DNA from: Bradyrhizobium septentrionale
GTDB lineage: Bacteria; Pseudomonadota; Alphaproteobacteria; Rhizobiales; Xanthobacteraceae
Direction: 5' to 3'
NCBI RefSeq assembly: GCF_011516645.4
Contig: NZ_CP088285.1
Location: 5,784,501 to 5,848,500 of the forward strand
Length of the DNA: 64,000 nt
In this document: one piece after another, positions 1 to 64,000 of the stretch
Layout: each line of letters begins with the position of its first letter
How positions within the stretch are numbered: the stretch's first letter is position 1
Notes under the pieces: model-generated
The model's database searches: none
What the model saw: only the letters and a program-made list of their open reading frames with translations
Told to the model about the DNA's origin: nothing
Made by a program: the position numbers and the translations under genes

Positions 1-890
1 CGATGCGCCGCGGTGAGGCCGCGCGGGGCGTTGTGAGTGGCATCGCGCCCCATCAGATAGAGGTCGGTCGCGGGCAGCACGGTGACCGCGACGCCGGCTG
101 CGGCGAGGCGCGCGCTTGCAGCCTTCAGCCGCTCGGGCGACAACGCGGAGAGTTTTGTCGCGTGCCCGATCGCGACGCGTCCCTGATAGTTGCGCCGCTC
201 GGTCTGCCGGCAGACCTCCTCCATGTGCCACCAGGACGGATCGAGGTCGAAATCGAGATGCAGGTCAACATCGATGTCGAACTGTTGCGCCAGATCGAAG
301 ATGCGCGCGATCTGCGCGTTCGGATCGGTGTCGACATAGGGACAGCCGCCGATCGCCTCGGCGCCGTCGTTGAGCGCCGCGACCAGCAGCTCATCAGTGC
401 CGGGATCGTTGGTCAGGCCTTCCTGCGGGAAAACACAAAGAGAAAGATCGAGCGCCCAGGCATAGTCGCGCTTCAGCGCCTTCACCGCTTCGAAGCCACG
501 CAGCCCGATCCGCGGGTCGATCTCGACATGGGTCCGCATCCGCGTGGTGCCTGCGGTGATCGCGCGCTCGATCACTTTTGCGCCACGCGCATAAACGTCC
601 TCGACCGTGAAGTCGCGCTTCATCGCTGCCACCGCGCGAATGGCGTCAGCGACGCTTGCATGGTCGTGGCCGCAGCGGCCGAGCAGGCAGGCCTTGTCGA
701 GATGGATATGGGTGTCGACGAAGCCGGGCAGCGCCAGCCGCCCCTCGAGGTCGATCTCGGCGGCCTCGCAGGAGAGGTGCGGCGCGATCGCGGCGATCCA
801 GCCGTCGGCGACGCCGATATCGACCGTCGACGCGGAGGTGCGCGTCACGGCATGACGGAAGACCAGGTCGAAGGCAGGTTTCGCAATCAT
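1..890 (-). CDS. Amidohydrolase, cytosine-deaminase-like (3' end outside window)
   Basis: Reading the reverse strand from the ATG at 890 gives about 296 residues with no stop before the window edge. The N-terminal half carries the metal motif DTHIHLDKA after ALPGFV, and further on come RTHVEID, DLHLDFD, GHATKLS and LPATDLYLMGR. These are the hallmarks of the CodA-like branch of the amidohydrolase superfamily, which removes amino groups from, or opens, cyclic amides and pyrimidine-like rings. The substrate cannot be read from the sequence. It is divergent from the SnoaL-like gene, and the 154 bp between them hold two operator-like repeats also found in front of the ABC transporter at 5652, so the two loci are probably co-regulated by the GntR protein at 4697-5455. 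The start is firm: no other ATG or GTG lies upstream in frame. Confidence 0.85.
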   Translation of the reverse strand, partial: MIAKPAFDLVFRHAVTRTSASTVDIGVADGWIAAIAPHLSCEAAEIDLEGRLALPGFVDTHIHLDKACLLGRCGHDHASVADAIRAVAAMKRDFTVEDVYARGAKVIERAITAGTTRMRTHVEIDPRIGLRGFEAVKALKRDYAWALDLSLCVFPQEGLTNDPGTDELLVAALNDGAEAIGGCPYVDTDPNAQIARIFDLAQQFDIDVDLHLDFDLDPSWWHMEEVCRQTERRNYQGRVAIGHATKLSALSPERLKAASARLAAAGVAVTVLPATDLYLMGRDATHNAPRGLTAAH

Positions 891-953
891 TGAGAGCAGG
901 ATTTCAGGTTGGTCGGAGCCTAGCGGAAGGGCAGGGAAGCGGCAGCACCAGAT

Positions 954-1017
954 TGTGTGCAGTTTGCTTGTCAGATTGTCCAAAAAATGTGCATACACTT
1001 TGCCGGTCGGATTGTAG
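954..1017. promoter_or_regulatory. Two tandem operator-like repeats between the amidohydrolase and SnoaL-like gene
   Basis: Copies at 954-981 and 990-1017 lie 36 bp apart in the same orientation. Both follow the pattern TGYRTRCASTTTGC, about 5 variable bases, then GATTG. The same pattern recurs at 5529 and, in its first half, at 5633, upstream of the ABC transporter. The 8-bp core resembles the palindrome TGCATGCA, the size and type bound by FadR/FCD GntR proteins. Assignment to the GntR regulator at 4697-5455 is inference. Confidence 0.5.
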
Positions 1018-1044
1018 AGTTTCGATAATCCTTGGAGACCCGCC

Positions 1045-1464
1045 ATGTCCGTCACCGCCAAAGCCGATGCCCGCCCGCTGTCCGATGCCGAGATCGTCGA
1101 GGCCTATCTGACCGCGTCGATGATCCCCGATCCCGATGCGGCGGCGGCCTACATGAAGCCTGATACGGTGATCACCTTCACCGGCGGGCGCGAATTCGAC
1201 CATCCGCGCGGGCCGACCGGCTTCAATGCCAAGCGCTATCGCTGGGTGAAGAAGCGGATGGACCGCTTCGACGTCTGCCCCGGCGCGGGCGAGACCGTGG
1301 TCTACAGCGTCGGCACGCTCTACGGCGAATGGATCGACGGCACACCGTTCGAAGGCAACCGCTATATCGACCGCTTCGTGGTCAGGGGTGGCCAGATCGT
1401 CAAGATGGACGTCTGGAACGATAGCGCTGAGCGGATCCTGGTGCAGCGGGGGATCGAGGCTTAG
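1045..1464 (+). CDS. SnoaL-like / NTF2-fold protein
   Basis: This 139-residue protein has the length and make-up of SnoaL-like cone-shaped alpha+beta proteins: an N-terminal helix with SDAEIVEAYLTASM, then a stretch of beta strands ending in a strand with GGQIVKMDVWNDSAE. Such proteins act as small isomerases, dehydratases or partner subunits; the reaction here is unknown. The ATG at 1045 has GGAG ten bases upstream. It lies alone after two operator-like repeats and is divergent from a cytosine-deaminase-like gene, so a role in the same catabolic route is likely. A decayed copy of its last ~40 codons is found at 4451-4549. Confidence 0.8.
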   Translation: MSVTAKADARPLSDAEIVEAYLTASMIPDPDAAAAYMKPDTVITFTGGREFDHPRGPTGFNAKRYRWVKKRMDRFDVCPGAGETVVYSVGTLYGEWIDGTPFEGNRYIDRFVVRGGQIVKMDVWNDSAERILVQRGIEA

Positions 1465-1481
1465 GCGGCAGCGCACTTTTC

Positions 1482-1587
1482 CCGTCATCCTGAGGAGCCG
1501 CGAAGCGGCGTCTCGAAGGATGCACGGCCCGGCTGGTGGCCGTCGATCCTTCGAGACGGCCGCGTTGCGGCCTCCTCAGGATGACGG
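1482..1587. repeat. Intergenic palindromic repeat, family PAL-A, copy 1
   Basis: About 106 bp with inverted outer arms CCGTCATCCTGAGGAG and CTCCTCAGGATGACGG and inner arms around TCTCGAAGGAT/ATCCTTCGAGA. Further copies lie at 4330, 4567, 40905, 43392, 54882 (half) and 63024, always between genes. It can fold into a long hairpin and resembles RIME/REP-type mosaic elements of rhizobia. The rest of the 1465-1731 gap shows no gene. Confidence 0.9.
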
Positions 1588-1731
1588 TGATAGAGCGCGG
1601 CTGTCGTCAGCATCGCCCCGCCTTCGGCAGCTTCACCGCCCGCTCTGCACCCGCCTCGTCCACCGCCCCATAAGGGCAATATTAACCGCATCTGCCTTAC
1701 CTGTTCTCCCGTTCAGCGGGAGAGCCGTCCA

Positions 1732-4293
1732 GTGCGCAATCGTGATGGTGTTTTAGACACCATAGGCCTGAAGAACCGGGTGCTGGTCACCGCGATCTTT
1801 CTGGCATCGGGCGCGGCATCCCTGATCCTTCAGGTTCTCTGGTTCAAGCAACTGCAATTCGTGCTGGGAAGCGCGACCGTCTCGGTCAGCGTCACGGTGG
1901 CGAGCTTCTTTTTCGGCCTCTCGCTGGGCAGCGCGCTCGGCGGCCGGATCGCCGACACCGTCAGCCGCCCCCTGAAGATCTACGGGTTTCTCGAACTCGC
2001 CCTCGCAGTCGTTTCCTTGGCGGTCACCGCGTTCCTGTCGCACTGGTCGACATGGGTGGGCTGGCTGTCGCCGATGCTGGACCTGGAGTCGCCATTCCGG
2101 TTGCCGCTGATGGTCACGCTGTCGCTCGCCATCCTGTCGCTGCCGACGATGCTGATGGGCGCGACGCTGCCGTTCCTCGTAAAATTCCTGACCCGCACGC
2201 AAACCGACCTCGCCAATCGCATCGGCCTGCTCTACGGGTTCAACACCCTCGGCGCCGCCATCGGCACGCTGGTTGTCGGCTTTGTCTTGATGGGCCTCTG
2301 GGGGATCACAGGATCGAGCCTGGTTGCGGCGGCCCTGTATATCTGCGTCGGCGGCGTGGCCCTGCTGGTTGCGCGCAGCGCAAGCCCGCTATCGCCAGTC
2401 ACGGCAACAGCACCAGTGCAAACCGCCGCACCGGAGCAGGGCCGGACGTCCATCCTGATCGCGATCTTCGCGTGCTCCGGCTTTGTGTCGATCGCCTATG
2501 AGGTCGTCTGGTTCCGCTTCCTGACCAATGTCAGCACGTCGAGTGTTTACGCCTTCTCGGGCATGCTCGGCGTTTACCTGCTGGGCCTGGTGATCGGCGC
2601 GCTGATCTGCGCCAGGCCGCTCGCACCCCGCAAGGATCAATTGTTGCGATACTTCGCCGTGACGCAGCTGCTGATCGCGGTTGCGGCCACGCTGACCGTC
2701 GCAATCCTCGGCAAGGCGCGTGTCGTGGGAGCGGTGCTGTCTCCCATCGTATCGAGCCTGCTGCCAGTCCCGGTGCAGGAGCTTCTGGGAGGCGATGTTT
2801 CATTTTTCCTGATCTGCGCTGTTGCCTTGCTGCTGCCGACCACGCTGATCGGCATCAGTTTTCCGCTGGCCAGCGAACTGACTGTGATGCAGATGAGCGC
2901 GCTGGGCCGCAGAATTGGCTCGCTCTACGCCTTGAACACGATCGGCGGCGTCCTCGGCTCGCTGGCTGCGGGATTCCTTCTGATTCCCTATCTGGGCAGC
3001 CAGGGGGCGCTCACCGCACTGATTGTTCTGAACGTCCTGCTGTTTGCCGCGACGACCCTATCGCAACCGGGTCTTCTGCGAGAAGGCAGCCTGTGGCGGC
3101 AAGGGGCAATCGCCGCAAGCGTCATCGCCGTAGCGCTGCTGCTCCTCACGCCACACTATCTGGAACGGGTCCTGACCGCGATCGAAGGCGCTGATGTCCT
3201 CGAGCTACGAGAAACCCGGCAGGCCACATTTGCGGTGGTCGAGTATCGCGAGAAGGCGGCGGGGACTTACCAGCAATTGGTGGTGAACTCGAAAAGCTAT
3301 GCCAACAACCGTCCCGAGGGCAGGCGCTACATGGCCGCGATGGGGCACTATCCCATTCTGCTGCACCCTGGCCCGGTTGAAACGGCTGTCGTGATCTGCA
3401 TCGGGACCGGAACCACGGTGGGTGCGGTCAGCACCCACAAGGAACTAAAATCCATCGACGCGGTCGACCTAGCCCCGACGGTTTTCGAATTCGCGCCGCA
3501 TTTCGTGCCGATCAACAAGCAGTTCTATCAAAATCCCAAAGTCCATCAGATCGTCGCGGACGGACGCCACTTCCTGCTGGGGACCAAGGAGACGTTTGAC
3601 GTCATCACCCTCGAGCCCCCGCCACCGCATGACGCCGGCGTGATCAACCTCTACACCGAGGAATTCTATGCGCTGGCGAAGCAGAAGATGCGCCCCGGCG
3701 GCGTTCTCGCGCAATGGGTGCCGCTGGACTTCAACCGCGGCATTCTTCCAAAGATGATCCTCAAGGCCATGATGGGCCAGTTCAAGCATGTCTCGCTGTG
3801 GCTGCCGTCCAGAATGGAAGGCGTGGCGATCGCTTCCGATGAACCCTTGAACATCGACTCTCGCGCGCTCGCCATGCGGATGTCCGCGCCCGCGGTGGCT
3901 GAAGACCTGACGGCAAACGGCTTGCGCTCGCCCGAGGATTTCCTGGCGACATTCATCGCCGCTGATGAAAAACTCGCGGCCTTTGTCGGCGATGTGCCGA
4001 GCCTCACGGACGATCGGCCGCGCCTCGAATATTATAACTGGTATCCGCTGAGTTCGATCAGCGTGGACGAATTGAAGCGCCGTCGCGAGCCCGTGGAAGA
4101 CTATCTTGCCGACAGGTCCATCGAGGAGGCTCGCCTCGACACCGCGCGCACGGTGGCCGATGCGATTCTGGATGAGCACAGAGCCACGGCTGACGGCGAC
4201 AAATCCGCCGCCCGTGCAGCGCTTCGCCTGGCCGTCAAACTGCAGCCGGACAATTCCTATGTCGGCTTCCTGGACCGCAAGCTGCGCGAGTGA
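1732..4293 (+). CDS. Fused MFS-like membrane / spermidine-synthase-like protein
   Basis: 853 residues. Roughly the first 470 form many membrane helices in two repeated blocks; TLMGATLPFL-like and GLLYGFNTLGAAIGT stretches are matched by LIGISFPLASEL and GSLYALNTIGGVLGS. The C-terminal part is a soluble Rossmann methyltransferase-like domain of the spermidine synthase superfamily, with ICIGTGTTVGAV as the nucleotide loop and DVITLEPPPPHDAGVINLYTEEFY as the region that normally holds the acceptor site. This fused arrangement is common in proteobacteria and its reaction is unknown. The proposed start is GTG at 1732, since no in-frame ATG precedes the first helix. It is flanked on both sides by PAL-A repeats and sits between the SnoaL-like gene and a broken copy of that gene's end, which suggests a later insertion. 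Confidence 0.85.
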   Translation: MRNRDGVLDTIGLKNRVLVTAIFLASGAASLILQVLWFKQLQFVLGSATVSVSVTVASFFFGLSLGSALGGRIADTVSRPLKIYGFLELALAVVSLAVTAFLSHWSTWVGWLSPMLDLESPFRLPLMVTLSLAILSLPTMLMGATLPFLVKFLTRTQTDLANRIGLLYGFNTLGAAIGTLVVGFVLMGLWGITGSSLVAAALYICVGGVALLVARSASPLSPVTATAPVQTAAPEQGRTSILIAIFACSGFVSIAYEVVWFRFLTNVSTSSVYAFSGMLGVYLLGLVIGALICARPLAPRKDQLLRYFAVTQLLIAVAATLTVAILGKARVVGAVLSPIVSSLLPVPVQELLGGDVSFFLICAVALLLPTTLIGISFPLASELTVMQMSALGRRIGSLYALNTIGGVLGSLAAGFLLIPYLGSQGALTALIVLNVLLFAATTLSQPGLLREGSLWRQGAIAASVIAVALLLLTPHYLERVLTAIEGADVLELRETRQATFAVVEYREKAAGTYQQLVVNSKSYANNRPEGRRYMAAMGHYPILLHPGPVETAVVICIGTGTTVGAVSTHKELKSIDAVDLAPTVFEFAPHFVPINKQFYQNPKVHQIVADGRHFLLGTKETFDVITLEPPPPHDAGVINLYTEEFYALAKQKMRPGGVLAQWVPLDFNRGILPKMILKAMMGQFKHVSLWLPSRMEGVAIASDEPLNIDSRALAMRMSAPAVAEDLTANGLRSPEDFLATFIAADEKLAAFVGDVPSLTDDRPRLEYYNWYPLSSISVDELKRRREPVEDYLADRSIEEARLDTARTVADAILDEHRATADGDKSAARAALRLAVKLQPDNSYVGFLDRKLRE

Positions 4294-4329
4294 TCGGGTA
4301 GCCTCCGGCTCAAGGTGAGGACTCCATCA

Positions 4330-4436
4330 CCGTCATCCTGAGGTGCGAGCTCTTGCGAGCCTCGAAGGATGAACGGCCCCGCCGGTGGCCGCCGATCCTT
4401 CGAGACGGCCGCGTTGCGGCCTCCTCAGGATGACGG
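4330..4436. repeat. PAL-A repeat, copy 2
   Basis: Palindromic unit with outer arms CCGTCATCCTGAGG and CCTCAGGATGACGG, 36 bp after the spermidine-synthase-like gene. Its left half carries the variant GTGCGAGCTCTTGCGAGC. Confidence 0.88.
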
Positions 4437-4450
4437 TGATAAAGTAGCAG

Positions 4451-4549
4451 CTCGAAGGCAACCGCTATGTCGGCCGCAGGCAGATCGCCAAGATGGACGT
4501 CTGGAACGACAGCGCCGAGGGCTTTGGTACAGCGAGGATCGAGGTGTAG
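4451..4549 (+). pseudogene. Truncated duplicate of the SnoaL-like gene 3' end
   Basis: In one open frame this stretch reads LEGNRYVGRRQIAKMDVWNDSAE then GFGTARIEV and a stop. It matches the end of the SnoaL-like protein (FEGNRYIDRFVVRGGQIVKMDVWNDSAE...RGIEA) with a five-codon deletion after NRY and a diverged tail. No start or upstream part is present. Both the intact gene and this remnant are followed within about 20 bp by a PAL-A repeat, so the duplicated unit was the gene end plus the repeat. Confidence 0.85.
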
Positions 4550-4566
4550 GGGGCGCTCACTTTCTC

Positions 4567-4678
4567 CCCGTCATCCTGAGGTGGCCGCTTCTTCAGCGGC
4601 CCTCGAAGGATCGACGGCCACCGGCGGGGCCGTGCATCCTTCGAGGCTCGCAAGGGCTCGCACCTCAGGATGACGGGG
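4567..4678. repeat. PAL-A repeat, copy 3
   Basis: Full palindromic copy with arms CCCCGTCATCCTGAGGTG and CACCTCAGGATGACGGGG, immediately after the SnoaL-like remnant and 19 bp before the end of the GntR gene. Confidence 0.88.
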
Positions 4679-4696
4679 ATAGAGTAGCGGCAGCTG

Positions 4697-5455
4697 CTAA
4701 CGCCGCACCAGCTTCGGCAGCTTCACCACCCGATCGCCGCTCGCCTCATCCGCATAGGGCGCCAGGATATCCAGCAGATCCCGGCCGCGCTGCGGGCTCG
4801 GCGCGACCAGCGCGCGGGTGGCCACCGAATCCAGATGGTGGTGCATCAGCTCCATCACCTTGGCGACGTCGCCCTTCACCAGGGCCGCGATGATCGCGCG
4901 GTGCTCGGTGATCGCGCATTCCGTTGAATGCGGCCGACTGTACAGCGACAGCGTCAGGCAGCAGCGATAGGCGACTTCGCTGACATAGCGCACCAGGATC
5001 GGGCTGTTGGTCATCTGGGCGAGCAGGATGTGGAATTCGGTGGCGAGCCGGATCGAGACCGCGTCGGTGCCGTCGCGGGCGCGATCCTCGGCATCGACAT
5101 GAGCCGTGAGTTCCGCGACCTGCGCCTTGGTCAGCTTGCCCGCGAGCTGCCGCACCACCAGCCGCTCCAGCTCGATGCGGATGTCGAAGGCATCGCGCGC
5201 CTCCTGCCAGCTCGGCGTCGCCACCACCGCGATGCGGTTGCGGCGCAGCTCGACCAGGCCTTCCGCGGCCAATTGCCCGAGCGCGTGCCGTGCGATGGTG
5301 CGGCTGACGCCGAAACGCTCGCCGAGCGAATCCTCGGGCAGTTTTGCGCCGGGCTCCAGCGCCTGCTCGATGATCGCGCGCCGCAGCGCGCGGCAGATCA
5401 CGCTGACCTTGTCTGACGATTCAGCCGTTTTGCTGCTATCGGCGCGCCCCGCCAT
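4697..5455 (-). CDS. GntR family transcriptional regulator, FCD (FadR) subfamily
   Basis: 252 residues. An N-terminal winged helix covers about residues 12-80 (LRRAIIEQALEPGAKLPEDSLGERFGVSRTIARHAL then LAAEGLVEL). The C-terminal all-helical FCD ligand domain shows the usual pattern FDIRIELERLVVR, ATEFHILLAQMTN, ITEHRAIIAALVKGD and MELMHHHLD, whose Asp/His residues typically bind a metal next to the carboxylate ligand. It is divergent from the ABC transporter operon at 5652, and the intergenic region has two copies of an operator-like repeat also present at 954-1017. It probably represses both loci until a carboxylated inducer is bound; this is inference. Confidence 0.92.
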   Translation of the reverse strand: MAGRADSSKTAESSDKVSVICRALRRAIIEQALEPGAKLPEDSLGERFGVSRTIARHALGQLAAEGLVELRRNRIAVVATPSWQEARDAFDIRIELERLVVRQLAGKLTKAQVAELTAHVDAEDRARDGTDAVSIRLATEFHILLAQMTNSPILVRYVSEVAYRCCLTLSLYSRPHSTECAITEHRAIIAALVKGDVAKVMELMHHHLDSVATRALVAPSPQRGRDLLDILAPYADEASGDRVVKLPKLVRR

Positions 5456-5528
5456 TGCCGCGAATCCCTCTTCAAAGGTGCTTCGAACGCCTCTTTATCA
5501 TACCGGCGAAACAATCGGGCGCCTGAAT

Positions 5529-5556
5529 TGCATGCAGTTTGGGCCACCGATTGCCT
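5529..5556. promoter_or_regulatory. Operator-like repeat, copy 3
   Basis: Carries the perfect 8-bp palindrome TGCATGCA followed by GTTTG and, eight bases on, GATTG, the pattern of the pair at 954-1017. It lies 74 bp upstream of the gntR start. Confidence 0.5.
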
Positions 5557-5632
5557 AAAAGGAATCCCGCATTTTGCTTGCGGATCGCGCGATTTCCTTG
5601 ATTTTCAAGAGGCCGGCCGCTGGCATCCAGCT

Positions 5633-5663
5633 TGCATGCACTTTGCTTGTGATGCGCATGCAA
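5633..5663. promoter_or_regulatory. Operator-like repeat, copy 4, at the ABC transporter start
   Basis: TGCATGCACTTTGCTTGT matches the first half of the other copies. In addition TTGCATGC (5632-5639) and GCATGCAA (5656-5663) form an inverted repeat. The site overlaps the proposed start codon at 5652, so a bound repressor would block transcription or translation of the transporter operon. Confidence 0.5.
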
Positions 5664-6512
5664 CCAAACTCCGAATTTGCCGGCGAGCCTGTTGCCGCCG
5701 GATCCGCGCCGACCGCGATCGAGTTGTCGGGAGCCTCCGTGACGTTCGGCCGCGGCGCCCGCGCCGTGCCGGCTCTGTCGACAACCACGCTGCGGATCGC
5801 CGATGGCGAGTTCGTCGCGCTGGTCGGCCCGTCCGGCTGCGGCAAGTCCACCATCCTGCGGCTGGTGTCGGGCCTGGTGCGGCCGACCACCGGCGTCGTC
5901 ATCGTCGGCGGCCGCGAGGTCGCGGCGCGGGCGATGCGGGTCGGCATGGCGTTCCAGAACCCGACCATGCTGCCGTGGATGACGATCGAAAAGAACATCA
6001 TGCTGCCGCTGAAGATCGTCGAGCCGTTCCGCTCGCAGTTCCGCCGGCTGCGCAAGACCGCGTTCCGCGACAAGGCCAATGCGCTGCTTGAGCAGGTCGG
6101 GCTAAAGGGCTTTGGCGGCCGCTATCCCTGGCAGCTCTCCGGCGGCATGCTCCAGCGCGCCAATCTGTGCCGCGCGCTGATCCACGAGCCGCGCATGCTG
6201 CTGCTCGACGAGCCGTTCGGCGCGCTCGACCAGTTCACCCGCGAGGAGCTGTGGGGAATCCTGCAAGCGCTCTGGATGACGCACAGACCGACCGTGCTGC
6301 TGGTCACCCATGACCTGCGCGAGGCCGGCTTCCTGGCCAACCGCATCTGCGTAATGAGCGCGCGGCCCGGCCGCATCCTCGACGACTCCAGCGTCGACTT
6401 CGCCCGCCCGCGCACCGTGGCGATGACCTTCGAGCCCGATTTCGTCGCGCTCAACCAAAAACTCCGCGCCTTCATCGTCGATGCGCGCACTGCTGCGCGC
6501 GAGGGAGCCTGA
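5652..6512 (+). CDS. ABC transporter ATP-binding protein, nitrate/sulfonate/taurine (NMT1-type) class
   Basis: 286 residues from the ATG at 5652. Walker A GPSGCGKST, signature LSGGMLQRANLCRAL, Walker B MLLLDEPFGALD and the switch His in LLVTHDLREAG are all intact, with the Q-loop in VGMAFQNPTMLPW. This is the import ATPase class of SsuB/TauB/ThiY-like systems. An in-frame TTG at 5574 would add 26 residues running through the operator-like repeat and is less likely. The permease starts 2 bp after the stop and the binding protein follows, making a complete importer. Confidence 0.92.
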   Translation: MRMQPNSEFAGEPVAAGSAPTAIELSGASVTFGRGARAVPALSTTTLRIADGEFVALVGPSGCGKSTILRLVSGLVRPTTGVVIVGGREVAARAMRVGMAFQNPTMLPWMTIEKNIMLPLKIVEPFRSQFRRLRKTAFRDKANALLEQVGLKGFGGRYPWQLSGGMLQRANLCRALIHEPRMLLLDEPFGALDQFTREELWGILQALWMTHRPTVLLVTHDLREAGFLANRICVMSARPGRILDDSSVDFARPRTVAMTFEPDFVALNQKLRAFIVDARTAAREGA

Positions 6513-6514
6513 CC

Positions 6515-7291
6515 ATGTCCGTGTCCGATATCAGGCAGAAGGCCTGGTCCGCAGGCCTGATCGTGCTGTTCTTCGTCGCCTGGGAGCTGTTCTGCCTGAT
6601 GACGGGAATGTCGGATCTGGTGCTGCCGCGTCCCTCGCAGATCTTCGTCACGCTGTTCGAGAAATTCCCGATCCTGTGGCCGCACATCATCCAGACATTG
6701 GTCACCACCATGATCGGCTTCGTGCTCGGCGTGGCGCTTGGCGTCGCGCTCGGCGCCGTGATCGGGGTGTCAAAAACCGCCTACGACACCTGCTATCCGC
6801 TGCTGGTCGGGTTCTCCTCGATCCCGAAGGTCGCGGTGGTGCCGATCTTCGTGCTGTGGTTCGGCTCCGGCACGGTGCCGGCAGTCCTGACCTCGCTGTC
6901 GATCTGCTTCTTCCCGATCGTCGTCAACATCGCCACCGGCCTTGCCACCACCGAGCCCGAGCTCGAGGACGTCCTGAAGGCGCTCGGCGCCAGCAAGTTC
7001 GACATCCTCTGGAACGTCGGGTTGCCGCGGACGATGCCGTTCTTCTTTGCCTCGCTGAAGGTCGCGGTCTCCTACGCCTTCGTCGGTGCGGTGCTGTCGG
7101 AGACCGTCGCCTCGAACCGCGGCATCGGCAACGTGATGATGACCGCGTCCTCCAATTTCAACGTGCCGCTGGTGTTCGCCGGGCTGTTCGTGCTCGCCGG
7201 CCTCGGCGTCGCGCTTTACGTCCTGTTCTCGCTGATCGAGGGCCAGGTCACGGGCTGGGCGACGCGCAAGGACAACGCCATCGTCACCTGA
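6515..7291 (+). CDS. ABC transporter permease, nitrate/sulfonate/NMT1-type
   Basis: 258 residues with about six membrane helices and the EAA-type cytoplasmic loop in LEDVLKALGASKFDILWNVGLPRTMP, the contact for the ATPase. The start ATG at 6515 lies 2 bp past the ATPase stop, so translation is probably coupled. It belongs to the SsuC/TauC-like binding-protein-dependent permease family; as a homodimer it would form the channel for the substrate delivered by the product of 7337-8362. Confidence 0.92.
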   Translation: MSVSDIRQKAWSAGLIVLFFVAWELFCLMTGMSDLVLPRPSQIFVTLFEKFPILWPHIIQTLVTTMIGFVLGVALGVALGAVIGVSKTAYDTCYPLLVGFSSIPKVAVVPIFVLWFGSGTVPAVLTSLSICFFPIVVNIATGLATTEPELEDVLKALGASKFDILWNVGLPRTMPFFFASLKVAVSYAFVGAVLSETVASNRGIGNVMMTASSNFNVPLVFAGLFVLAGLGVALYVLFSLIEGQVTGWATRKDNAIVT

Positions 7292-7336
7292 AGATTGTTT
7301 CGTCCATCGCCGTTCACTGGAGTTGAGGAGGTCGTC

Positions 7337-8362
7337 ATGCTGAAGACAATAGGCGCTGTGCTCGTGGGATTGGCTCTGGTCGCGGGATCCGCGCGTGCCG
7401 AGGAAACCACGATCAAGTTCACGCTGGGCTGGAAGACGCAAGGATCGGACGCCGCATTCTTCTATGCCAAGGATAACGGCTTCTTCAAGGAGGAAGGCCT
7501 CAACGTCGTGATCGACCAGGGCGAGGGCTCCGGCGCGACCGTGACGCGCATCATGTCGGGCGCCTATGACGCCGGCTTCGGCGACGTCAACGCCATCATC
7601 CAGAACGCCTCGACCAGGCCGCAGGATGCGCCTGTGATGGTCTACATGATGTGGAACCAGCCGCCGTTCGCGATCGTCGCCAAGAATTCGAGCGGCATCA
7701 AGTCGATCAAGGATTTCGAGGGCCACACGCTCGGCGGCGCGCAGGGCACGCCGACCACGCGGCTGCTGCCGGTGTTCGTGCACAAGAACGGGCTCGACGG
7801 CGAGAAGATCAAGATCTCCAACATGGCGCCGAACCTGCAGGAGCCGATGCTGATCAAGGGCGACATCGACGCCGCGCTGGTCTTCAACATCACGAGCTAC
7901 TTCAATCTCGTGTTGAACCGCCAGGATCCCGACAAGGACTTCAAATGGTTCTCGTTCGGCGATTACGGGCTCGATCTCTATTCCAACGGCGTGATGGTGT
8001 CGCGCAAGTTGATCGCATCGAACCCGAAGGCGGTGGCCGGCCTGGTGCGCGCCATCAACAAGGGCGCGATCGCGGTGGCCAAGGACCAGAACGCCGGCAT
8101 GAAGGCCGCGCTGAACTATGACAATCTGATCAATGTCGACGTCGAGAAGCGCCGGCTGCAATATTCCTTCGAGAAGCTGATCGTCTCGCCCGAGATGAAG
8201 GACATCGGCGTCGGTGATATCAAGGATGATCGCATGGTCCGCAACATCGGCTTCATCGTCGAAGGCTACCAGCTCGCCCGCGCGCCGACACCGGCGGAAG
8301 TGTTCTCCCGCGAATTTTTGCCGCCGCGCGCGGAGCGGGAGCTGGTTTATACGGCGAATTGA
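7337..8362 (+). CDS. ABC transporter substrate-binding protein, NMT1/THI5-like
   Basis: 341 residues with a cleavable signal peptide (MLKTIGAVLVGLALVAGSARA) and then a type II periplasmic binding fold: KFTLGWKTQGSDAAFFYAKDNG at the first lobe, GAYDAGFGDVNAII, and LGGAQGTPTTR where the ligand anion usually docks. NMT1-like proteins bind pyrimidine precursors, sulfonates or aromatic acids. The neighbouring amidohydrolases make a nitrogen-containing ring or amide a reasonable guess, but no motif fixes the ligand. The ATG at 7337 is preceded by GAGGAGG. Third gene of the importer operon. Confidence 0.9.
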   Translation: MLKTIGAVLVGLALVAGSARAEETTIKFTLGWKTQGSDAAFFYAKDNGFFKEEGLNVVIDQGEGSGATVTRIMSGAYDAGFGDVNAIIQNASTRPQDAPVMVYMMWNQPPFAIVAKNSSGIKSIKDFEGHTLGGAQGTPTTRLLPVFVHKNGLDGEKIKISNMAPNLQEPMLIKGDIDAALVFNITSYFNLVLNRQDPDKDFKWFSFGDYGLDLYSNGVMVSRKLIASNPKAVAGLVRAINKGAIAVAKDQNAGMKAALNYDNLINVDVEKRRLQYSFEKLIVSPEMKDIGVGDIKDDRMVRNIGFIVEGYQLARAPTPAEVFSREFLPPRAERELVYTAN

Positions 8363-8401
8363 GGTTCGGGACGCGGGCAAGTCGTCGCCTCGTCGGCGGT
8401 G

Positions 8402-8530
8402 TTCTCCCTCTCCCGCTTGCGGGGGAGGGCCGGGGTGGGGGCTCTCTCCACGAGTCACATCGTGGAGAGAGCCCCCACCCGGATCGCATCTTCGATGCGA
8501 TCCGACCTCCCCCGCAAGCGGGAGAGGTGA
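8402..8530. repeat. Intergenic palindromic repeat, family PAL-C, copy 1
   Basis: Nested inverted repeat: outer arms CTCCCTCTCCCGCTTGCGGG and the complementary end near CCCGCAAGCGGGAGAGG; inner arms GGGGGCTCTCTCCACGA and TCGTGGAGAGAGCCCCC; and a small hairpin GGATCGCATC/GATGCGATCC. Relatives lie at 36881 and, degenerate, at 24772. Here it separates the binding-protein gene from the amidohydrolase gene of the same strand. Confidence 0.85.
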
Positions 8531-8551
8531 AGCGGGTCCGCGGAGGAGAAG

Positions 8552-10000
8552 ATGACCATGACAACGGACGTCACCACAACCCGCCTGTTCTCCGGTCCTG
8601 ACCGCGGCACCCGCGACAATGTCGTGCTCCGGCACGATGGCGGCATTATCACCGACATCTCGGAATCCGCGGCACCGGAGTCCGCCCCGCGCTCCCTCAT
8701 CCTCCCCGCCTTCGTCAACGCCCACGACCACGCCCGCCCGCGGGCGTCCGCCTTCGGCGCGGTCGGCATCCCGCTGGAAAGCTGGATCCTGCGCACGGTG
8801 GTCGGCACGCCGGTCGATCCCTACCTCACCGCGGCCTCGGCGCTGGCGCGCGCGGCGCAGGCCGGCTGCGCGGCGATGATGGTGCATTACACCCGGCCGA
8901 GCGGCACCGTGCCGCTGCTCGACGAGACCAGAGCGATTGCGCGCGCCGCCGGCGATGTCGGCATCCGCATCGCCTTTGCGATCGCGGTGCGCGACCAGAA
9001 CCCGATCGTCTATGGCGACGGCGAGCCGGTGCTGTCGGCTCTTGCCAGCGACGATCGCAAGACGATCGAAGAGCTGTTCGTCCGCGCGCCGATGTCGCCG
9101 AAGGCCTATATCGAGCTGACCGACGCCATCGCGGCGGCGATCGGCGGGCCGATGGTTGACGTGCAGCTGGGGCCCGCCGGGGTGCAGTGGTGCTCGAAGC
9201 CGCTCCTGGAGGCGGTTGCGGACAATTCCGCGCAGACCGGCCGCCGCATCCACATGCATCTGCTCGAGACGATCTATCAGCGCGCCTGGGCGGATGAGCA
9301 TTTTCCCGATGGCATCGTCCGCTATCTCCGTGACATCGACTTTCTCTCGGAGCGGCTGACGCTCGCGCATTGCATCCATGCCCGGCCCGACGAGATCGAG
9401 ATGATCGCGGCGTCAGGCGCGCGGATTGTCACCAATTTCTCCTCCAATTTGCATCTGCGCTCCGGGCTGGCGCCGATCGCGGCGGCCCACGCTTGCGGTT
9501 GCGCGATCGCGGTCGGCGTCGATGGTCTGGCGCTCGATGAGGATGACGATGTGCTGCGCGAGATGCGCCTGGTGCAGATGATGCATGGCGGTCTCGGCTT
9601 TCAGCGTACCTGGACGGCGCAGGAGTTCTTCGCACTCGCGATCCGCAACGGCCGCCGCGTCACCGGTGCGCCGGGGACAGGCGAGCTTGCCGTCGGTGCG
9701 CCGGCCGATTTCGTCGGCATCGATCTCGACCGCCTCGAGGGCGATCAGATCTTGCCGGCCGATCCGCTGGATTTGCTATTCGCGCGCGGCAATGCGTCGC
9801 TGGTCCGGGACGTGGTCGTCGACGGACGCACCATCGTCAGCAATGGCCGGTGCGTGGGTGTCGACCTTCCTGCTATCGAGCAGGAGCTGCGCGGCCTCTA
9901 CCGCGCGAGCGCCGCTACATACGCGCATGTGCTGCGCGCATGGCCGCGTCTTTCAGTATCGTTGCAAGACTGGTTCGAGACACAACTCACCTGCAATTAA
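8552..10000 (+). CDS. Amidohydrolase family protein (chlorohydrolase/deaminase-like)
   Basis: 482 residues with the composite fold of metal-dependent deaminases. The beta-strand 1 motif is FVNAHDHARPR, HMHLLET and LAHCIHA supply further His ligands, and GVDGLALDEDDDVL is the place of the conserved Asp. The C-terminal small beta domain has GAPADFVGIDLD. This layout matches guanine deaminase, TrzN and AtzB-like enzymes that remove amino or halide groups from N-heterocycles; the true substrate is unknown. The start ATG at 8552 has GGAGGAG upstream. It follows the NMT1-type importer on the same strand after a PAL-C repeat and precedes the carboxylase, so import, deamination/hydrolysis and carboxylation may be one route. 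Confidence 0.85.
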   Translation: MTMTTDVTTTRLFSGPDRGTRDNVVLRHDGGIITDISESAAPESAPRSLILPAFVNAHDHARPRASAFGAVGIPLESWILRTVVGTPVDPYLTAASALARAAQAGCAAMMVHYTRPSGTVPLLDETRAIARAAGDVGIRIAFAIAVRDQNPIVYGDGEPVLSALASDDRKTIEELFVRAPMSPKAYIELTDAIAAAIGGPMVDVQLGPAGVQWCSKPLLEAVADNSAQTGRRIHMHLLETIYQRAWADEHFPDGIVRYLRDIDFLSERLTLAHCIHARPDEIEMIAASGARIVTNFSSNLHLRSGLAPIAAAHACGCAIAVGVDGLALDEDDDVLREMRLVQMMHGGLGFQRTWTAQEFFALAIRNGRRVTGAPGTGELAVGAPADFVGIDLDRLEGDQILPADPLDLLFARGNASLVRDVVVDGRTIVSNGRCVGVDLPAIEQELRGLYRASAATYAHVLRAWPRLSVSLQDWFETQLTCN

Positions 10001-10137
10001 GCTGAGAGCATTCGCTTCGCATCGCGCGGCAAGCGCGGTCGGCCGCGCGAATTCCGTCAAACGGAAGAAAATTCCACTTGCATCACTTTCGGCGCACGGC
10101 TTCAAGTTCAAACAGAGGCGCGAGGCTGGAATCGATC

Positions 10138-13100
10138 ATGTCCTTCAAGAAATTGCTGATTGCCAACCGCGGTGAGATCGCGATCCGCATCGCCCGTGCC
10201 GCGGCCGAGAGCGGCCTTGCCACGGTCGCCATCTATCCCGCCGATGATGCGGCCTCGCTGCATGTCCGCGCCGCCGACGATGCCTGCGAGATCCCCGGCC
10301 GCGGCGCGCGCGCCTATCTGGACATCGAGGCGGTGATCGCGGTGGCCATGGCTGCGGGCTGCGATGCGCTGCATCCGGGCTATGGCTTCCTCAGCGAGAA
10401 CACGCAGCTTGCGCGGCGCTGTGCCGAGGAGAAGATCATTTTCGTGGGTCCGTCCCCGGAAGCGCTCGATCTGTTCGGCGACAAGGCCAAGGCCAGGGAC
10501 CTCGCGAAGAAATGCGGCGTGCCGGTCATCGCCGGCACCTCGGGCGCGACCTCGCTCGACGAGGCAAAAGCCTTCTTCGCCTCGCTCGGCGCCAACGCCG
10601 CCGTGATGATCAAGGCGATCGCCGGCGGCGGCGGGCGCGGCATGCGCGTGGTCGAGGACTTAGCCAAGCTCGACGAGGCCTATGCGCGCTGCCAGTCGGA
10701 AGCCAAGGCGGCATTCGGCAATGATGCGGTCTATGTCGAGCGGCTGATCCGCAAGGCGCGCCACATCGAGGTGCAGATCATCGGCGATCGCCACGGCGCG
10801 ATCAGCCATCTCTGGGAGCGCGAATGCACGATTCAGCGCCGCAACCAGAAGCTCATCGAGGTGGCGCCGAGCCCATCGTTAAGTGAGAGCCTGCGCGCCC
10901 GCATCATCGAGGCGGCGAAGCAGCTTGCGTCAGCCGCGCGCTACGACAATCTCGGCACCTTCGAGTTCCTGGTCGATGACGAGGCGGAGGAAAGCAAAGG
11001 CGAAGGTGAGGGCGCCTTCGCCTTCATCGAGGCCAATCCGCGGCTCCAGGTCGAGCATACCGTCACCGAGGCGGTGCTCGGTGTCGATCTCGTGCGTTCG
11101 CAGCTCGCGGTCGCCGCCGGCGCCACGCTGGCCTCGCTTGGGCTGGCGCAATCCGCGGTGCCGCTGCCGCGCGGCTATGCCATGCAGCTCCGCGTCAACA
11201 TGGAGGTGATGGACGAGAAGGGCGTGACGAAGCCGACCGGCGGCACACTCGCCGTGTTCGACCTGCCGTCCGGCCCCGGCGTCCGCGTCGATACGTTCGG
11301 CTATTCCGGCTACCGGACCAGCGCCGCGTTCGACTCGCTGCTGGCAAAAGTCATCGTGCATTCGCCAAGCCCAAAATGGTCCGACGTGGTGCACAAGGCG
11401 TCGCGCACTCTGCGCGAATTCCGCATTGGCGGCGTCGCCACCAACATCCCGTTCCTCGGCGCAATCCTGGCGCATCAGAGTTTTGCGCGGAACAAGATCA
11501 GCACGAACTTCATCGATACCCATGTGGCGGCGCTGGTCGGGACGGCCAAGGACCTCGCCGCGCCCCTAGCCGAGGTGAGCGAGGCCGCGGCAACGAAGGC
11601 CGTCGCCACTGAGGCGGCACCCGAGGGCTCGCTTCCGGTACCCGCGCCGCTGCAGGGCACGATCGTGGCGATCGAGGTCGCCGAGGGCGATCTGGTCCGT
11701 CCCGGGCAGCAGATCGCGGTGCTGGAATCGATGAAGATGGAGCATCTCGTCACAGCAGCCCATGGCGGCCGGGTGACGAAGATCGCAGGCGGCCCCGGCG
11801 TCACCTTGATGCATGGCGAGCCGATCCTGTTTCTCGAGCCCGCCGAAGTCGATGGCCATCACGCCGCGGAAGAGGCCGCGATCGATCTCGATCACATCCG
11901 CCCTGATCTGGCCGAGCTGATCGCGCGCAAGGCGATCACGCTCGACGAGAACCGTCCGACCTCGGTGGAGCGCCGCCGCAAGACCAACCAGCGCACCGCG
12001 CGCGAGAACATCGCGCAGCTGGTCGATGAGGGGTCGTTCGTCGAGTACGGCTCGCTCGCGATCGCGGCGCAGCGTCGCCGCCGCAAGGTCGAGGACCTCA
12101 TCAAGAACACGCCGGCCGATGGGTTGATCTCCGGCGTTGCTACCGTCAACGCGAAAGACTTCGGTCCCGAAGGCGCGCGCTGCATGGTGATCTCGTATGA
12201 CTACACCGTGCTGGCCGGCACCCAGGGCCATATGAACCACAAGAAGATCGACCGCATGCTATCGCTGACCGAGCAGTGGCGGCTTCCGCTGGTGTTCTAT
12301 GCCGAGGGCGGCGGCGGCCGCCCTGGCGATACCGACCGGCTCGGCATGACCGGCCTCGACGGTCCGTCCTTCGTGCAGTTCGCAAAACTCTCCGGCCTTG
12401 TGCCTGTCATCGGGGTGGTCTCGGGCTATTGCTTCGCCGGCAACGCCGCGATGCTCGGCGTCTGCGACGTCATCATCGCGACGAAGAATGCCTCGATCGG
12501 CATGGGTGGCCCCGCGATGATCGAGGGCGGCGGGCTCGGCGTCTATCATCCGGCCGAGGTCGGGCCGGTGTCGTTCCAGTCGCCGAACGGCGTGATCGAC
12601 ATCCTCGTGGAGGACGAGGAAGAGGCGACGGCGGTGGCGCAGAAATATCTGTCCTACTTCCAGGGCGCGGTGAAGGACTGGACCGCGCCGGACGAGCGGC
12701 TGCTGCGCCGCGCGATCCCGGAAAATCGTCTGCGGGTCTATGATATCCGCAACGTGATCGATCTGATCGCCGACGAGGGCTCGGTGCTGGAGATCCGGCG
12801 CGATTTCGGCGTCGGCATGATCACGGCGTTCATCCGCATCGAAGGCAAGCCGTTCGGCCTGATCGCCAACAATCCAAAGCATCTCGGCGGCGCGATCGAC
12901 GCTGCGGCCGGCGACAAGGCCGCGCGCTTCATGCAGCTCTGCGATGCCTTCGACATCCCGATCGTCTCGCTGTGCGACACGCCGGGCTTCATGGTCGGGC
13001 CCGAGGCCGAGAAGACCGCGATCGTGCGCCATGTGGCGCGGATGTTCGTCACCGGCGCCAGCATCACGGTGCCGCTGTTCGGAATCGTGCTGCGCAAGGG

Positions 13101-13452
13101 CTACGGTCTCGGCGCGCAATCGATGATCGGCGGCGGCTTCCATGCCTCGTTCTTCACGGTGGCGTGGCCGACCGGCGAGTTCGGCGGCATGGGCCTCGAA
13201 GGCTATGTCCGCCTCGGCTTCCGCAAGGAGATGGAGGCGATCGCGGACCCCCTCGAGCGCGAGAAGTATTTCCAGACCAAGGTCGCCGAGCTCTACGCCA
13301 ACGGCAAGGCGGTTTCGATCGCCTCGGTGCTCGAGATCGACGAGGTGATTGATCCCGCCGACACCAGGCACTGGATCATGGCCGGTCTCCGCTCGGTGCC
13401 GAAGCCAGAGCCGCGGACCCACCGCAAGCGTCCGTGTATTGATGCGTGGTAG
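10138..13452 (+). CDS. Single-chain biotin-dependent acyl-CoA carboxylase (BC-BCCP-CT fusion)
   Basis: 1104 residues from the ATG at 10138. Residues 1-460 are a biotin carboxylase domain (KKLLIANRGEIAIRI, GGGGRGMRVV as the ATP-grasp glycine loop, FIEANPRLQVEHTVTE). A biotin carrier domain follows with ESMKMEH, the biotinylated lysine being Lys533. The C-terminal 500 residues are a complete carboxyltransferase with both halves (GGGGRPGD, GVVSGYCFAGNAAMLG, CDTPGFMVGPEAEKTA, GLGAQSMIGGGF). Having all activities on one chain is the layout of the long-chain acyl-CoA carboxylases described from Mycobacterium and related bacteria; the acyl-CoA used is not readable. The in-frame TTG at 10078 is rejected in favour of the ATG that starts directly at the conserved MSFKKLLIANRGE. 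A weak operator-like CTTGCATCACTTTC lies at 10077. Confidence 0.93.
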   Translation: MSFKKLLIANRGEIAIRIARAAAESGLATVAIYPADDAASLHVRAADDACEIPGRGARAYLDIEAVIAVAMAAGCDALHPGYGFLSENTQLARRCAEEKIIFVGPSPEALDLFGDKAKARDLAKKCGVPVIAGTSGATSLDEAKAFFASLGANAAVMIKAIAGGGGRGMRVVEDLAKLDEAYARCQSEAKAAFGNDAVYVERLIRKARHIEVQIIGDRHGAISHLWERECTIQRRNQKLIEVAPSPSLSESLRARIIEAAKQLASAARYDNLGTFEFLVDDEAEESKGEGEGAFAFIEANPRLQVEHTVTEAVLGVDLVRSQLAVAAGATLASLGLAQSAVPLPRGYAMQLRVNMEVMDEKGVTKPTGGTLAVFDLPSGPGVRVDTFGYSGYRTSAAFDSLLAKVIVHSPSPKWSDVVHKASRTLREFRIGGVATNIPFLGAILAHQSFARNKISTNFIDTHVAALVGTAKDLAAPLAEVSEAAATKAVATEAAPEGSLPVPAPLQGTIVAIEVAEGDLVRPGQQIAVLESMKMEHLVTAAHGGRVTKIAGGPGVTLMHGEPILFLEPAEVDGHHAAEEAAIDLDHIRPDLAELIARKAITLDENRPTSVERRRKTNQRTARENIAQLVDEGSFVEYGSLAIAAQRRRRKVEDLIKNTPADGLISGVATVNAKDFGPEGARCMVISYDYTVLAGTQGHMNHKKIDRMLSLTEQWRLPLVFYAEGGGGRPGDTDRLGMTGLDGPSFVQFAKLSGLVPVIGVVSGYCFAGNAAMLGVCDVIIATKNASIGMGGPAMIEGGGLGVYHPAEVGPVSFQSPNGVIDILVEDEEEATAVAQKYLSYFQGAVKDWTAPDERLLRRAIPENRLRVYDIRNVIDLIADEGSVLEIRRDFGVGMITAFIRIEGKPFGLIANNPKHLGGAIDAAAGDKAARFMQLCDAFDIPIVSLCDTPGFMVGPEAEKTAIVRHVARMFVTGASITVPLFGIVLRKGYGLGAQSMIGGGFHASFFTVAWPTGEFGGMGLEGYVRLGFRKEMEAIADPLEREKYFQTKVAELYANGKAVSIASVLEIDEVIDPADTRHWIMAGLRSVPKPEPRTHRKRPCIDAW

Positions 13453-13481
13453 AGGCCTTCTCCGCTTCAGTCGCAGAAGGA

Positions 13482-13506
13482 AGCCCCGGCGAGGAACGCC
13501 GGGGCT
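13482..13506. terminator. Hairpin between convergent genes (bidirectional terminator-like)
   Basis: A perfect 9-bp stem AGCCCCGGC/GCCGGGGCT with a 7-base loop lies 30 bp after the carboxylase stop and 20 bp before the end of the convergent porin gene. There is no following T-run, so it may act with Rho or as a simple barrier. Confidence 0.6.
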
Positions 13507-13526
13507 CACGTCCGTAGGTGGCTAAA

Positions 13527-14264
13527 TCAGTATCTGGCTACGGCGGGCCCGCCGAAGCGATAGTTCAGCCGTATCGTCAGCAGATCCACGTCCTGGCTGA
13601 TCCGGTTGGCAGCGCCGGCCACGATGGGATTGACGACGGAGAACGAGTTGTTGGCGTCTCCCATGAAGAGGCGATCGTACTCCAGGCCGACCGACCAGTT
13701 GGGAGCAAATCCGTACTCGAAACCGACGCCGACCGTGCCGCCCCAACGGGTCGACGACGCGGAGGCCACGTTAACCCCGCCGAGCGTGGTCCAGATGTCA
13801 TATCGGTTGCTCGTCACTGCGGCGCCGCCCTTCACGTAGAACAGCGCTGCATCCCAGGCCCAACCGAGCTGGCCGGTGATAAGGCCGAGGCCGTCGGTTT
13901 TGGTTGTCGTCGAGAACAGCGGATTGATGAGGCTGACGCGCGAGCCCTTCAGGTCGGCCCAATCGCCTTGTCCCTCAAGCCCGAACACGAATTGGCCGGC
14001 CTGCCAGCGATAGCCGAGCTGACCACCGAAAACGCCCCCGGAACGTGAGCTGCAACCGTCGGGGATGACGCCGCCGGCGACGGGCACGAAGCCCCAGCAA
14101 TTGCGGCTCTCACCCCAGCCGCCGTTCGCACCGATATAGAAGCCGGTCCAATTGTAGACAGGCGGTGGAAGCGGTACGGGCTGCGCCTTCACGGCCATGT
14201 CGGCGGCGGAAGCAGGTGTCGCCATGCTCAATGCCACGGCCGCTGCAAGGAAAAATTTCTTCAT
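13527..14264 (-). CDS. Outer-membrane beta-barrel protein, Omp25/RopB-like
   Basis: 245 residues: a signal peptide (MKKFFLAAAVALSMATPASA), a short proline-rich linker PVPLPPPVYNWTGFYIGANGG, and alternating beta strands ending in LNYRFGGPAVARY with an aromatic near the C-terminus, as expected for a barrel. The VYNWTGFYIGANGGWG start is typical of the small eight-stranded porin-like proteins abundant in rhizobia, thought to stabilise the outer membrane and assist small-molecule passage. Transcribed alone, convergent with the carboxylase gene. Confidence 0.93.
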   Translation of the reverse strand: MKKFFLAAAVALSMATPASAADMAVKAQPVPLPPPVYNWTGFYIGANGGWGESRNCWGFVPVAGGVIPDGCSSRSGGVFGGQLGYRWQAGQFVFGLEGQGDWADLKGSRVSLINPLFSTTTKTDGLGLITGQLGWAWDAALFYVKGGAAVTSNRYDIWTTLGGVNVASASSTRWGGTVGVGFEYGFAPNWSVGLEYDRLFMGDANNSFSVVNPIVAGAANRISQDVDLLTIRLNYRFGGPAVARY

Positions 14265-14310
14265 CGATTCATCCCCCAGGTCGAATATGATTCACTGAAA
14301 GTTGCCTCCC

Positions 14311-14335
14311 GGATGGCTGCGAGGTGCAGCCATCC
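14311..14335. terminator. Perfect 10-bp hairpin upstream of the porin gene
   Basis: GGATGGCTGC and GCAGCCATCC pair perfectly across the loop GAGGT. It lies between the end of the small gene at 14464 and the porin start at 14264 on the same strand, so it could end the first transcript or sit in the porin leader. No T-run follows. Confidence 0.45.
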
Positions 14336-14463
14336 ACGTCGGATCGCGTTGAAGGCTACAAGCAGGGTCCCCGGACGCGTGTGCCAAAATGGCAACACGC
14401 TAGGACAATCAGAAATCCGAGCCAGTTTTCTTTTCGCTGCGCGGGGTGCGCGGGGCCGACCAT

Positions 14464-14736
14464 CTATTGACCCTCGGGATGAATGCGACCCTTCGGTACG
14501 CTTTCCTCGTCACCGAGCCAGCCGGCGATGCTTTCCGAATGGATCAATTGCCTCGGGGAGTGAGGATTGATCGTTCCGGCAAACACGACCAGGCCCTCCT
14601 CCAGTTTTGCGCGCGCGAACGACTTGGCTTCCTCTTCCGTGGCAAACGCCTTGGTTACGCGCGGGCTGCGCTCCTTCGGCAGCAGCAGCAAGCCACGCTT
14701 GCGGACTTCATAAGTCACGTACCAGCTGGCTATCAT
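14464..14736 (-). CDS. Conserved hypothetical small protein
   Basis: 90 residues, soluble, no signal peptide. The sequence begins MIASWYVTYEVRKRGLLLLPKE and continues VTKAFATEEEAKSFARAKLEEGLVVFAGTINPH, which looks like a small alpha/beta domain in which the EEEAKSFARAKL helix packs on strands. I recall similar unnamed proteins from Bradyrhizobium and relatives; no function is known. The frame has a balanced amino-acid make-up unlike shadow frames in this G+C-rich DNA, which supports it being real. Confidence 0.6.
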   Translation of the reverse strand: MIASWYVTYEVRKRGLLLLPKERSPRVTKAFATEEEAKSFARAKLEEGLVVFAGTINPHSPRQLIHSESIAGWLGDEESVPKGRIHPEGQ

Positions 14737-14989
14737 CGCGCTCGCGGATCAAAGACAAACTCGCGCCAATGAATCCTCAGTCGGGGGGAAAACCTTTGAT
14801 CTGCATCAAGGCGTGTGCTGCGGCCCCTCCCTCGCAAGGGGTGTGGAAGCTCTCCGCCGCTTTCTTTGCGCGCGATCAGCTCCGGTTACACCCGTGGTCC
14901 TACCCCCGAGCTTTCTACCTTTTGCTCGGGCCCATGGGGGCGATCGGCACCCGGCTTTCCCTGCGCCCTCTGTTTGAGGAGGGCGAAAT

Positions 14990-15036
14990 GAGGAGCAAAG
15001 CTCGGACAACTTATGTCGCGAAAATGCGGAAGTATG
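14990..15036. repeat. Diverged copy of a dispersed intergenic fragment
   Basis: AGCAAAGCTCGGACAA followed by ATGTCGCG and AATGCG resembles the stretch at 54687-54734. Both lie in otherwise empty intergenic DNA next to other palindromic repeats. The rest of the 14737-15062 gap shows no gene I can support. Confidence 0.5.
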
Positions 15037-15062
15037 ACTCACAAACCGCGCCACACATCCGG

Positions 15063-15215
15063 CGTCGTCCCGGGCAAGCGAAGCGCGACCCGGGACCAAT
15101 AACCACAAATGCCAATTGGCTTATGACGCTGTGGCCACAGCATGCTTCGACAACTCAATCCTGTGGTTATGGGTCCCGGCCCCCGTGCGCAATGGCGCAC
15201 TAGGCCGGGACGACG
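15063..15215. repeat. Intergenic inverted repeat, CGTCGTCCCGG type
   Basis: Outer arms CGTCGTCCCGG and CCGGGACGACG enclose a second pair, GGGACCAATAACCACA and TGTGGTTATGGGTCCC. It is another compound palindromic repeat filling the space before the monooxygenase gene end. Confidence 0.8.
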
Positions 15216-15253
15216 GCGGTGGACGGGGCGGGCAACTCGCGCGACCGAGAGAG

Positions 15254-16888
15254 CTACCCCAACCGCAACTCCGCATACCCCTGCGCCGCGACCGCGTCGC
15301 AGCGTTCGCGATAGGCCGGCGCGCTGCCGCTGTAGCGGGCGACGATGCGAGTCTGCTTGCCCTCGACGTTGCGGTTGATGCCGGTCATCCAGGAATCGAC
15401 CTCGTTGGAGAGCAGGCCTGTGCCGAGCGCCTTGACATGATCGGTCCAGCCGGCGGCGCCCTCGGGCGTGGCGTCGAGGAAGGTCAGGCCTTTCGCTAGC
15501 GCGAAGCGGAGCAGGCCGGTGACCCAGTCGACGCTGTATTCGATGCTGCGCGGGATGTTGCCGAGCGCGGTGTGCGGGCCCATCAGCATCATCATGTTGG
15601 GGAAGCCGTCGACCATCAGCCCGAGATAGGTTTCCGGGCCGTGCGTCCATTTCTCTTTCAACCGCGCACCATGCGCACCGCGAAAATCGATCTTGTCGAA
15701 GCTGCCCGTGATGGCGTCGAAGCCGGTGGCGTAGATGATGATGTCGAAGGCGTAGTCCTTCTGGCTGGTCCTGATACCCTCGGGCGTGATCTTTTCGATC
15801 GGCGTCTCCAAGAGGTCGACAAGTTCGACATTGTCGCGGTTGTAAACCTCGTAATAGAAGGTCTCGAGCGGCAGCCGCCTTGTGCCGAAGCCGTGGTTCT
15901 TCGGGATCAGCTTCTCGGCCACCGCCTGATTCTTCACGCGCTCACGGATCTTGCGCGCGACGAAATCGCTGATCGTGGCATTCGCTGCGCGGTCGATCAG
16001 GATATCCCTGAAATTGCCCTGCCAGATGCCGAAGCCGCGCTCGCCATAGAGTTTTTCGTAAAACGCCTCGCGCTCGGTGTCGCTGACCTCGAACGCGCCG
16101 CGCGGATCGGGCGTGTGCACGAAGCAGGCGAAGGTCTCCTTGCAGCGCGCAAAGATCTCGGGATAGCCGGCCTTGATCCTGGCTTGCGTCTCCGTATCGA
16201 TCTTGCCGTTGTGCAGCGGCGCCGCCCAGTTGGCGGTGCGCTGGAACACGGTGAGGTGGCCGACTTCGCCGGCGATGGTCTGGATGGTCTGGATGCCGGT
16301 CGCGCCGGTGCCGATCACCGCGACGCGCTTGCCGGCGAAATCCACCTTCCCTTTCGGCCAGCGCGCGGTGTGAAACGACTGCCCCTTGAAATCGTCGCGG
16401 CCCTCGATGCGCGGCAGGGTCGGTGTCGACAACGGGCCGATCGCGGTGATCAGGAAGCGGCAGGAGTGGCGCGCACCGTTCTCGAGCGTGATCTGCCAGC
16501 TTCGCGTGTCGTCCTGGTAGATCGCGGCGGTAATCCGGCTCTCGAACTGGATGTCGCGGCGCAGATCGAACTTGTCGGCGACGTAGTTGCAGTAGCGCAG
16601 GGTCTCGGGCTGTCCGGCGAAATGCTCGGACCATTCCCATTCCTGCAACAGCTCCTTCGAGAACGAATAGCCGTAGGAATAGCTCTCGGAATCGAAGCGC
16701 GCGCCGGGATAGCGGTTCCAGTACCAGGTGCCGCCGACGCCGGTGCCGGCCTCGAACACCCGCGTCTTGAGGCCGAGCTCGCGCAGCCGGTACAGCTGGT
16801 ACATGCCGGACAGGCCGGCGCCGATGATGATGACGTCGTAGTCCGGCGCAGCCGTCTGGGCGGTGTCGTCCTGGCGCAATGCGGCCAC
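15254..16888 (-). CDS. FAD-dependent monooxygenase, Baeyer-Villiger type
   Basis: About 544 residues. The first Rossmann loop is GAGLSGMYQLYRLRELG, followed by GVGGTWYWNRYPGARFDSES. The Baeyer-Villiger fingerprint is FKGQSFHTARWP, and the NADPH Rossmann loop is VIGTGATGIQTIQ, giving the usual order FAD site, fingerprint, NADPH site. Such enzymes insert oxygen next to a ketone, as in cyclohexanone monooxygenase. A GTG at 16888 with GGGAG upstream is the preferred start; a TTG 63 bases further upstream is possible. It is divergent from a P450 gene, suggesting joint use in oxidation of an aliphatic or alicyclic substrate. Confidence 0.88.
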   Translation of the reverse strand: MAALRQDDTAQTAAPDYDVIIIGAGLSGMYQLYRLRELGLKTRVFEAGTGVGGTWYWNRYPGARFDSESYSYGYSFSKELLQEWEWSEHFAGQPETLRYCNYVADKFDLRRDIQFESRITAAIYQDDTRSWQITLENGARHSCRFLITAIGPLSTPTLPRIEGRDDFKGQSFHTARWPKGKVDFAGKRVAVIGTGATGIQTIQTIAGEVGHLTVFQRTANWAAPLHNGKIDTETQARIKAGYPEIFARCKETFACFVHTPDPRGAFEVSDTEREAFYEKLYGERGFGIWQGNFRDILIDRAANATISDFVARKIRERVKNQAVAEKLIPKNHGFGTRRLPLETFYYEVYNRDNVELVDLLETPIEKITPEGIRTSQKDYAFDIIIYATGFDAITGSFDKIDFRGAHGARLKEKWTHGPETYLGLMVDGFPNMMMLMGPHTALGNIPRSIEYSVDWVTGLLRFALAKGLTFLDATPEGAAGWTDHVKALGTGLLSNEVDSWMTGINRNVEGKQTRIVARYSGSAPAYRERCDAVAAQGYAELRLG

Positions 16889-17122
16889 CTGTCGTCGCTC
16901 CCTGATCGGTTGATTGCCGGCAAGGCTAGCCGGTCTCGCCGCTGCCGACAAACATCGAACAGCGGGGCAGCTATCGGGATTTGCCGGGTGCGCGGGCCTG
17001 CGCGCATTCCGCGCGGCGGACTGTCCGCCCGGTGGCTTTACTCGACCGCGGGATTGCCCCTATCGTCGGCCCGGCACAATGATCGCCCGCCAAGCGGCGA
17101 CGGAACCAGTGGGAGTGAAGCG

Positions 17123-18340
17123 ATGGCAGAGGCGCTGCGCAGGCCGACATCAATCGACGTCAGCAATCCCCGGCTTTATCAAGATGACATTTGGCGGCCG
17201 CTGTTCGCGCAGCTCCGCCACGACGATCCCGTGCATTATTGCGAAGCGTCGGCCTACGGCCCGTACTGGTCGGTGACGCGCTACGACGACATCTTCGCGG
17301 TCGAGCTGGATCACGACAACTATTCGTCGGAAATCGGCGGGATTCAGGTGGTCGATCAGCCCAAGGGCCAGGAAATCGCAAATTTCATCAGGATGGATCC
17401 GCCGGGCCATACGGCGCAGCGCCGCACGGTGGCCCCCATCGTGGCGCCGTCCAACCTCGCCAATTTCGAGCCGCTGATCCGCAAACGCACCTCTGCTGTG
17501 CTCGACGCGCTGCCGCGCAACGAGACCTTCGACTGGGTCGAGCGGGTCTCGACCAATCTCACCAACATGATGCTGGCGACCTTGTTCGATTTTCCCTGGG
17601 AAGATCGCATGAAGCTGACCTGGTGGTCCGATGTCGCGATCGCCAACGTCGATTCGCCCGATGCTGTCGTGCATTCGGAGCACGAGCGTTTCGAGGAGAT
17701 GGTCAAGATGGGCGAGTATTTCCGCAAATTATGGGATGCGCGCGTCGGCGCGCCGCCGACCTTCGACCTGATCTCGATGCTGGTGCATTCGGAGGCGACG
17801 CGAAACCTGCAACCGCGCGAATTCCTCGGCACGCTGGCGCTTCTGATCGTCGGCGGTAACGACACCACGCGCAATTCGATGTCCGCCGGGCTGATGGCGC
17901 TGTGCGAGAGCCCCGCGCAGTTCGAGCTGGTCCGCGCCCGCCGCGAGCTGATCCCGAACCTCGTCTCCGAGACGATCCGCTACCACACGCCGGTGCTGCA
18001 TATGCGGCGCACCGCGCGCAACGATGTCGAGCTTGCCGGCCGCCGGATCAAGAAGGGCGACAAGGTGGTGATGTGGTACATCTCCGGCAACCGCGACGAG
18101 GCGAGAATCGAGCGTGCCGATGAATTCATCATCGACCGCGCCAAGCCGCGCCAGCATCTCGCCTTCGGCGCTGGTATCCACCGCTGCGTCGGCGACCGCC
18201 TCGCCGAGCAGCAGCTCCGCATCCTCTGGGAGGAGGTTTTGGCGCGCGACCTCCGCTTTGAGATCATGGGCCCACCACAAAGGCTCTATTCCAATTTCAT
18301 CCGCGGTATACGAAGCTTGCCGGTGAGAATCGTGAATTGA
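17123..18340 (+). CDS. Cytochrome P450, CYP153-like
   Basis: 405 residues. The oxygen-binding helix reads LIVGGNDTTRNSM, a pattern typical of the CYP153 alkane hydroxylases and close relatives; the ExxR pair is SETIRYHTP; the heme loop is FGAGIHRCVGDRLAE with Cys355 as the heme ligand. CYP153 enzymes hydroxylate terminal carbons of alkanes and some terpenoids. The ATG at 17123 is preceded by GGGAGTGAAG. No ferredoxin or ferredoxin reductase gene follows, so electrons must come from elsewhere. The GMC oxidoreductase at 18526 could oxidise the alcohol formed. Confidence 0.9.
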   Translation: MAEALRRPTSIDVSNPRLYQDDIWRPLFAQLRHDDPVHYCEASAYGPYWSVTRYDDIFAVELDHDNYSSEIGGIQVVDQPKGQEIANFIRMDPPGHTAQRRTVAPIVAPSNLANFEPLIRKRTSAVLDALPRNETFDWVERVSTNLTNMMLATLFDFPWEDRMKLTWWSDVAIANVDSPDAVVHSEHERFEEMVKMGEYFRKLWDARVGAPPTFDLISMLVHSEATRNLQPREFLGTLALLIVGGNDTTRNSMSAGLMALCESPAQFELVRARRELIPNLVSETIRYHTPVLHMRRTARNDVELAGRRIKKGDKVVMWYISGNRDEARIERADEFIIDRAKPRQHLAFGAGIHRCVGDRLAEQQLRILWEEVLARDLRFEIMGPPQRLYSNFIRGIRSLPVRIVN

Positions 18341-18350
18341 GCCGCATTAC

Positions 18351-18500
18351 CCGTCATTGCGAGGAGCGAAGCGACGACTTGTCCGCCGAAGCCTCGGCGA
18401 AGGCGGAAGCAATCCATATCGCCGCTTGGGAAGAATGGATTGCTTCGCGGAGCCTGTCATCCGGCGGCGCTCCGCGCCGACCGGGTGGCTCGCAATGACA
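18351..18500. repeat. Intergenic palindromic repeat, family PAL-B, copy 1
   Basis: Begins CGTCATTGCGAGGAGCGAAG and ends with GGCTCGCAATGACA; the middle contains GCAATCCAT and ATGGATTGCTTCGC in inverted order. Other copies are at 45696 and 63151. Confidence 0.85.
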
Positions 18501-18525
18501 GAAGAAGAGACTCCAAGGAACAAGA

Positions 18526-20127
18526 ATGAAGAACGAACCCGTTGACGTCCTGGTCATCGGCGCCGGTGCCTCCGGCGCCGCGGTGGCCTGGAGCCTCGCC
18601 GATACCAGGATGCACATCCTCTGCCTCGATCAGGGCGGCTGGATGAACCCTGCCGAATATCCGAGCACCGGGCGCGACTGGGAGGCGAAATTCTACGGCG
18701 ACTGGTCGTCGAGCCCGAACATCCGCAAGCGGCCCGAGGATTACCCTGTTAACGACGACAATTCGCCGATCAAGGTCGTCAACTTCAACGCCGTCGGCGG
18801 CTCGACCGTGATGTACACCGCGCACTGGCCGCGGCTGCATCCGTCCGACTTCAAGGTGAAGACGCTCGACGGCGTCGCCGACGACTGGCCGATCGATTAC
18901 GACGCGCTGACGCCGTTCTTCGAGGAGAACGATCGCATCATGGGCACGTCGGGCCTGTCCGGCGATCCGCTGTCGCCGCTGAGCCATCCGCCGATGCCGC
19001 CGCAGCCGCTCGGTCTATCGGGCCCGCTGATCGGCAAGGCGATGAACAAGCTCGGCTGGCACTGGTGGCCATCGGACACGACCGTCGCGACGATGGACTA
19101 TGAGGGCAGGGCGCGCTGCATCAATCTCGGCCACTGCACGCCGGCCTGCGCGCAGGGCGCCAAGTCCTCGACCGACATTACCTACTGGCCGCACGCGATC
19201 CGCGCCGGGGTCGAGGTCAAGACTCATTGCCGGGTACGCGAGATCATGACCAACGAGCACGGCATGGCGTCCGGCGTCGTGTACTACGACAAGGACGGCG
19301 TCGAGCAGTTTCAGCCGGCCGAGGTCGTCATCATCGCCTGCAACGGCGTCGGCACGCCGCGGCTGCTGCTGAACTCGGTGTCAGGGAAATTTCCGAACGG
19401 GCTGGCGAATTCGTCCGGCCTGGTCGGCAAGAACCTGATGTTTCACCCCTACGCGCAGATCTACGGTTATGTCACCGAGCCGACCGATTCCAACCGGGCG
19501 CCGCCGACCTGCCTGTGGAGCAAGGAGTGGTATGACACGGACCTGTCGCGCGGCTTCGTCCGCGGCTACGGCGTCCAGTTCGTCCGCGGCGCGGGGCCGG
19601 TGTTCGAGGCCGTGACGAGCGAGCAGAAGGGCATTCTGCCCTGGGGCAAGGATCATCACCGCGCGTTCCGCAAGCTCAACGGTCATCGGCTCGGATTCTC
19701 GGCGATCTGCGAGGATCTTCCGGAGGAGCACAACCGCGTCACGCTCGATCCCGTGCTGAAGGACAGCCACGGCATTCCCGCGCCCAGGATCGACTACACG
19801 ATCAGCGAGAACAGCCGGAAGATGATGGACCATGCGCTGGCGCGCGGCCGCGAAGTGCTCGAAGCCGCCGGCGCGACCGATTTCTGCATCAACGCGCCGA
19901 TCTCGTGGGGCGGCTGGCACCTCCTCGGCACCGCGCGGATGGGCACCGATCCCGCGCGCTCCGTGGTCAACGAATGGGGCCGCTCGCACGACGTCAAGAA
20001 CCTGTTCATCGTCGACGGCAGTATCTTCGTCACCTCGGGTGGCGTGAACCCGACCTCCACCATCCAGGCCCTCGCGCTCTACATCGCCGACCAGATGAAG
20101 CAGCGCCTCGCCAATCTGTTCGACTGA
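18526..20127 (+). CDS. GMC family FAD oxidoreductase (alcohol dehydrogenase-like)
   Basis: 533 residues with an N-terminal FAD loop VIGAGASGAAVAWSLA, the GMC signature region VVNFNAVGGSTVMYTAHWPR, and the C-terminal catalytic block ISWGGWHLLGTARMGTDP followed by NLFIVDGSIFVTSGGVNPTSTIQALALY. It has no signal peptide. The family oxidises alcohols and sugars; with the small partner at 20146 it resembles membrane- or quinone-linked gluconate-dehydrogenase-type complexes. Located after the CYP153-like P450, it is a good candidate for oxidising the resulting alcohol. Confidence 0.9.
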   Translation: MKNEPVDVLVIGAGASGAAVAWSLADTRMHILCLDQGGWMNPAEYPSTGRDWEAKFYGDWSSSPNIRKRPEDYPVNDDNSPIKVVNFNAVGGSTVMYTAHWPRLHPSDFKVKTLDGVADDWPIDYDALTPFFEENDRIMGTSGLSGDPLSPLSHPPMPPQPLGLSGPLIGKAMNKLGWHWWPSDTTVATMDYEGRARCINLGHCTPACAQGAKSSTDITYWPHAIRAGVEVKTHCRVREIMTNEHGMASGVVYYDKDGVEQFQPAEVVIIACNGVGTPRLLLNSVSGKFPNGLANSSGLVGKNLMFHPYAQIYGYVTEPTDSNRAPPTCLWSKEWYDTDLSRGFVRGYGVQFVRGAGPVFEAVTSEQKGILPWGKDHHRAFRKLNGHRLGFSAICEDLPEEHNRVTLDPVLKDSHGIPAPRIDYTISENSRKMMDHALARGREVLEAAGATDFCINAPISWGGWHLLGTARMGTDPARSVVNEWGRSHDVKNLFIVDGSIFVTSGGVNPTSTIQALALYIADQMKQRLANLFD

Positions 20128-20145
20128 GGCTGCCAGAGAACCGAC

Positions 20146-20595
20146 ATGTCCGATGCAAAAGAACTGACCGCAGCCCAGCGCGCCGATCTCCGCACCGTCG
20201 CTGCGATGATCGTTCCCGAAAGTTCCGAGTACAAGGTGCCCGGTGCGGACGATGCCGCGATCCAGGCTGACATGCTCGCAACGCTCGGCCGCGACACCGT
20301 GCTGGTCGCGCAGGCGCTGGATCATCTGGCTGATCTCGCAGGCCAGCCGCTCGCCGAACTCGACGATGCCAGGCGCGATGCGGTGGCGCAGGAGTTTCGC
20401 GCCCACGGCGGCGCTGCCGCGGCGACGCTCATTCGAGTCGTGCTGCAGTGCTACTACCGCGACGACCGCGTGGTGCGCTCGCTCGGGCTCGATCCGCGTG
20501 CGCCGTTCCCGAAGGGCCATGTGCTGCCGGACGGCGACTGGTCGCTGCTCGATCCGGTCAGGGCGCGCGGCGGGGTGCTGCGGCGGGCCGACTAG
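20146..20595 (+). CDS. Gluconate 2-dehydrogenase subunit 3-like small subunit
   Basis: 149 residues starting 18 bp after the GMC stop. LTAAQRADLRTVAAMIVPES near the N-terminus is the family opening, followed by a helical body and the end FPKGHVLPDGDWSLLDPVRARGG. Members pair with GMC dehydrogenases and aid folding or export of the large subunit. Unlike many members this one shows no twin-arginine signal, matching its partner, which also lacks one. Confidence 0.75.
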   Translation: MSDAKELTAAQRADLRTVAAMIVPESSEYKVPGADDAAIQADMLATLGRDTVLVAQALDHLADLAGQPLAELDDARRDAVAQEFRAHGGAAAATLIRVVLQCYYRDDRVVRSLGLDPRAPFPKGHVLPDGDWSLLDPVRARGGVLRRAD

Positions 20596-20674
20596 CAGGG
20601 CGGGCTTGCGCAGGCGTAACCACTTGCAGCAGCGGGAGCCGGTCACCATCTGAGGAGACCAAAGGACTCTCGCC

Positions 20675-21709
20675 ATGCTGGATTTTACCTCAGATACCGC
20701 CGGTGACACGCCGTCATCGCGGGCGGCTGACGCTGCCCGGCAAGATAACCTGGCTTCTGACCGGGCTTTGCTGGATGCCTATTCCAATGCCGTGATCGAC
20801 GTCACCGAACGCGTCGGCCCGGCCGTGGTCCGCGTCGAAACCGGGCCGAAGGTGCGCAATGCGCGCGAGCGCGGCGGGCTCGGCTCGGGGATCGTGATCT
20901 CGCCCGACGGGCTCGTGCTGACCAACAGCCATGTGGTCGGATCGTCGAAGGAGATCCGCCTGCGCGACACCGAGGGCTTCGACACCGACGCGCATGTGCT
21001 CGGCGTCGATCCCGACACCGACCTCGCGCTGCTGCGGGCCGACGGCGCGCGCGATCTGGCCTATGCCTCGCTCGGCAACTCCAAGACGCTGCGGCGCGGC
21101 CAGCTCGTGGTCGCGATCGGCAATCCGCTCGGGTTTGAATCGACGGTGACCGCCGGCGTGGTCTCGGCGCTCGGACGCTCGATCCGCTCGGTCAGCGGAC
21201 GGACCATCGAGGACGTGATCCAGACCGACGCCGCGCTCAATCCGGGCAATTCCGGCGGGCCGCTGGTGTCGTCGAAGGGCGAGGTGATCGGGATCAACAC
21301 CGCGATCATCAACGGCGCGCAGGGCATCTGCTTTGCGGTCGCCAGCAACACCGCGCAGTTCGTGCTGTCGGAGATCATCCGCCACGGCTATGTCCGCCGC
21401 GCCTATATCGGCGTCGCAGGCCAGACTGCGCCGGTGCCGCGGCGGCATGCGGTGCTCGCCGGCGTCGAGAACAAGATGGGTGCGCTCTTGATGCAGATCG
21501 AGCCGGACAGTCCGGCCGCGCGCGCGGCGCTGTTGCCCGGCGACGTCGCGATCAGGCTCGACGGCATCGAGATCAACGGTGTCGACGATCTGATCCGCGC
21601 ACTCGATCACAGCCGGATCGACCGGACGCTTTCGATGGACGTGCTGCGCCTCGGCCGCCTCCGCGCGATCGACATCCATCCGATCGAGCGCAAGCCGGCG
21701 AAGCAGTGA
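20675..21709 (+). CDS. HtrA/DegP-like serine protease with one PDZ domain
   Basis: 344 residues. Catalytic triad His86 (LTNSHVV), Asp116 (DPDTDLALL) and Ser193 (NPGNSGGPL) are all present, followed by one PDZ domain with GALLMQIEPDSPAARAALLPGDVAIRLDGIEI. No signal peptide or membrane anchor is visible at the N-terminus, so it is probably cytoplasmic, unlike classical DegP. GGAG lies upstream of the ATG at 20675. No functional link to its neighbours is evident. Confidence 0.92.
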   Translation: MLDFTSDTAGDTPSSRAADAARQDNLASDRALLDAYSNAVIDVTERVGPAVVRVETGPKVRNARERGGLGSGIVISPDGLVLTNSHVVGSSKEIRLRDTEGFDTDAHVLGVDPDTDLALLRADGARDLAYASLGNSKTLRRGQLVVAIGNPLGFESTVTAGVVSALGRSIRSVSGRTIEDVIQTDAALNPGNSGGPLVSSKGEVIGINTAIINGAQGICFAVASNTAQFVLSEIIRHGYVRRAYIGVAGQTAPVPRRHAVLAGVENKMGALLMQIEPDSPAARAALLPGDVAIRLDGIEINGVDDLIRALDHSRIDRTLSMDVLRLGRLRAIDIHPIERKPAKQ

Positions 21710-21778
21710 GGGCGATATCTCCGCACGCGCGGTGCACCCTCTCCCCTCGTGTCCGCCGTAGCCTTGGCGAAGGCGGTA

Positions 21779-21863
21779 GGTACTGCCGACTTCATGCTTT
21801 CTTATTGAAAGGCCTACGTTTTTTGTGCGCCCGAGATTGGCTTTTGTAGCAGGCTTTTGTATT
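21779..21863. repeat. 85-bp direct repeat, left copy
   Basis: Starts GGTACTGCCGACTTC and ends GCAGGCTTTTGTATT. The right copy at 24243-24327 has the same length with 5 differences in 85 bases; the last 51 bases are identical. The repeat is AT-richer than the neighbourhood. The pair brackets the three genes at 21909-24107. Confidence 0.9.
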
Positions 21864-21908
21864 CGAGTGAAGCCGCGACAACTCGACTATGCGATTTTGA
21901 GAACCAAG

Positions 21909-22274
21909 CTAAAGTCGAAACCAAGGCAGAGTGAGATAGACGCAAGCGATCATCGAGAGGACGGGAATTACCCAAATCCATCCCGGCCAAACGTATCGCG
22001 CCAAACGTTCGGCGAACGACGCAGCAACGAGGGCGACGATCAGTGCCCCGAGCGCGGCCGTCGCGGTCCACCCGTACCAGTATATCGCCGGAGCTAGAAA
22101 TCCCATCGCAGGGTCAGCAACGTCTCGCGAATGATGCGTGCCCGCGAGCACGATGCCGAGCGACGGGAAAACGGTGAAAAGAGCAAGGTCCTTTGCGAGC
22201 GCGACCACGTAGAGGACCGCGAACGTGGTCCCGAATGCGAATGCAAAGCGGCGGAACGGGGCTGATGATGTCAT
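21909..22274 (-). CDS. Small membrane protein of the repeat-bracketed cassette
   Basis: 121 residues with four predicted membrane helices (FAFAFGTTFAVLYVVALA, FLAPAIYWYGWTATAAL, LGALIVALVAASFA, WIWVIPVLSMIACVYL). No family recognised. The ATG overlaps the stop of the preceding gene as ATGA, so translation is coupled. Likely works with the other membrane protein and the metallophosphoesterase of the cassette. Confidence 0.7.
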   Translation of the reverse strand: MTSSAPFRRFAFAFGTTFAVLYVVALAKDLALFTVFPSLGIVLAGTHHSRDVADPAMGFLAPAIYWYGWTATAALGALIVALVAASFAERLARYVWPGWIWVIPVLSMIACVYLTLPWFRL

Positions 22275-22786
22275 GAGCCGAAACCCATGATGTTGTTAGC
22301 GACGTGACCGGACAGAAAGCCCCACCAAATGATGAAGGCAAGTATCGAGGTGAGCGCCGTGCGCGTCTGAGCAGGTTCGTTGGCAAGCGGCCGCCGCCAG
22401 CAAACCCAGTAGGCGGGCAGCAACGCCAACCCGATTGCTGCGAAATGTTCCTTGAGGTCGAAGAAGCCGAGGACATGCCAGTGACCCGCACGCTCTAATT
22501 CGGGCCTGACATCCACACGGAAATAAAGGTAAACGACCCCACCCAGCAGCGTGGAAACGGCATACAGGACGACCACGGCGTTGGCGAACGAGGCCGACGG
22601 TATGGAACGAAAGCGGCCAAAGAACGAGCCGGGTCGCGCGTCCGCCGATCCCCATGCGGCTAAAGTCTGGTGTGTTATCGCGCCAAGTAGTGCGACCGCG
22701 ACCAAGCCGTGAATGATCAGAATAGCTGTCGCCAGAACCTCACTCCCGTAAACACCGGCATCCTGCTCACTTGAAGAGTTCCTCAG
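22271..22786 (-). CDS. Membrane protein of the repeat-bracketed cassette (start uncertain)
   Basis: About 170 residues with four membrane helices: VLATAILIIHGLVAVALLGAI, ANAVVVLYAVSTLLGGVVYLYF, FAAIGLALLPAYWVCW and TSILAFIIWWGFLSGHV. There is no in-frame ATG or GTG near the natural start; CTG at 22786 or a codon close to 22750 must be used, or a base was lost near the junction with the preceding gene, whose stop it overlaps. I recognise no characterised family. The loop FRVDVRPELERAGHWHVLGFFDLKEH might face a partner protein. Confidence 0.6.
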   Translation of the reverse strand: MRNSSSEQDAGVYGSEVLATAILIIHGLVAVALLGAITHQTLAAWGSADARPGSFFGRFRSIPSASFANAVVVLYAVSTLLGGVVYLYFRVDVRPELERAGHWHVLGFFDLKEHFAAIGLALLPAYWVCWRRPLANEPAQTRTALTSILAFIIWWGFLSGHVANNIMGFGS

Positions 22787-24107
22787 TCCCGAATGGCTCG
22801 GCCGACCACGGCCGGAAGCGATTGAGGGTGAATTTCGTCTTCTGGCCGGGTTCAACGTCCACCAGCACGTAGTTGTACTCCTCTTGCGGAGGCTGGCCCT
22901 TCCAGTAAAGGTCCTGCGGATAGTCAGCGGGCACCTTGATGCTGGTTCGCCCCGGCAGGATTGGGTCTTGTTCTGCGCCCCCACCGCCCAACATCAGATA
23001 CTTTACCCCATCTACGTCGTAGATTTCCGTGGTGTGGACGTGCCCGTTCAATACGACCACCTCCATGTCCTTGGCATACGACGCAATCACCTTGTGCGGG
23101 TTATCGGGAGCCGGGATCGGGCCTAAGCCTGACCGCGCAAACACGGGATAATGGAAGACGATGAACGCCTTCAGAATGCCATTGGCCTTCGCCTCGTCCA
23201 TCCACTTTTGAAGTTGGGTCATCTGCTCGGCATATTTTGGCCGATCAGCGTCCCACAGCGACGGCGAACGGTAATCGTACTTGCCACTCCAGAGATAGAT
23301 GAGGCGGGTGCCCTTGAAGTCGAATTTGTAGATGAGGTTTTCCGGCGTGACGCCGAATTTTTTCAGATACGGCACAGCCGAAAGAACGCCCTCAATCTTT
23401 GGGTCGGCCCACACCTCATGATTGCCCACACTCATGAAAAAGCGCCCATCCAGACCGGCTGCGCGCATCTCGTCATCCGGCGCGGGTAGCTTCTTCAACA
23501 TCGTATCATTCACGCGCTTCCAGTATGGGCTGTCACTGACAGTCAAGCCCTGATTGCCCCACCAGACGGCATCACCGCTATTGACCACGAATTTGGCGCG
23601 ACCGGATTGAACGTCCTTCACGATTTCACGCGTCACCCATTCGCCGCCCTGGAGCCGGAACATCGTCCGGTGCACGCCAGGAAGGAGCTTTACGTCCTCA
23701 ACGGATGCCTCTGTCACCCACCCTTTATCGAGCGTCAGTGTCATTACTTCCGTCTTGGACGCGAACGGCATGACCACCTTGATCAGGTCCTTTGTGACCG
23801 GATCGAAGATCATCTTCACATCCTTCGCTACGACGGCCTCGGCGACCTTTTCCGGCATGACCAACCCGAACATCTCGACGAAGAACTTGCTGAGGTCCGG
23901 TTGTCCCTGTTTCAACGGTAGGTACATCATCGGTCGGGTATCGCCGACCGCCGCGAATGAAAAGCCGCCCCCAGTCGGAATGGGTGCCTGCGCGGTTGTT
24001 GTTTGCGCCTGCGCATTGGCAACGAGCGGCATGGAGAATGCTGGTAGCGCCGCAAGTGCGCTGAGAACAAGGCGACGACTTGGATCGTTGGGCCGGGAGT
24101 ATGGCAT
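22767..24107 (-). CDS. Calcineurin-like metallophosphoesterase, Tat-exported
   Basis: 446 residues. The start SRRLVLSALAALPAFSMPLVANAQAQ looks like a twin-arginine signal, so the enzyme is probably periplasmic. Metal-ligand motifs of the calcineurin fold are visible though spread out: FAAVGDTRP, VVNSGDAVW, MSVGNHEVW, IVFHYPVFA and VVLNGHVHTTEI. The ATG at 24107 has GGAG upstream and is preferred over a longer frame. First gene of a three-gene operon with two membrane proteins, all inside the 85-bp direct repeats. It could hydrolyse a phosphomonoester or diester outside the cytoplasm. Confidence 0.85.
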   Translation of the reverse strand: MPYSRPNDPSRRLVLSALAALPAFSMPLVANAQAQTTTAQAPIPTGGGFSFAAVGDTRPMMYLPLKQGQPDLSKFFVEMFGLVMPEKVAEAVVAKDVKMIFDPVTKDLIKVVMPFASKTEVMTLTLDKGWVTEASVEDVKLLPGVHRTMFRLQGGEWVTREIVKDVQSGRAKFVVNSGDAVWWGNQGLTVSDSPYWKRVNDTMLKKLPAPDDEMRAAGLDGRFFMSVGNHEVWADPKIEGVLSAVPYLKKFGVTPENLIYKFDFKGTRLIYLWSGKYDYRSPSLWDADRPKYAEQMTQLQKWMDEAKANGILKAFIVFHYPVFARSGLGPIPAPDNPHKVIASYAKDMEVVVLNGHVHTTEIYDVDGVKYLMLGGGGAEQDPILPGRTSIKVPADYPQDLYWKGQPPQEEYNYVLVDVEPGQKTKFTLNRFRPWSAEPFGTEELFK

Positions 24108-24242
24108 GATGATCTCCGCTGATTGAGGGAGGGAATGCGCCACCGCACCGTTCGCGGCTCATTGCCGTTATCGACGTTGTTGCTGTCACGCCCTTGATGC
24201 AAATCAACGCTGCTGCGCCCGCCGCCCACACTTGGTTGGGTG

Positions 24243-24327
24243 GGTACTGCCGACTTCCAGTTTTCTTATTGAAAAACCTACGTTTTTTGTGCGCCCGAGA
24301 TTGGCTTTTGTAGCAGGCTTTTGTATT
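24243..24327. repeat. 85-bp direct repeat, right copy
   Basis: Partner of 21779-21863, same orientation, 80 of 85 bases identical. It lies 136 bp upstream of the metallophosphoesterase start. Confidence 0.9.
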
Positions 24328-24455
24328 TCTGAGAAGTCGACCACTTACTATGTGTGGGTTGATTTCCTTGGGTGCAAAAGGTGCGACGCGCCAACCGCTC
24401 GGCTCATCAAGCAGGTTCTCGATGCCATCTTCTGAGTTTGAGAAGGACCGCGGAA

Positions 24456-24587
24456 ATGGCCCGCAGGCTTGCGCGTGCGAGGCCGAAGCGTGGCAAGCGA
24501 TTCCTGCGGGAAATCTCTACTGCCCTCGCTGAGGCGGCCGTACGACACGCGCGGGCACGCCGCATGTGTCTAGTGCGGTCAAGTTGA
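24456..24587 (+). CDS. Possible small basic protein (43 residues)
   Basis: ATG at 24456 with GAGAAGGA upstream encodes a very basic peptide (MARRLARARPKRGKRFLREI and on) ending at 24587. Composition is compatible with a nucleic-acid-binding micropeptide but also with chance in G+C-rich DNA. The rest of 24328-24771 has nothing else I can support. Confidence 0.25.
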   Translation: MARRLARARPKRGKRFLREISTALAEAAVRHARARRMCLVRSS

Positions 24588-24771
24588 CGTTGCGCAGGCG
24601 CGTTCGCAAAGTTCGGAATAATAGAATATACTGTTGAGTTGCCCGACACGTCAAGTTGCTTTTCCGAGTGCCGGCGGCCGCCCTGCTACTTTGCATGGGG
24701 TTGTTTTCGATATTTTGGGTGGTGGCGGCAAAGGGCACGTCGAATGCGAAAGCAGCGAAGCCGGGAGAGGG

Positions 24772-24853
24772 GTCTGTCTCCCCGATCTCATCTGCGGAGA
24801 GAACCCCTCATCCGGCGCTTCGCGCCACCTTCTCCCACAAGGGAAGGGAGGGG
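24772..24853. repeat. Degenerate PAL-C-type repeat
   Basis: Contains TCTCCCCGATCTCATCTGCG, CCGGCGCTTCGCGCC and TTCTCCCACAAGGGAAGG, the pieces of the PAL-C family, but without clean outer arms. It lies directly after the broken hydrolase gene. Confidence 0.55.
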
Positions 24854-24864
24854 GACCGCCGCCG

Positions 24865-25642
24865 CTATCGCAGCGCCGCCAGCAATTCGTCGGGCTGCTC
24901 AACCATCATCATGTGACCGGCGCCCGGCAGCACCACGGTCCGCGCATTCGGCGTCGCGGCGGCGAGCGTCTTGCCGGCCTTGGCGGGGCATCATGTCGCG
25001 CTCGCCGAGGATGAAGGTCGCGGGCACCTTGACCGCGGCCGCCGCCGTGAGCGCATTCTGGTAGGCGTTGCAGGCGTTGAGGTCGTTGTACAGCACGCCC
25101 GGCTTCGCCTCCTGCAGCACCCGCTGCGCGCCCTGGTGCATCCACATCCCCGGCGCGAGGCTGCCGCCGAGCTCGGCCTTGAAGCCGAGGCCCCAGATCG
25201 AGACCATGTCGATCGCGTCAGCATCATTGGCCTCGGCGGCCTTCAGCAGGTCGGGGCCGACCGTCATGGTCGCGGCGGTGCCGATCAGCGCGAGGCCGGA
25301 GACCTTGTCGGGATGCCGCGCCGAGGTCTCGATCGCGATCAGCGAGCCCATCGAATGGCCGATCAGCCGGGCCTTGGCTGCGCCGGCCGCTTCAATCAGC
25401 GCCGCGGTCCAGTCGGCCATCTCGGCGATGGTCTTCAGCGGCTTGCCGGCCGAGCGCCCGTGGCCGGGGAGATCAGGCGCCAGCACGGAAAAACCGTGAT
25501 GGGCGAACCAGCGGCTGTGCAATGCCCAGGTCGAGGAATCGAACCCGGCGCCGTGGATCATCACCACCGTGGCGAGCTGCGCATCGAACGGCTTGCCGCC
25601 GGTGGCGATGAACGTGTCTGACCCGTTGACGGAAAGCTGCAT
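24865..25642 (-). pseudogene. Alpha/beta hydrolase disrupted by a frameshift
   Basis: From the ATG at 25642 the protein runs normally (VVMIHGAGFDSSTW, LAPDLPGHGRS, nucleophile elbow LIGHSMGS, FILGERDMM) until about position 24987, where the frame changes next to a run of four C. In the first frame it ends in a nonsense arginine-rich tail at 24899. In the shifted frame the family end appears: AKAGKTLAAATPNARTVVLPGAGHMMMVEQPDELLAALR with a stop at 24865. The catalytic His (GAGHMMM) is thus lost from the encoded product. It starts 3 bp after the sulfhydrylase stop. A sequencing error in the C-run is possible. Confidence 0.85.
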
Positions 25643-25645
25643 GGC

Positions 25646-26941
25646 TCAGGTCCTTTGCGAGGCGCGTAGCGCCTGGCCGAGATCGTCGATGATGTCCTGC
25701 GCGGTCTCGATGCCGACCGAGAGCCGCACCAGCTCCTCGCCGATGCCGGCGGCCTTGAGCTGATCGGCGTCCATCTGTTGATGCGTGGTGCTGGCGGGGT
25801 GGATCACTAGCGTCTTGGCGTCGCCGACATTGGCGAGATGGCTGATCAGCTTCAGGGACTCGATGAACTTCTTGCCGGCGGCGCGGCCGCCCTTGATGCC
25901 GAAACTGATGATCGAGCCGGCGCCGCGCGGCAACAGCTTCTTGGCGAGCGCGTAGTCCGGATGCGTCTCCAGCGACGGATGCAGCACCCAGTCGACCGCC
26001 TTGTTGGCGGCGAGGGCGTCGAGCACTGCATGGGTGTTGCTGACGTGGCGGTCCATGCGGACGCCGAGCGTCTCGATGCCCTGCAACAGCTGGAAGGCGT
26101 TGGTCGGCGACAGGCAGGCGCCGAAATCGCGCAGGCCCTCGGTGCGGGCGCGCATGATGAAGGCGGCCTTGCCGAACTGCTCGTCGAAGACGATGCCGTG
26201 ATAGCCGGCATAGGGCTCGGTGAGCTGCGGGAATTTGCCCGAGGCGCGCCAGTCGAACCGGCCGCCATCGACGATGACGCCGCCGATCGCAATGCCGTGG
26301 CCGCCCATCCATTTGGTCGCCGAGTTCATCGTGATGTCGGCGCCGAGCTCGATCGGCTGGCTGAGATAGGGCGTCGCGAAGGTGTTGTCGATCAACAGCG
26401 GAATCTTCGCATCATGCGCGATCTGCGCGACCGCAGGGATATCGAGCACTTCGAGGCCGGGATTGCCGATGGTCTCGCCGATCACGAGCCGCGTATTCGG
26501 CTTGATCGCGGCACGAAACTCGTCGAGTGCGCGCGGCTTCACGAACGTGGTGGTGATGCCGAAGCGCGGCAGCGTGTGCGCCAAAATGTTGATGGTGCCG
26601 CCATAGAGCGAGGCGGAGGCGACGATGTGATCGCCGGCATTGAGCAGGGTTGCGATCGCCAGATGCATCGCGGCCATGCCGCTGGCGGTGCAGATCGCGC
26701 CGACGCCGCATTCGAGCGCGGCGATGCGCTCTTCCAGCACAGCGGTCGTCGGATTGGAGATGCGCGTATAGATGTGGCCGGCGCGTTCCAAGTTGAACAG
26801 CGCCGCGGCGTGGTCGGCGTCCTGGAAGACATAGGACGTGGTCTGATAGATCGGAACCGCGCGCGCGCCGGTCGCGGGATCGGGGCGCTGGCCGGCGTGC
26901 AGGCTCAAGGTTTCGAAGGCAGGCGGCTTGGGTGCGGGCAT
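25646..26941 (-). CDS. metY: O-acetylhomoserine sulfhydrylase (PLP enzyme)
   Basis: 431 residues of the Cys/Met metabolism PLP family. YTRISNPTTAVLEERIAALE is the substrate-side loop, TASGMAAMHLAI the cofactor-phosphate region, DNTFATPYLSQP the Asp that binds the pyridine nitrogen, and SATKWMGGHG holds the Schiff-base lysine. It would make homocysteine from O-acetylhomoserine and sulfide. The length and the opening FETLSLHAGQRPDPATGARAVPIYQT fit the MetY branch better than cystathionine synthases. It lies 45 bp after pncB and just before the broken hydrolase, all on one strand, so it may share the nicAB-pncB transcript. Confidence 0.9.
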   Translation of the reverse strand: MPAPKPPAFETLSLHAGQRPDPATGARAVPIYQTTSYVFQDADHAAALFNLERAGHIYTRISNPTTAVLEERIAALECGVGAICTASGMAAMHLAIATLLNAGDHIVASASLYGGTINILAHTLPRFGITTTFVKPRALDEFRAAIKPNTRLVIGETIGNPGLEVLDIPAVAQIAHDAKIPLLIDNTFATPYLSQPIELGADITMNSATKWMGGHGIAIGGVIVDGGRFDWRASGKFPQLTEPYAGYHGIVFDEQFGKAAFIMRARTEGLRDFGACLSPTNAFQLLQGIETLGVRMDRHVSNTHAVLDALAANKAVDWVLHPSLETHPDYALAKKLLPRGAGSIISFGIKGGRAAGKKFIESLKLISHLANVGDAKTLVIHPASTTHQQMDADQLKAAGIGEELVRLSVGIETAQDIIDDLGQALRASQRT

Positions 26942-26986
26942 GCGAAACTCGTCAGGTCAGTCGATCGGAGTGATCGGTGTGTTGAT

Positions 26987-28291
26987 TTAGACGTGAACTG
27001 CGGTGCGAACACGGCCGACATTGCCGAACACGCGCAAATAGCGCTCGACCTCGGACGGGATGCCGGTCGCCTTCTCCGGATTGTCGGAGAGCTTCACAGC
27101 CGGCCGCCCATCGACCGACGTCACCTTGCAGACGATCGAGATCGGATCGAGGGCCGCGGTGCCGTCGGGCGCGCAGCCGACGAAATCGTTGGTGAGGTTG
27201 GTGCCCCAGCCGAAGCTGACGCGCACGCGTCCCTTGAAGTGCTGGAACGTCTCCTCGATCGAGCCGACGTCCATCGCGTCGGAGAACACCAATAGCTTCT
27301 CCTTGGGATCGCGGCCCTTCTGCTTCCACCACTTGATGATGTCTTCGCCGGCCGTGATCGGCGGCGCGCTGTCGGGACGAAAGCCGGTCCAGTCGGCGAC
27401 CCAGTCGGGCGCGTCGCGCAGGAACGGCTTGGTGCCGAAGGCATCGGGCAGGGCGATCAGCAGGTTGCCGCCATAGGTGTGGCGCCACTGGTCGAGGATG
27501 CGATAGGGCGCCCAGCGCAGCGCCTCGTCGTCGTTGGCGAGCGCGGCGGCCACCATCGGCAGCTCATGGGCGTTGGTGCCGATCGCCTCGAGGTCATTGT
27601 CCATCGCGAGCAGCACGTTCGACGTTCCGGTGAAGGACGGACCGAGGCCTTCCTTCACCGCCTCGACGCACCAGCGCTGCCAGAGGAAACCGTGGCGACG
27701 GCGCGTGCCGAAATCGGACAGCCGCAGGCCGTCCAGCTTGCGCAGCCGCTCGACCTTCGCCCACAGCTTGGCCTTGGCGCGGGCATAGAGCACGTCGAGC
27801 GCGAAGCGGCCGTAGGTCTTGGTCGCGGCGCGCGAGCGCAACTCATTGAGGATCGCGAGCGCAGGGATCTCCCACATCGTGGTGTGGGTCCACGGCCCGT
27901 GGAAATGCAGTTCATACTGGCCGTCGACCTTGTGCAGCTCGTATTCGGGCAGGCGGAAGGCCGAGAGCCAGTTGATGAAATCGGGCGAGAACATCTGGGT
28001 CTTGCCGTAGAACGTGTTGCCGGCGAGCCAGATCAATTCCTTCTTGGTGAAGCGGATGGTGCGGGCGTGGTCGAGCTGGGCGCGCAGCTCGCCCTCGTCG
28101 ATGACCTCGGCAAGCCGGATATGGGTCGAGCGGTTGATCACCGAAAAGGTCGTGCGCGTGTCCGGATAGCATTCCCGGATCATCTGCTGCATCAACAGCT
28201 TGTAGAAATCGGTGTCCAGCAGGCTGCGCACGATCGGGTCGAGCCGCCAGCCATGGTTGTAGGTCCGGGTCGCGATATCTGTCACGGTCAT
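26987..28291 (-). CDS. pncB: Nicotinate phosphoribosyltransferase
   Basis: 434 residues. Family landmarks are [15 protein letters not shown] near the N-terminus, [17 protein letters not shown] then [12 protein letters not shown] (the catalytic His region), GTSNVLLA and [14 protein letters not shown] (the phosphate-binding end). The enzyme converts nicotinate and PRPP to nicotinate mononucleotide, the salvage route to NAD. It lies 61 bp downstream of the nicotinate dehydrogenase large-subunit gene on the same strand, so salvage and degradation of the same compound probably share one operon. Confidence 0.95.
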
Positions 28292-28352
28292 GCGGGAACC
28301 TTAGCCTGCCGGGCGCCGCCCGCCCAGTGGGTATCGGGCGGAACATGGCAGG

Positions 28353-31300
28353 TCAGCGCGCTATGGTCTGCCGTATACGGCCGACCGATGCGGCGACATC
28401 GGTCCATTCCGGCTTGCCCGGGGCAAATTGCCGCCGCAGGAACGTGACGAGCTCGGCGACCTGGCCGTCGCTCATGCTGTCCCTGAAGGCCGGCATGTAG
28501 CCGAGATCGGTCACGGCAGGCTTGGCGATGCCGTGCATGATCACCTGGATCAGATTGTCGGGGACATCGCTGTGCAGATTGCTGTTGAGCGCCAGCGATG
28601 GCCGGCTGCCGAACAGCGGCGGTCCGCCGACCTCATGGCAGACGGCGCAGGCGCCTTGATAGATCCGCGCGCCGGCCGACGCCGCGGTGGTGACGGCGGT
28701 GGCGGTTTCGAGCTTGGCAACCAGGGCATCGTGAGCCGGCCGATCGGCCGGCTCGTTGAACGAGGCGAGGTAGACCGCCATCGCGCGGATGTCCTGATCG
28801 GGCAGCGCGGCGAGCTCCTGCACGACCGGCGCCATCGGTCCCGCGGCAACGCCGTGGAAGCGGGACTCGCCGGTGCGCAAATAGGCGTAAAGCTCGTCCT
28901 CGCTCCAGGGGATCGGCGCCTTCGACAGCGACGTCAGTGCCGGCGCCTCCCAGCCCTCGGCGAAGCCGCCGGCGAGATAGGCGGCCTGCCGTTCGGCGCC
29001 GAGCGCATTGCGCGGCGAGTGGCAGGCGCTGCAATGGCCGAGACCTTCGATCAGATAGGCACCGCGATTCCAGATTTCCGATTTCGATCGATCAGGCTGG
29101 AACGTATCAGGCTGATGGAACAGCGCATTCCATCCAGCGAGCAGCGGGCGCAGGCTGAACGGAAAGGGCAACGCATTGCGAGGAGTTTCGGCGCGCACCG
29201 GCGCCTGCGCCATCAGATAGGCGTAGAGCGCCTGCAGATCGGCATCACTGGTCCTGGCGAAATGCGTGTACGGAAATGCCGGATAGAGATGGCGTCCGTC
29301 GCGATGAATGCCCTCGCGCATCGCACGCTCGAAGGCGGGATAGGACCAGGCGCCGATCCCGGTGTCGATGTCGGGCGTGATGTTGGTCGTGGTGATGACG
29401 CCGAACGGCGTCTCGAGCGGCCGGCCGCCGGCGTTCACGATGCCATGCTCCGAGGTGTGACAGACGGCGCAGGCGCCAAGCCCTGCGAGCTGCTTGCCGC
29501 GCGCGATTGTCGCGGTGGAATAGACCGAGGCATCGGGCCGGGCGATCGGCGCGATCGCGCGCCAGGGCAATACGGCCGCGCCGATCCCGATGGCGGCGGC
29601 GCAGAGCGCGGCAATGCCAGCGAGGAGGCCGCCGCGCTTTGCAAACGGATTCTGCCATCTGTTGAGGTCAGCCGTCTGCGCAGGTGGCGGAAGCGGCGCC
29701 GGCGCAGCGGGCTGTTCGCCGTACAGCCCCTTCAAAATGCGTTCCGGCGTGAACGGCAATTCGCGGAAGCGCACGCCGGTCGCGTCATAGATCGCGTTGG
29801 CGATCGCGGCGGCGCTCGGCACCGAGGCGGACTCGCCGACGCCGAGCGGTGGCTGGTCCTGCCGCGGCAGCATCAACACATCGACCTTGGGCAGATCGGG
29901 GAATTGGATGATGGGGTAGGCGCCCCATTCCCGCGCCGCCACCGCGCCTCGCTCGAAGGAGACTTCTTCCATCAGCGCGCGGCTGGTCGACTGGATGACA
30001 TTGCCTTCGATCTGATGCCGTACCCCTTCCGGATTGATCATCAATCCGGAATCCTGGCCGGCGACGACGCGCGTCACGCTGACATCGCCGGTCGCCTTGT
30101 TGACCGCGACGTCGGCAATCCAGGCCGACCATGCCGCACCATAGCCGGGAAACTTGCTGTGCACGTAGAGCGCATAGGCAAAGCCGCGGCCGCGGACGAT
30201 GTCGCCTTCCGCCTCGGGCGCCTCGCGCACCGGGCGCGGCGTCCAGCCGGCGCGTTCGGCAACCGCGTTGACGAGGTCGATCGCGCGCTTGTCCTTCAGA
30301 TAGCGCAGCCGGTACTCGATCGGATCGACTTTGGCCTCGGCGGCAAGCTCGTCGATATAGGATTCATGCGCAAAGGTGTTCGGCAGCGCCGACACGCCGC
30401 GAAACCAGGAGGCGCGCACGATCGGCGGCATGTCGTTGGCGACGACGCGCATATTCTCGTAGTCGTAGGGCGGGATCGCGGTGCGGTCGCCCATCTCGAA
30501 CACGGCGGCTTCAGGCGCGATCCGCCCGGTGAGCAGCAGCGCCAGCGTCGGCGCGCCGTTCGACGGATAGCGCGTGGAAAAATTGTAACCGGCGACGCTG
30601 CCGTCGGCGTTGAGCCCGCCATTGACGTCCATCAGCTGCGCGGTGCCCTTCGGCTCCCAGGCATGCTCCTGCTCGCGGGTCAGCTGCACGCGCACCGGGC
30701 GGCCGACCGCGCGCGACAGCAACAGCGCATCGGCGGAGACGTCGTCGGCGCAGTTGCGGCCGTAACAGCCGGCGGCCTCCATCCTGACGACTTCGATCTC
30801 GGATTCCGGTCGCTGGATCAGCAGCGCCAGATCGCTGCGCAGGATGTGCGGGTTCTGCGTGCCGGACCAGACGCGGATCGCGCCCTCGCCGTAGTCGGCG
30901 ACCGCGCAGGACGGCCCGATCGAGCCGTGCATCTGGTAGGGCCAGAGGTAGGTCCGTTGCATCGGCTTGGCGGCAGCCTTGATCGCGGCATCGACGTCGC
31001 CCTTGTCGATCAGCTGGCGCGGCGTCGAGGGATTGGCGCGCAGCGCCTTCTCGATGTCGGCAAGATCGGTCAGCGCCGGTCCCGGCTTCCAGCTCACCTT
31101 GAGCAGCGCGGCGGCCTTGATCGCGTTCTCCTCGCGCTCGGCGACGACGCCGACGAAATCGCCGATCCGCACCACCGCGACGAGGCCGGGGATGTCGCGC
31201 ACCGAATCCTCGTCGACCGCGATCAGGCTGGTGCCGACGAACGGGCCGGCATCGACGCCGGCGTAAGGCGGGCGGACGACACGGCCGTGCAGCATGCCGG

Positions 31301-31886
31301 ATACACGCACATCGTGGACATAGACGAGCTCGCCGGTGGCCTTCGCCGGCAGGTCGACCCGCGGCACCGACTTGCCGACGACGGAATAGGCACTGACGGC
31401 CTTGACCGGAACGTCGTCGGCGAGCTCGAGCCGGATGGTCTCGTCCGCGATCAACTCGCCATAGCTGACGCTGCGATTATCGTGACCGCGGACCAGGCCG
31501 TCCTCGATCGTGAGTTCGTCGACCGGCAGCTCGAGCCGCTCGGCCGCGCGCGCGAGCAGGAAATGCCGCGCCTGCGCCGCGGCCTTGCGCAAGGGAGCGG
31601 CGGTGATCTGGATGGTTTCGCTCGCGATCGTCGCGCCCTGGTTCGGCACCACGGCGGTGTCACCGAGGATCACGACGACGCGGGCAAACGACACGTCGAG
31701 TTCTTCGGCAACGATCTGCCCGAGCGCGGTGCGGATGCCGGTGCCGAGATCGACATGGCCGTTATAGGCATTGACCGAACCGTCGGCGGTGATGGCGATG
31801 AAGGTCTCGAACGCGCCTTCCGCGCCGAGCACCGCGGGGCGAACGACGGACAGCGAGCCGCGCATGCGTTGCTCCGATCCCGCCAT
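28353..31886 (-). CDS. nicB: Nicotinate dehydrogenase large subunit: molybdopterin domain fused to three-heme cytochrome c
   Basis: 1177 residues. The first ~720 are a xanthine-dehydrogenase-family molybdenum subunit (GHVDLGTGIRTAL, GTQNPHILRSDLALLI, ASWFRGVSALPNTFAHESYIDELA, PLGVGESASVPSAAAIANAI). A proline linker and one membrane helix near residues 750-775 follow, then three c-type heme sites: CAVCH at 806, CSACH at 952 and CAVCH at 1080. This fusion is the layout of NicB from Pseudomonas putida, which hydroxylates nicotinate at C6 and passes electrons through its hemes to the respiratory chain. The ATG at 31886 overlaps the nicA stop as TGATG. Assignment to nicotinate rests on this layout plus adjacent hnr, pncB and a co-regulated enamidase; another N-heterocycle cannot be ruled out. 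Confidence 0.85.
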   Translation of the reverse strand: MAGSEQRMRGSLSVVRPAVLGAEGAFETFIAITADGSVNAYNGHVDLGTGIRTALGQIVAEELDVSFARVVVILGDTAVVPNQGATIASETIQITAAPLRKAAAQARHFLLARAAERLELPVDELTIEDGLVRGHDNRSVSYGELIADETIRLELADDVPVKAVSAYSVVGKSVPRVDLPAKATGELVYVHDVRVSGMLHGRVVRPPYAGVDAGPFVGTSLIAVDEDSVRDIPGLVAVVRIGDFVGVVAEREENAIKAAALLKVSWKPGPALTDLADIEKALRANPSTPRQLIDKGDVDAAIKAAAKPMQRTYLWPYQMHGSIGPSCAVADYGEGAIRVWSGTQNPHILRSDLALLIQRPESEIEVVRMEAAGCYGRNCADDVSADALLLSRAVGRPVRVQLTREQEHAWEPKGTAQLMDVNGGLNADGSVAGYNFSTRYPSNGAPTLALLLTGRIAPEAAVFEMGDRTAIPPYDYENMRVVANDMPPIVRASWFRGVSALPNTFAHESYIDELAAEAKVDPIEYRLRYLKDKRAIDLVNAVAERAGWTPRPVREAPEAEGDIVRGRGFAYALYVHSKFPGYGAAWSAWIADVAVNKATGDVSVTRVVAGQDSGLMINPEGVRHQIEGNVIQSTSRALMEEVSFERGAVAAREWGAYPIIQFPDLPKVDVLMLPRQDQPPLGVGESASVPSAAAIANAIYDATGVRFRELPFTPERILKGLYGEQPAAPAPLPPPAQTADLNRWQNPFAKRGGLLAGIAALCAAAIGIGAAVLPWRAIAPIARPDASVYSTATIARGKQLAGLGACAVCHTSEHGIVNAGGRPLETPFGVITTTNITPDIDTGIGAWSYPAFERAMREGIHRDGRHLYPAFPYTHFARTSDADLQALYAYLMAQAPVRAETPRNALPFPFSLRPLLAGWNALFHQPDTFQPDRSKSEIWNRGAYLIEGLGHCSACHSPRNALGAERQAAYLAGGFAEGWEAPALTSLSKAPIPWSEDELYAYLRTGESRFHGVAAGPMAPVVQELAALPDQDIRAMAVYLASFNEPADRPAHDALVAKLETATAVTTAASAGARIYQGACAVCHEVGGPPLFGSRPSLALNSNLHSDVPDNLIQVIMHGIAKPAVTDLGYMPAFRDSMSDGQVAELVTFLRRQFAPGKPEWTDVAASVGRIRQTIAR

Positions 31887-32353
31887 CAATCGCGCGCCTC
31901 GAGCGCGTGGCCGGCCGCGCGCATGGCCGCGCGGACGATCTCGATATGCGCGCCGCAGCGGCAGAGATTGTAGCGCAGTGCTTCCAGCACCTCATGCTCG
32001 GAAGGGTTCGGGTTGCGCGTCAGCAGCGCCTTGGTGGTGATGATCATGCCGTTCAGGCAATAGCCGCACTGTGCGGCCTGTTCGCGGATGAAGGCATCCT
32101 GCACCGGGTCGGGATGCTCGCGGCTGCCGAGACCTTCGAGCGTGACGATGCTGCGTCCCGCGCAGCCTTCGATCGGAATCACGCAGGAACGTGCGGCGAC
32201 GCCGTCGATCAGCACCGCGCAGGCGCCGCACTCGCCGAGCCCGCAGCCATATTTCGGTCCGTTCAATGCGAGGTCGTTGCGCAGCACGTAAAGCAATGCG
32301 GTGTCGGGAGCGGCGTCGACATCGAGATTCCTGCCGTTCACGGTCAGGCGCAT
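31886..32353 (-). CDS. nicA: Nicotinate dehydrogenase small subunit (two [2Fe-2S] clusters)
   Basis: 155 residues, the normal size for NicA-type small subunits. Cys37, 42, 45 and 57 form the plant-ferredoxin-like cluster (GCGLGECGACAVLIDG); Cys96, 99, 131 and 133 form the second one (CGYCLNGM and CRCG). It passes electrons from the molybdenum site in NicB to the hemes. The ATG at 32353 is chosen because it begins at the conserved MRLTVNGR; a longer frame to 32470 would run through the promoter. The promoter just upstream (32412-32439) has a perfect 18-bp palindrome in its spacer. Confidence 0.88.
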   Translation of the reverse strand: MRLTVNGRNLDVDAAPDTALLYVLRNDLALNGPKYGCGLGECGACAVLIDGVAARSCVIPIEGCAGRSIVTLEGLGSREHPDPVQDAFIREQAAQCGYCLNGMIITTKALLTRNPNPSEHEVLEALRYNLCRCGAHIEIVRAAMRAAGHALEARD

Positions 32354-32411
32354 TGCCCCGGTTCTCCCCTGATGTTTGCGCTGCAAGGCGCCAGCGTCCA
32401 AATCGCGGATG

Positions 32412-32439
32412 AGGATAACGTTTGTATACAAACGTGCAA
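32412..32439 (-). promoter_or_regulatory. Predicted nicA promoter with operator in the spacer
   Basis: On the reverse strand TTGCAC (32439-32434) and TATCCT (32417-32412) are separated by 16 bases, and that spacer is almost entirely the palindrome at 32418-32435. A protein bound there would exclude RNA polymerase. Confidence 0.55.
32418..32435. promoter_or_regulatory. 18-bp perfect palindrome, nicotinate-regulon operator 1
   Basis: ACGTTTGTATACAAACGT is a perfect palindrome centred on GTATAC, 64 bp upstream of the nicA start. The half GTATACAAACG recurs at 44819-44829 in the ena/fpr promoter region. Confidence 0.75.
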
Positions 32440-32523
32440 GCGGCGGCATGCCGCGCTGCAGCGAGTGCACGCTTTATGAACAGGGTGCGCAAGCGAATGG
32501 CAGGGTTTGATTGCAAAGGCCGC

Positions 32524-32552
32524 TTGACAGGTCTCAAGCTCGCGCGCAGGAT
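32524..32552 (+). promoter_or_regulatory. Predicted hnr operon promoter
   Basis: TTGACA (32524-32529), a 17-base spacer, then a weak -10 CAGGAT (32547-32552). The palindrome at 32551-32570 would cover the -10 end and the transcription start. Confidence 0.45.
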
Positions 32553-32570
32553 CATTCGTATACGAATGAT
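32551..32570. promoter_or_regulatory. 20-bp perfect palindrome, nicotinate-regulon operator 2
   Basis: ATCATTCGTATACGAATGAT is perfectly palindromic and lies 61 bp upstream of the hnr start. Its right part GTATACGAATGAT is found base for base at 44805-44817 between ena and fpr. Confidence 0.75.
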
Positions 32571-32631
32571 ATGGGCGGGAAGCGGAAGCGCAGTATGATC
32601 GACCGTCCCCGCAAGTCGAGGCTTGGTCACG

Positions 32632-34080
32632 ATGGCTGACACAATGACCGTCGCCGCCGGCGACAAGATTCGCTGCGATGCCTGTCCGGTGATGTGCTAC
32701 ATCAAGCCGGGCGCGGCCGGCGCCTGCGATCGCTACGCCAACCACGATGGCACGCTGGTGCGTGTCGATCCGCATGTAGTGCTGGAGCGCACCGTCTCGC
32801 ATGGCGGCAAGCTGGTGCCGTTCCAGGTGAGCGGCGACTGGGACGGCAAGATCGTCCGCCAGCCCGATCTCTTCGTCACCGCGATCGGCGCCGGAACCAC
32901 CTATCCGGACTACAAGCCGGCGCCTTTCATCGTGTGGTCGGAGGTTGACGGCGTCGACATGGTCACAGTCGTGACCGAAGGCATTTTCTCCTATTGCGGC
33001 GTCAAGGTGAAGATCGACACCGACCGCTATCTCGGCCCGGAAACCGCTATTGTCCGCGCGGAGGGCGAGGCGGTCGGCCATGTCACGACCAGCGAATATG
33101 GCTCGCAGATGCTTTCGCTTGGCGGCGTGCATCATCTGACCGGCGGCTCCAAGAAGGAGGGCCGCGTCACCTGCGACACGCTGATGGATCTGTCCAACTG
33201 CAAGGCGGTGGAGCTTGTGATCGATGGCGGCGCCACGGTCGTGGTTCAGGCGGGCCAGCCGCCGATCGTCAATGGTGTGGCGGAAGAGCGCATGCGGGTC
33301 GGCTGCGGCTCGGCGACCATCGGCATGTTCGCCAAGCAATGGCACGGCAAGGTCGATGAAGTCGTGGTGGTCGACGACCATATCACCGGCGTGCTCAGCG
33401 AGCACCAGGCCGGCAAGCTGCTCGACATCGCCGACACCGGTATCAAGATGAAGGGCCGGCGTTCGACGCCCGGCCGCTATTTCCAGGTCGCCGATCCCGG
33501 CACCGGATGGGGCGGCACCAACATCTCCGATCCGCTGTCGATCCTCGGTCCCTTCAATGCCAAGGAGGCGCGGCCCGGGCTCACCATGCTGATGGTCTCG
33601 ACCACCGGCGAGCATGCCTCCTACTACGTGCTCGACGGGGCGCTGAAGCCGGTCGAGACCGAGATGCCGGCGGACCTCAAATTTTCGGTCGAGCGCATCC
33701 AGGAAAATTGCGAACCGGCGCTGTGCACCGTGCTGTTCATGGGCGGCGCCGGCGGATCGCTGCGCGCCGGCGTCACCGACAACCCGGTGCGGCTGACCCG
33801 CTCGGTCAAGGACGCGCTGACGCGGGTGACCAGCGGCGGCGCACCGGTCTATGTCTGGCCCGGCGGCGGCATCACTTTCATGGTCGATGTGACGCAAATG
33901 CCGGCCGGCGCCTTCGGCTACGTGCCGACGCCGGCGCTGGTGGCGCCGATCGAATTCACGATGAAACTGTCCGACTATGCGGCGCTCGGCGGCCATATGG
34001 ATTATGTCCGGCCGCTGTCCTCGTTGCGGGACAGCGCCGAGGTCAGGCCGATGCCGTATCTTTCCGGGCGGCGCGCATGA
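32632..34080 (+). CDS. hnr: 6-hydroxynicotinate reductase (iron-sulfur flavoprotein)
   Basis: 482 residues. The N-terminus has Cys15, 18, 22 and 32 (CDACPVMC then GACDRY), fit for an Fe-S cluster; later cysteines lie in SYCG, VTCD, SNCK, GCGSATIG and NCEPALC. I recognise it as a homologue of the 6-hydroxynicotinate reductase of Eubacterium barkeri, which uses reduced ferredoxin to turn 6-hydroxynicotinate into 1,4,5,6-tetrahydro-6-oxonicotinate and was reported to hold a covalent flavin and several Fe-S clusters. Its placement divergent from a nicotinate dehydrogenase, and regulation shared with an enamidase homologue, support this. The ATG at 32632 is preferred to a TTG at 32623. Its stop overlaps the next start (ATGA). 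Confidence 0.85.
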   Translation: MADTMTVAAGDKIRCDACPVMCYIKPGAAGACDRYANHDGTLVRVDPHVVLERTVSHGGKLVPFQVSGDWDGKIVRQPDLFVTAIGAGTTYPDYKPAPFIVWSEVDGVDMVTVVTEGIFSYCGVKVKIDTDRYLGPETAIVRAEGEAVGHVTTSEYGSQMLSLGGVHHLTGGSKKEGRVTCDTLMDLSNCKAVELVIDGGATVVVQAGQPPIVNGVAEERMRVGCGSATIGMFAKQWHGKVDEVVVVDDHITGVLSEHQAGKLLDIADTGIKMKGRRSTPGRYFQVADPGTGWGGTNISDPLSILGPFNAKEARPGLTMLMVSTTGEHASYYVLDGALKPVETEMPADLKFSVERIQENCEPALCTVLFMGGAGGSLRAGVTDNPVRLTRSVKDALTRVTSGGAPVYVWPGGGITFMVDVTQMPAGAFGYVPTPALVAPIEFTMKLSDYAALGGHMDYVRPLSSLRDSAEVRPMPYLSGRRA

Positions 34081-34985
34081 CCAGGCTTCCGCAAATCGCG
34101 CTTCTTCCTGACGGAAAGCGGCTGCATTTGCAGGACGGCCCGATTGATCTGGTCGTCGAGGCCAAGGGCAGGGATGTGGACGTGACTGCCGCCTATCGGG
34201 CCGCCGCGGAGCGCTTCACCGGTTTGCTCGATGAATTGTGCACTGAACTCCCAGAGTTGCGCAGCGCGGCTGATCCGCGGCGATGCGCGCTGAAGGGCGT
34301 GATCGCGCAGCGCATGCACGCGGCGGTCGCGCCGTTTGCCCCCGGTTGTTTCATCACGCCGATGGCGGCCGTCGCGGGCTCGGTTGCCGAGGAAATCCTC
34401 GGCGCGATGCTGCAGACGGCAACGCTCGATCGTGCCTATGTCAACAATGGCGGCGATATCGCCCTGCATCTCGGCCATGGCGAACAATTCACCGTCGGCC
34501 TGATGGATCGGCCGGACCGCCATGGCGTGATGCGCACCATGACCGTCGATAGCGACATGCCGGTCCGCGGCATCGCCACCAGCGGCCGCCACGGCCGCAG
34601 CTTCTCGCTCGGCATCGCCGATGCCGTCACCGTGCTGGCGCGCACCGCGTCGCAGGCCGATGCTGCGGCGACCGTGATCGCCAATGATGTCGATTTGCCG
34701 GGTCATCCGGCGATCCTGCGCGTTCCGGCGTGCGAGTTGCAGCCGGACAGCGACCTCGGCGCACGGCTGGTGACGCGCGATGTCGGGCCCCTGGCGGAAC
34801 ACGAGATCGAGCAGGCGCTCGAGGCGGGGGCGGCGCGGGCGCGCGACCTCCTGACGTCGGGATTGATCGAGGGCGCGGCATTGCGTCTACTGGGCGAAAC
34901 GCGAATTGTCGGTGCAACTGGCAGCGGGACGCCGGCGTCGCACGCGTTTCAGGGACGAACGACAGACAACATGCTGCGGGCATGA
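34077..34985 (+). CDS. UPF0280 family protein (ApbE superfamily)
   Basis: 302 residues. FITPMAAVAGSVAEEILGAM, YVNNGGDIALHL, RGIATSGRHGRSFSLGIADAVTVLA and DAAATVIANDVD are the conserved blocks, laid out as in ApbE-type flavin transferases (the NNGGDIA and T(S)GRHGRSFSLGIADAVTV regions mirror the flavin- and metal-binding parts). ApbE attaches FMN covalently to Thr/Ser. The gene overlaps hnr by ATGA, and the characterised 6-hydroxynicotinate reductase carries covalent flavin, so a maturation role for Hnr is a natural hypothesis, unproven. Confidence 0.85.
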   Translation: MTRLPQIALLPDGKRLHLQDGPIDLVVEAKGRDVDVTAAYRAAAERFTGLLDELCTELPELRSAADPRRCALKGVIAQRMHAAVAPFAPGCFITPMAAVAGSVAEEILGAMLQTATLDRAYVNNGGDIALHLGHGEQFTVGLMDRPDRHGVMRTMTVDSDMPVRGIATSGRHGRSFSLGIADAVTVLARTASQADAAATVIANDVDLPGHPAILRVPACELQPDSDLGARLVTRDVGPLAEHEIEQALEAGAARARDLLTSGLIEGAALRLLGETRIVGATGSGTPASHAFQGRTTDNMLRA

Positions 34986-35005
34986 CCGGGAGCGAGGCTG
35001 ATACG

Positions 35006-35590
35006 ATGAGCGCCGTCATTCGCAAGATCGTCACCGTGGTCGAGGAGACCCATCTGGAGATGGGCAAGACCATTGCGCCGCCGACCCGGCGCGCCGCCGC
35101 GATCGCGGTGATCGAAAACCCCTTTGCCGGCCGCTATGTCGAGGATCTGTCGCCGCTGATCGCGATCGGCGAGGAGCTTGGCGAACTGCTCTCGAAGCGG
35201 GCGGTGGCCGCGCTCGGCATCGATGGCGCCAAGGCGCACAGCTACGGCAAGGCCGCCGCCGTCGGCGAGAATGGCGAGCTCGAGCACGCGGCCGCGATCC
35301 TTCATCCCAAGATGGGCGCGCCGGTGCGCAAGGTGCTGTCGAAGGGCGCGGCGCTGATCCCGTCGTCGAAGAAGCGCTCGGGCCCCGGCACCACGCTCGA
35401 TATTCCGCTCGGGCACAAGGACGCGGCCTTCGTGCGCAGCCATTTCGACGGCATGGAGGTGCAGATCAACGACGCGCCGCGGGCCAACGAGATCATGGTC
35501 GCGGTCGCGGTGACCGACAGCGGGCGGCCGCTGCCACGCGTCGGCGGGCTGACGGTCGATGAGGTCAAGGGCGAAGACGGATTGCGATAA
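35006..35590 (+). CDS. Amino acid synthesis family protein (PF06684-like)
   Basis: 194 residues. IRKIVTVVEETHLEMGK opens the protein; AAIAVIENPFAGRYVEDLSPL, SYGKAAAVGENGELEHAAAILHPKMGAPVR and GPGTTLDIPLGHKDAAFVRSHFDGMEV follow, which I recognise as the family named amino acid synthesis, a label without biochemical proof. The ATG at 35006 has a strong GGGAGCGAGG upstream; an alternative ATG at 34982 overlaps the UPF0280 stop. Being third in the hnr operon, it may act on a product of ring opening or on the unstable formyl acid, but no catalytic residue can be named. Confidence 0.8.
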   Translation: MSAVIRKIVTVVEETHLEMGKTIAPPTRRAAAIAVIENPFAGRYVEDLSPLIAIGEELGELLSKRAVAALGIDGAKAHSYGKAAAVGENGELEHAAAILHPKMGAPVRKVLSKGAALIPSSKKRSGPGTTLDIPLGHKDAAFVRSHFDGMEVQINDAPRANEIMVAVAVTDSGRPLPRVGGLTVDEVKGEDGLR

Positions 35591-35619
35591 TCTCTTTTGC
35601 AGAACAACTGGAGGACGGG

Positions 35620-36834
35620 ATGCGTGGATATTTCGTAGGGGCGGGATTGGCGATCGCGGTCGCGACCATGGCAACGAGCGCCATGACATCGCAGGCCATG
35701 GCGCAGAGCGAGATCAAGGTCGGCGAGATCAACTCTTATTCCCTGCTGCCGGCGTTCACCGAGCCCTATCGCAAGGGCTGGCAGCTGGCAGTGGAAGAGA
35801 TCAACGCGGCCGGCGGCATCAACGGCAAGAAGCTCGTGGTCATCTCCAAGGATGACGGCGGCAAGCCGGCGGATGCGCAGACCGCGGCGAACGAGCTGGT
35901 GTCGAGCGAGAACGTCGCGATGCTCACCGGCACCTTCCTCTCCAATATCGGCCTCGCCGTCAGCGATTTTGCAAATCAGAAGAAAGTGTTTTTCCTCGCC
36001 GCCGAGCCTTTGACCGACGCCATCACCTGGTCGAAGGGCAACCGCTACACGTTCCGCCTGCGTCCCTCCAACTATATGCAGGCCGCGATGCTGGTTGAAG
36101 AAGCGGCGAAGCTTCCCGCAAAACGCTGGGCGACGATCGCGCCGAACTATGAATACGGTCAGTCGGCGGTCGCGGTGTTCAAGAAGCTGATGTCGGAGAA
36201 GCGGCCCGACATCCAGTGGGTCGACGAGCAGTGGCCGCCGCAGGGCAAGATCGACGCCGGCCCGGTGGTGCAGGCGGTGGCCGCGGCGAACCCGGAGGCG
36301 ATCCTCAACGTCACCTTCGGCGCCGACCTCGTGAAGCTCGTGCGCGAGGGCAACACCCGCGGCCTGTTCAAGGACCGCAAGGTCGTCAGCTTCCTGACCG
36401 GCGAGCCGGAATATCTCGATCCGCTGAAGGACGAGACGCCGGAGGGATGGATCGTCACCGGATATCCCTGGTATTCGATCAAGACGCCCGAGCACGATGC
36501 GTTCCTGAAGGCCTACCAGGCCAAGTACAACGACTATCCGCGGCTTGGCTCGATCGTCGGCTACCAGACCATCAAGGCGGCAGCGGCGATCCTTGCGAAA
36601 GCCGGCTCGACCGATCCGGAGAAGCTGATCGCGGCGGCTGAGGGCATCTCGATGCCGTCGCCGTTCGGCGAGATCACCTTCCGCAAGATCGATCACCAGT
36701 CGACGCTCGGCGCCTTCACCGGCAAGACCGCGCTGAAGGACGGCAAGGGCATCATGGTCGACAGCGCCTATCGCAAGGGCTCGGACTATTTGCCCAGCGA
36801 CGCCGAGATCGAGAAGCTGCGGCCGAAGGATTGA
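35620..36834 (+). CDS. Liv-type ABC transporter substrate-binding protein
   Basis: 404 residues with a signal peptide ending near QAMAQ, then a type I periplasmic binding fold: KVGEINSYSLLPAFTEPYRKGWQLAVEEINAAGGINGKKL, AANELVSSENVAMLTGTFLSNIGLAVSDFA, YEYGQSAVAVFKKLM. This class binds branched amino acids, amides, urea or aromatic acids. Position inside the hnr operon suggests nicotinate or a pathway intermediate as ligand; the sequence alone does not say so. The ATG at 35620 has GGAGGACGGG upstream. A PAL-C repeat separates it from the permease gene. Confidence 0.9.
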   Translation: MRGYFVGAGLAIAVATMATSAMTSQAMAQSEIKVGEINSYSLLPAFTEPYRKGWQLAVEEINAAGGINGKKLVVISKDDGGKPADAQTAANELVSSENVAMLTGTFLSNIGLAVSDFANQKKVFFLAAEPLTDAITWSKGNRYTFRLRPSNYMQAAMLVEEAAKLPAKRWATIAPNYEYGQSAVAVFKKLMSEKRPDIQWVDEQWPPQGKIDAGPVVQAVAAANPEAILNVTFGADLVKLVREGNTRGLFKDRKVVSFLTGEPEYLDPLKDETPEGWIVTGYPWYSIKTPEHDAFLKAYQAKYNDYPRLGSIVGYQTIKAAAAILAKAGSTDPEKLIAAAEGISMPSPFGEITFRKIDHQSTLGAFTGKTALKDGKGIMVDSAYRKGSDYLPSDAEIEKLRPKD

Positions 36835-36880
36835 GGTTGGTTGCTACTCCCCGGATTTGTGCGGGGAGACGTTTGAACTT

Positions 36881-37016
36881 CTCCCTCTCCCCGTTCTTAC
36901 GGGGAGAGGGTTGGGGTGAGGGGCTATCTCCGCGAGCGAGCGCGTGGAGAGTCCCCCTCACCCGAATTCAAGCTGGCGCTTGAATTCGACCTCTCCCCGC
37001 AGGCGGGGCGAGGTGA
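36881..37016. repeat. PAL-C repeat, copy 2, inside the hnr-liv operon
   Basis: Outer arms CTCCCTCTCCCCG and the complementary end near CTCTCCCCGCAGGCGGGG; an inner hairpin GAATTCAAGC/GCTTGAATTC. It lies between the binding-protein gene and the permease gene of one operon, where a stable hairpin could raise the level of the upstream message. Confidence 0.8.
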
Positions 37017-37041
37017 ACAGACACTCCAACGCGGACCGCCC

Positions 37042-38931
37042 ATGGCCTTCTATATCGTCCAGTTCCTGACCGGTCTTGCCAGCGCGGCGTCGCTGTTCCT
37101 GGTCGCTTCGGGTCTGTCGATCATCTTCGGGGTGACGCGGATCGTGAATTTCGCGCATGGCGCGTTCTATATGCTCGGCGCCTATGTCGCGTTCACGCTG
37201 ACCGAGCGCTTCGCCGGCGCGCTCGGCTTCTGGGGCGGCGTCGTGATCGCGGCGCTGGCGGTTGCTGCGATCGGCGTGCTGGTCGAGATGGTGCTGCTGC
37301 GCCGGATCTATCATGCTCCCGAGCTGTTCCAGTTGCTCGCCACCTTCGGCTTGACGCTGATGGTCGAAGACCTCGTGGTGTTGATCTGGGGCCCGGACGA
37401 TCTGGTCGGGCGCCGCGCGCCGGGCTTCAAGGGCGCGGTCGATTTCTTCGGCCAGAACATTCCAAGCTACGATCTGTTCCTGATCGTGCTCGGCCCCGTC
37501 GTGCTCGGCGTCCTCTGGCTGCTGTTCCAACGCACCCGCTGGGGCATCCTGGTGCGCGCGGCGACGCAGGACCGCGACATGGTCGCAGCGCTCGGCGTCA
37601 ATCAGAAATGGCTGTTCACCAGCGTGTTCGCGGTCGGCGTCTTCCTCGCCGCGCTCGGCGGCGCACTGCAGATTCCGCGGGATGCCGTGCATCACGCGAT
37701 GGATCTGCGCATTATCGTCGAGGTCTTCGTCGTGGTGGTGATCGGCGGCCTCGGCAGCATCATCGGCGCCTTTGTCGCCGCGGTGCTGGTGTCGGAGCTC
37801 AACGCCTTCGGCATCCTGATCTTCCCGAAGATCTCCATCATCCTGGTTTTCCTGGTGATGGCGGTGGTGCTGATCGTCCGTCCCTGGGGACTGTTCGGCA
37901 AGCCGGAGGCGCCGGCGCGGCGCACGCCGGGCCTCACGGTCAATCCGTGGCGGCCGCTGACGGCGAACGAGCGGATCGCCGCGATCGCCGTGCTCGTCGT
38001 CGCCGCCGCGCTGCCGTTCGTCGCCGGCAATTACGTGCTCACGGTCGGCTCGGAGATCGCGATCTTCGTGATCTTCGCGGTCAGCCTGCACTTCCTGATG
38101 TCGGTCGGCGGGCTCGCCTCGTTCGGCCATGCGGCCTATTTCGGCCTCGGCTCCTATGGCGTGGCGCTGCTCGCCAAGATGGCGGGCCTGCCGATGATCG
38201 CCTGCCTGCTGCTGGGCCCCTTGCTCGGGCTGCTCGGTGCGGCCGTGTTCGGCTTCTTCGCGGTGCAGCTCTCCGGGGTCTATTTCGCGATGCTGACGCT
38301 GGCCTTTGCCCAGATCGTCTGGTCGATCGCGTTCCAGTGGGTGTCGGTGACCGGCGGCGACAACGGCATTCTCGGGGTCTGGCCGTCGAGCTGGGCGGCG
38401 AGCCCGGCGCATTTCTACTGGCTGTCGCTCGGGATTGCCGCGCTCGCGGTCGTGATCCTCCGCGTCATCGTGTTCTCGCCGTTCGGCTTTGCGCTACGCG
38501 CCACGCGCGACTCTCCGCTGCGCAGCGAAGCGATCGGCATCAACGGCAAGCGCATCCAGTGGACTGCCTTCGTGATCGCGGGCACGGTCGCCGGTCTCGC
38601 CGGCGCGCTGTTCGCCTACCTCAAGGGCAGCGTATTCCCCGACAACATGGGCATCTCGCTGTCGGTCGATGCGCTGGTCATGGTGCTGCTCGGCGGAGTC
38701 GAGACCGTATCGGGCGCGGTGGTCGGGGCGATCGTCTACAAGGCGCTCAACATCTGGCTGGTCAGCCAGACCGATCTCTCCAAGCTCGTGCTCGGCGGCT
38801 TTGTCGTGCTGATCGTGGTCGCCTTCCCTAAGGGTATCGTCGGCACGCTGGAAGCATTGCTGCATCGCCGGCGCAAATCCGGATCGTCATCGTCACCGCT
38901 GCTCACCTCCCGCATCGAGACCGCCGAATGA
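37042..38931 (+). CDS. Fused Liv-type ABC permease (LivH-LivM)
   Basis: 629 residues in two halves. The LivH-like half (to about residue 290) has FLVASGLSIIFGVTRIVNFAHGAFYMLGAY and IIGAFVAAVLVSELNAFGI. The LivM-like half starts around residue 320 and has VSLHFLMSVGGLASFGHAAYFGLGSYGVALL and FALRATRDSPLRSEAIGING, the ATPase contact. Two separate genes are the more usual arrangement; here they are one. The ATG at 37042 is preferred to a frame extended through the PAL-C repeat. It forms the complete membrane channel with LivG and LivF. Confidence 0.92.
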   Translation: MAFYIVQFLTGLASAASLFLVASGLSIIFGVTRIVNFAHGAFYMLGAYVAFTLTERFAGALGFWGGVVIAALAVAAIGVLVEMVLLRRIYHAPELFQLLATFGLTLMVEDLVVLIWGPDDLVGRRAPGFKGAVDFFGQNIPSYDLFLIVLGPVVLGVLWLLFQRTRWGILVRAATQDRDMVAALGVNQKWLFTSVFAVGVFLAALGGALQIPRDAVHHAMDLRIIVEVFVVVVIGGLGSIIGAFVAAVLVSELNAFGILIFPKISIILVFLVMAVVLIVRPWGLFGKPEAPARRTPGLTVNPWRPLTANERIAAIAVLVVAAALPFVAGNYVLTVGSEIAIFVIFAVSLHFLMSVGGLASFGHAAYFGLGSYGVALLAKMAGLPMIACLLLGPLLGLLGAAVFGFFAVQLSGVYFAMLTLAFAQIVWSIAFQWVSVTGGDNGILGVWPSSWAASPAHFYWLSLGIAALAVVILRVIVFSPFGFALRATRDSPLRSEAIGINGKRIQWTAFVIAGTVAGLAGALFAYLKGSVFPDNMGISLSVDALVMVLLGGVETVSGAVVGAIVYKALNIWLVSQTDLSKLVLGGFVVLIVVAFPKGIVGTLEALLHRRRKSGSSSSPLLTSRIETAE

Positions 38932-39719
38932 GCATGGCCCCCACATTGCTATCGGTCGAAGGGCTGACGAAGTCCTATGGCGGCGTGCATGCCGTGCGCG
39001 GCGTCTCCTTCGAACTGCGCGCCGGCGAGATCCTGGCGCTGATCGGGCCGAACGGCGCCGGCAAGAGCACCTGCTTCGACATGCTCAACGGCCAGAATAT
39101 TCCCGATAGCGGCCGCATCCGCGTGCTCGGGGCGGAGACCACCGGCAAGAAGCCGCGCGTGATCTGGCGCATGGGCGTCGGCCGCACCTTCCAGATCGCG
39201 GCGACGTTCCCAACCATGACGGTGCGCGAGAACGTGCAGGTCGCGCTGGTGTCGTATGGCGGGCAATTGTTCAATCTGTGGGCCTCGACCGCGGGCCAGG
39301 CGCGCGGCGAGGCCGGACGGCTGCTCGATCTGGTCGGCATGGGCGCCTATGCGGAGCGGCCCTGCGGCGAGCTTGCCTATGGCGACGTCAAGCGGCTGGA
39401 GCTTGCGATCGCGCTCGCCAACCAGCCAAAACTGCTGCTGATGGACGAGCCGACCGCCGGCATGGCGCCGCGCGAGCGCGTCGAGCTGATGCGGCTGACC
39501 GCGCGGATCGCGCGCGAGCAGTCGATCGGCGTTCTCTTCACCGAGCACGACATGGATGTGGTGTTCGAACATGCCGACCGCATCCTGGTGCTCAACCGCG
39601 GCAGCCTGATCGCCGAAGGCTCGCCGGAGGAAGTCCGCGGCAACGCCCAGGTGCGGGCGATCTATCTCGGCGAAGGCTTGCTTTACGATGCGCGGCATCG
39701 CGAGGGAGCATCCGCATGA
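38928..39719 (+). CDS. livG: Liv-type ABC transporter ATP-binding protein LivG
   Basis: 263 residues with Walker A GPNGAGKST, Q-loop VGRTFQIAATFP, signature LAYGDVKRLELAIAL, Walker B LLLMDEPTAGMAP and the switch His in FTEHDMDVVF. The start overlaps the permease stop (ATGA), as does its own stop with livF, so the cassette is translated as one unit. Confidence 0.92.
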   Translation: MSMAPTLLSVEGLTKSYGGVHAVRGVSFELRAGEILALIGPNGAGKSTCFDMLNGQNIPDSGRIRVLGAETTGKKPRVIWRMGVGRTFQIAATFPTMTVRENVQVALVSYGGQLFNLWASTAGQARGEAGRLLDLVGMGAYAERPCGELAYGDVKRLELAIALANQPKLLLMDEPTAGMAPRERVELMRLTARIAREQSIGVLFTEHDMDVVFEHADRILVLNRGSLIAEGSPEEVRGNAQVRAIYLGEGLLYDARHREGASA

Positions 39720-40420
39720 AGCTCACGGTGAAGGACCTCAACAGCTTCTACGGTCCGGCGCACATCCTGTTCGACATCGCGCTCGAGGTCGGCGAGGGCG
39801 AGGTGGTGGCATTGCTCGGGCGCAACGGCGCCGGCAAGTCGACCACGTTCCGCTCCATCGTCGGGCTGGTCGAGAACCGCTCCGGCCGCATCATGTTCGA
39901 GGGCAGGGACGTGTCGGAGCTGCCGACGCACGCGATCGTGCGCGGCGGCCTCGGCTATGTGCCGGAAGAGCGGCGCATCTTCACCGATCTGACGGTCGAG
40001 GAAAATCTCGAGGTCGGCCGCCAGCCGAAACGGGCTGGCGCGCCGCAATGGGACCGCGACAAGCTGTTCAAGCTGTTTCCGAACCTCGGCGAGATGCGGG
40101 GACGGCCCGGCGGGCGCATGAGCGGCGGCGAGCAGCAGATGCTGACGATCGCGCGCACGCTGATGGGCAATCCGTCGCTGGTGCTGCTCGATGAGCCGTC
40201 GGAGGGCCTGTCGCCGAAGATCGTCGAGCAGATGGTCGATGCGATCCTGGCGATGAAGAAAGAAGGCGTCAGCATCGTCGTCTCCGAGCAGAATTTGCAT
40301 TTCGCCCGGCTGATCTCGGATCGCGCCTATATCATCGAGCGCGGCCGGATCTGTTTCGGCGGCACCATGGCGGAACTCGATGCGCGTCCGGATGTCCGCG
40401 ACGCGCATCTGTCGCTGTAA
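39716..40420 (+). CDS. livF: Liv-type ABC transporter ATP-binding protein LivF
   Basis: 234 residues. Walker A GRNGAGKST, Q-loop VPEERRIF, signature MSGGEQQMLTIARTL, Walker B LVLLDEPSEGLSP, and Q instead of H after SE (IVVSEQNLHFA), normal for LivF. It pairs with LivG at 38928 to power the fused permease of the hnr operon. A second LivF lies at 63255 but belongs to a different transporter. Confidence 0.92.
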   Translation: MKLTVKDLNSFYGPAHILFDIALEVGEGEVVALLGRNGAGKSTTFRSIVGLVENRSGRIMFEGRDVSELPTHAIVRGGLGYVPEERRIFTDLTVEENLEVGRQPKRAGAPQWDRDKLFKLFPNLGEMRGRPGGRMSGGEQQMLTIARTLMGNPSLVLLDEPSEGLSPKIVEQMVDAILAMKKEGVSIVVSEQNLHFARLISDRAYIIERGRICFGGTMAELDARPDVRDAHLSL

Positions 40421-40435
40421 GGGTGGGGTGGAACG

Positions 40436-40891
40436 ATGGCGAGGAGTGCTGCACAGAAGCGAAACGGGAAGGCGGCGAAGCCGGGTTACGTGCTGGACGA
40501 GCAGATCGGCTTCATCCTGCGCCAGGTGTCGCAGCGCCACGCCATGATCTTTGCCCGCGAGATCGGCATCAACCTGACGCCGACGCAGTGGGCCGCGCTG
40601 TCGAAGCTGTCGGAGGTCGGAGCCTGCTCGCAGAACCAGCTTGGGCGGCTGACCTCGATGGACGTTGCGACCATCAAGGGCGTGATCGATCGCCTGACCG
40701 CGCGCGGCCTGACCGAAACCTCGCCCGATCCCGACGACGGCCGCCGGCTGATGGTCAGTTTGACGCGCGCGGGCCAGCAGATGGCCGACAAGGCCGCGCC
40801 GAACGCGTTTACGATCTCCAAGGAGACATTGGCGCCGCTCGACGCCAAGGAGCGCGAGACGCTGATGGCGCTGCTCGGCAAGCTGCGGTGA
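40436..40891 (+). CDS. MarR family regulator, NicR-like candidate
   Basis: 151 residues with a winged helix-turn-helix: LTPTQWAALSKLSEVGACSQNQLGRLTSMDVATIKGVIDRLTARGLTETSPDPDDGRRLMVSLT. The N-terminal YVLDEQIGFILRQVSQRHAMIF forms the dimer helix. MarR proteins commonly repress nearby catabolic genes until an aromatic acid binds; the nicotinate regulators NicR and BpsR belong to this family. It starts 15 bp after livF, so it is the last gene of the hnr operon. It is the nearest candidate to bind the GTATAC palindromes at 32418, 32551 and 44799, although FadR-type GntR proteins bind similar sites. Confidence 0.85.
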   Translation: MARSAAQKRNGKAAKPGYVLDEQIGFILRQVSQRHAMIFAREIGINLTPTQWAALSKLSEVGACSQNQLGRLTSMDVATIKGVIDRLTARGLTETSPDPDDGRRLMVSLTRAGQQMADKAAPNAFTISKETLAPLDAKERETLMALLGKLR

Positions 40892-40904
40892 TGCAGAACC
40901 ATGA

Positions 40905-41010
40905 CCGTCATCCTGAGGAGGTCGCGAAGCGACCGTCTCGAAGGGTCGACGGCCACTGAGCGGGCCGTACATCCTTCGAGGCTCGCTCCGCTCGCACCTC
41001 AGGATGACGG
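40905..41010. repeat. PAL-A repeat, copy 4
   Basis: Full palindrome CCGTCATCCTGAGGAG...CCTCAGGATGACGG directly after the MarR stop, between it and the convergent membrane protein gene; it may double as a transcription barrier. Confidence 0.88.
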
Positions 41011-41073
41011 GTTATCTATCGCCTTACTTCGCCACTATCTCCTGCACGTTACCGGCGGGCGGCCGAGTCCGCA

Positions 41074-41742
41074 CTATCTCGAAACACCAAGGGCCAGCGC
41101 GACGGCGCCGACCAGCACCAGGCTGAGCGCCCAAACCGCGTCCAGATTGAACCAGCTCCGCGCCACGAATTTGAGACCCAGATAGCGGTAGACCAGCCAC
41201 GCCAGACATCCACCGGCGGCGATCATCGCGCCGGCATGGACGAGGGAGACCAGCACGGCCATCGTGAGGCTGGTGTCGATCAGGCTGTTGGCGGCCGCGT
41301 GGCCCTGGTCCGGCGCAGCCTCGCGGCAGAGCCCCAGATAGATCGGCACCAGCATCAGCGCCGCGCCGTGGGCGATCGCCACCGCGAAGGACCACAAGGC
41401 GAGTTGCGTCGGTGGTATCCGCGCCAAGGCTCGTGGATGGCGCCGGTCGATCAGCCGATAGAGGCCGAACAAGATCACAAGCAGGCTGGCGCCGATCCGG
41501 ATCGTGCGCTGCCATTCGACAAGAGTGACGAGCAATGCAAAGGGCAGGATCACGAGCAGCATCGCCAGCAGGTGGCCGATTGCGAGCGGGCCGAGCGCGG
41601 CCAGCAGCGCGCGCGAACTCCTTTGCATCAAACCCGCTGAAACCGCGAGCGGCCAGCCCATGCCCGGGTTGATCCCGTGGTAGAGTCCGCTCGCGATGAC
41701 CGCCAGCCACAGCCAGGCCGGTGTCCAGTCGGCTGCACCCAC
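41074..41742 (-). CDS. Multi-pass membrane protein downstream of methanethiol oxidase
   Basis: 222 residues with six or so membrane helices. The first contains LWLAVIASGLYHGINPGMGWPLAVSAGL, followed by LGPLAIGHLLAMLLVILPFALL and WSFAVAIAHGAALMLVPIYLGL; the GHLLAM and YHGINPGMGW stretches hold conserved-looking His and Gly that could bind a metal ion, as in small metal exporters. I cannot name a family. The GTG start at 41742 lies 2 bp after the oxidase stop, so the two are coupled and this protein may deliver a cofactor metal (SBP56-type oxidases contain copper) or move a product. Confidence 0.65.
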   Translation of the reverse strand: MGAADWTPAWLWLAVIASGLYHGINPGMGWPLAVSAGLMQRSSRALLAALGPLAIGHLLAMLLVILPFALLVTLVEWQRTIRIGASLLVILFGLYRLIDRRHPRALARIPPTQLALWSFAVAIAHGAALMLVPIYLGLCREAAPDQGHAAANSLIDTSLTMAVLVSLVHAGAMIAAGGCLAWLVYRYLGLKFVARSWFNLDAVWALSLVLVGAVALALGVSR

Positions 41743-41744
41743 AT

Positions 41745-43145
41745 TCAGGCCGATGGATAGCAGAACGAATCCGTCGAGCAGTCACCGCCGTCGAGCCGGA
41801 TCTGGTGGGCGCGGTAGCCGTCGGGGAAGGTGACCCAATAGTCCTTTGCCAGTTCAAGCCCGCCGCCTGGGCTCGCATTCGCCATCACCTCGGCGCCGGG
41901 AATGCCCTGCGGATAGAACTGGTCGTCCCAGGTCGAGTAGAGCGAATTGGTCCAGTAGACCCGCTTGCCGTCGCGGCTGATCTCGACCATTTGCGGACCG
42001 CCGGCAAATGGCTGTCCGTTGGGATGCGGGGTGCGGTTGACGATACCGCCGATGCGGACCGATCCGGCGAGCTTCGGCTTGCGCGGCTCGCTGACATCGT
42101 ATTGGCGCATCTCGCCGGTGGCCCAGCAGGCGACGTAAAGGAATTTGTCGTCCATCGACAGATCGATGTCGGTCACCAGCGGCGGCACGGCGCCGAAACC
42201 CTGCAGCAGCGGCGGCAGCTGCTCTTTCGGCGCGGGCTCGGGCGGGATCGTCACCGTCTTCTCGATGTGAAACTTGCCGCCCTCGCGCCACCAGGTCCAG
42301 ATCGAACCTTCGAGGTTGGTGGTGTCGACCACGACGCCGACGAAGCCGTATTCGCGAACCGGATCGTGCGCGGGACGCACCTCCAGCGCCATTTGATGAT
42401 TGGCGCCGAGATCGATGGTCTGGACATTGCGCCGCGCGCGCAGATCCCAGAAGTGGAGGCGATGGCCGTATTTGTTGGAGAGCAAATCCTCCGGCACGAT
42501 CCCGTTCTCGAATTGCGGCGGCAGCGCCCATTCGCTGCTCACCATGTAGTCGCGCGGCAGGTTCCACCAGAAGTCATAGTGCTTGGTCTGGGGACCGCGA
42601 TCGATCTCCCAGCGTCCGAGCACCTCGAAGGTCTCGCAGTCCATGATGAAGACGCCGGGCGGCCCATCCGTGCCGTCCTTGCCGCCGCCGCCGAGCGTAG
42701 AGACGTAGATGCCGTCCGGTCCGCAGTGGATCGTATGCGGCCGCGAATAGCCGGTCTTCCTGAACACCTCCTCGGGCTCGATGATCTTGTGGATCTTGGC
42801 CTGCGTCGGATCCGGCTTGGTGTCGATGATGTAGATCCGCGACGACCGCATGCCGGGGACGATGAGATAGCGGCGCTCGATGAAGGCATGTCCCGCAAGC
42901 GGGGACAACGCCGATGAACACGCGTTCCAGCCGAAATGGTGAAACTCGTCGCCCTTGTTGGGCATCGTCACGGTGTGGACGATCTTGCTGTAGGTCGGCG
43001 AGCCCGGCTTGACGTCGATCACGGCGAGCGCGTCGGGCTTTGAAAAGTCCGGGCTGAGCAGCACCGTGTAGGCGAAGTTCTCTGCCGGAGCTTCCATCGC
43101 AAGCTTCGGCGACGCGTGAAACGTGGGATCTGGCCTCATCGTCAT
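41745..43145 (-). CDS. mtoX: Methanethiol oxidase / selenium-binding protein SBP56 family
   Basis: 466 residues from the ATG at 43145, which has GGAGG upstream. Typical blocks: DEFHHFGWNACSSA, RYLIVPGMRSSRIYIIDTKPDP, YSRPHTIHCGPDGIYVSTLG, FWWNLPRDYMVSSEW, VTDIDLSMDDKFLYVACWATGEMRQYDVS and PQMVEISRDGKRVYWTNSLY. This beta-propeller family oxidises methanethiol to formaldehyde, hydrogen sulfide and hydrogen peroxide in bacteria and humans. The sulfide could be passed to SoxF/Sox encoded 5 kb away. There is no signal peptide at the chosen start, whereas some bacterial MtoX are periplasmic. Confidence 0.88.
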   Translation of the reverse strand: MTMRPDPTFHASPKLAMEAPAENFAYTVLLSPDFSKPDALAVIDVKPGSPTYSKIVHTVTMPNKGDEFHHFGWNACSSALSPLAGHAFIERRYLIVPGMRSSRIYIIDTKPDPTQAKIHKIIEPEEVFRKTGYSRPHTIHCGPDGIYVSTLGGGGKDGTDGPPGVFIMDCETFEVLGRWEIDRGPQTKHYDFWWNLPRDYMVSSEWALPPQFENGIVPEDLLSNKYGHRLHFWDLRARRNVQTIDLGANHQMALEVRPAHDPVREYGFVGVVVDTTNLEGSIWTWWREGGKFHIEKTVTIPPEPAPKEQLPPLLQGFGAVPPLVTDIDLSMDDKFLYVACWATGEMRQYDVSEPRKPKLAGSVRIGGIVNRTPHPNGQPFAGGPQMVEISRDGKRVYWTNSLYSTWDDQFYPQGIPGAEVMANASPGGGLELAKDYWVTFPDGYRAHQIRLDGGDCSTDSFCYPSA

Positions 43146-43391
43146 CGTGCTGCCTCCTGTTTGTCTGGTGTGGACCAACACGGCGCGGCGGCATGCGGCA
43201 GGAACTAATCCGGATCGTCGCGTGTCTCTTGTGAGTGCCGCCGGCTAGGTTCGCGTGGCGGCACGATACACCCCAATGGTGACAGGTGAAAGCAACGTTC
43301 CGGTGCGGTAAGATGGCACATAATGCACGGGTTACGTCATTCCGGGTTGGCGCTTGATGACCCTGCTCGGCGAGCTGCGCTGAAGCGATCA

Positions 43392-43504
43392 CCGTCACCC
43401 TGAGGAGGTCGCGAAGCGACCGTCTCGAAGGGCGAACGGCCCGGTTGTCTGCCACGGGCCGTTCACCCTTCGAGGCTCGCTCCGCTCGCACCTCAGGATG
43501 ACGG
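43392..43504. repeat. PAL-A repeat, copy 5
   Basis: Arms CCGTCACCCTGAGGAG and CACCTCAGGATGACGG; located 19 bp after the enamidase stop, so it ends that gene's transcription unit or lies in the leader of mtoX. The rest of 43146-43391 shows no gene. Confidence 0.88.
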
Positions 43505-43522
43505 AGCGATTGCAGTTATTGC

Positions 43523-44719
43523 CTACTTCGCCACGATCTCCGGCACCTTGCCGGCGGGCGGCGTGTTGCGGCTGCGCTGGGTACGGACGATGCCGTCGAT
43601 AATGGTCATGCCGATGCCCGGGAGGTCGCCGAGCTGAACGCTCTCCAGGATGTTCTTGCCCGGCGAGTGCTGCGCCTTGTCCATCAGCACGAAATCGGCG
43701 GAGCGGCCAACCTCGATCAGGCCGCAATCGAGCTCGCGCATCCGCGCGGTGTTGCCGGTGGCGAGGCAGAACGCCAGTTCGGCGGGGAGCTCCCCGAGCG
43801 AGGACAGCAGCGACACCATCCGCAAGATGCCGAGCGGCTGCACGCCGGAGCCGGCGGGCGCGTCGGTGCCGAGGATGACGCGGTGCAGGTCGCCCATCTC
43901 GCGCGCGGTGCGCAGCGTGAACAGCGCCGAGCGCTCATTGCCGTTGTGCACCAGCTCGAGCCCGCGCTTGCAGCCCTCGCAGATGCAGCGGATCTGGTCG
44001 TCCGGCAGTGCGGTGTGGCCGCCATTGATGTGGCCGACCACGTCGGTGTCGGCCTCCAGCACCACATCCTTGTCGATCAGGCCGGAGCCCGGGATCGAGG
44101 GGCCGCCGGTGTGGATCGTGCTCTGGATGCCGTATTTGCGCGCCCAGCCGACCATCTTGCGCGCGGTCGGACCGTCCTTGACGCCGCCGAGCCCGACCTC
44201 GCCGAGCAGCTTGACGCCGGCGGCGGCCAATTCCTTGAAATCGTCCTCGACCATCTCGCATTCGATCACCGGCGCACCGGCATGCACCTTCACGCCGCCC
44301 GGCCGCAGCGTCCAGAACGCGCGCTGCGCGAAGATCGCCATCGCCTTCAGCCCGACCACGTCGCGCGGACGCCCGGGCATGTGCACCTCGCCGGCGGAGA
44401 TCATGGTGGTGACGCCGCCGTGCAGATAGCTGTCGATCCAGTTGGTCTGGTTCTGCCGCGGCGTCCAGTCGCCGGCGACGGGATGGACGTGGCTGTCGAT
44501 CAGGCCGGGCGCGACCGTCGTGCCATTGGCGTCGACGATGGTGGTGGCGCCTTCGGTGTCGACGTCCTTGAGGCGGCCGATCGCAGTGATCTTGCCGTTC
44601 TCGGCGACGATGGTATCGGCGTCCAGGATAGGCCTTTCCATGGCTCCCGACAGCAGTAGCCCGATATTGCGGATCACCAGCTTGCTCGGGCCGGTGGCCT
44701 GGGGCGCGTCGTGAGCCAT
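43523..44719 (-). CDS. ena: Enamidase (1,4,5,6-tetrahydro-6-oxonicotinate amidohydrolase)
   Basis: 398 residues. The metal motif is LIDSHVHPVAGDWTPRQ with His77 and His79, followed by HGGVTTMISAGEVHMPGRPRD, GEVGLGGVKD (where a metal-bridging residue is expected), HTGGPSIPGS, GHINGGHTAL and GTDAPAGSGVQPLGILR, ending SRNTPPAGK. These blocks match what I recall of the Eubacterium barkeri enamidase, an Fe/Zn amidohydrolase that opens tetrahydro-oxonicotinate to 2-formylglutarate and ammonia. The ATG at 44719 has AAGGAAAA upstream and is preferred over a longer frame to 44788. It is divergent from a ferredoxin-NADP reductase with a double operator between them, linking it to hnr 10 kb away. Confidence 0.88.
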   Translation of the reverse strand: MAHDAPQATGPSKLVIRNIGLLLSGAMERPILDADTIVAENGKITAIGRLKDVDTEGATTIVDANGTTVAPGLIDSHVHPVAGDWTPRQNQTNWIDSYLHGGVTTMISAGEVHMPGRPRDVVGLKAMAIFAQRAFWTLRPGGVKVHAGAPVIECEMVEDDFKELAAAGVKLLGEVGLGGVKDGPTARKMVGWARKYGIQSTIHTGGPSIPGSGLIDKDVVLEADTDVVGHINGGHTALPDDQIRCICEGCKRGLELVHNGNERSALFTLRTAREMGDLHRVILGTDAPAGSGVQPLGILRMVSLLSSLGELPAELAFCLATGNTARMRELDCGLIEVGRSADFVLMDKAQHSPGKNILESVQLGDLPGIGMTIIDGIVRTQRSRNTPPAGKVPEIVAK

Positions 44720-44798
44720 GGGTGTTTTCCTTCTGTTGTCTTTCCGAAATTGCCCGGGAATTTGAGCCCGGCTTGACTTTCGGATCAAGCCGGATTAT

Positions 44799-44830
44799 TC
44801 GTTTGTATACGAATGATCGTATACAAACGA
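44799..44830. promoter_or_regulatory. Double GTATAC operator between ena and fpr
   Basis: TCGTTTGTATACGA (44799-44812) and TCGTATACAAACGA (44817-44830) are exact inverted copies separated by 4 bases. Each contains one GTATAC core; the two cores are 14 bp apart. The sequence shares GTATACGAATGAT with the hnr operator and GTATACAAACG with the nicA operator. TTGACT (44773-44778) with TATTCG (44796-44801) could be the fpr promoter; TTGACC on the reverse strand followed 16 bases later by TACGAT inside the operator could be that of ena. Confidence 0.75.
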
Positions 44831-44892
44831 TCCGGCCGGTCAACGGGGTTCAAGTCCTCGCCCAGCCGCAGCACAGATCAGGGATTGGTGCG

Positions 44893-45666
44893 ATGAGCAA
44901 TTTCAACCAGGAAAGCGTCCTCAGCGTTCATCACTGGACCGACACGCTGTTCTCCTTCACCACCACCCGCAACCCGTCGTTCCGCTTCCGCAACGGCGAG
45001 TTCACCATGATCGGGCTCAAGGTCGGCGAGAAGCCGCTGTTGCGGGCCTACAGCGTCGCCAGCGCGAATTACGAGGACACGCTCGAGTTCTTCTCGATCA
45101 AGGTTCCGGACGGCCCGCTGACCTCGCGCCTCCAGCATCTCAAGGAAGGCGACGAGATCATCGTCAGCCGCAAGGCCACCGGCACGCTGGTCATCGACAA
45201 CCTCGAGGACGGCCGCAACCTCTATCTGGTCGGCACCGGGACCGGCCTCGCCCCGTTCCTGAGCGTGATCAAGGACCCCGAGACCTATGACCGCTTCGAG
45301 AAGGTCGTGCTGCTGCACGGCTGCCGCCGCGTCAAGGAGCTCGCCTATGGCGAGATGATCACCGAGCGGCTGCCGCAGGACGAGATGATCGGCGATCTCG
45401 TGCGCGACCAGCTGATCTACTACCCGACCGTGACGCGCGATCCGTTCCGCAATCGCGGCCGCATCACCGATCTCATCACCTCGGGCAAGCTGTTCGCCGA
45501 CATCGGCCTGCCGGCGCTCGATCCCGCGCATGACCGCGTCATGATCTGCGGCTCGCCGGCGCTGGTCGCCGACACCCGCACGCTGCTGAATGGTCGCGGC
45601 TTCGTCGAGGGCAATCACGGCGAGCCCGCGCAGTTCGTGGTCGAGAAGGCGTTCGCCGAGCGTTGA
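44893..45666 (+). CDS. fpr: Ferredoxin-NADP+ reductase
   Basis: 257 residues of the bacterial FPR type. RAYSVAS is the FAD-binding motif, GTLVIDNL and LVGTGTGLAPFLSVIKD are the flavin and NADP loops, and VMICGSPALVADTRTLL the NADP ribose region; the C-terminal VVEKAFAER is the usual end. It exchanges electrons between NADPH and ferredoxin. Being divergent from the enamidase with a shared operator, it is well placed to supply reduced ferredoxin to 6-hydroxynicotinate reductase. Confidence 0.93.
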   Translation: MSNFNQESVLSVHHWTDTLFSFTTTRNPSFRFRNGEFTMIGLKVGEKPLLRAYSVASANYEDTLEFFSIKVPDGPLTSRLQHLKEGDEIIVSRKATGTLVIDNLEDGRNLYLVGTGTGLAPFLSVIKDPETYDRFEKVVLLHGCRRVKELAYGEMITERLPQDEMIGDLVRDQLIYYPTVTRDPFRNRGRITDLITSGKLFADIGLPALDPAHDRVMICGSPALVADTRTLLNGRGFVEGNHGEPAQFVVEKAFAER

Positions 45667-45695
45667 TCTTCGTATTCTTCGCACTGATCTCCAGC

Positions 45696-45805
45696 CCCGT
45701 CATTGCGAGGAGTTCGCGACAAAATTGCAAAGCAATTTTGCGCTGAAGCGACGAGGCAATCCATCTTCCGGTACAGCCGGGAGCAATGGATTGCTTCGCT
45801 CCGCT
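45696..45805. repeat. PAL-B repeat, copy 2, between convergent genes
   Basis: CCCGTCATTGCGAGGAG at the left, AAAATTGCAAAGCAATTTT in the middle (itself a perfect small palindrome), and ATGGATTGCTTCGCTCCGC at the right; the right outer arm is lost. It separates the convergent ends of fpr and soxA. Confidence 0.75.
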
Positions 45806-45834
45806 TGCAATTGCACGGGTGAAGCCGATGCTGC

Positions 45835-46608
45835 TTACGGCCTGACCGCTGGCGTCTCGATCGGCATGCCGCGCGCCCGCGACATCAGGTAGAGCTCGAG
45901 CTCGACCAGCTCCGGCGAACCGTACTCGTAGGCCTGCGCGCGGATGCCGGTGATGCAGGCGCGCAGCCGCCGCTGCAACGATCCGAGCGATTGCCACTCC
46001 AGCCGGTAGAGCGGATAGCCGGTCGGCTGCGCCTGCGTGATCGCGCTTCCCGCGAGCTTCTTGTCCCAATTGTCGTCGTGGCAGTTGGCGCAGCCGAGAT
46101 TGAGTTGGCCCTGCCGCTGCATGAACAGTGCGTGGCCCTTCTCGATAAACGGCGCGAGCTCCGGATCGTCGCCGGCAGCGATCGGCATGCCGCGCGACTG
46201 CTGTGCGACATAGGCTGATAGCGCCAGCAGCTCGCGGCTTTCATAGACAAATGGCGACGCCTGCTGGTGGTTGGCGCGGCAGAGGTTGATCCGCCCTTCG
46301 AGGTCAACAGGCTTTCCCAGTGCCTTCTCGAGCGCCGGATAGTGCGCCGCGACGCCTTTCATGCTGACGTGCGCATCATTGTGGCAATCGGCGCAGGCCT
46401 TGTCCGCGCTGCCGGCCTTGCGCTTCCACAGCGCCTCGCCGTCGAGCACAAATAGCATGCCGGGATTGGCGGTGTCCTCGTCCTGCATCGCCTTGGTATC
46501 TGCGCTCATGAAGCTGTAGCCGGAGCGGCGCTCGGCCTGCGGAATTTCGGTGGCGAGCGCTGCGCCCGCCATCGCCGTCAGCAGCGCGATGCAGACGGCA
46601 ATCTTCAT
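45835..46608 (-). CDS. soxA: Sulfur-oxidation diheme cytochrome SoxA
   Basis: 257 residues with a signal peptide (MKIAVCIALLTAMAGAALA). Heme sites are CADCH at 72 and CANCH at 173; INLCR near 110 holds another conserved cysteine and RACITGIRA contains Cys218 in the position of the persulfide ligand. SoxAX joins thiosulfate oxidatively to the SoxY arm. The ATG overlaps the soxZ stop (ATGA). Last gene of the soxFXYZA cluster. Confidence 0.92.
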   Translation of the reverse strand: MKIAVCIALLTAMAGAALATEIPQAERRSGYSFMSADTKAMQDEDTANPGMLFVLDGEALWKRKAGSADKACADCHNDAHVSMKGVAAHYPALEKALGKPVDLEGRINLCRANHQQASPFVYESRELLALSAYVAQQSRGMPIAAGDDPELAPFIEKGHALFMQRQGQLNLGCANCHDDNWDKKLAGSAITQAQPTGYPLYRLEWQSLGSLQRRLRACITGIRAQAYEYGSPELVELELYLMSRARGMPIETPAVRP

Positions 46609-46925
46609 TCGACCGTGATCGAAGCCTGCGCGGTCTCCGAAAATCCCTTGTCGCCGATCCATTCGAATTCGAACTTGCCGCTCTCGGTCACGGTGGTGAA
46701 GAAAGTGATGAACGGATTGGCGGCGATTGCAGGATAGAGATCGGCGCGGAAGATTTCGGTGCCGTTGAAGCGGCAAGTGAAGCTCGTGATGATGTCCCGC
46801 GGCACCACGTCGCCCGACGCGGTGTGGCGATAGCCGGTCTCCATGATGTGCGACATCAGCGTCTTGATCTCGATGACGCTGCCGCGCCTGGCCTTGGCCG
46901 GCACGTTGATCAAAGCCGACGGCAT
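46605..46925 (-). CDS. soxZ: Sulfur-oxidation protein SoxZ
   Basis: 106 residues, immunoglobulin-like fold. PSALINVPAKARRGSVIEIKTLMSHIMETGYRH and the end GDKGFSETAQASITVE are typical. It forms the heterodimer SoxYZ that carries sulfur intermediates in the periplasm; it lacks its own signal peptide and is exported with SoxY. The start overlaps the soxY stop as TGATG. Confidence 0.93.
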   Translation of the reverse strand: MPSALINVPAKARRGSVIEIKTLMSHIMETGYRHTASGDVVPRDIITSFTCRFNGTEIFRADLYPAIAANPFITFFTTVTESGKFEFEWIGDKGFSETAQASITVE

Positions 46926-47389
46926 CAGATCGCCTCCTCGGTGCAGGCGGCGAGCGTCACCACGACGTCTGCGGTCGCCGACCAGAACGTGCCATCGGAG
47001 AGCCGTGCAATGGCCGTGACCTTCTGGCTGTCGGCGAGGCGGATGCGGGCCGACACCTGCGCCCGCCCGGCGCGCGGTGTGAGATAGAAATTGCCGATGT
47101 TCGGCTGCGGGTTCTTCTCGTTGAAGATATGGATGCTCTTCACATACTCGTCCGCCGTCATCGGGCTGGTCACGCTGACCGTCATCGGCACGGTGTTGCC
47201 GTTCTCGACCAGCGGCGGGATGTCGAGCTTCACCTTGCCTATCAGCACATTGGCTTCGCCGACGACATTGCGGATCGCGGCCTGCAGCATCGCTGGCGTG
47301 GCGTCGGCCGGCCGCACGATCACCAGCACCGCGGCACCGCCGGTGAGGCTCAGGAACGTGCGACGTGTGGCGTGGTCCGAATTCGTCAT
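46925..47389 (-). CDS. soxY: Sulfur-carrier protein SoxY with unusual C-terminus
   Basis: 154 residues with a Tat signal (ATRRTFLSLTGGAAVLVIVRPADA). The body has LENG-like LVENGNTVPMTVSVTSPMTADEYVKSIHIFNEKNPQPNIGNFYLTP, standard for SoxY. The C-terminus reads VVVTLAACTEEAI. Canonical SoxY ends in the flexible arm GGCGG, whose Cys carries the substrate. Here a single Cys is kept but the flanking glycines are replaced and the tail is longer. The DNA at 46925-46960 reads this way without ambiguity. Confidence 0.9.
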   Translation of the reverse strand: MTNSDHATRRTFLSLTGGAAVLVIVRPADATPAMLQAAIRNVVGEANVLIGKVKLDIPPLVENGNTVPMTVSVTSPMTADEYVKSIHIFNEKNPQPNIGNFYLTPRAGRAQVSARIRLADSQKVTAIARLSDGTFWSATADVVVTLAACTEEAI

Positions 47390-47398
47390 TCCTAGGTC

Positions 47399-47848
47399 CT
47401 AGTTCCGTAGCGTTACCAGATAGGCCACGATGTCCTCGATCTGCTCCGCCGACAGGATCGGTTTGTCGCGCCATAAGGTGCCGACGCGCGTGAGCCCATC
47501 GACGCGGTAATAGGACGGCATGATCGTCGCCGCGTTGAGATGCGCCGCATCGACCAGCCGGAGCCGCAACTGTCCTTCCGACCAGCGGGCGCCGCTGCCG
47601 GTGAGGCTCGGCGCGAGGTCGGCCTGGAACGCCTGCTCCGGAAACGGGCCGCTGTGGCAGAGGATGCAAGTCGAGGAACGCTCGACGATCAGCGCACGGC
47701 CGCGGGTTGCGTCGCCCTTGGTTCCTGTCAGCGGCTGCGGAATCGCATCGCCCACGACGGTATAGGGCCGCAGTGCTTCGGCGCCGGCAGGCGCGCAAGC
47801 TGCGAACGCGACCGCTGCGAGCAATGCCACGAGGGGGAGCCTAGCCAA
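47399..47848 (-). CDS. soxX: Monoheme cytochrome SoxX
   Basis: 149 residues. A signal peptide LARLPLVALLAAVAFAACAPAGAEA is followed by one heme site SSTCILCHSGPFP and the family segment APSLTGSGARWSEGQLRLRLVDAAHLNAATIMPSYYRVDGL, ending ILSAEQIEDIVAYLVTL. The start is probably TTG at 47848, which has GGGAGA upstream and overlaps the soxF stop by 8 bp. It pairs with SoxA. Confidence 0.9.
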   Translation of the reverse strand: MARLPLVALLAAVAFAACAPAGAEALRPYTVVGDAIPQPLTGTKGDATRGRALIVERSSTCILCHSGPFPEQAFQADLAPSLTGSGARWSEGQLRLRLVDAAHLNAATIMPSYYRVDGLTRVGTLWRDKPILSAEQIEDIVAYLVTLRN

Positions 47849-49115
47849 AGGCGTCTCCCGTGATCCGCCTGAACCAGTCCAGCGCCTGATCGGCCTCGCG
47901 TTGGCGCACCTCGCGCGGTGCATCGACCGGGCTCGTGGTCACCTCGGCCTCGGCATATTGATCTTCCTTCGGCTGATAGATGCCCTTCAGGGAGAAGGCA
48001 TAGCCCGGGGCCACCGTGTTGTAGCAGGCACCATCGAGCCGCGGCGTCTCCGGCGCCCTGCCTGCAAGCGAGTTGACGATCGCCGCCGCACAGGCCCGGC
48101 CTTGCGCGGCCGCTGCGGAGGCGGACTTTGGAATGCCGCCGGCGATCGCGGCGTCGCCGATCACATGAATATTGGGCACGAGCTTCGAGGCAAAGCTGAC
48201 CGGATCGATCGGGCACCAGCCGGTGTGGTCGGCGGCACCGGCGATCTCGGCGATGCGGCCGGCGCGCTGCGGCGGGATCACATTGGCGACCGCGGCGGTG
48301 TAGTTGCCGAAGTCGGTGACGATCTCGTTGGTCGCCGGATTGACCGCCGTCACCCGGCCGCCTTGCGACAGTGCGATCCGTTCGATCATGCCGGGATAGA
48401 GTTCCGTCCAGGCTTTCTCGAACAGCTTTTGCTGCGAATAATTATCCTTGGCGTCGAGCACCAGGATTTTTGAGCGCGGCTTGCTGGCCTTCAGGTAATG
48501 CGCGATAAGGCTGGCGCGCTCGTAGGGCGCCGGCGGACAGCGCAGCGGTGCGGCGGGGACGGCGATCACGACGAGGCCGCCATCGTCCATGGCTTCGATC
48601 TGCTTGCGCAGCAGCATCGTCTGCGCGCCGGCCTTCCAGGCGTGCGGCATCTTCTCCGCCGCCGCTTCGTCATAACCGGGCAGGGCGTCGAAGCGCATAT
48701 CGATGCCAGGGGCGAGGACAAGCCGGTCATAGGAGAGGGACGTGCCATCATTGAGAATGATGCTGCGCGCCTGCGCGTCGACCTTTGTGGCCGCCTGCGC
48801 GGCAACTACGATGCCGTCGGCCGCAACCTTGTCGTAGGTGAATTGCTGCGCCGAAAGCTCGCGCAGGCCTGCGATCACCTCGTTGCTGAACGGGCAGGCG
48901 GTGAAAATCTTGTTCGGCTCGATCAGCGTGACCTGGAGTTTTGCATCGAGCCGCCGCAGCGCCCGCGCGCAGGCCGCACCGCCGAAGCCGCCGCCGATCA
49001 CCGCGATGCGCGGCGCGCCTTGCGCCAATGACGGACGCGCCAATGCGGCCGCCGCTGCGATGGCAGCGGCGCCACGGACGACATCCCTGCGCGTCGGATG
49101 ACGCGTGACGGCCAT
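47841..49115 (-). CDS. soxF: Flavocytochrome c sulfide dehydrogenase flavoprotein subunit (SoxF/FccB)
   Basis: 424 residues with a Tat signal (TRRDVVRGAAAIAAAAALARPSLAQ), FAD loop IAVIGGGFGGAACARALRRL, the first redox Cys in IFTACPFSNEVI, and the second FAD segment NIHVIGDAAIAGGIPKSASAAAAQG. It oxidises sulfide in the periplasm and passes electrons to a c-type cytochrome. No dedicated FccA cytochrome gene is adjacent; SoxX or another cytochrome may serve. First gene of the sox cluster, 56 bp after the isoquinoline-oxidoreductase-like gene. Confidence 0.92.
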   Translation of the reverse strand: MAVTRHPTRRDVVRGAAAIAAAAALARPSLAQGAPRIAVIGGGFGGAACARALRRLDAKLQVTLIEPNKIFTACPFSNEVIAGLRELSAQQFTYDKVAADGIVVAAQAATKVDAQARSIILNDGTSLSYDRLVLAPGIDMRFDALPGYDEAAAEKMPHAWKAGAQTMLLRKQIEAMDDGGLVVIAVPAAPLRCPPAPYERASLIAHYLKASKPRSKILVLDAKDNYSQQKLFEKAWTELYPGMIERIALSQGGRVTAVNPATNEIVTDFGNYTAAVANVIPPQRAGRIAEIAGAADHTGWCPIDPVSFASKLVPNIHVIGDAAIAGGIPKSASAAAAQGRACAAAIVNSLAGRAPETPRLDGACYNTVAPGYAFSLKGIYQPKEDQYAEAEVTTSPVDAPREVRQREADQALDWFRRITGDAFG

Positions 49116-49137
49116 GCACGATAATCCTGAGGAGGGG

Positions 49138-49160
49138 GCGGCGGCCGCTCGGGCCGCCGC
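49138..49160. terminator. G+C-rich hairpin between the molybdenum hydroxylase and soxF
   Basis: GCGGCGGCC and GGCCGCCGC form a perfect 9-bp stem with a 5-base loop in the 56-bp gap. No T-run follows on the reverse strand, so it may only attenuate read-through into sox. Confidence 0.5.
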
Positions 49161-49171
49161 TTATGGTTTGA

Positions 49172-51397
49172 TCAGGCGAAGCTGATGTTCTGGTTGCGCA
49201 GCGGGAAAGTGCGGATGCGCTTTCCGGTCGCCGCGAAATAGGCGTTGAGCACCGCCGGCGCCGCAACGCCGATGGTCGGTTCCCCGACGCCGCCCCAGAA
49301 CCCGCCGCTCGGCACCATCACCGCTTCCACCTTCGGCATTTCGTTGATGCGCATCGAGTTGTAGGTGTCGAAGTTGGTCTGCTCGATGCGGCCGTCCTTT
49401 ACGGTGCAGCCGCCATAGAACAGCGCGCTGAGGCCGTAGACGAACGAGCCCGCGATCTGCCGTTCCACCTGCGCCGGATTGACGACATAGCCGGGATCGG
49501 TGGAGGCGACGATGCGATGCACCTTGATCTTGCTGCCGTCGGTCACCGAGATCTCGGCGGCGCCGGCAACATAGCTGCCATAGCCCATCACCTGCGCGAT
49601 GCCGCGATAGACGCCCTGCGGCGCCGGCGTGCTCCAGCCGATCTTCTCGGCGACGGCGTTCAGCACCGCGAGATGCTTGGGGGTCTTGCCCATCAGCTTG
49701 CGGCGGAATTCGAGCGGGTCTTGGCCGGCAGCCAGCGCCAGCTCGTCCATGAAGCATTCCATGTAGATCGCGTTGTGATTGACGTTGACGCCGCGCCAGA
49801 AGCCCGGCGGGACGTGCGGGTTACGCATCGAATGCTCGACCAGCAAATTCGGCACCGAATAGCCGATCGCGGCCTCGCCGGCTTGCGCGACGCCCTGGAA
49901 CGCGGCGGGGTCCATGCCGTTCTGCAGCGCTTCCGGGCGCACCGAGAACAGGATCGATTGGCCCGACAGCCGGTAATGCAGCGCGACCAGATTGTTGTCG
50001 GCATCGAACGCGCCGGTCAGCTTGCACTGCGTGATCGGGTGATACTTGCCGTGCTGCATATCCTCTTCGCGCGACCACAGCAGCTTGATCGGCGTGCCCG
50101 GCATCTGCTTGGCGATCGCCACCGCCTGCCGCACATAGTCGGTCATGCCGCGCCGGCCGAAGCCGCCGCCGAGCATCACCTTGTGCACGTCGACCTTGTC
50201 GGCCGGCAGGCCGGAGGCCTCGAGCGCCGCCGCGAACGCCGCTTCGCCATTCTGCGTGCCGCACCACACCTCGCATTTGTCAGGCGTGTAGAGCACGGTG
50301 GCGTTCATCGGCTCCATCGTGGCGTGGTTCTGGTAGGGATAGCTGTAGACCGCCTCGACCTTCTTGGCCGCACTGGCGATGGCCGCCTTTGCGTCGCCGT
50401 TCTGGTTGCCGACATAGGCCGGCTGCGCATTGTCGAGACCCTCGGCGAGCCAGCTCGCAATCGTCTCGCTGGAGACCTTTGCGTTGGGGCCTTCGTCCCA
50501 GACGATCGGCAGCGCATCCAGCGCGGTCTTGGCGTGCCACCAGGTGTCGGCGACGACGGCTACGGCACTTTCGCCGACCGGCACCACCTTCTTGACGCCC
50601 TTCATGCCGGCGATCTTGGCTTCGTCGAAGCTTTTCACCTTGCCGCCGAACACCGGGCAGTCCTTGATCGCGGCGTTCAGCATGCCCGGCAGCTTGACGT
50701 CGATGCCATAGGTCATCTTGCCGGTGGTCTTGTCGACGGTGTCGAGCCGCTTCAGCCCCTTGCCGGCGATGGTCCAGTCCTTCGGGTCCTTCAGCTTGAC
50801 GTCGGCCGGCGGCTCGAGCTTGGCCGCGGCTTCTGCAACCTTGCCATAGGTCGTGGTCTTGCCCGACGGCGTATGGGTGATGACGCTGTTGGCCGCCTTG
50901 CATTCGGTGGCCGGCACCTTCCACTCATTGGCCGCCGCCTGGATCAGCATCACGCGCGCGGTGGCGCCGCCCTTGCGGACATAGTCCTGCGAGGTGCGGA
51001 TGCCGCGGCTGCCGCCGGTCGAGAAATCGCCCCAGGCGCGCTTGCGGGCGACGCTCTGGCCGGGCGTCGGGTATTCGGTGGTGACCTTCGACCAGTCGCA
51101 CTCCAATTCCTCGGCGACGAGTTGGGCAAGACCGGTGAGCGTGCCCTGGCCCATCTCGGAGCGGGCGATGCGGATCACCACGGTGTCATCGGGCCGGATC
51201 ACGACCCAAGCGTTGATTTCGGGTGTGTTGACTTCAGGCGCGCCGTCGGCCGCGCGCACCACGGAGGGGCCGCCGAACGGAAGATCGAGGCCGAGCGCGA
51301 GACCGGCGCCGGCGGTTGCCGTGCCGATCACGAAAGCGCGGCGGTTGAGACGAGAAGAATGATTTGGCATGACGTGCTGGTTGACTTGCAGATTCAT
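49172..51397 (-). CDS. Molybdopterin-dependent dehydrogenase large subunit, isoquinoline 1-oxidoreductase-like
   Basis: 741 residues with a Tat signal (NHSSRLNRRAFVIGTATAGAGLALGLDLPF). The molybdenum-subunit blocks are ARSEMGQGTLTGLAQLVAEEL, ARKRAWGDFSTGGSRGIRTS, SYPYQNHATMEPMNATV, GGGFGRRGMTDYVRQAV, PGFWRGVNVNHNAIYMECFMDELA and VGEPTIGVAAPAVLNAYF, in the order of IorB-type xanthine dehydrogenase relatives. The enzymes hydroxylate N-heterocycles or oxidise aldehydes in the periplasm. Unlike NicB at 28353 it has no cytochrome tail, so an external electron acceptor is needed. The ATG at 51397 has GAGGAAG upstream. Confidence 0.88.
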   Translation of the reverse strand: MNLQVNQHVMPNHSSRLNRRAFVIGTATAGAGLALGLDLPFGGPSVVRAADGAPEVNTPEINAWVVIRPDDTVVIRIARSEMGQGTLTGLAQLVAEELECDWSKVTTEYPTPGQSVARKRAWGDFSTGGSRGIRTSQDYVRKGGATARVMLIQAAANEWKVPATECKAANSVITHTPSGKTTTYGKVAEAAAKLEPPADVKLKDPKDWTIAGKGLKRLDTVDKTTGKMTYGIDVKLPGMLNAAIKDCPVFGGKVKSFDEAKIAGMKGVKKVVPVGESAVAVVADTWWHAKTALDALPIVWDEGPNAKVSSETIASWLAEGLDNAQPAYVGNQNGDAKAAIASAAKKVEAVYSYPYQNHATMEPMNATVLYTPDKCEVWCGTQNGEAAFAAALEASGLPADKVDVHKVMLGGGFGRRGMTDYVRQAVAIAKQMPGTPIKLLWSREEDMQHGKYHPITQCKLTGAFDADNNLVALHYRLSGQSILFSVRPEALQNGMDPAAFQGVAQAGEAAIGYSVPNLLVEHSMRNPHVPPGFWRGVNVNHNAIYMECFMDELALAAGQDPLEFRRKLMGKTPKHLAVLNAVAEKIGWSTPAPQGVYRGIAQVMGYGSYVAGAAEISVTDGSKIKVHRIVASTDPGYVVNPAQVERQIAGSFVYGLSALFYGGCTVKDGRIEQTNFDTYNSMRINEMPKVEAVMVPSGGFWGGVGEPTIGVAAPAVLNAYFAATGKRIRTFPLRNQNISFA

Positions 51398-51407
51398 GGC
51401 TGCTTCC

Positions 51408-51857
51408 TCATGCGTTTGCGGCAGCATGAATCGCCTCGCGCACCTGCTGGAAGGTGCCGCAGCGGCAGATATTGGTGATGGCGTCGTTGATGTCGTCGTC
51501 GGTCGGCTTCGGGTTCTCCTTCAGCAGCGCCGCCACGGCCATGATCATGCCGCTCTGGCAATAGCCGCATTGCGGCACGTCGTCGGCGATCCAGGCGAGC
51601 TGAACCTTGTGCATCACGCCGTTGGCCGCGAGGCCCTCGATGGTGGTGATGTCCTTGCCGGCGGCTTCGCTCACCGTGACGCCGCAGGAGCGCATCGCGA
51701 CGCCGTCGATATGAACGGTGCAGGCGCCGCACTGTGCAATGCCACAGCCGTATTTGGTCCCGGTCAGTCCGACATTCTCGCGAATCGCCCACAGCAGTGG
51801 CGTGTCGTCCTCGATGTTTACATTGATTGTTTTGCCGTTTATTTTGAGATTTGCCAT
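51408..51857 (-). CDS. [2Fe-2S] small subunit, isoquinoline 1-oxidoreductase-like
   Basis: 149 residues. Cys38, 43, 46 and 58 bind the first cluster ([16 protein letters not shown]) and Cys97, 100, 131 and 133 the second ([12 protein letters not shown]). Starts at the conserved [10 protein letters not shown] with AGGGA upstream. The large subunit follows after 10 bp. It passes electrons from the molybdenum site to an unidentified acceptor. A 22-bp palindrome lies 15 bp upstream of the start. Confidence 0.9.
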
Positions 51858-51872
51858 CGCTTTTCCCTGAAT

Positions 51873-51894
51873 AGTCCAATCCACCGATTGGACT
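51873..51894. promoter_or_regulatory. 22-bp palindrome upstream of the isoquinoline-oxidoreductase-like operon
   Basis: AGTCCAATC, spacer CACC, then GATTGGACT: perfect 9-bp arms. The position directly before the start at 51857 fits an operator or a leader hairpin for the operon that may continue into sox. The rest of 51858-52008 has no gene. Confidence 0.6.
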
Positions 51895-52008
51895 GCGGCG
51901 CGATGGTGGCCTTGAAACTGGAACGGTTCAAATCAAGAAAATGCGCTCGCAGCGCGGAAGAAAGTTGATGGCGCGGTGTTTGGTCGCGGATCGCGCTTTG
52001 CATGCCTG

Positions 52009-53409
52009 TTATGTCTTTTGCGACGAGGCGACCGCCAGGCGCAGGAAACTCATGACACTGCCGAGCGCGGCAAATCCGGCACCCAGTGCCAGCGCGACGG
52101 TGGCGCCCTCGCGGTCGGCCAACGCAAAGCAGAGCGCGGCGAGTGCGGCACCCGTGGTCTGCCCGGTCAGCCGCGCGGTCGCGACAATGCCGCTGGCGCT
52201 GCCGCTACGATGCGACGGCGCGCTCGACATGATCGCCTTCATGTTGGGAGTCTGGAAGAAACCGAAGCCGATGCCGCAGATCATCGTGCGCCAGACGATG
52301 TTGGCGACGCTGGGCTCGGCCGGCAGGGTCGCGAGCAGCACCATGCCGAGCCCGAGCAGTAGCATGCCGATGCCGCCGAGGATGCCGGCCGGATAGCGGT
52401 CGGACAGCCGGCCGCCGATCGGCGCCATGAAGGCGACCACCAGCGGCCACGGCGTCATGAAGAAGCCGGTCTCGACCTGCGAGCGGTGCAGTATGTCCTC
52501 GAAGTAGAACGGCAGCGAGACGAAGGCGAGGCCCTGCACAGCGAATGAGCAGACGGCGGTTGCGGCCGACAGCGCGAAGATCGGCCGGCGAAACAGGTCG
52601 ATCGGCAGCATCGGCGCCGGATGATCGGCATGCCGCCGGGTCAGGATCCAGCCGAACAGGATCGCGCCGACAAGCTCGGCGATGACAAGCGCAGGCGCCG
52701 TCTTGTGGGCGGCGCTGCCGATGCCGATGATGAAGAGGCCGAGGCAGGCGCAGGCCAGCGCGGCGCCGGCGAAGTCGAAGCTGTGGGTGGCGCGCGGCGT
52801 CTTCGGCAGCGTCTTCATGCCGATCAGCAAGGCTGTGATGCCGAAGGGAATGTTGACGGCGAACAGCCAGGGCCATGGACCAAGCGCGAGGATTCCCGAC
52901 GCGATCGTTGGTCCCAACGTAAACGCGGTCGCGACGACGAGCGCATTGTGGCCGAAGCCGCGGCCGAGCATCCGGCTTGGATAGACGAAGCGCACCAGCG
53001 CGGTGTTCACGCTCATCAGGCCGCTGGCGCCAAGCCCCTGCAGGGTGCGCGCGACCAAGAGGCTCGGCAGCGACCACGCCAGCGCGCAGCCGAGCGACGC
53101 CAATGTGAACAGCAGGAGGCCGCCGAGATAGATGCGCTGGTGGCCGACAATTTCGCCGAGCGCGCCGAGCGGCAGCAGCGTCGCGACCAGGGCGATCTGA
53201 TAGACGTTGACGACCCATACCGCTTCGGCGGGGCTGACATGCAGATCGTTGGCGATCGCGGGCAGCGCGATGTTGGCGATCGCGGTGTCGAGTGAGGCCA
53301 TCGCCAGCGCGGTGAAGATCGCCGCCACCGCCCAGCGCCGGGTTTCCCACGGCAATCCATCGGTGATCGGCGCCGCAGCCGCGCCGGTGGTGGGGGTCTT
53401 TTCGAGCAT
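52009..53409 (-). CDS. MFS transporter, drug:H+ antiporter (DHA2-like)
   Basis: 466 residues from the ATG at 53409. FTALAMASLDTAIANIALPAIANDLH at helix 1 and VWVVNVYQIALVATLLPLGALGEIVGHQRIYLGG with the motif A region mark the family; about 14 helices are seen. LVARTLQGLGASGLMSVNTALVR is the motif C-like helix of exporters. It lies 100 bp after a TetR gene on the same strand, the usual setting for an efflux pump under local repression. Longer upstream frames are G+C shadows. Confidence 0.88.
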   Translation of the reverse strand: MLEKTPTTGAAAAPITDGLPWETRRWAVAAIFTALAMASLDTAIANIALPAIANDLHVSPAEAVWVVNVYQIALVATLLPLGALGEIVGHQRIYLGGLLLFTLASLGCALAWSLPSLLVARTLQGLGASGLMSVNTALVRFVYPSRMLGRGFGHNALVVATAFTLGPTIASGILALGPWPWLFAVNIPFGITALLIGMKTLPKTPRATHSFDFAGAALACACLGLFIIGIGSAAHKTAPALVIAELVGAILFGWILTRRHADHPAPMLPIDLFRRPIFALSAATAVCSFAVQGLAFVSLPFYFEDILHRSQVETGFFMTPWPLVVAFMAPIGGRLSDRYPAGILGGIGMLLLGLGMVLLATLPAEPSVANIVWRTMICGIGFGFFQTPNMKAIMSSAPSHRSGSASGIVATARLTGQTTGAALAALCFALADREGATVALALGAGFAALGSVMSFLRLAVASSQKT

Positions 53410-53509
53410 GCCTGACAATGTCTCCAGAGCGCCATGTACTACGCCGGCACCCCGTTCCCCAGCCGCGCCGCTGCATGATGCGTATGCGAAGCGGCCTTGC
53501 CGGGAGCGC

Positions 53510-54133
53510 TCAAAGGTCCGCCTGCGGCCCGAGCAGATATCCCTCGACGGCGCGCAGCGCCCGGCGGCTGGCGGCGGCCTGCGAGAGATCCTTTTGAAGC
53601 GCATGGTCGACCATGGCGCGGCTGATCACGATCAGGTCCTCGATGGCATCGTCGTCGACCGTCATTACGATCTCGCGACGGTGCCGGGCGAGCAAGGCGG
53701 CGACCAGTTGCTTCAGTTCGCTGGCCGCCGAGGAGTCTGATGACGCCGGACGCAGGCGATCCTCCTCGGTCTCCAGGATGCGGTTGAGCCCGGCCCGTTC
53801 GGCATGCGCCTCGAGCTGGGCGCGAATGATGAGGTTGAGCGACGCGGTCAGGCTCTTGCCCTCGGAGGCTGTGACCGCGTCCCGCACCTTGGCCAGCAGC
53901 GCGTCCTCGAACCTGGCAATCAAAGCCAGCGTCAGCGCGTCCTTGTTGGGAAAGTACTGGTAGACCGAGCCGACGCTGATCCCGCCGCGCTCGGCCACCG
54001 CATTGGTGTTGTAACCCTCGAGCCCGCGTTGCTCCAAAACGCGAGCCGCCGCTTCCAGAATGACCGCCACGGTTTCCCGTGAACGCTGCTGCAGCGGCTG
54101 TTTCCGGGCCTTTATGCGCCGCTTCGCCGGCAT
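53510..54133 (-). CDS. TetR family transcriptional regulator
   Basis: 207 residues. The N-terminal helix-turn-helix covers SRETVAVILEAAARVLEQRGLEGYNTNAVAERGGISVGSVYQYFPNKDALTLALIARFED, the full TetR signature. The C-terminal domain is helical and variable. A clear palindrome at 54162-54187 in the divergent gap to the darcynin-like gene is the probable operator. It likely controls itself, the exporter at 52009 and the darcynin-like gene. Confidence 0.93.
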   Translation of the reverse strand: MPAKRRIKARKQPLQQRSRETVAVILEAAARVLEQRGLEGYNTNAVAERGGISVGSVYQYFPNKDALTLALIARFEDALLAKVRDAVTASEGKSLTASLNLIIRAQLEAHAERAGLNRILETEEDRLRPASSDSSAASELKQLVAALLARHRREIVMTVDDDAIEDLIVISRAMVDHALQKDLSQAAASRRALRAVEGYLLGPQADL

Positions 54134-54161
54134 GGAGAGCCGCTCCTGGAACGCGAGTTGA

Positions 54162-54187
54162 ATAATATGAGTAATTGCTCACATTAT
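54162..54187. promoter_or_regulatory. 26-bp TetR-type operator
   Basis: ATAAT-A-TGAG-T-AATT-G-CTCA-C-ATTAT is an inverted repeat with only two unmatched base pairs. It lies 28 bp from the TetR start and 23 bp from the darcynin-like start, the ideal place to repress both. Confidence 0.7.
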
Positions 54188-54210
54188 GGACGTGAAAGGA
54201 GAACCGATCA

Positions 54211-54573
54211 ATGGTCACACTGCAAACGACGTCGTCCCCCGTGCTTCCGGAGCACGAGGACGATCCGCATACGTTTCACATCTTTGTCATGGTCAAGACC
54301 ACGCGGCACTGGCTCGATCTGAAGACCGAGCAGCGCCTCGCCTTCCTGCAGGAGGAGGTCATTCCGCTGCTCCGGCGCCGTCCCGAGCTGAGGGTGCGCT
54401 GGTTCGAGCCGGAGGCCTTCTCGACCAGGGCGACCGACGTCATGATCTGCGAAACAAGCGACCTCTCGGCCTGGGCCTGGTTCTGCGACCATTTGCGCGA
54501 GACGAGGTTTTGGGACCATTACTTCGATGTGCTCGACATCATGCCGGCGCTCGAAGGCAATTATCTCGCCTAG
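54211..54573 (+). CDS. Darcynin-like protein
   Basis: 120 residues. HTFHIFVMVKTTRHWLDLKTEQRLAFLQEEVIPLL opens a small ferredoxin-like fold and AWAWFCDHLRETRFWDHYFDVLDIMPALEGNYLA closes it, which I recognise as the darcynin family. Members are single-domain proteins near TetR or antibiotic-biosynthesis genes with no known reaction. Divergent from TetR with a shared operator. Confidence 0.75.
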   Translation: MVTLQTTSSPVLPEHEDDPHTFHIFVMVKTTRHWLDLKTEQRLAFLQEEVIPLLRRRPELRVRWFEPEAFSTRATDVMICETSDLSAWAWFCDHLRETRFWDHYFDVLDIMPALEGNYLA

Positions 54574-54686
54574 AGCCGAACGCCGGTCCGGATTGTTCCG
54601 AGCCGGAGCGTCGGCAGGGGGCGGCCGAGGGCAGTCTTGCGGTGAAGTTTCTTTGCTTTCTCCCCTCTGATCGAGAGAGGGTGAAA

Positions 54687-54734
54687 CGAGAAGCAAACCT
54701 CGGACAAATCATGTCGCGAGAATGCGAAGCTATG
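54687..54734. repeat. Diverged copy of a dispersed intergenic fragment
   Basis: AAGCAAACCTCGGACAA, ATGTCGCG and AATGCG correspond to 14990-15036. Located in the non-coding stretch 54574-54747, which holds no supportable gene. Confidence 0.5.
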
Positions 54735-54747
54735 TCCCCACCCACAC

Positions 54748-54851
54748 TGTCATCGCCCGGCTCGACCGGGCGATCCAGTACGCCGCGGCCCATCGGCTCA
54801 AGCACCGACGTCTCTGGAATACTGGATCACCCGCTTTCGCGGGTGATGACA
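54748..54851. repeat. Compound inverted repeat, TGTCATCGCCCGG type
   Basis: Outer pair TGTCATC.../...GATGACA, a hairpin CGCCCGGCTCGACCGGGCG, arms ATCCAGTA/TACTGGAT, and a second hairpin ACCCGCTTTCGCGGGT. It is a separate palindromic repeat family, seen once here. Confidence 0.75.
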
Positions 54852-54881
54852 CCGAACTAGCTGTTTGACAGGTGAATCAGA

Positions 54882-54957
54882 AAAGGATGGACGGCCCAGC
54901 CGGTGGCCGTCGATCCGTCGAGGGCCGCTGAAGAAGCGGCCACCTCAGGATGACGGG
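54882..54957. repeat. PAL-A repeat, right half only
   Basis: AAGGATGGACGGCC through CACCTCAGGATGACGGG; the left outer arm is missing. It lies upstream of the Fbp-type transporter operon. The stretch 54958-55179 shows no further gene. Confidence 0.75.
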
Positions 54958-55179
54958 TCCGATGGTCGCGTGTGCTGGGCGAGAACCATGCCAGTGTCGT
55001 CCCCGCGAAAGCAAGGCCGCGCCGCGGTGCGTCACAGAATCGCGCCGAGACGACTTTCGGATAGCTTGCGTCACAGTCGCGATCGACTACGCTTGGTATG
55101 CAAGCAGGCGCGACGTCAGATCGCGCCGCAAGAGGGGACGCGCGCATTGCACGGACAGGCCGACGGGCGCAGCGATGCC

Positions 55180-56922
55180 ATGCGAAGCGCCGGCGAGGGA
55201 ACTCGGCGCCGCGCATTCACCGGCCTTTGGGTCGCAGCACTGCTGGCGATCCTCACCTTCCTGGTGATCTATCCCGTTTTCATGCTGCTGCTCGGCGCGC
55301 TCACCGACACCAATCCGGTGGTCGACGGCATCCGTCTCAGCCTGAGCCATCTGTCGATCGCCAATTTCCTCGCCGTGCTCGCCAATCCGAACGTCGCCGA
55401 AGCGCTGCTCAACACGCTGATCGCCTGCGGCGGCGGCACCGTGATCGCGGTCGCGATCGGGCTGTTGTTCTCCTGGATCGTCGTTCGCACCAATACACCC
55501 TTCAAGGGCTTCATCGCGGCGGCCAGCATTCTGCCGCTGTTCGCGCCGCCGCTGGTGGCCGGCGTGGCCTGGGCCATCCTCGGCTCGCCGAAGACCGGAC
55601 TGATCAACACGATGTTCAAGTGGATGGGCTCCGACCTGCGCATCGATCTCTATTCGATGTGGGGCCTGGTGTTCGTGTTCGGCATCTACTACGCGCCCTA
55701 TGTCTACATGTTCACGTCCTCGGCGCTGCGCAACATGGACCCGAGCCTGGAGGAGGCCGCGGAGATTTCCGGCGCCAGCGCGTTCGTCACCCTGTTCACG
55801 GTGACGTTCCCGCTGATCATGCCGGCGATCGTCTCGGGCATGCTGCTGTCGTTCATCGTGATGCTCGGCATCTACGGCATCCCGGCCGTGCTGGGCGCGC
55901 CGACCAATCTGAACGTGCTGACGACCTACATCTTCAAGCTCACCAATTGGTCGCCGCCGCTCTACAACACCGCGGCGGCGGTGGCGATCATCCTGATGGT
56001 GGTCACGGGCCTCCTGGTCTATCTGCAGCAGAAGCTGCTGAGCGGGCGCAGCTACACGACTGTGGCGGGCAAGGCGTTCCGGCCGCGCAGCCTCGATCTC
56101 GGGCCGTGGCGCTGGCTGACCTTCGCGCTCGGGATCGGCTACCTCCTCATCGTCGTGGTGCTGCCGTCGCTGGCGCTGATCGTCGCGGCGTTCCGCAAGT
56201 TCATGTTCATCCGCGACGCCGCGAGCCTGTTCGACATGCGGCAATACTCGCTGGTGCATTTCGAGAGCATCTTCGACAATCCGCTGACGATGCGGTCGAT
56301 CTACAACGCGGTCGAGGTCGGCGTCATCACGGCGGTGGTCGGCGGCGCACTCGCCTTTGCGATCGGCTACACCATCCATCGCACCCGGGTCAGCGGGCGC
56401 CGCACCATCGACCTGATCTCGACAGTGCCGGTCGCGATCCCCGGGCTCGTGGTCGGCGTCGCCTATCTGTGGGCCTGGATCGGCGTGCCCGGCGGGCTTT
56501 ACGGCACGATCTGGATTCTCGCGCTCGCCTTCATCGCGCGCTTCATGCCCGACACCGTGAAGGCGCTGTCGACCTCGTTCCTGCAGATCCATCGCGAGCT
56601 CGAGGAGGCCGCCTGGGTCTGCGGCCGGGGCATGCTCGGCACCATCAGGACGATCGTGCTGCCGCTGGCGCGGCCAGGCGTGCTGGCGTCGATGACGCTG
56701 CTGTTCGTGCTGGCGATCCGCGAGCTCGGCTCGTCGCTGTTCCTTTACACCAGCAACACCATGGTGATGTCGGTGCTGCTGCTCGACTATTACGAGGGCG
56801 GCAATATCGGCAAGACCGCGGCCTTCAGCCTGGTGCAGACGGTGCTGCTCGGCGTCCTGATCGGCGGCGCCAACTGGCTGTCGCGCGGCGCCGCGCAGGG
56901 CAATGTGGCGCGGACCGGATAA
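55180..56922 (+). CDS. Fbp-type ABC transporter permease (two-domain)
   Basis: 580 residues with about 12 membrane helices. Two permease domains each carry an EAA loop: LEEAAEISGASAFVTLFTVTFPLIMP in the first and LEEAAWVCGRGMLGTIRTIVLPLARP in the second. Such fused permeases occur in ferric iron, thiamine and phosphonate uptake systems. The ATG at 55180 starts about 15 residues before the first helix; a TTG at 55147 is also possible. First gene of a complete importer operon with 56942 and 57989. Confidence 0.9.
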   Translation: MRSAGEGTRRRAFTGLWVAALLAILTFLVIYPVFMLLLGALTDTNPVVDGIRLSLSHLSIANFLAVLANPNVAEALLNTLIACGGGTVIAVAIGLLFSWIVVRTNTPFKGFIAAASILPLFAPPLVAGVAWAILGSPKTGLINTMFKWMGSDLRIDLYSMWGLVFVFGIYYAPYVYMFTSSALRNMDPSLEEAAEISGASAFVTLFTVTFPLIMPAIVSGMLLSFIVMLGIYGIPAVLGAPTNLNVLTTYIFKLTNWSPPLYNTAAAVAIILMVVTGLLVYLQQKLLSGRSYTTVAGKAFRPRSLDLGPWRWLTFALGIGYLLIVVVLPSLALIVAAFRKFMFIRDAASLFDMRQYSLVHFESIFDNPLTMRSIYNAVEVGVITAVVGGALAFAIGYTIHRTRVSGRRTIDLISTVPVAIPGLVVGVAYLWAWIGVPGGLYGTIWILALAFIARFMPDTVKALSTSFLQIHRELEEAAWVCGRGMLGTIRTIVLPLARPGVLASMTLLFVLAIRELGSSLFLYTSNTMVMSVLLLDYYEGGNIGKTAAFSLVQTVLLGVLIGGANWLSRGAAQGNVARTG

Positions 56923-56941
56923 CAACAAGAAGAGGGAAGGA

Positions 56942-57973
56942 ATGGCGATGGATAGACGAACCTTCACCACAGTGGCTTTGGCGGGCGTCGCGGCATTCGC
57001 GCTGGCGCCGGCCGCATCGGCGCAGCAGTTCGGCTCGCCGGAATTGATCGCTGCCGCGAAGGCCGAAGGCAAGCTCGTGTTCTACACTGCCAACTTCGCC
57101 GAGATCGAGCAGCAGGTGATCAAGGCGTTCAACAAGCGCTTTCCCGAGATCAAGGTCGAGATGGTCCGCGCGCCCGGCGGCCAGCTCATCACCCGCGTGA
57201 AGACGGAGGCCGCCGCCGGCAAGCTGATCGCCGACGTGGTCGACCACTCCGACCGCGCGCTGATGCAGCCGCTGGAAGACCTGTTCCAGGATTATGCGCC
57301 GCCGAATGCGGCCGATTACGATACGCACGCGCTGATCTCGCCAAAACTCTGGCCCCGCGCCACCATCGCCTGGTCGATCGGCTACAACACTGAGCTGGTG
57401 AAGGATCCGCCGAAATCCTGGATGGATCTGACCAAGCCGCAATATGACAAGCTGATCGGGCAGGTGTTCGCGCAGTCCGGCGGCACGACGTGGACCCGGA
57501 TCATGTTCGAGCGCCAGGTGCTGGGCGAGGATTACTGGGCCAGGCAGGCCGCGACCCATCCCGTGCTCTATCCCTCCGGCGCGCCGACGGCTGATGCCCT
57601 GGTGCGCGGCGAGATCGCGATCGCACCGCTGCTCTACAACGTGGTCTATCAAAAGAAGAAGGACGGCGCGCCGATCGAGATCTTCTTCCCGCCCGAGGGC
57701 GCTCCGGTCAATCCCTACGCGTCCGGCATTCCGAAAACGGCCGCCCATCCCAATGCGGCAAAGCTGTTCCTGAACTGGTGCCTGTCGAACGAAGGGCAGA
57801 CCTTCATGATCAAGGAGCTCGGCAATCTCACTTCGTTGAAGGAGCCGCCGGCGTTTCCGGAGGGGTTCGATCCCAAGGTGGTCAAGCTCTGGTATCCGAA
57901 GTTCGACGACTATGTGAAGCTGCACACGGCGTGGGTCGCGGAATGGGACAAGACGTTTGGATATCGGCAATAG
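56942..57973 (+). CDS. Fbp/PotD-like extracellular substrate-binding protein
   Basis: 343 residues with a Tat-like signal (MDRRTFTTVALAGVAAFALAPAASAQQ). The mature part has LVFYTANFAEIEQQVIKAFNKRFPEIKVEMVRAPGGQLITRVKTEAAAGKLIADVVDHSD, the start of a family 1 binding protein of the iron/spermidine type, and YPSGAPTADALVRGEIAIAP. The twin Tyr pair used by true ferric-binding proteins is not evident, so another ligand is possible. GAGGGAAGG precedes the ATG. Confidence 0.88.
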   Translation: MAMDRRTFTTVALAGVAAFALAPAASAQQFGSPELIAAAKAEGKLVFYTANFAEIEQQVIKAFNKRFPEIKVEMVRAPGGQLITRVKTEAAAGKLIADVVDHSDRALMQPLEDLFQDYAPPNAADYDTHALISPKLWPRATIAWSIGYNTELVKDPPKSWMDLTKPQYDKLIGQVFAQSGGTTWTRIMFERQVLGEDYWARQAATHPVLYPSGAPTADALVRGEIAIAPLLYNVVYQKKKDGAPIEIFFPPEGAPVNPYASGIPKTAAHPNAAKLFLNWCLSNEGQTFMIKELGNLTSLKEPPAFPEGFDPKVVKLWYPKFDDYVKLHTAWVAEWDKTFGYRQ

Positions 57974-57988
57974 GCTGGTGGTGAAGCG

Positions 57989-59092
57989 ATGACGGCGACG
58001 CTCGAGGTCAGCGATCTCAGGAAGCAGTTTGCGATCGGCCGCCCGGCGATCGACGGCGTCAGTTTTGCCGTGCCGGCCGGCGAGATCGTGGTGCTGCTCG
58101 GCCCCTCCGGCTGCGGCAAGACCACGACGCTGCGCTGCGTCGCCGGGCTCGAGCATCCGACCGGTGGCGAGATCAGCATTTCCGGGCGGGTGGTGTCGTC
58201 GCCGGCGCACGGCATCCTGGTGCCGCCGCGCGCGCGCAACCTCGGCATGGTGTTCCAGTCCTATGCGGTGTGGCCGCATATGACGGTGCGGCAGAACGTG
58301 ATCTATCCGCTGAAGCATCGAACGATCGGGCGCACCGATGCCAACCGCATGGTCGAGGAGGCGCTGGCGCTGGTCGGACTGTCCGACTATGCGGACAGGC
58401 CGGTGGTGGCGCTGTCGGGAGGCCAGATGCAGCGCGTCGCGCTGGCGCGCAGCATGGTGTATCGGCCGCAACTGTTGCTGCTCGACGAGCCGCTGTCGAA
58501 CCTCGATGCCAAATTGCGCCTGCGGCTGCGCGACGACCTCCGCGTCATTCTCAAGCAGACCGGGATGACGGCGCTCTACGTCACCCATGATCAGGCTGAG
58601 GCGGTCGTGCTTGGCGACCGGATCGGCGTGATGCGCGACGGCAAGCTGCTGCAGATGGACACGCCCGACATGATCTACAACCACCCGGCCGATCTGTTCG
58701 TCGCCAATTTCACCGGCGCGACCAACGAACTCGCCGGCACGCTGGTCGCGTGCAATGACCGGTTTGGCGTGGTCGATTTCGGCGACGGCAGGCAAGGCGA
58801 GGTCGCCCTGTGCCAGACGCTGAAGCCCGACGAGAAGGTCCGCGTCGCGCTGCGGCCGGAGAATATCGCGATCGGCCGCCCCGATGGCGCCAACACATTC
58901 TCGGCAAAAGTGCTCGACCGTCGCTATCAGGGCACCCAGACCGCCTACGGCATCGAGCTGTTCGGCAAACGGCTGGAAGCAATCGAGCTCGGCACCGCCG
59001 CGCGCCATCAGGTCGGCGTCGAGGCACAGGTCGCGCTGCCGCGTGAATGCCTGTGGGCCTATCGCGACAACGGGCAGGCTCCCCACGATTAG
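57989..59092 (+). CDS. Fbp/Pot-type ABC transporter ATP-binding protein
   Basis: 367 residues. Walker A GPSGCGKTT, signature LSGGQMQRVALARSM, Walker B LLLLDEPLSNLD and the switch His in YVTHDQAEAV are intact, followed by a C-terminal TOBE-like domain (NELAGTLVAC, VALRPENIAI, VALPRECLWAY) as in the CUT1/Fbp class. It powers the permease at 55180. The monooxygenase follows 93 bp later on the same strand. Confidence 0.92.
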   Translation: MTATLEVSDLRKQFAIGRPAIDGVSFAVPAGEIVVLLGPSGCGKTTTLRCVAGLEHPTGGEISISGRVVSSPAHGILVPPRARNLGMVFQSYAVWPHMTVRQNVIYPLKHRTIGRTDANRMVEEALALVGLSDYADRPVVALSGGQMQRVALARSMVYRPQLLLLDEPLSNLDAKLRLRLRDDLRVILKQTGMTALYVTHDQAEAVVLGDRIGVMRDGKLLQMDTPDMIYNHPADLFVANFTGATNELAGTLVACNDRFGVVDFGDGRQGEVALCQTLKPDEKVRVALRPENIAIGRPDGANTFSAKVLDRRYQGTQTAYGIELFGKRLEAIELGTAARHQVGVEAQVALPRECLWAYRDNGQAPHD

Positions 59093-59185
59093 CTGTGCAG
59101 CGTCCGCCTCCTTCCGCAATCGTATTGACATCGGCTAATCTGCCACGGAACAAGCATAAGAAACCGCTGAACGAGGCGCCTTCCG

Positions 59186-61006
59186 ATGACGATGACCGAG
59201 CAAGCCCGCGACGCAAAGCCCTCCGCGATCGACAAGGAGCGGTTGCGCCTGAAATATCAGGAGGAGCGCAACAAGCGGCTGCGTCCTGACGGCAATGACC
59301 AGTACCTCCAGATCAAGGGCCAGCTCGCGCATTATCTCGACGATCCCTACACGCCGGTCGCAGAACGCGCGCCGAAGACCGACCACGTCACCTTCGCCTT
59401 CATCGGCGGCGGTTTTGCCGGGCTCGCCACCGCGGCGCGGCTGACCGAAGCCGGCATCAAGGATGTCCGCATTGTCGAGAAGGGCGGCGATTTCGGCGGC
59501 ACCTGGTACTGGAACCGCTATCCCGGCGCGCAGTGCGACACGGCGTCCATGGTCTACATGCCGCTGCTCGAAGAGACCGGCCACATGCCGTCGGAGAAAT
59601 ACGCGCACGCGCCTGAAATCCTGGCGCATTGCCAGCGCATCGGCCGGCAGTTCAATCTCTACGACAATGCGCTGTTTCACACCGAGGTGACGAGCCTCGA
59701 TTGGGATTCGGCGCAATCGCGCTGGGTCATCCGCACCACCAGAGGCGATGCCTTCACCGCGCAATATGTCGGCATCGGCACCGGCCCGCTGCATGTGCCG
59801 AAGCTGCCCGGCATTCCCGGCATCGAGCGCTTCAAGGGCCACTCGTTCCACACCAGCCGCTGGGATTACGATTACACCGGCGGCGATCCCAAGGGCGCAC
59901 CGATGACGAAGCTCGCCGACAAGCGCGTCGGCATCATCGGCACCGGCGCAACGTCGGTGCAGTGCATTCCGCACCTCGCGCGCGCCTGCAAGGAGCTCTA
60001 CGTGTTCCAACGCACGCCGTCGTCGGTCGACGTGCGCGGCAACGGCCCGATCGATCCCGACTGGTTTGCCGATATCGCGACGCCGGGCTGGCAACAGCGC
60101 TGGCTGGAGAATTTCACCGCCAACCAGGCTGGCGGATCGGCCGAGGAAGATCTGGTGCAGGACGGCTGGACCGACCTGTCGAAGCGGATCCGCGCCAAGG
60201 TCATGCTGCTGCCGCGCGAGCAGCGGACCCTGGAAAACATGCGGGCCACCTTCGAGGATTCCGACTTCGAGAAGATGGAGGAAATCCGCAACCGGGTCGA
60301 CACCATCGTCCGCGATTCGGAGACGGCCAAGAACCTCAAGGCCTGGTACGGCCAGCTCTGCAAGCGGCCATGTTTCCACGATGCCTATCTGCAGGCCTTC
60401 AACACGCCAGGCACGCATCTGGTCGATACCGAGGGCAAGGGCGTCGAGGAGATCACCGAGAACGGGATCGTCGTCGCGGGCAAGGAATATGCGCTCGATT
60501 GCATCATCTACGCGTCGGGATTCGAGGTCGGGACCGAATATCGCAGGCGCGCGGGCTTCGATCTGACCGGCCGCGACGGCATCAAGCTGTCGGAGCATTG
60601 GGCCGAGGGCATGCGTACCAAGCACGGTATCCACGTGCACGGCTTTCCGAACGTGTTCTTCGTGCAGCCGACGCAGGGCGCCAATCTGATTTCCAACGTG
60701 CCGCACAATCTGACCGAAGCGGCGCGCACCATCGCCTTGATGGTCGGCCATGCCAGTGATAACGGCTTCACGGAAATCGAGGTCAGCAAGGAGGCCGAGG
60801 ATCGCTGGGTCGAGCTGCTGTTGACCAGCGTCGGCCGGATGATCGGCGGACCCGATTGCACGCCCGGCTACTACAACAATGAGGGCCGCGAGCCGGGTCC
60901 CGCTGCCAAGCTCAATGTCGGCCATCCCTCGGGCGCGTTGGCCTACTTCAAATATATCGACGGCTGGCGCAACAGCGGCCAGTTCGAAGGCGTGCAATTC
61001 CGCTGA
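59186..61006 (+). CDS. FAD-dependent monooxygenase, Baeyer-Villiger type (second copy)
   Basis: 606 residues, with a ~60-residue N-terminal extension (EQARDAKPSAIDKERLRLKYQEERNKRL) before the FAD loop FIGGGFAGLATAARLTEAG, then GDFGGTWYWNRYPGAQCDTASMVY, the fingerprint FKGHSFHTSRWDYD and NADPH loop IIGTGATSVQCIP. The longer N-terminus and the fingerprint fit the phenylacetone or large-ring ketone monooxygenase group better than the shorter enzyme at 15254. A putative promoter TTGACA lies at 59125. The alkylsulfatase gene follows after 50 bp. Confidence 0.9.
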   Translation: MTMTEQARDAKPSAIDKERLRLKYQEERNKRLRPDGNDQYLQIKGQLAHYLDDPYTPVAERAPKTDHVTFAFIGGGFAGLATAARLTEAGIKDVRIVEKGGDFGGTWYWNRYPGAQCDTASMVYMPLLEETGHMPSEKYAHAPEILAHCQRIGRQFNLYDNALFHTEVTSLDWDSAQSRWVIRTTRGDAFTAQYVGIGTGPLHVPKLPGIPGIERFKGHSFHTSRWDYDYTGGDPKGAPMTKLADKRVGIIGTGATSVQCIPHLARACKELYVFQRTPSSVDVRGNGPIDPDWFADIATPGWQQRWLENFTANQAGGSAEEDLVQDGWTDLSKRIRAKVMLLPREQRTLENMRATFEDSDFEKMEEIRNRVDTIVRDSETAKNLKAWYGQLCKRPCFHDAYLQAFNTPGTHLVDTEGKGVEEITENGIVVAGKEYALDCIIYASGFEVGTEYRRRAGFDLTGRDGIKLSEHWAEGMRTKHGIHVHGFPNVFFVQPTQGANLISNVPHNLTEAARTIALMVGHASDNGFTEIEVSKEAEDRWVELLLTSVGRMIGGPDCTPGYYNNEGREPGPAAKLNVGHPSGALAYFKYIDGWRNSGQFEGVQFR

Positions 61007-61056
61007 GTACAGCGCGATCGGGACTGATTTCCTCGAGGTATAGGGAGTGCTTGAGT

Positions 61057-63000
61057 ATGACCCAGACAACCGCAGCTGAAACGTCGCAGCAACTGCCGAA
61101 AGCGGCCTCCGCGTCGGTCATCGCGCAGCACGAGGCGATGCTGAAGGCGCTGCCATTCGCCGACACCAGGGATTTCGACGATGCCGCGCGCGGCTTCCTC
61201 GGCACCATCGAGAACGCGCACGTCACCTCGGCCCAGGGCCGGGTGGTCTGGAGCCTCGAGCCTTACGGCTTCCTCTCCGACGAGAAAGCGCCTGCGACCG
61301 TCGATCCGAGCCTGTGGCGGCAGTCGCGGCTCAACATGCATCACGGCCTGTTCGAGGTGGTACCCGGCGTCTACCAGGTGCGCGGGCTCGACATCGCCAA
61401 CATGACGCTGATCGAAGGCGACAAGGGCGTCATCGTGGTCGATACGCTGACCTCGATCGAGGGCGCACGCGCCGCCATGGAACTGTACTTCCAGCATCGC
61501 GGCAAGCGGTCGGTCGGCGCCGTGATCTTCACCCACACCCACACCGACCATTGGGGCGGCGCGCGCGGCGTGCTCGACGACGCCATGCTGGCGGCGGGCG
61601 TGCCGATTATCGCGCCGAACTTCTTCATGGAGCACGCGGTCTCCGAAAACATCATCGCGGGTCCGGCAATGCTGCGCCGCGCGCAGTACCAGTTCGGGCC
61701 GTTCCTCGCCAAGGGCGTCCGCGGCCAGGTCGATTGCGGCCTCGGCAAGACCATGGCGGCGGGCGGCGTGGCGTTGCTGCGCCCAACCGATCTGATCATC
61801 GCGACCGGCGATACGCGCATCATCGACGGCGTCGAATTCGAATTCCAGATGGCGCCGAACAGCGAGGCGCCGGCGGAGATGCATTTCTTCATTCCGCGCT
61901 ACCAGCTCCTGAACCTCGCCGAGAACTGCACGCACAATTTCCACAATCTGTTGCCGTTCCGCGGCGCCGACGTGCGCGATGCCCTGGCCTGGTCGAAATA
62001 TCTCGGCGAGGCGCTGCAGATGTGGGGCGGCAAGGCGGAGGCGATGTGCGGCCAGCATCATTGGCCGGTGTGGGGGCGGGAGCGGATCGACAGCATGATC
62101 CGCCAGCAGCGCGATCTCTACAAATACGCGCACGACCAGACCATCCGGCTGATGAATCACGGGCTCAACGCGGCCGAGATTGCCGAGACGATCCGGCTGC
62201 CCTCGAGCCTCGAAGGCGCCTGGCACGGCCGCGGCTATTACGGCCACATCAGGCACAATGTGAAGGCGATCTATCAAAAATATCTCGGCTGGTACGACGC
62301 CAATCCGGTCAATCTCGATCCCTTGCCACCGGTCGAGGCCGGCAAGAAGTATGTCGAGTATATGGGCGGCGCCGACGCAATCCTGAAACGGGCCGCGGCC
62401 GATTTCGCCAAGGGTGAATTCCGCTTCGTGGCGCAGGCCGTCAGCCATCTCGTGTTCGCCGAACCGGATAATCAGGCGGCCCGCGCATTGCTGGCCGACA
62501 CGTTCGAGCAGCTCGGCTACGCCGCGGAGAGCTCGACCTGGCGCAACGCCTATCTGTTCGGCGCCCAGGAGCTGCGGCAGGGCATGCCGAAGACCCCGCC
62601 GCGCTCGCCGATGCCGCGCGAGACGCTGGCTGCGCTGCGCACCGAGCAGCTCTGGGACGTGCTCGGCATCCGTCTCAACGGTCCCAAGGCCGAAGGTAAG
62701 CGCATCGTGCTGAACTGGAGCTTCACCGACACCGGCGAGACGTTTGTGCTCAATCTCGAGAATTCGGCGCTGACCTACGTCAAAGGCGCGCAGGCCGCCG
62801 ATGCGCACGCGAGCTTCACGCTGGCGCGCAGCGTGCTGGACGAGGTGATTGCCAAGCTGACCACGTTCCCCGACGCGGTCGGCGCCGGCAAGATCAAGGT
62901 GGCGGGCGATCCGTCGCGGCTCGATGAGTTGATGGCGCTGATGGACGAATTCCCGCGGATGTTCGAGATAGTCGAGCCGAAGCGGACGGTGGTGGTGTGA
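61057..63000 (+). CDS. Alkylsulfatase, SdsA-type metallo-beta-lactamase fold
   Basis: 647 residues. THTHTDHWGGA gives the di-zinc ligands His160, His162, Asp164 and His165 of the MBL domain; ENIIAGPAMLRRAQYQFG and GDTRIIDGVEFEFQMAPNSEAPAEMHFFIP are typical of primary alkylsulfatases. A helical dimer domain (FRFVAQAVSHLVFAEPDNQAARALLADTFEQLGYAAES) and a C-terminal SCP2-like domain follow. It would release sulfate from alkyl sulfates. The ATG at 61057 is used; a TTG two codons earlier is nearer to the AGGGAG site. No signal peptide, unlike secreted SdsA1. Co-directional with the monooxygenase. Confidence 0.9.
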   Translation: MTQTTAAETSQQLPKAASASVIAQHEAMLKALPFADTRDFDDAARGFLGTIENAHVTSAQGRVVWSLEPYGFLSDEKAPATVDPSLWRQSRLNMHHGLFEVVPGVYQVRGLDIANMTLIEGDKGVIVVDTLTSIEGARAAMELYFQHRGKRSVGAVIFTHTHTDHWGGARGVLDDAMLAAGVPIIAPNFFMEHAVSENIIAGPAMLRRAQYQFGPFLAKGVRGQVDCGLGKTMAAGGVALLRPTDLIIATGDTRIIDGVEFEFQMAPNSEAPAEMHFFIPRYQLLNLAENCTHNFHNLLPFRGADVRDALAWSKYLGEALQMWGGKAEAMCGQHHWPVWGRERIDSMIRQQRDLYKYAHDQTIRLMNHGLNAAEIAETIRLPSSLEGAWHGRGYYGHIRHNVKAIYQKYLGWYDANPVNLDPLPPVEAGKKYVEYMGGADAILKRAAADFAKGEFRFVAQAVSHLVFAEPDNQAARALLADTFEQLGYAAESSTWRNAYLFGAQELRQGMPKTPPRSPMPRETLAALRTEQLWDVLGIRLNGPKAEGKRIVLNWSFTDTGETFVLNLENSALTYVKGAQAADAHASFTLARSVLDEVIAKLTTFPDAVGAGKIKVAGDPSRLDELMALMDEFPRMFEIVEPKRTVVV

Positions 63001-63023
63001 CGGACGCGTACCCAGAACGATAA

Positions 63024-63129
63024 CCGTCACCCTGAGGAGGCCGCGGAGCGGCCGTCTCGAAGGGTCGACGGCCCGGTTGGTGGCCGTACATCCTTCGAGG
63101 CTCGCTCCGCTCGCACCTCAGGATGACGG
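63024..63129. repeat. PAL-A repeat, copy 7
   Basis: CCGTCACCCTGAGGAGG to CACCTCAGGATGACGG, directly after the alkylsulfatase gene. Confidence 0.88.
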
Positions 63130-63150
63130 GATGGCCAGATGGGGACGAGG

Positions 63151-63234
63151 CGTCATTGCGAGCGTAGCGAAGCAATTCAGGGTGTCGCTGCTGAGACATG
63201 GATTGCTTCGTCGCTTCGCTCCTCGCAATGACGG
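63151..63234. repeat. PAL-B repeat, copy 3
   Basis: CGTCATTGCGAGCG and CGCTCCTCGCAATGACGG arms, with GCGAAGCAATTC and ATGGATTGCTTCG inside. It and copy 7 of PAL-A together fill the gap between convergent genes. Confidence 0.85.
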
Positions 63235-63254
63235 CAGAGAGACCGATCGCTGTC

Positions 63255-63959
63255 TCAAATCCCCAGATACGCCGCCTGCACCTGCTTGTTGTTGGCGAGC
63301 TCGGCGCTCGTGCCCTGCATGATTACGTTGCCGCTTTCCAGCACATAGGCGCGCTGCACCAGTGACAGGGCGCGGCTGACATTCTGCTCGACCAGCAGGA
63401 TCGCGGTGCCCATCTTGTGGATCTCGCCGATCTTCTCGAAGGTGACGTCGGTCATGACAGGGGCCAGGCCCAGCGAGGGTTCGTCCAGCATGAGCAGGCG
63501 GGGCTTGAGCATCAGGCCGCGGCCGACCGCGAGCATCTGCTGCTCGCCACCGCTCATGGTGCCGGCAAGCTGTTTCTTGCGGTCGGCGAGCCGCGGGAAG
63601 ATACTGTAGACCAGCTCCATCGTGCGTGCGCGGTCGGCCTTGGCTTTCGGGGTATAGGCGCCGATCTCGAGGTTTTCCTGCACCGTCATTTCCGGAAACA
63701 CCTGGCGTCCCTCCGGGACATGCGCGATGCCGAGCTCGGGAATCCGGTACGGCGGCAGGGTTGCGAGGTCGACGCCGTCGAACGTGACCTTGCCGGCGAA
63801 CAGTTTGACGAGGCCGGAGACGGCGCGCAGCGTCGTGCTCTTGCCGGCGCCGTTGGCGCCGAGCAGGCCGACGGCTTCGCCTTCGCCGATCGAGATGCTG
63901 ACATCGGTGATGGCGGGGACCGAGCCGTAGCTGGCGCTGACGTGGGACAGCTCAAGCAT
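63255..63959 (-). CDS. livF: Liv-type ABC transporter ATP-binding protein LivF (second system)
   Basis: 234 residues with Walker A GANGAGKST, Q-loop VPEGRQVF, signature MSGGEQQMLAVGRGL, Walker B LLMLDEPSLGLAP and VEQNVSRAL. Its start overlaps the end of a livG-like gene, so a further branched-chain-amino-acid-type importer continues beyond the window. It is distinct from the LivF at 39716. Confidence 0.92.
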   Translation of the reverse strand: MLELSHVSASYGSVPAITDVSISIGEGEAVGLLGANGAGKSTTLRAVSGLVKLFAGKVTFDGVDLATLPPYRIPELGIAHVPEGRQVFPEMTVQENLEIGAYTPKAKADRARTMELVYSIFPRLADRKKQLAGTMSGGEQQMLAVGRGLMLKPRLLMLDEPSLGLAPVMTDVTFEKIGEIHKMGTAILLVEQNVSRALSLVQRAYVLESGNVIMQGTSAELANNKQVQAAYLGI

Positions 63960-64000
63960 GGGCGTCCCCCTGTGCCGGCGGATGCACGTAGGAGCCGAGA
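63952..64000 (-). CDS. LivG-like ABC ATPase, C-terminal tail only
   Basis: Reverse-strand frame ending LGSYVHPPAQGDAHA and a stop at 63952, overlapping the livF start by 8 bp. A short tail with LG.YV near the end is the usual finish of LivG proteins, and livG directly precedes livF in such operons. Only 15-16 residues are in the window. Confidence 0.6.
   Translation of the reverse strand, partial: LGSYVHPPAQGDAHA

Follow-up and report, generated by a model that had tools for sequence, protein, structure and literature searches.

A probable nicotinate catabolic regulon in Bradyrhizobium septentrionale, with proposed roles for its UPF0280 and DUF1185 genes

The window considered here is a 64 000-nucleotide stretch of the 10.4-Mb genome of Bradyrhizobium septentrionale, and its positions 26987–45666 (Table 1) contain all the genes named in the original prediction, in the places assigned to them there. 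Genes for a NicAB-type dehydrogenase, a homologue of 6-hydroxynicotinate reductase (HNR), an enamidase and an ABC transporter share this one neighbourhood, as in clusters of the Azorhizobium/Bradyrhizobium type, and both divergent intergenic regions contain operators centred on GTATAC. The idea of a joint oxidative and reductive regulon is thus borne out by the presence of the genes, their co-location and their operators, and on these sequence features the region is very probably a nicotinate catabolic regulon of that type. Two genes missing from the earlier account, encoding a UPF0280 and a DUF1185 protein, are taken up below.

Table 1. Genes and operator sites of the putative nicotinate regulon
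Feature	Position	Strand	Basis and remarks
pncB, nicotinate phosphoribosyltransferase (nicotinate salvage branch)	26987..28291	-	NCBIfam NF003704, E 3e-150, above cut-off
nicB-type molybdopterin subunit, C-terminal three-heme cytochrome c tail	28353..31889	-	Pfam MoCoBD_1/2, Cytochrom_C, Cytochrome_CBB3
nicA-type [2Fe-2S] subunit	31886..32353	-	Pfam Fer2, Fer2_2; ORF to 32470, likely start ATG 32353
Operator ACGTTTGTATACAAACGT, perfect 18-bp palindrome upstream of nicA	32418..32435	.	Same sequence in locus L060
Operator TCATTCGTATACGAATGA, perfect palindrome upstream of hnr	32552..32569	.	GTATAC palindrome
hnr, 6-hydroxynicotinate reductase homologue	32632..34080	+	Database names, Cys alignment, published match; ORF from TTG 32623
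UPF0280/COG2122, ApbE-superfamily protein	34077..34985	+	NCBIfam NF003322, E 7e-128; PDB 2o34, E 4e-9
DUF1185/AA_synth protein	34982..35590	+	Pfam PF06684, E 1.2e-74; PDB 2qtp, E 4e-88
Liv-type ABC substrate-binding protein, putative nicotinate uptake	35620..36834	+	Named by eye from ORF
Fused LivH/LivM-type permease	37042..38931	+	Named by eye; ORF from GTG 36916
LivG-type ATPase	38928..39719	+	Named by eye
LivF-type ATPase	39710..40420 (start approximate)	+	Named by eye
MarR regulator, likely 6-hydroxynicotinate-responsive	40436..40891	+	Pfam MarR
Enamidase	43523..44719	-	PDB 2vun, E 1.6e-107; ORF to 44788, likely start 44719
Double operator, intergenic region of enamidase and FNR	44797..44831	.	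Less symmetrical than the other two
Ferredoxin-NADP reductase (FNR), pathway-associated paralogue	44893..45666	+	E 6e-116 to solved ferredoxin-NADP reductases; ORF from 44722

Conservation was scored over 80 HNR loci, counting matches over more than half of the query; the flanks of some loci are incomplete, so that the counts are lower bounds. The dehydrogenase genes, divergent from hnr, had been described as of NicA/NicB type with a three-heme tail, and their domains agree: the NicB-like protein has MoCoBD_1, MoCoBD_2 in two stretches and cytochrome c domains, and CXXCH occurs in it three times (residues 807, 953 and 1081). Molybdenum-binding domains combined with three c-heme sites are typical of Pseudomonas-type NicB. 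A nicA homologue occurs in at least 68 of the loci (in at least 45 of them with at least 50% identity), the molybdenum part of NicB in at least 49 (at least 46 at that identity) and its cytochrome part in at least 43. Homologues of the transport proteins are likewise frequent (substrate-binding protein, 49/80; permease, 45/80; LivG-type ATPase, 54/80, and LivF-type ATPase, 53/80, each 43 times with at least 50% identity), and a putative nicotinate transporter is also part of the published cluster (PMC3511419).

The hnr product is a predicted 6-hydroxynicotinate reductase. No Pfam or NCBIfam family matches it below E 1e-3; NCBI and JGI give several of its close relatives the name 6-hydroxynicotinate reductase and list others as hypothetical protein. 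The cysteines of its N-terminal Cys-x2-Cys-x3-Cys-x9-Cys motif are invariant in a 14-member alignment. Its homologue in strain SG-6C matches HNR of Eubacterium barkeri at 42% (PMC3511419, where the role of HNR is a prediction too).

The enamidase homologue proposed earlier stands up well to comparison with the characterised E. barkeri enzyme (2vun): similarity extends over the full length, with 176 of 384 aligned residues identical (46%), the next amidohydrolase reaches only E 1.4e-5 against 1.6e-107, and the motifs HVH, GEVGLG, HTGG, HINGG and DAP, which presumably include the metal ligands, all align. Two more close paralogues of the adjacent FNR are encoded in this genome (at 65% and 62%). 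As these genes lie 9.4 kb from hnr, and the intervening genes for an SBP56 protein and a membrane protein occur in only 5/80 loci, they might be neighbours of the cluster by chance and stand outside the pathway. This is very improbable, since the gap between the two genes carries an operator like those near hnr, as had been claimed, in double form, and enamidase and FNR homologues recur in at least 44 and at least 32 of the 80 loci, respectively. At the same time, an enamidase orthologue is absent from 5 of 17 HNR genomes searched whole and has an internal stop in a sixth, so HNR is not tied to this ring opener.

The sequence CATTCGTATACGAATG has two matches at up to three mismatches (0.14 expected; two were reached in 1 of 100 shuffles). 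A strict form of the operator was found at 48 sites in 33 of the 80 loci, mostly close relatives; all 48 sites lie within 350 bp of the start of a pathway gene, 28 of them with hnr as the nearest gene, and three Markov-resampled controls gave none (0/0/0). The double site at 44797–44831 does not conform to this strict rule. The MarR protein, with homologues in at least 56/80 loci, resembles BpsR (6pcp, E 1.2e-22) and retains three of the four residues by which BpsR contacts 6-hydroxynicotinate (Tyr15, His23, Arg26, His32), namely the Tyr, the Arg and one His, His23 being replaced by Phe26. Even with this Phe, the protein may work like BpsR.

Might the cluster serve another N-heterocycle, some different pyridine carboxylate that NicAB, HNR and enamidase would process as an analogue? 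NicAB-type enzymes form a broad class, and in other lineages hnr adjoins a different molybdenum dehydrogenase with an FAD subunit. Against this are the position of pncB next to nicB here (pncB homologues are found in 17/80 loci), the operator and BpsR-like regulator held in common, and the degradation of 6-hydroxynicotinate by SG-6C, which has the same cluster (PMC3511419). We consider such a substrate improbable, and return to nicotinate.

Homology, gene neighbourhood and common operator support a route from nicotinate through 6-hydroxynicotinate and tetrahydro-oxonicotinate to 2-formylglutarate. Family membership, neighbourhood and operators, as read here, suggest the following reactions, electron route and effector for this strain. 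NicAB would hydroxylate nicotinate at C6, its cytochrome tail handing electrons to respiration; HNR would reduce 6-hydroxynicotinate to 1,4,5,6-tetrahydro-6-oxonicotinate with low-potential electrons, probably supplied by the nearby FNR via a ferredoxin; and enamidase would open the ring to give 2-formylglutarate and ammonium. The MarR protein, as a BpsR-like repressor, would occupy the GTATAC palindromes, and 6-hydroxynicotinate would likely derepress both divergent pairs.

The steps attributed to HNR and enamidase are those of nicotinate fermentation in E. barkeri, which differs in its first enzyme, reportedly a four-subunit selenium-containing dehydrogenase in place of NicAB with cytochrome c, and in which 2-formylglutarate is said to be reduced to hydroxymethylglutarate. 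In Pseudomonas putida, the nic cluster (NicAB, NicCDEFX) specifies a decarboxylative route via NicC, and the NicA/NicB dehydrogenase has a cytochrome tail, as here. Unlike the P. putida cluster, and as originally noted, this one seems to lack NicC, NicX and NicF: none of the families that we assume for them was found by Pfam, at E up to 1e-10, among 20 flanking proteins of the window. An alpha/beta-hydrolase-like ORF at 24899–25642 keeps NicD outside this statement. Joining of the two halves is evident here, but is not new, since the same cluster has been described in Azorhizobium (AZC_2804–2790), Bradyrhizobium japonicum (blr3818–3830), Rhodopseudomonas palustris HaA2 and strain SG-6C, the last shown to degrade 6-hydroxynicotinate (Shettigar 2012; PMC3511419). 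BLAST searches starting from the E. barkeri cluster (Alhapel 2006) had led to those clusters, and PMC3511419 cites Kitts 1989/1992 for nicotinate chemistry in Azorhizobium, in keeping with the aerobic route for which the original prediction expected this locus to hold genes. Here, SBP56 and membrane protein genes precede that for enamidase. The cluster type is thus already known from related bacteria, and our reading agrees with published work. The new angle lies in the roles that we propose for the UPF0280 and DUF1185 genes, neither of which was found in the literature searched.

UPF0280 is the most constant partner of HNR. Among 398 genomes of the phylum, all 32 with HNR have it on the same strand, no more than 600 bp downstream of hnr, and the 366 without HNR gave no strong match (three were weak, E 4e-4 to 1e-3). 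It is present in 78 of the 80 loci, within 1 kb downstream in 77, and the remaining two carry it elsewhere in the genome; in one HNR genome (G445) the copy has an internal stop. HNR reportedly carries a covalent flavin as well as Fe–S clusters, and UPF0280 may be the maturase that installs the flavin, a suggestion to which we give somewhat less than an even chance. We liken it to ApbE in its way of working, without claiming it as an ApbE: its Pfam ApbE match is under the curated cut-off (E 2.5e-4, 21.1 against 25.6 bits), and 20 of 27 family members give weak matches (E up to 10, best 2.5e-5). It has NNGGD at 124 and ADAAAT at 195, corresponding to the GG-D and A-D-A-x-A-T that we take to be ApbE metal-site motifs, with core residues that vary little or not at all among 27 sequences. 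ApbE above the family cut-off is missing from 14 of the 26 HNR genomes among 41 relatives, the present genome included, and UPF0280 was seen directly in 10 of these 14.

Counting against a flavin role are the presence of ApbE in the other 12 of the 26, the lack of conservation of DGGAT, the candidate acceptor motif of HNR, among its relatives, and the partnership of COG2122 with DUF39 in homocysteine synthesis, which is not known to involve a covalent flavin; COG2122 was found within about 500 bp of the DUF39 gene in six of six acidobacterial genomes. In addition, the homology of COG2122 to ApbE seems to fall short of the flavin-binding region (Price 2018; PMC5764234). Perhaps, then, UPF0280 is instead a sulfur or Fe–S maturation factor for HNR, comparable to persulfide trafficking with DUF39, and no flavin transferase. 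This is possible but on the unlikely side. The same COG2122 family is required, with DUF39 and a NIL/ferredoxin protein, for homocysteine synthesis in Desulfovibrio by a mechanism described as unsettled (PMC5764234), persulfide chemistry was favoured by earlier authors (PMC5764234, PMC12068725), and HNR has invariant Cys residues. However, UPF0280 keeps its ApbE-like motifs, and HNR has no detectable homology to DUF39 (COG1900, PF01837): hhalign gave P values of 0.24, 0.16 and 0.083, and the best 15-column window was no better than 200 column shuffles. A sulfur chemistry common to the two is therefore hypothetical.

The fate of 2-formylglutarate had been placed outside the locus, which may be wrong, as the DUF1185 gene is a candidate. 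Its product might, tentatively, carry 2-formylglutarate to glutarate semialdehyde, via decarboxylation or tautomerisation. The gene adjoins that for UPF0280 in 31/32 HNR genomes (G178 has no DUF1185) and is present in 44/44 HNR loci with enamidase. Where HNR is absent, the DUF1185 gene is usually accompanied by aldehyde dehydrogenase genes in clusters resembling those for trigonelline: of 20 HNR-less neighbourhoods, 17 include an aldehyde dehydrogenase, 13 a luciferase-like monooxygenase and 12 an alpha/beta hydrolase. What is alike is a DUF1185 protein (TgnF in trigonelline degradation, as cited in PMC7913881) that has a hydrolase and an aldehyde dehydrogenase as neighbours. The trigonelline ring is opened by a two-component flavin monooxygenase; here enamidase would open the ring.

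DUF1185 structures have been available since 2010, with function suggested only in general terms (PMC2954203). The DUF1185 protein of the HcdD authors was reported to be without effect (PMC7913881), which counts against a catalytic role, and Liv-type transport genes lie next to DUF1185 both in PMC2954203 and here. The protein may accordingly be a regulatory or binding partner or an uptake factor, 2-formylglutarate decarboxylating spontaneously, an alternative with a substantial chance, if not quite an even one. It fits poorly with an acidobacterial locus (L107) that has no Liv homologue in the 21 kb covered, but two DUF1185 genes between those for UPF0280 and enamidase.

Taken together, the two catalytic proposals would define UPF0280/COG2122 proteins as flavin-installing maturases of a second class. 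Neither HNR nor, by the same chemistry, the DUF39 aldehyde sulfurtransferases found in methanogens and sulfate reducers could do without them, and DUF1185 proteins would be 2-formyl-dicarboxylate decarboxylases or tautomerases. In this full form the reading is rather doubtful. If it were true, DUF1185 would connect hydrolysis of the enamide with oxidation of the semialdehyde in both routes, that for nicotinate and that for trigonelline, and the gene list from 6-hydroxynicotinate to glutarate semialdehyde would be closed. The tie between COG2122 and HNR would bear on both nicotinate and homocysteine pathways, and what is added here is a pair of testable assignments for COG2122 and DUF1185, two families of no settled function.

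All the genes listed in the original prediction were recovered from the window by ORF listing, within a genome of 10.4 Mb, and the pathway read from them (nicotinate to 6-hydroxynicotinate, tetrahydro-oxonicotinate and 2-formylglutarate) is supported, its outline being already in print. In a domain scan the dehydrogenase has the NicA/NicB make-up, with a [2Fe-2S] subunit and a molybdopterin subunit of 1178 residues that ends in a C-terminal cytochrome tail with three CXXCH motifs. The claimed enamidase homologue was borne out by a PDB profile search, in which the solved Eubacterium barkeri enamidase (2vun) matched at E 1.6e-107 and the next amidohydrolase at 1.4e-5; the alignment with 2vun covers 384 residues, with 176 identities, and brings the motifs HVH, GEVGLG, HTGG, HINGG and DAP into register. 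The homologue of 6-hydroxynicotinate reductase (HNR; gene hnr) gave no match below 1e-3 in Pfam or NCBIfam, and none below E 0.079 in a profile search of PDB; several of its relatives, among 120 of 8000 matches listed, are named 6-hydroxynicotinate reductase by NCBI and JGI, and a passage in PMC3511419 gives 42% identity by BLAST between the SG-6C HNR and the E. barkeri enzyme. Pfam GCV_T_C gives a weak match to each of the 27 scanned HNR members (best E 2e-4, with E up to 10 allowed), and the matching region is possibly a barrel domain common with the glycine cleavage T-protein.

The window is a further example of a published type of nicotinate cluster. The relevant passages of PMC3511419 list the same cluster for Azorhizobium, B. 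japonicum USDA110, R. palustris HaA2 and strain SG-6C, derive the enzyme roles from BLAST with the E. barkeri cluster (Alhapel 2006) and refer to Kitts (1989, 1992) for the chemistry in Azorhizobium, and the route common to E. barkeri and Azorhizobium is also stated in a passage of PMC9304392. The pathway hypothesis therefore agrees with known facts and had been predicted in print before. For Azorhizobium ORS571, PMC3357923 describes an insertion strain in the nicotinate dehydrogenase. For comparison we used the best 80 of at least 592 confirmed HNR stretches from a profile scan of genome contigs; in this set, the named Bradyrhizobium records have HNRs that share 87-98% identity with that of the window.

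In loci from groups other than Bradyrhizobium, a different molybdenum dehydrogenase often stands before hnr; it lacks the cytochrome tail, comes with an FAD subunit and has its Fe-S and Mo parts fused (22 loci). An enamidase orthologue was missing from five of the 17 HNR genomes searched whole (several of them draft bins), and in a sixth the copy has an internal stop. It follows that hnr goes with different first enzymes and perhaps with other ring openers.

The ferredoxin-NADP reductase (FNR; gene fnr) adjoining the enamidase gene (ena) is one of three close genomic paralogues (65% and 62% to the others), and an FNR gene was found in 32 of the best 80 HNR loci. Together these observations support a pathway-associated reductase, which probably feeds electrons to HNR via ferredoxin. 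A homologue of livHM, the fused Liv-type permease, is present in 45 of these 80 loci (verified reading frames).

A same-kind operator had been predicted at the ena/fnr pair, and a double site is indeed there, though it is less symmetrical than the palindromes at nicA and hnr and falls short of our strict form (at least 8 of 9 pairs). Sites of the strict form numbered 48, in 33 of the best 80 loci. None lay farther than 350 bp from a pathway gene start, the gene being hnr for 28 of them, nicA for 14, ena for 3, and pncB, marR and fnr for one each. No such site turned up in three copies of the 80 loci resampled by a first-order Markov model. The operator-bearing loci are mostly from Bradyrhizobium and close kin, and so are not independent of each other. 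The MarR protein of the window has 2nnn as its best PDB match (E 2e-45), followed by BpsR (1e-22), a MarR regulator in which, according to a passage in PMC6837509, four residues bind 6-hydroxynicotinate. In the alignment the Tyr, the Arg and one His are retained and the other His is replaced by Phe. The protein is likely to be a 6-hydroxynicotinate-responsive repressor.

Several other genes of the window are placed in the table with these sites. The ORFs directly adjoining fnr look like a thiosulfate-oxidation (sox) cluster. The SBP56 family gene and its small membrane neighbour, whose product has no Pfam match, form an insert seen in only five of the best 80 loci. The alpha/beta-hydrolase-like ORF, possibly a frameshifted or truncated gene, has homologues in 10 of these 80.

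Features of the nicotinate cluster, its surroundings and related loci
Feature	Location	Position
Perfect GTATAC-centred palindrome	window, upstream of nicA	32418-32435
Perfect GTATAC-centred palindrome	window, upstream of hnr	32552-32569
Double site, less symmetrical	window, between ena and fnr	44797-44831
Weak GCV_T_C region, HNR residues 126-161	window	32998-33105
Alpha/beta-hydrolase-like ORF (by eye), C-terminus abruptly different	window	24899-25642
SBP56/methanethiol oxidase family protein and small membrane protein	window, between marR and ena	41074-43181
c-type cytochrome, SoxY/SoxZ-like and flavocytochrome-like ORFs (by eye)	window, directly adjoining fnr	45835-49115
Second molybdopterin subunit and [2Fe-2S] partner (MoCoBD_1/2, Fer2_2)	window, apart from the nicotinate genes	49172-51884
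Compact operon: FAD subunit, Fe-S/Mo dehydrogenase, hnr, UPF0280, two DUF1185 genes, enamidase	acidobacterial locus L107	6401-14757
hnr broken across two frames (frameshift or sequencing error)	genome G056	G056:C1:2969823-2971192

Downstream of hnr lie genes for a UPF0280 (COG2122) protein and a DUF1185 (PF06684) protein. Of 398 genomes sampled evenly across the phylum, 32 have HNR (in G056 spread over two frames). UPF0280 is found in the same 32, each at E 6e-59 or lower, always downstream of hnr, on its strand and at most 600 bp away. In the 366 HNR-less genomes there was no strong match, and the three weak ones had E values from 4e-4 to 1e-3. UPF0280 likewise occurs in 78 of the best 80 HNR loci, within 1 kb downstream of hnr in 77 of them (8 kb apart in L103); for the other two loci (L099 and L122) it is present elsewhere in the genome, the copy in the L099 genome containing an internal stop codon. 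Three apparent fusions, HNR-UPF0280 or DUF39-COG2122 (P0060, P0216, P0360), were rejected as Rosetta-stone evidence, as by eye their joints look like frameshifts.

By its sequence, UPF0280 is a distant relative of ApbE. The window protein scores 21.1 bits against Pfam ApbE, under the 25.6-bit cut-off, and carries NNGGD and ADAAAT motifs; a weak ApbE match was obtained for 20 of 27 UPF0280 relatives (E up to 10, best 2.5e-5). Of 41 related genomes, 26 are HNR-positive; 12 of these have ApbE above the cut-off, and 14, the window genome included, lack it. UPF0280 adjoins hnr in the 10 of these 14 that were inspected, and in one of the ten (G013) the sole ApbE match, sub-threshold, is the UPF0280 gene itself. 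Because the E. barkeri HNR reportedly carries a covalent flavin, UPF0280 is a natural candidate for attaching the flavin of HNR. Two points count against this role: homology between COG2122 and ApbE seems, from part of Price (2018), to stop short of the flavin-binding region, and a conserved flavin acceptor motif, looked for among the HNR relatives, was not found. The DGGAT of HNR was discarded as a flavinylation site, since in place of its Thr some relatives have Ile, Pro or Ser.

COG2122 also accompanies DUF39 (PF01837), an enzyme of homocysteine synthesis. DUF39 occurs in six of 149 acidobacterial genomes and in none of 249 from Pseudomonadota. A UPF0280 profile search of 20 of the 149 acidobacterial genomes detected a COG2122 gene within about 500 bp of DUF39 in all six (same strand in five), an HNR-linked copy in G437, and none in the other 13 genomes. 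With COG2122 next to DUF39 in the six and to HNR in G437, this family has two different Fe-S-linked enzymes as partners. As for HNR and DUF39 themselves, homology was rejected: hhalign gave no significance, and the best 15-column window scored about the mean of 200 column shuffles (run for that width, the likeness noticed by eye being the best 22-column window).

PF06684 is present in 59 of the 398 phylum genomes, 31 with HNR and 28 without, and the DUF1185 gene adjoins UPF0280 in all HNR genomes except one (31 of 32; the exception is G178). Neighbourhoods of about 12.5 kb were taken from 20 of the 28 HNR-less genomes (gene calling recovered the DUF1185 ORF itself in 18) and their proteins clustered, with one representative per cluster identified. 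They contain aldehyde dehydrogenase (17), luciferase-like monooxygenase (13), alpha/beta hydrolase (12) and two kinds of flavin reductase (7 and 4), and so resemble the trigonelline operon, which has its own DUF1185 member, TgnF. Because in both the trigonelline and the nicotinate routes the hydrolase should yield a 2-formyl dicarboxylate ahead of the semialdehyde dehydrogenase, we propose that the DUF1185 protein would convert 2-formylglutarate to glutarate semialdehyde. Aldehyde dehydrogenase was not among the recurrent HNR neighbours in that part of the clusters that was identified. TgnF is said, in a passage of PMC7913881, to stimulate the oxidation of succinate semialdehyde, and a passage in PMC2954203 assigns the DUF1185 fold to the Bacillus chorismate-mutase type and notes that residues of the cavity are conserved. 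What this example of a known cluster adds is a pair of sharp, testable roles, not found in the open-licence literature searched, proposed for UPF0280 and for DUF1185.
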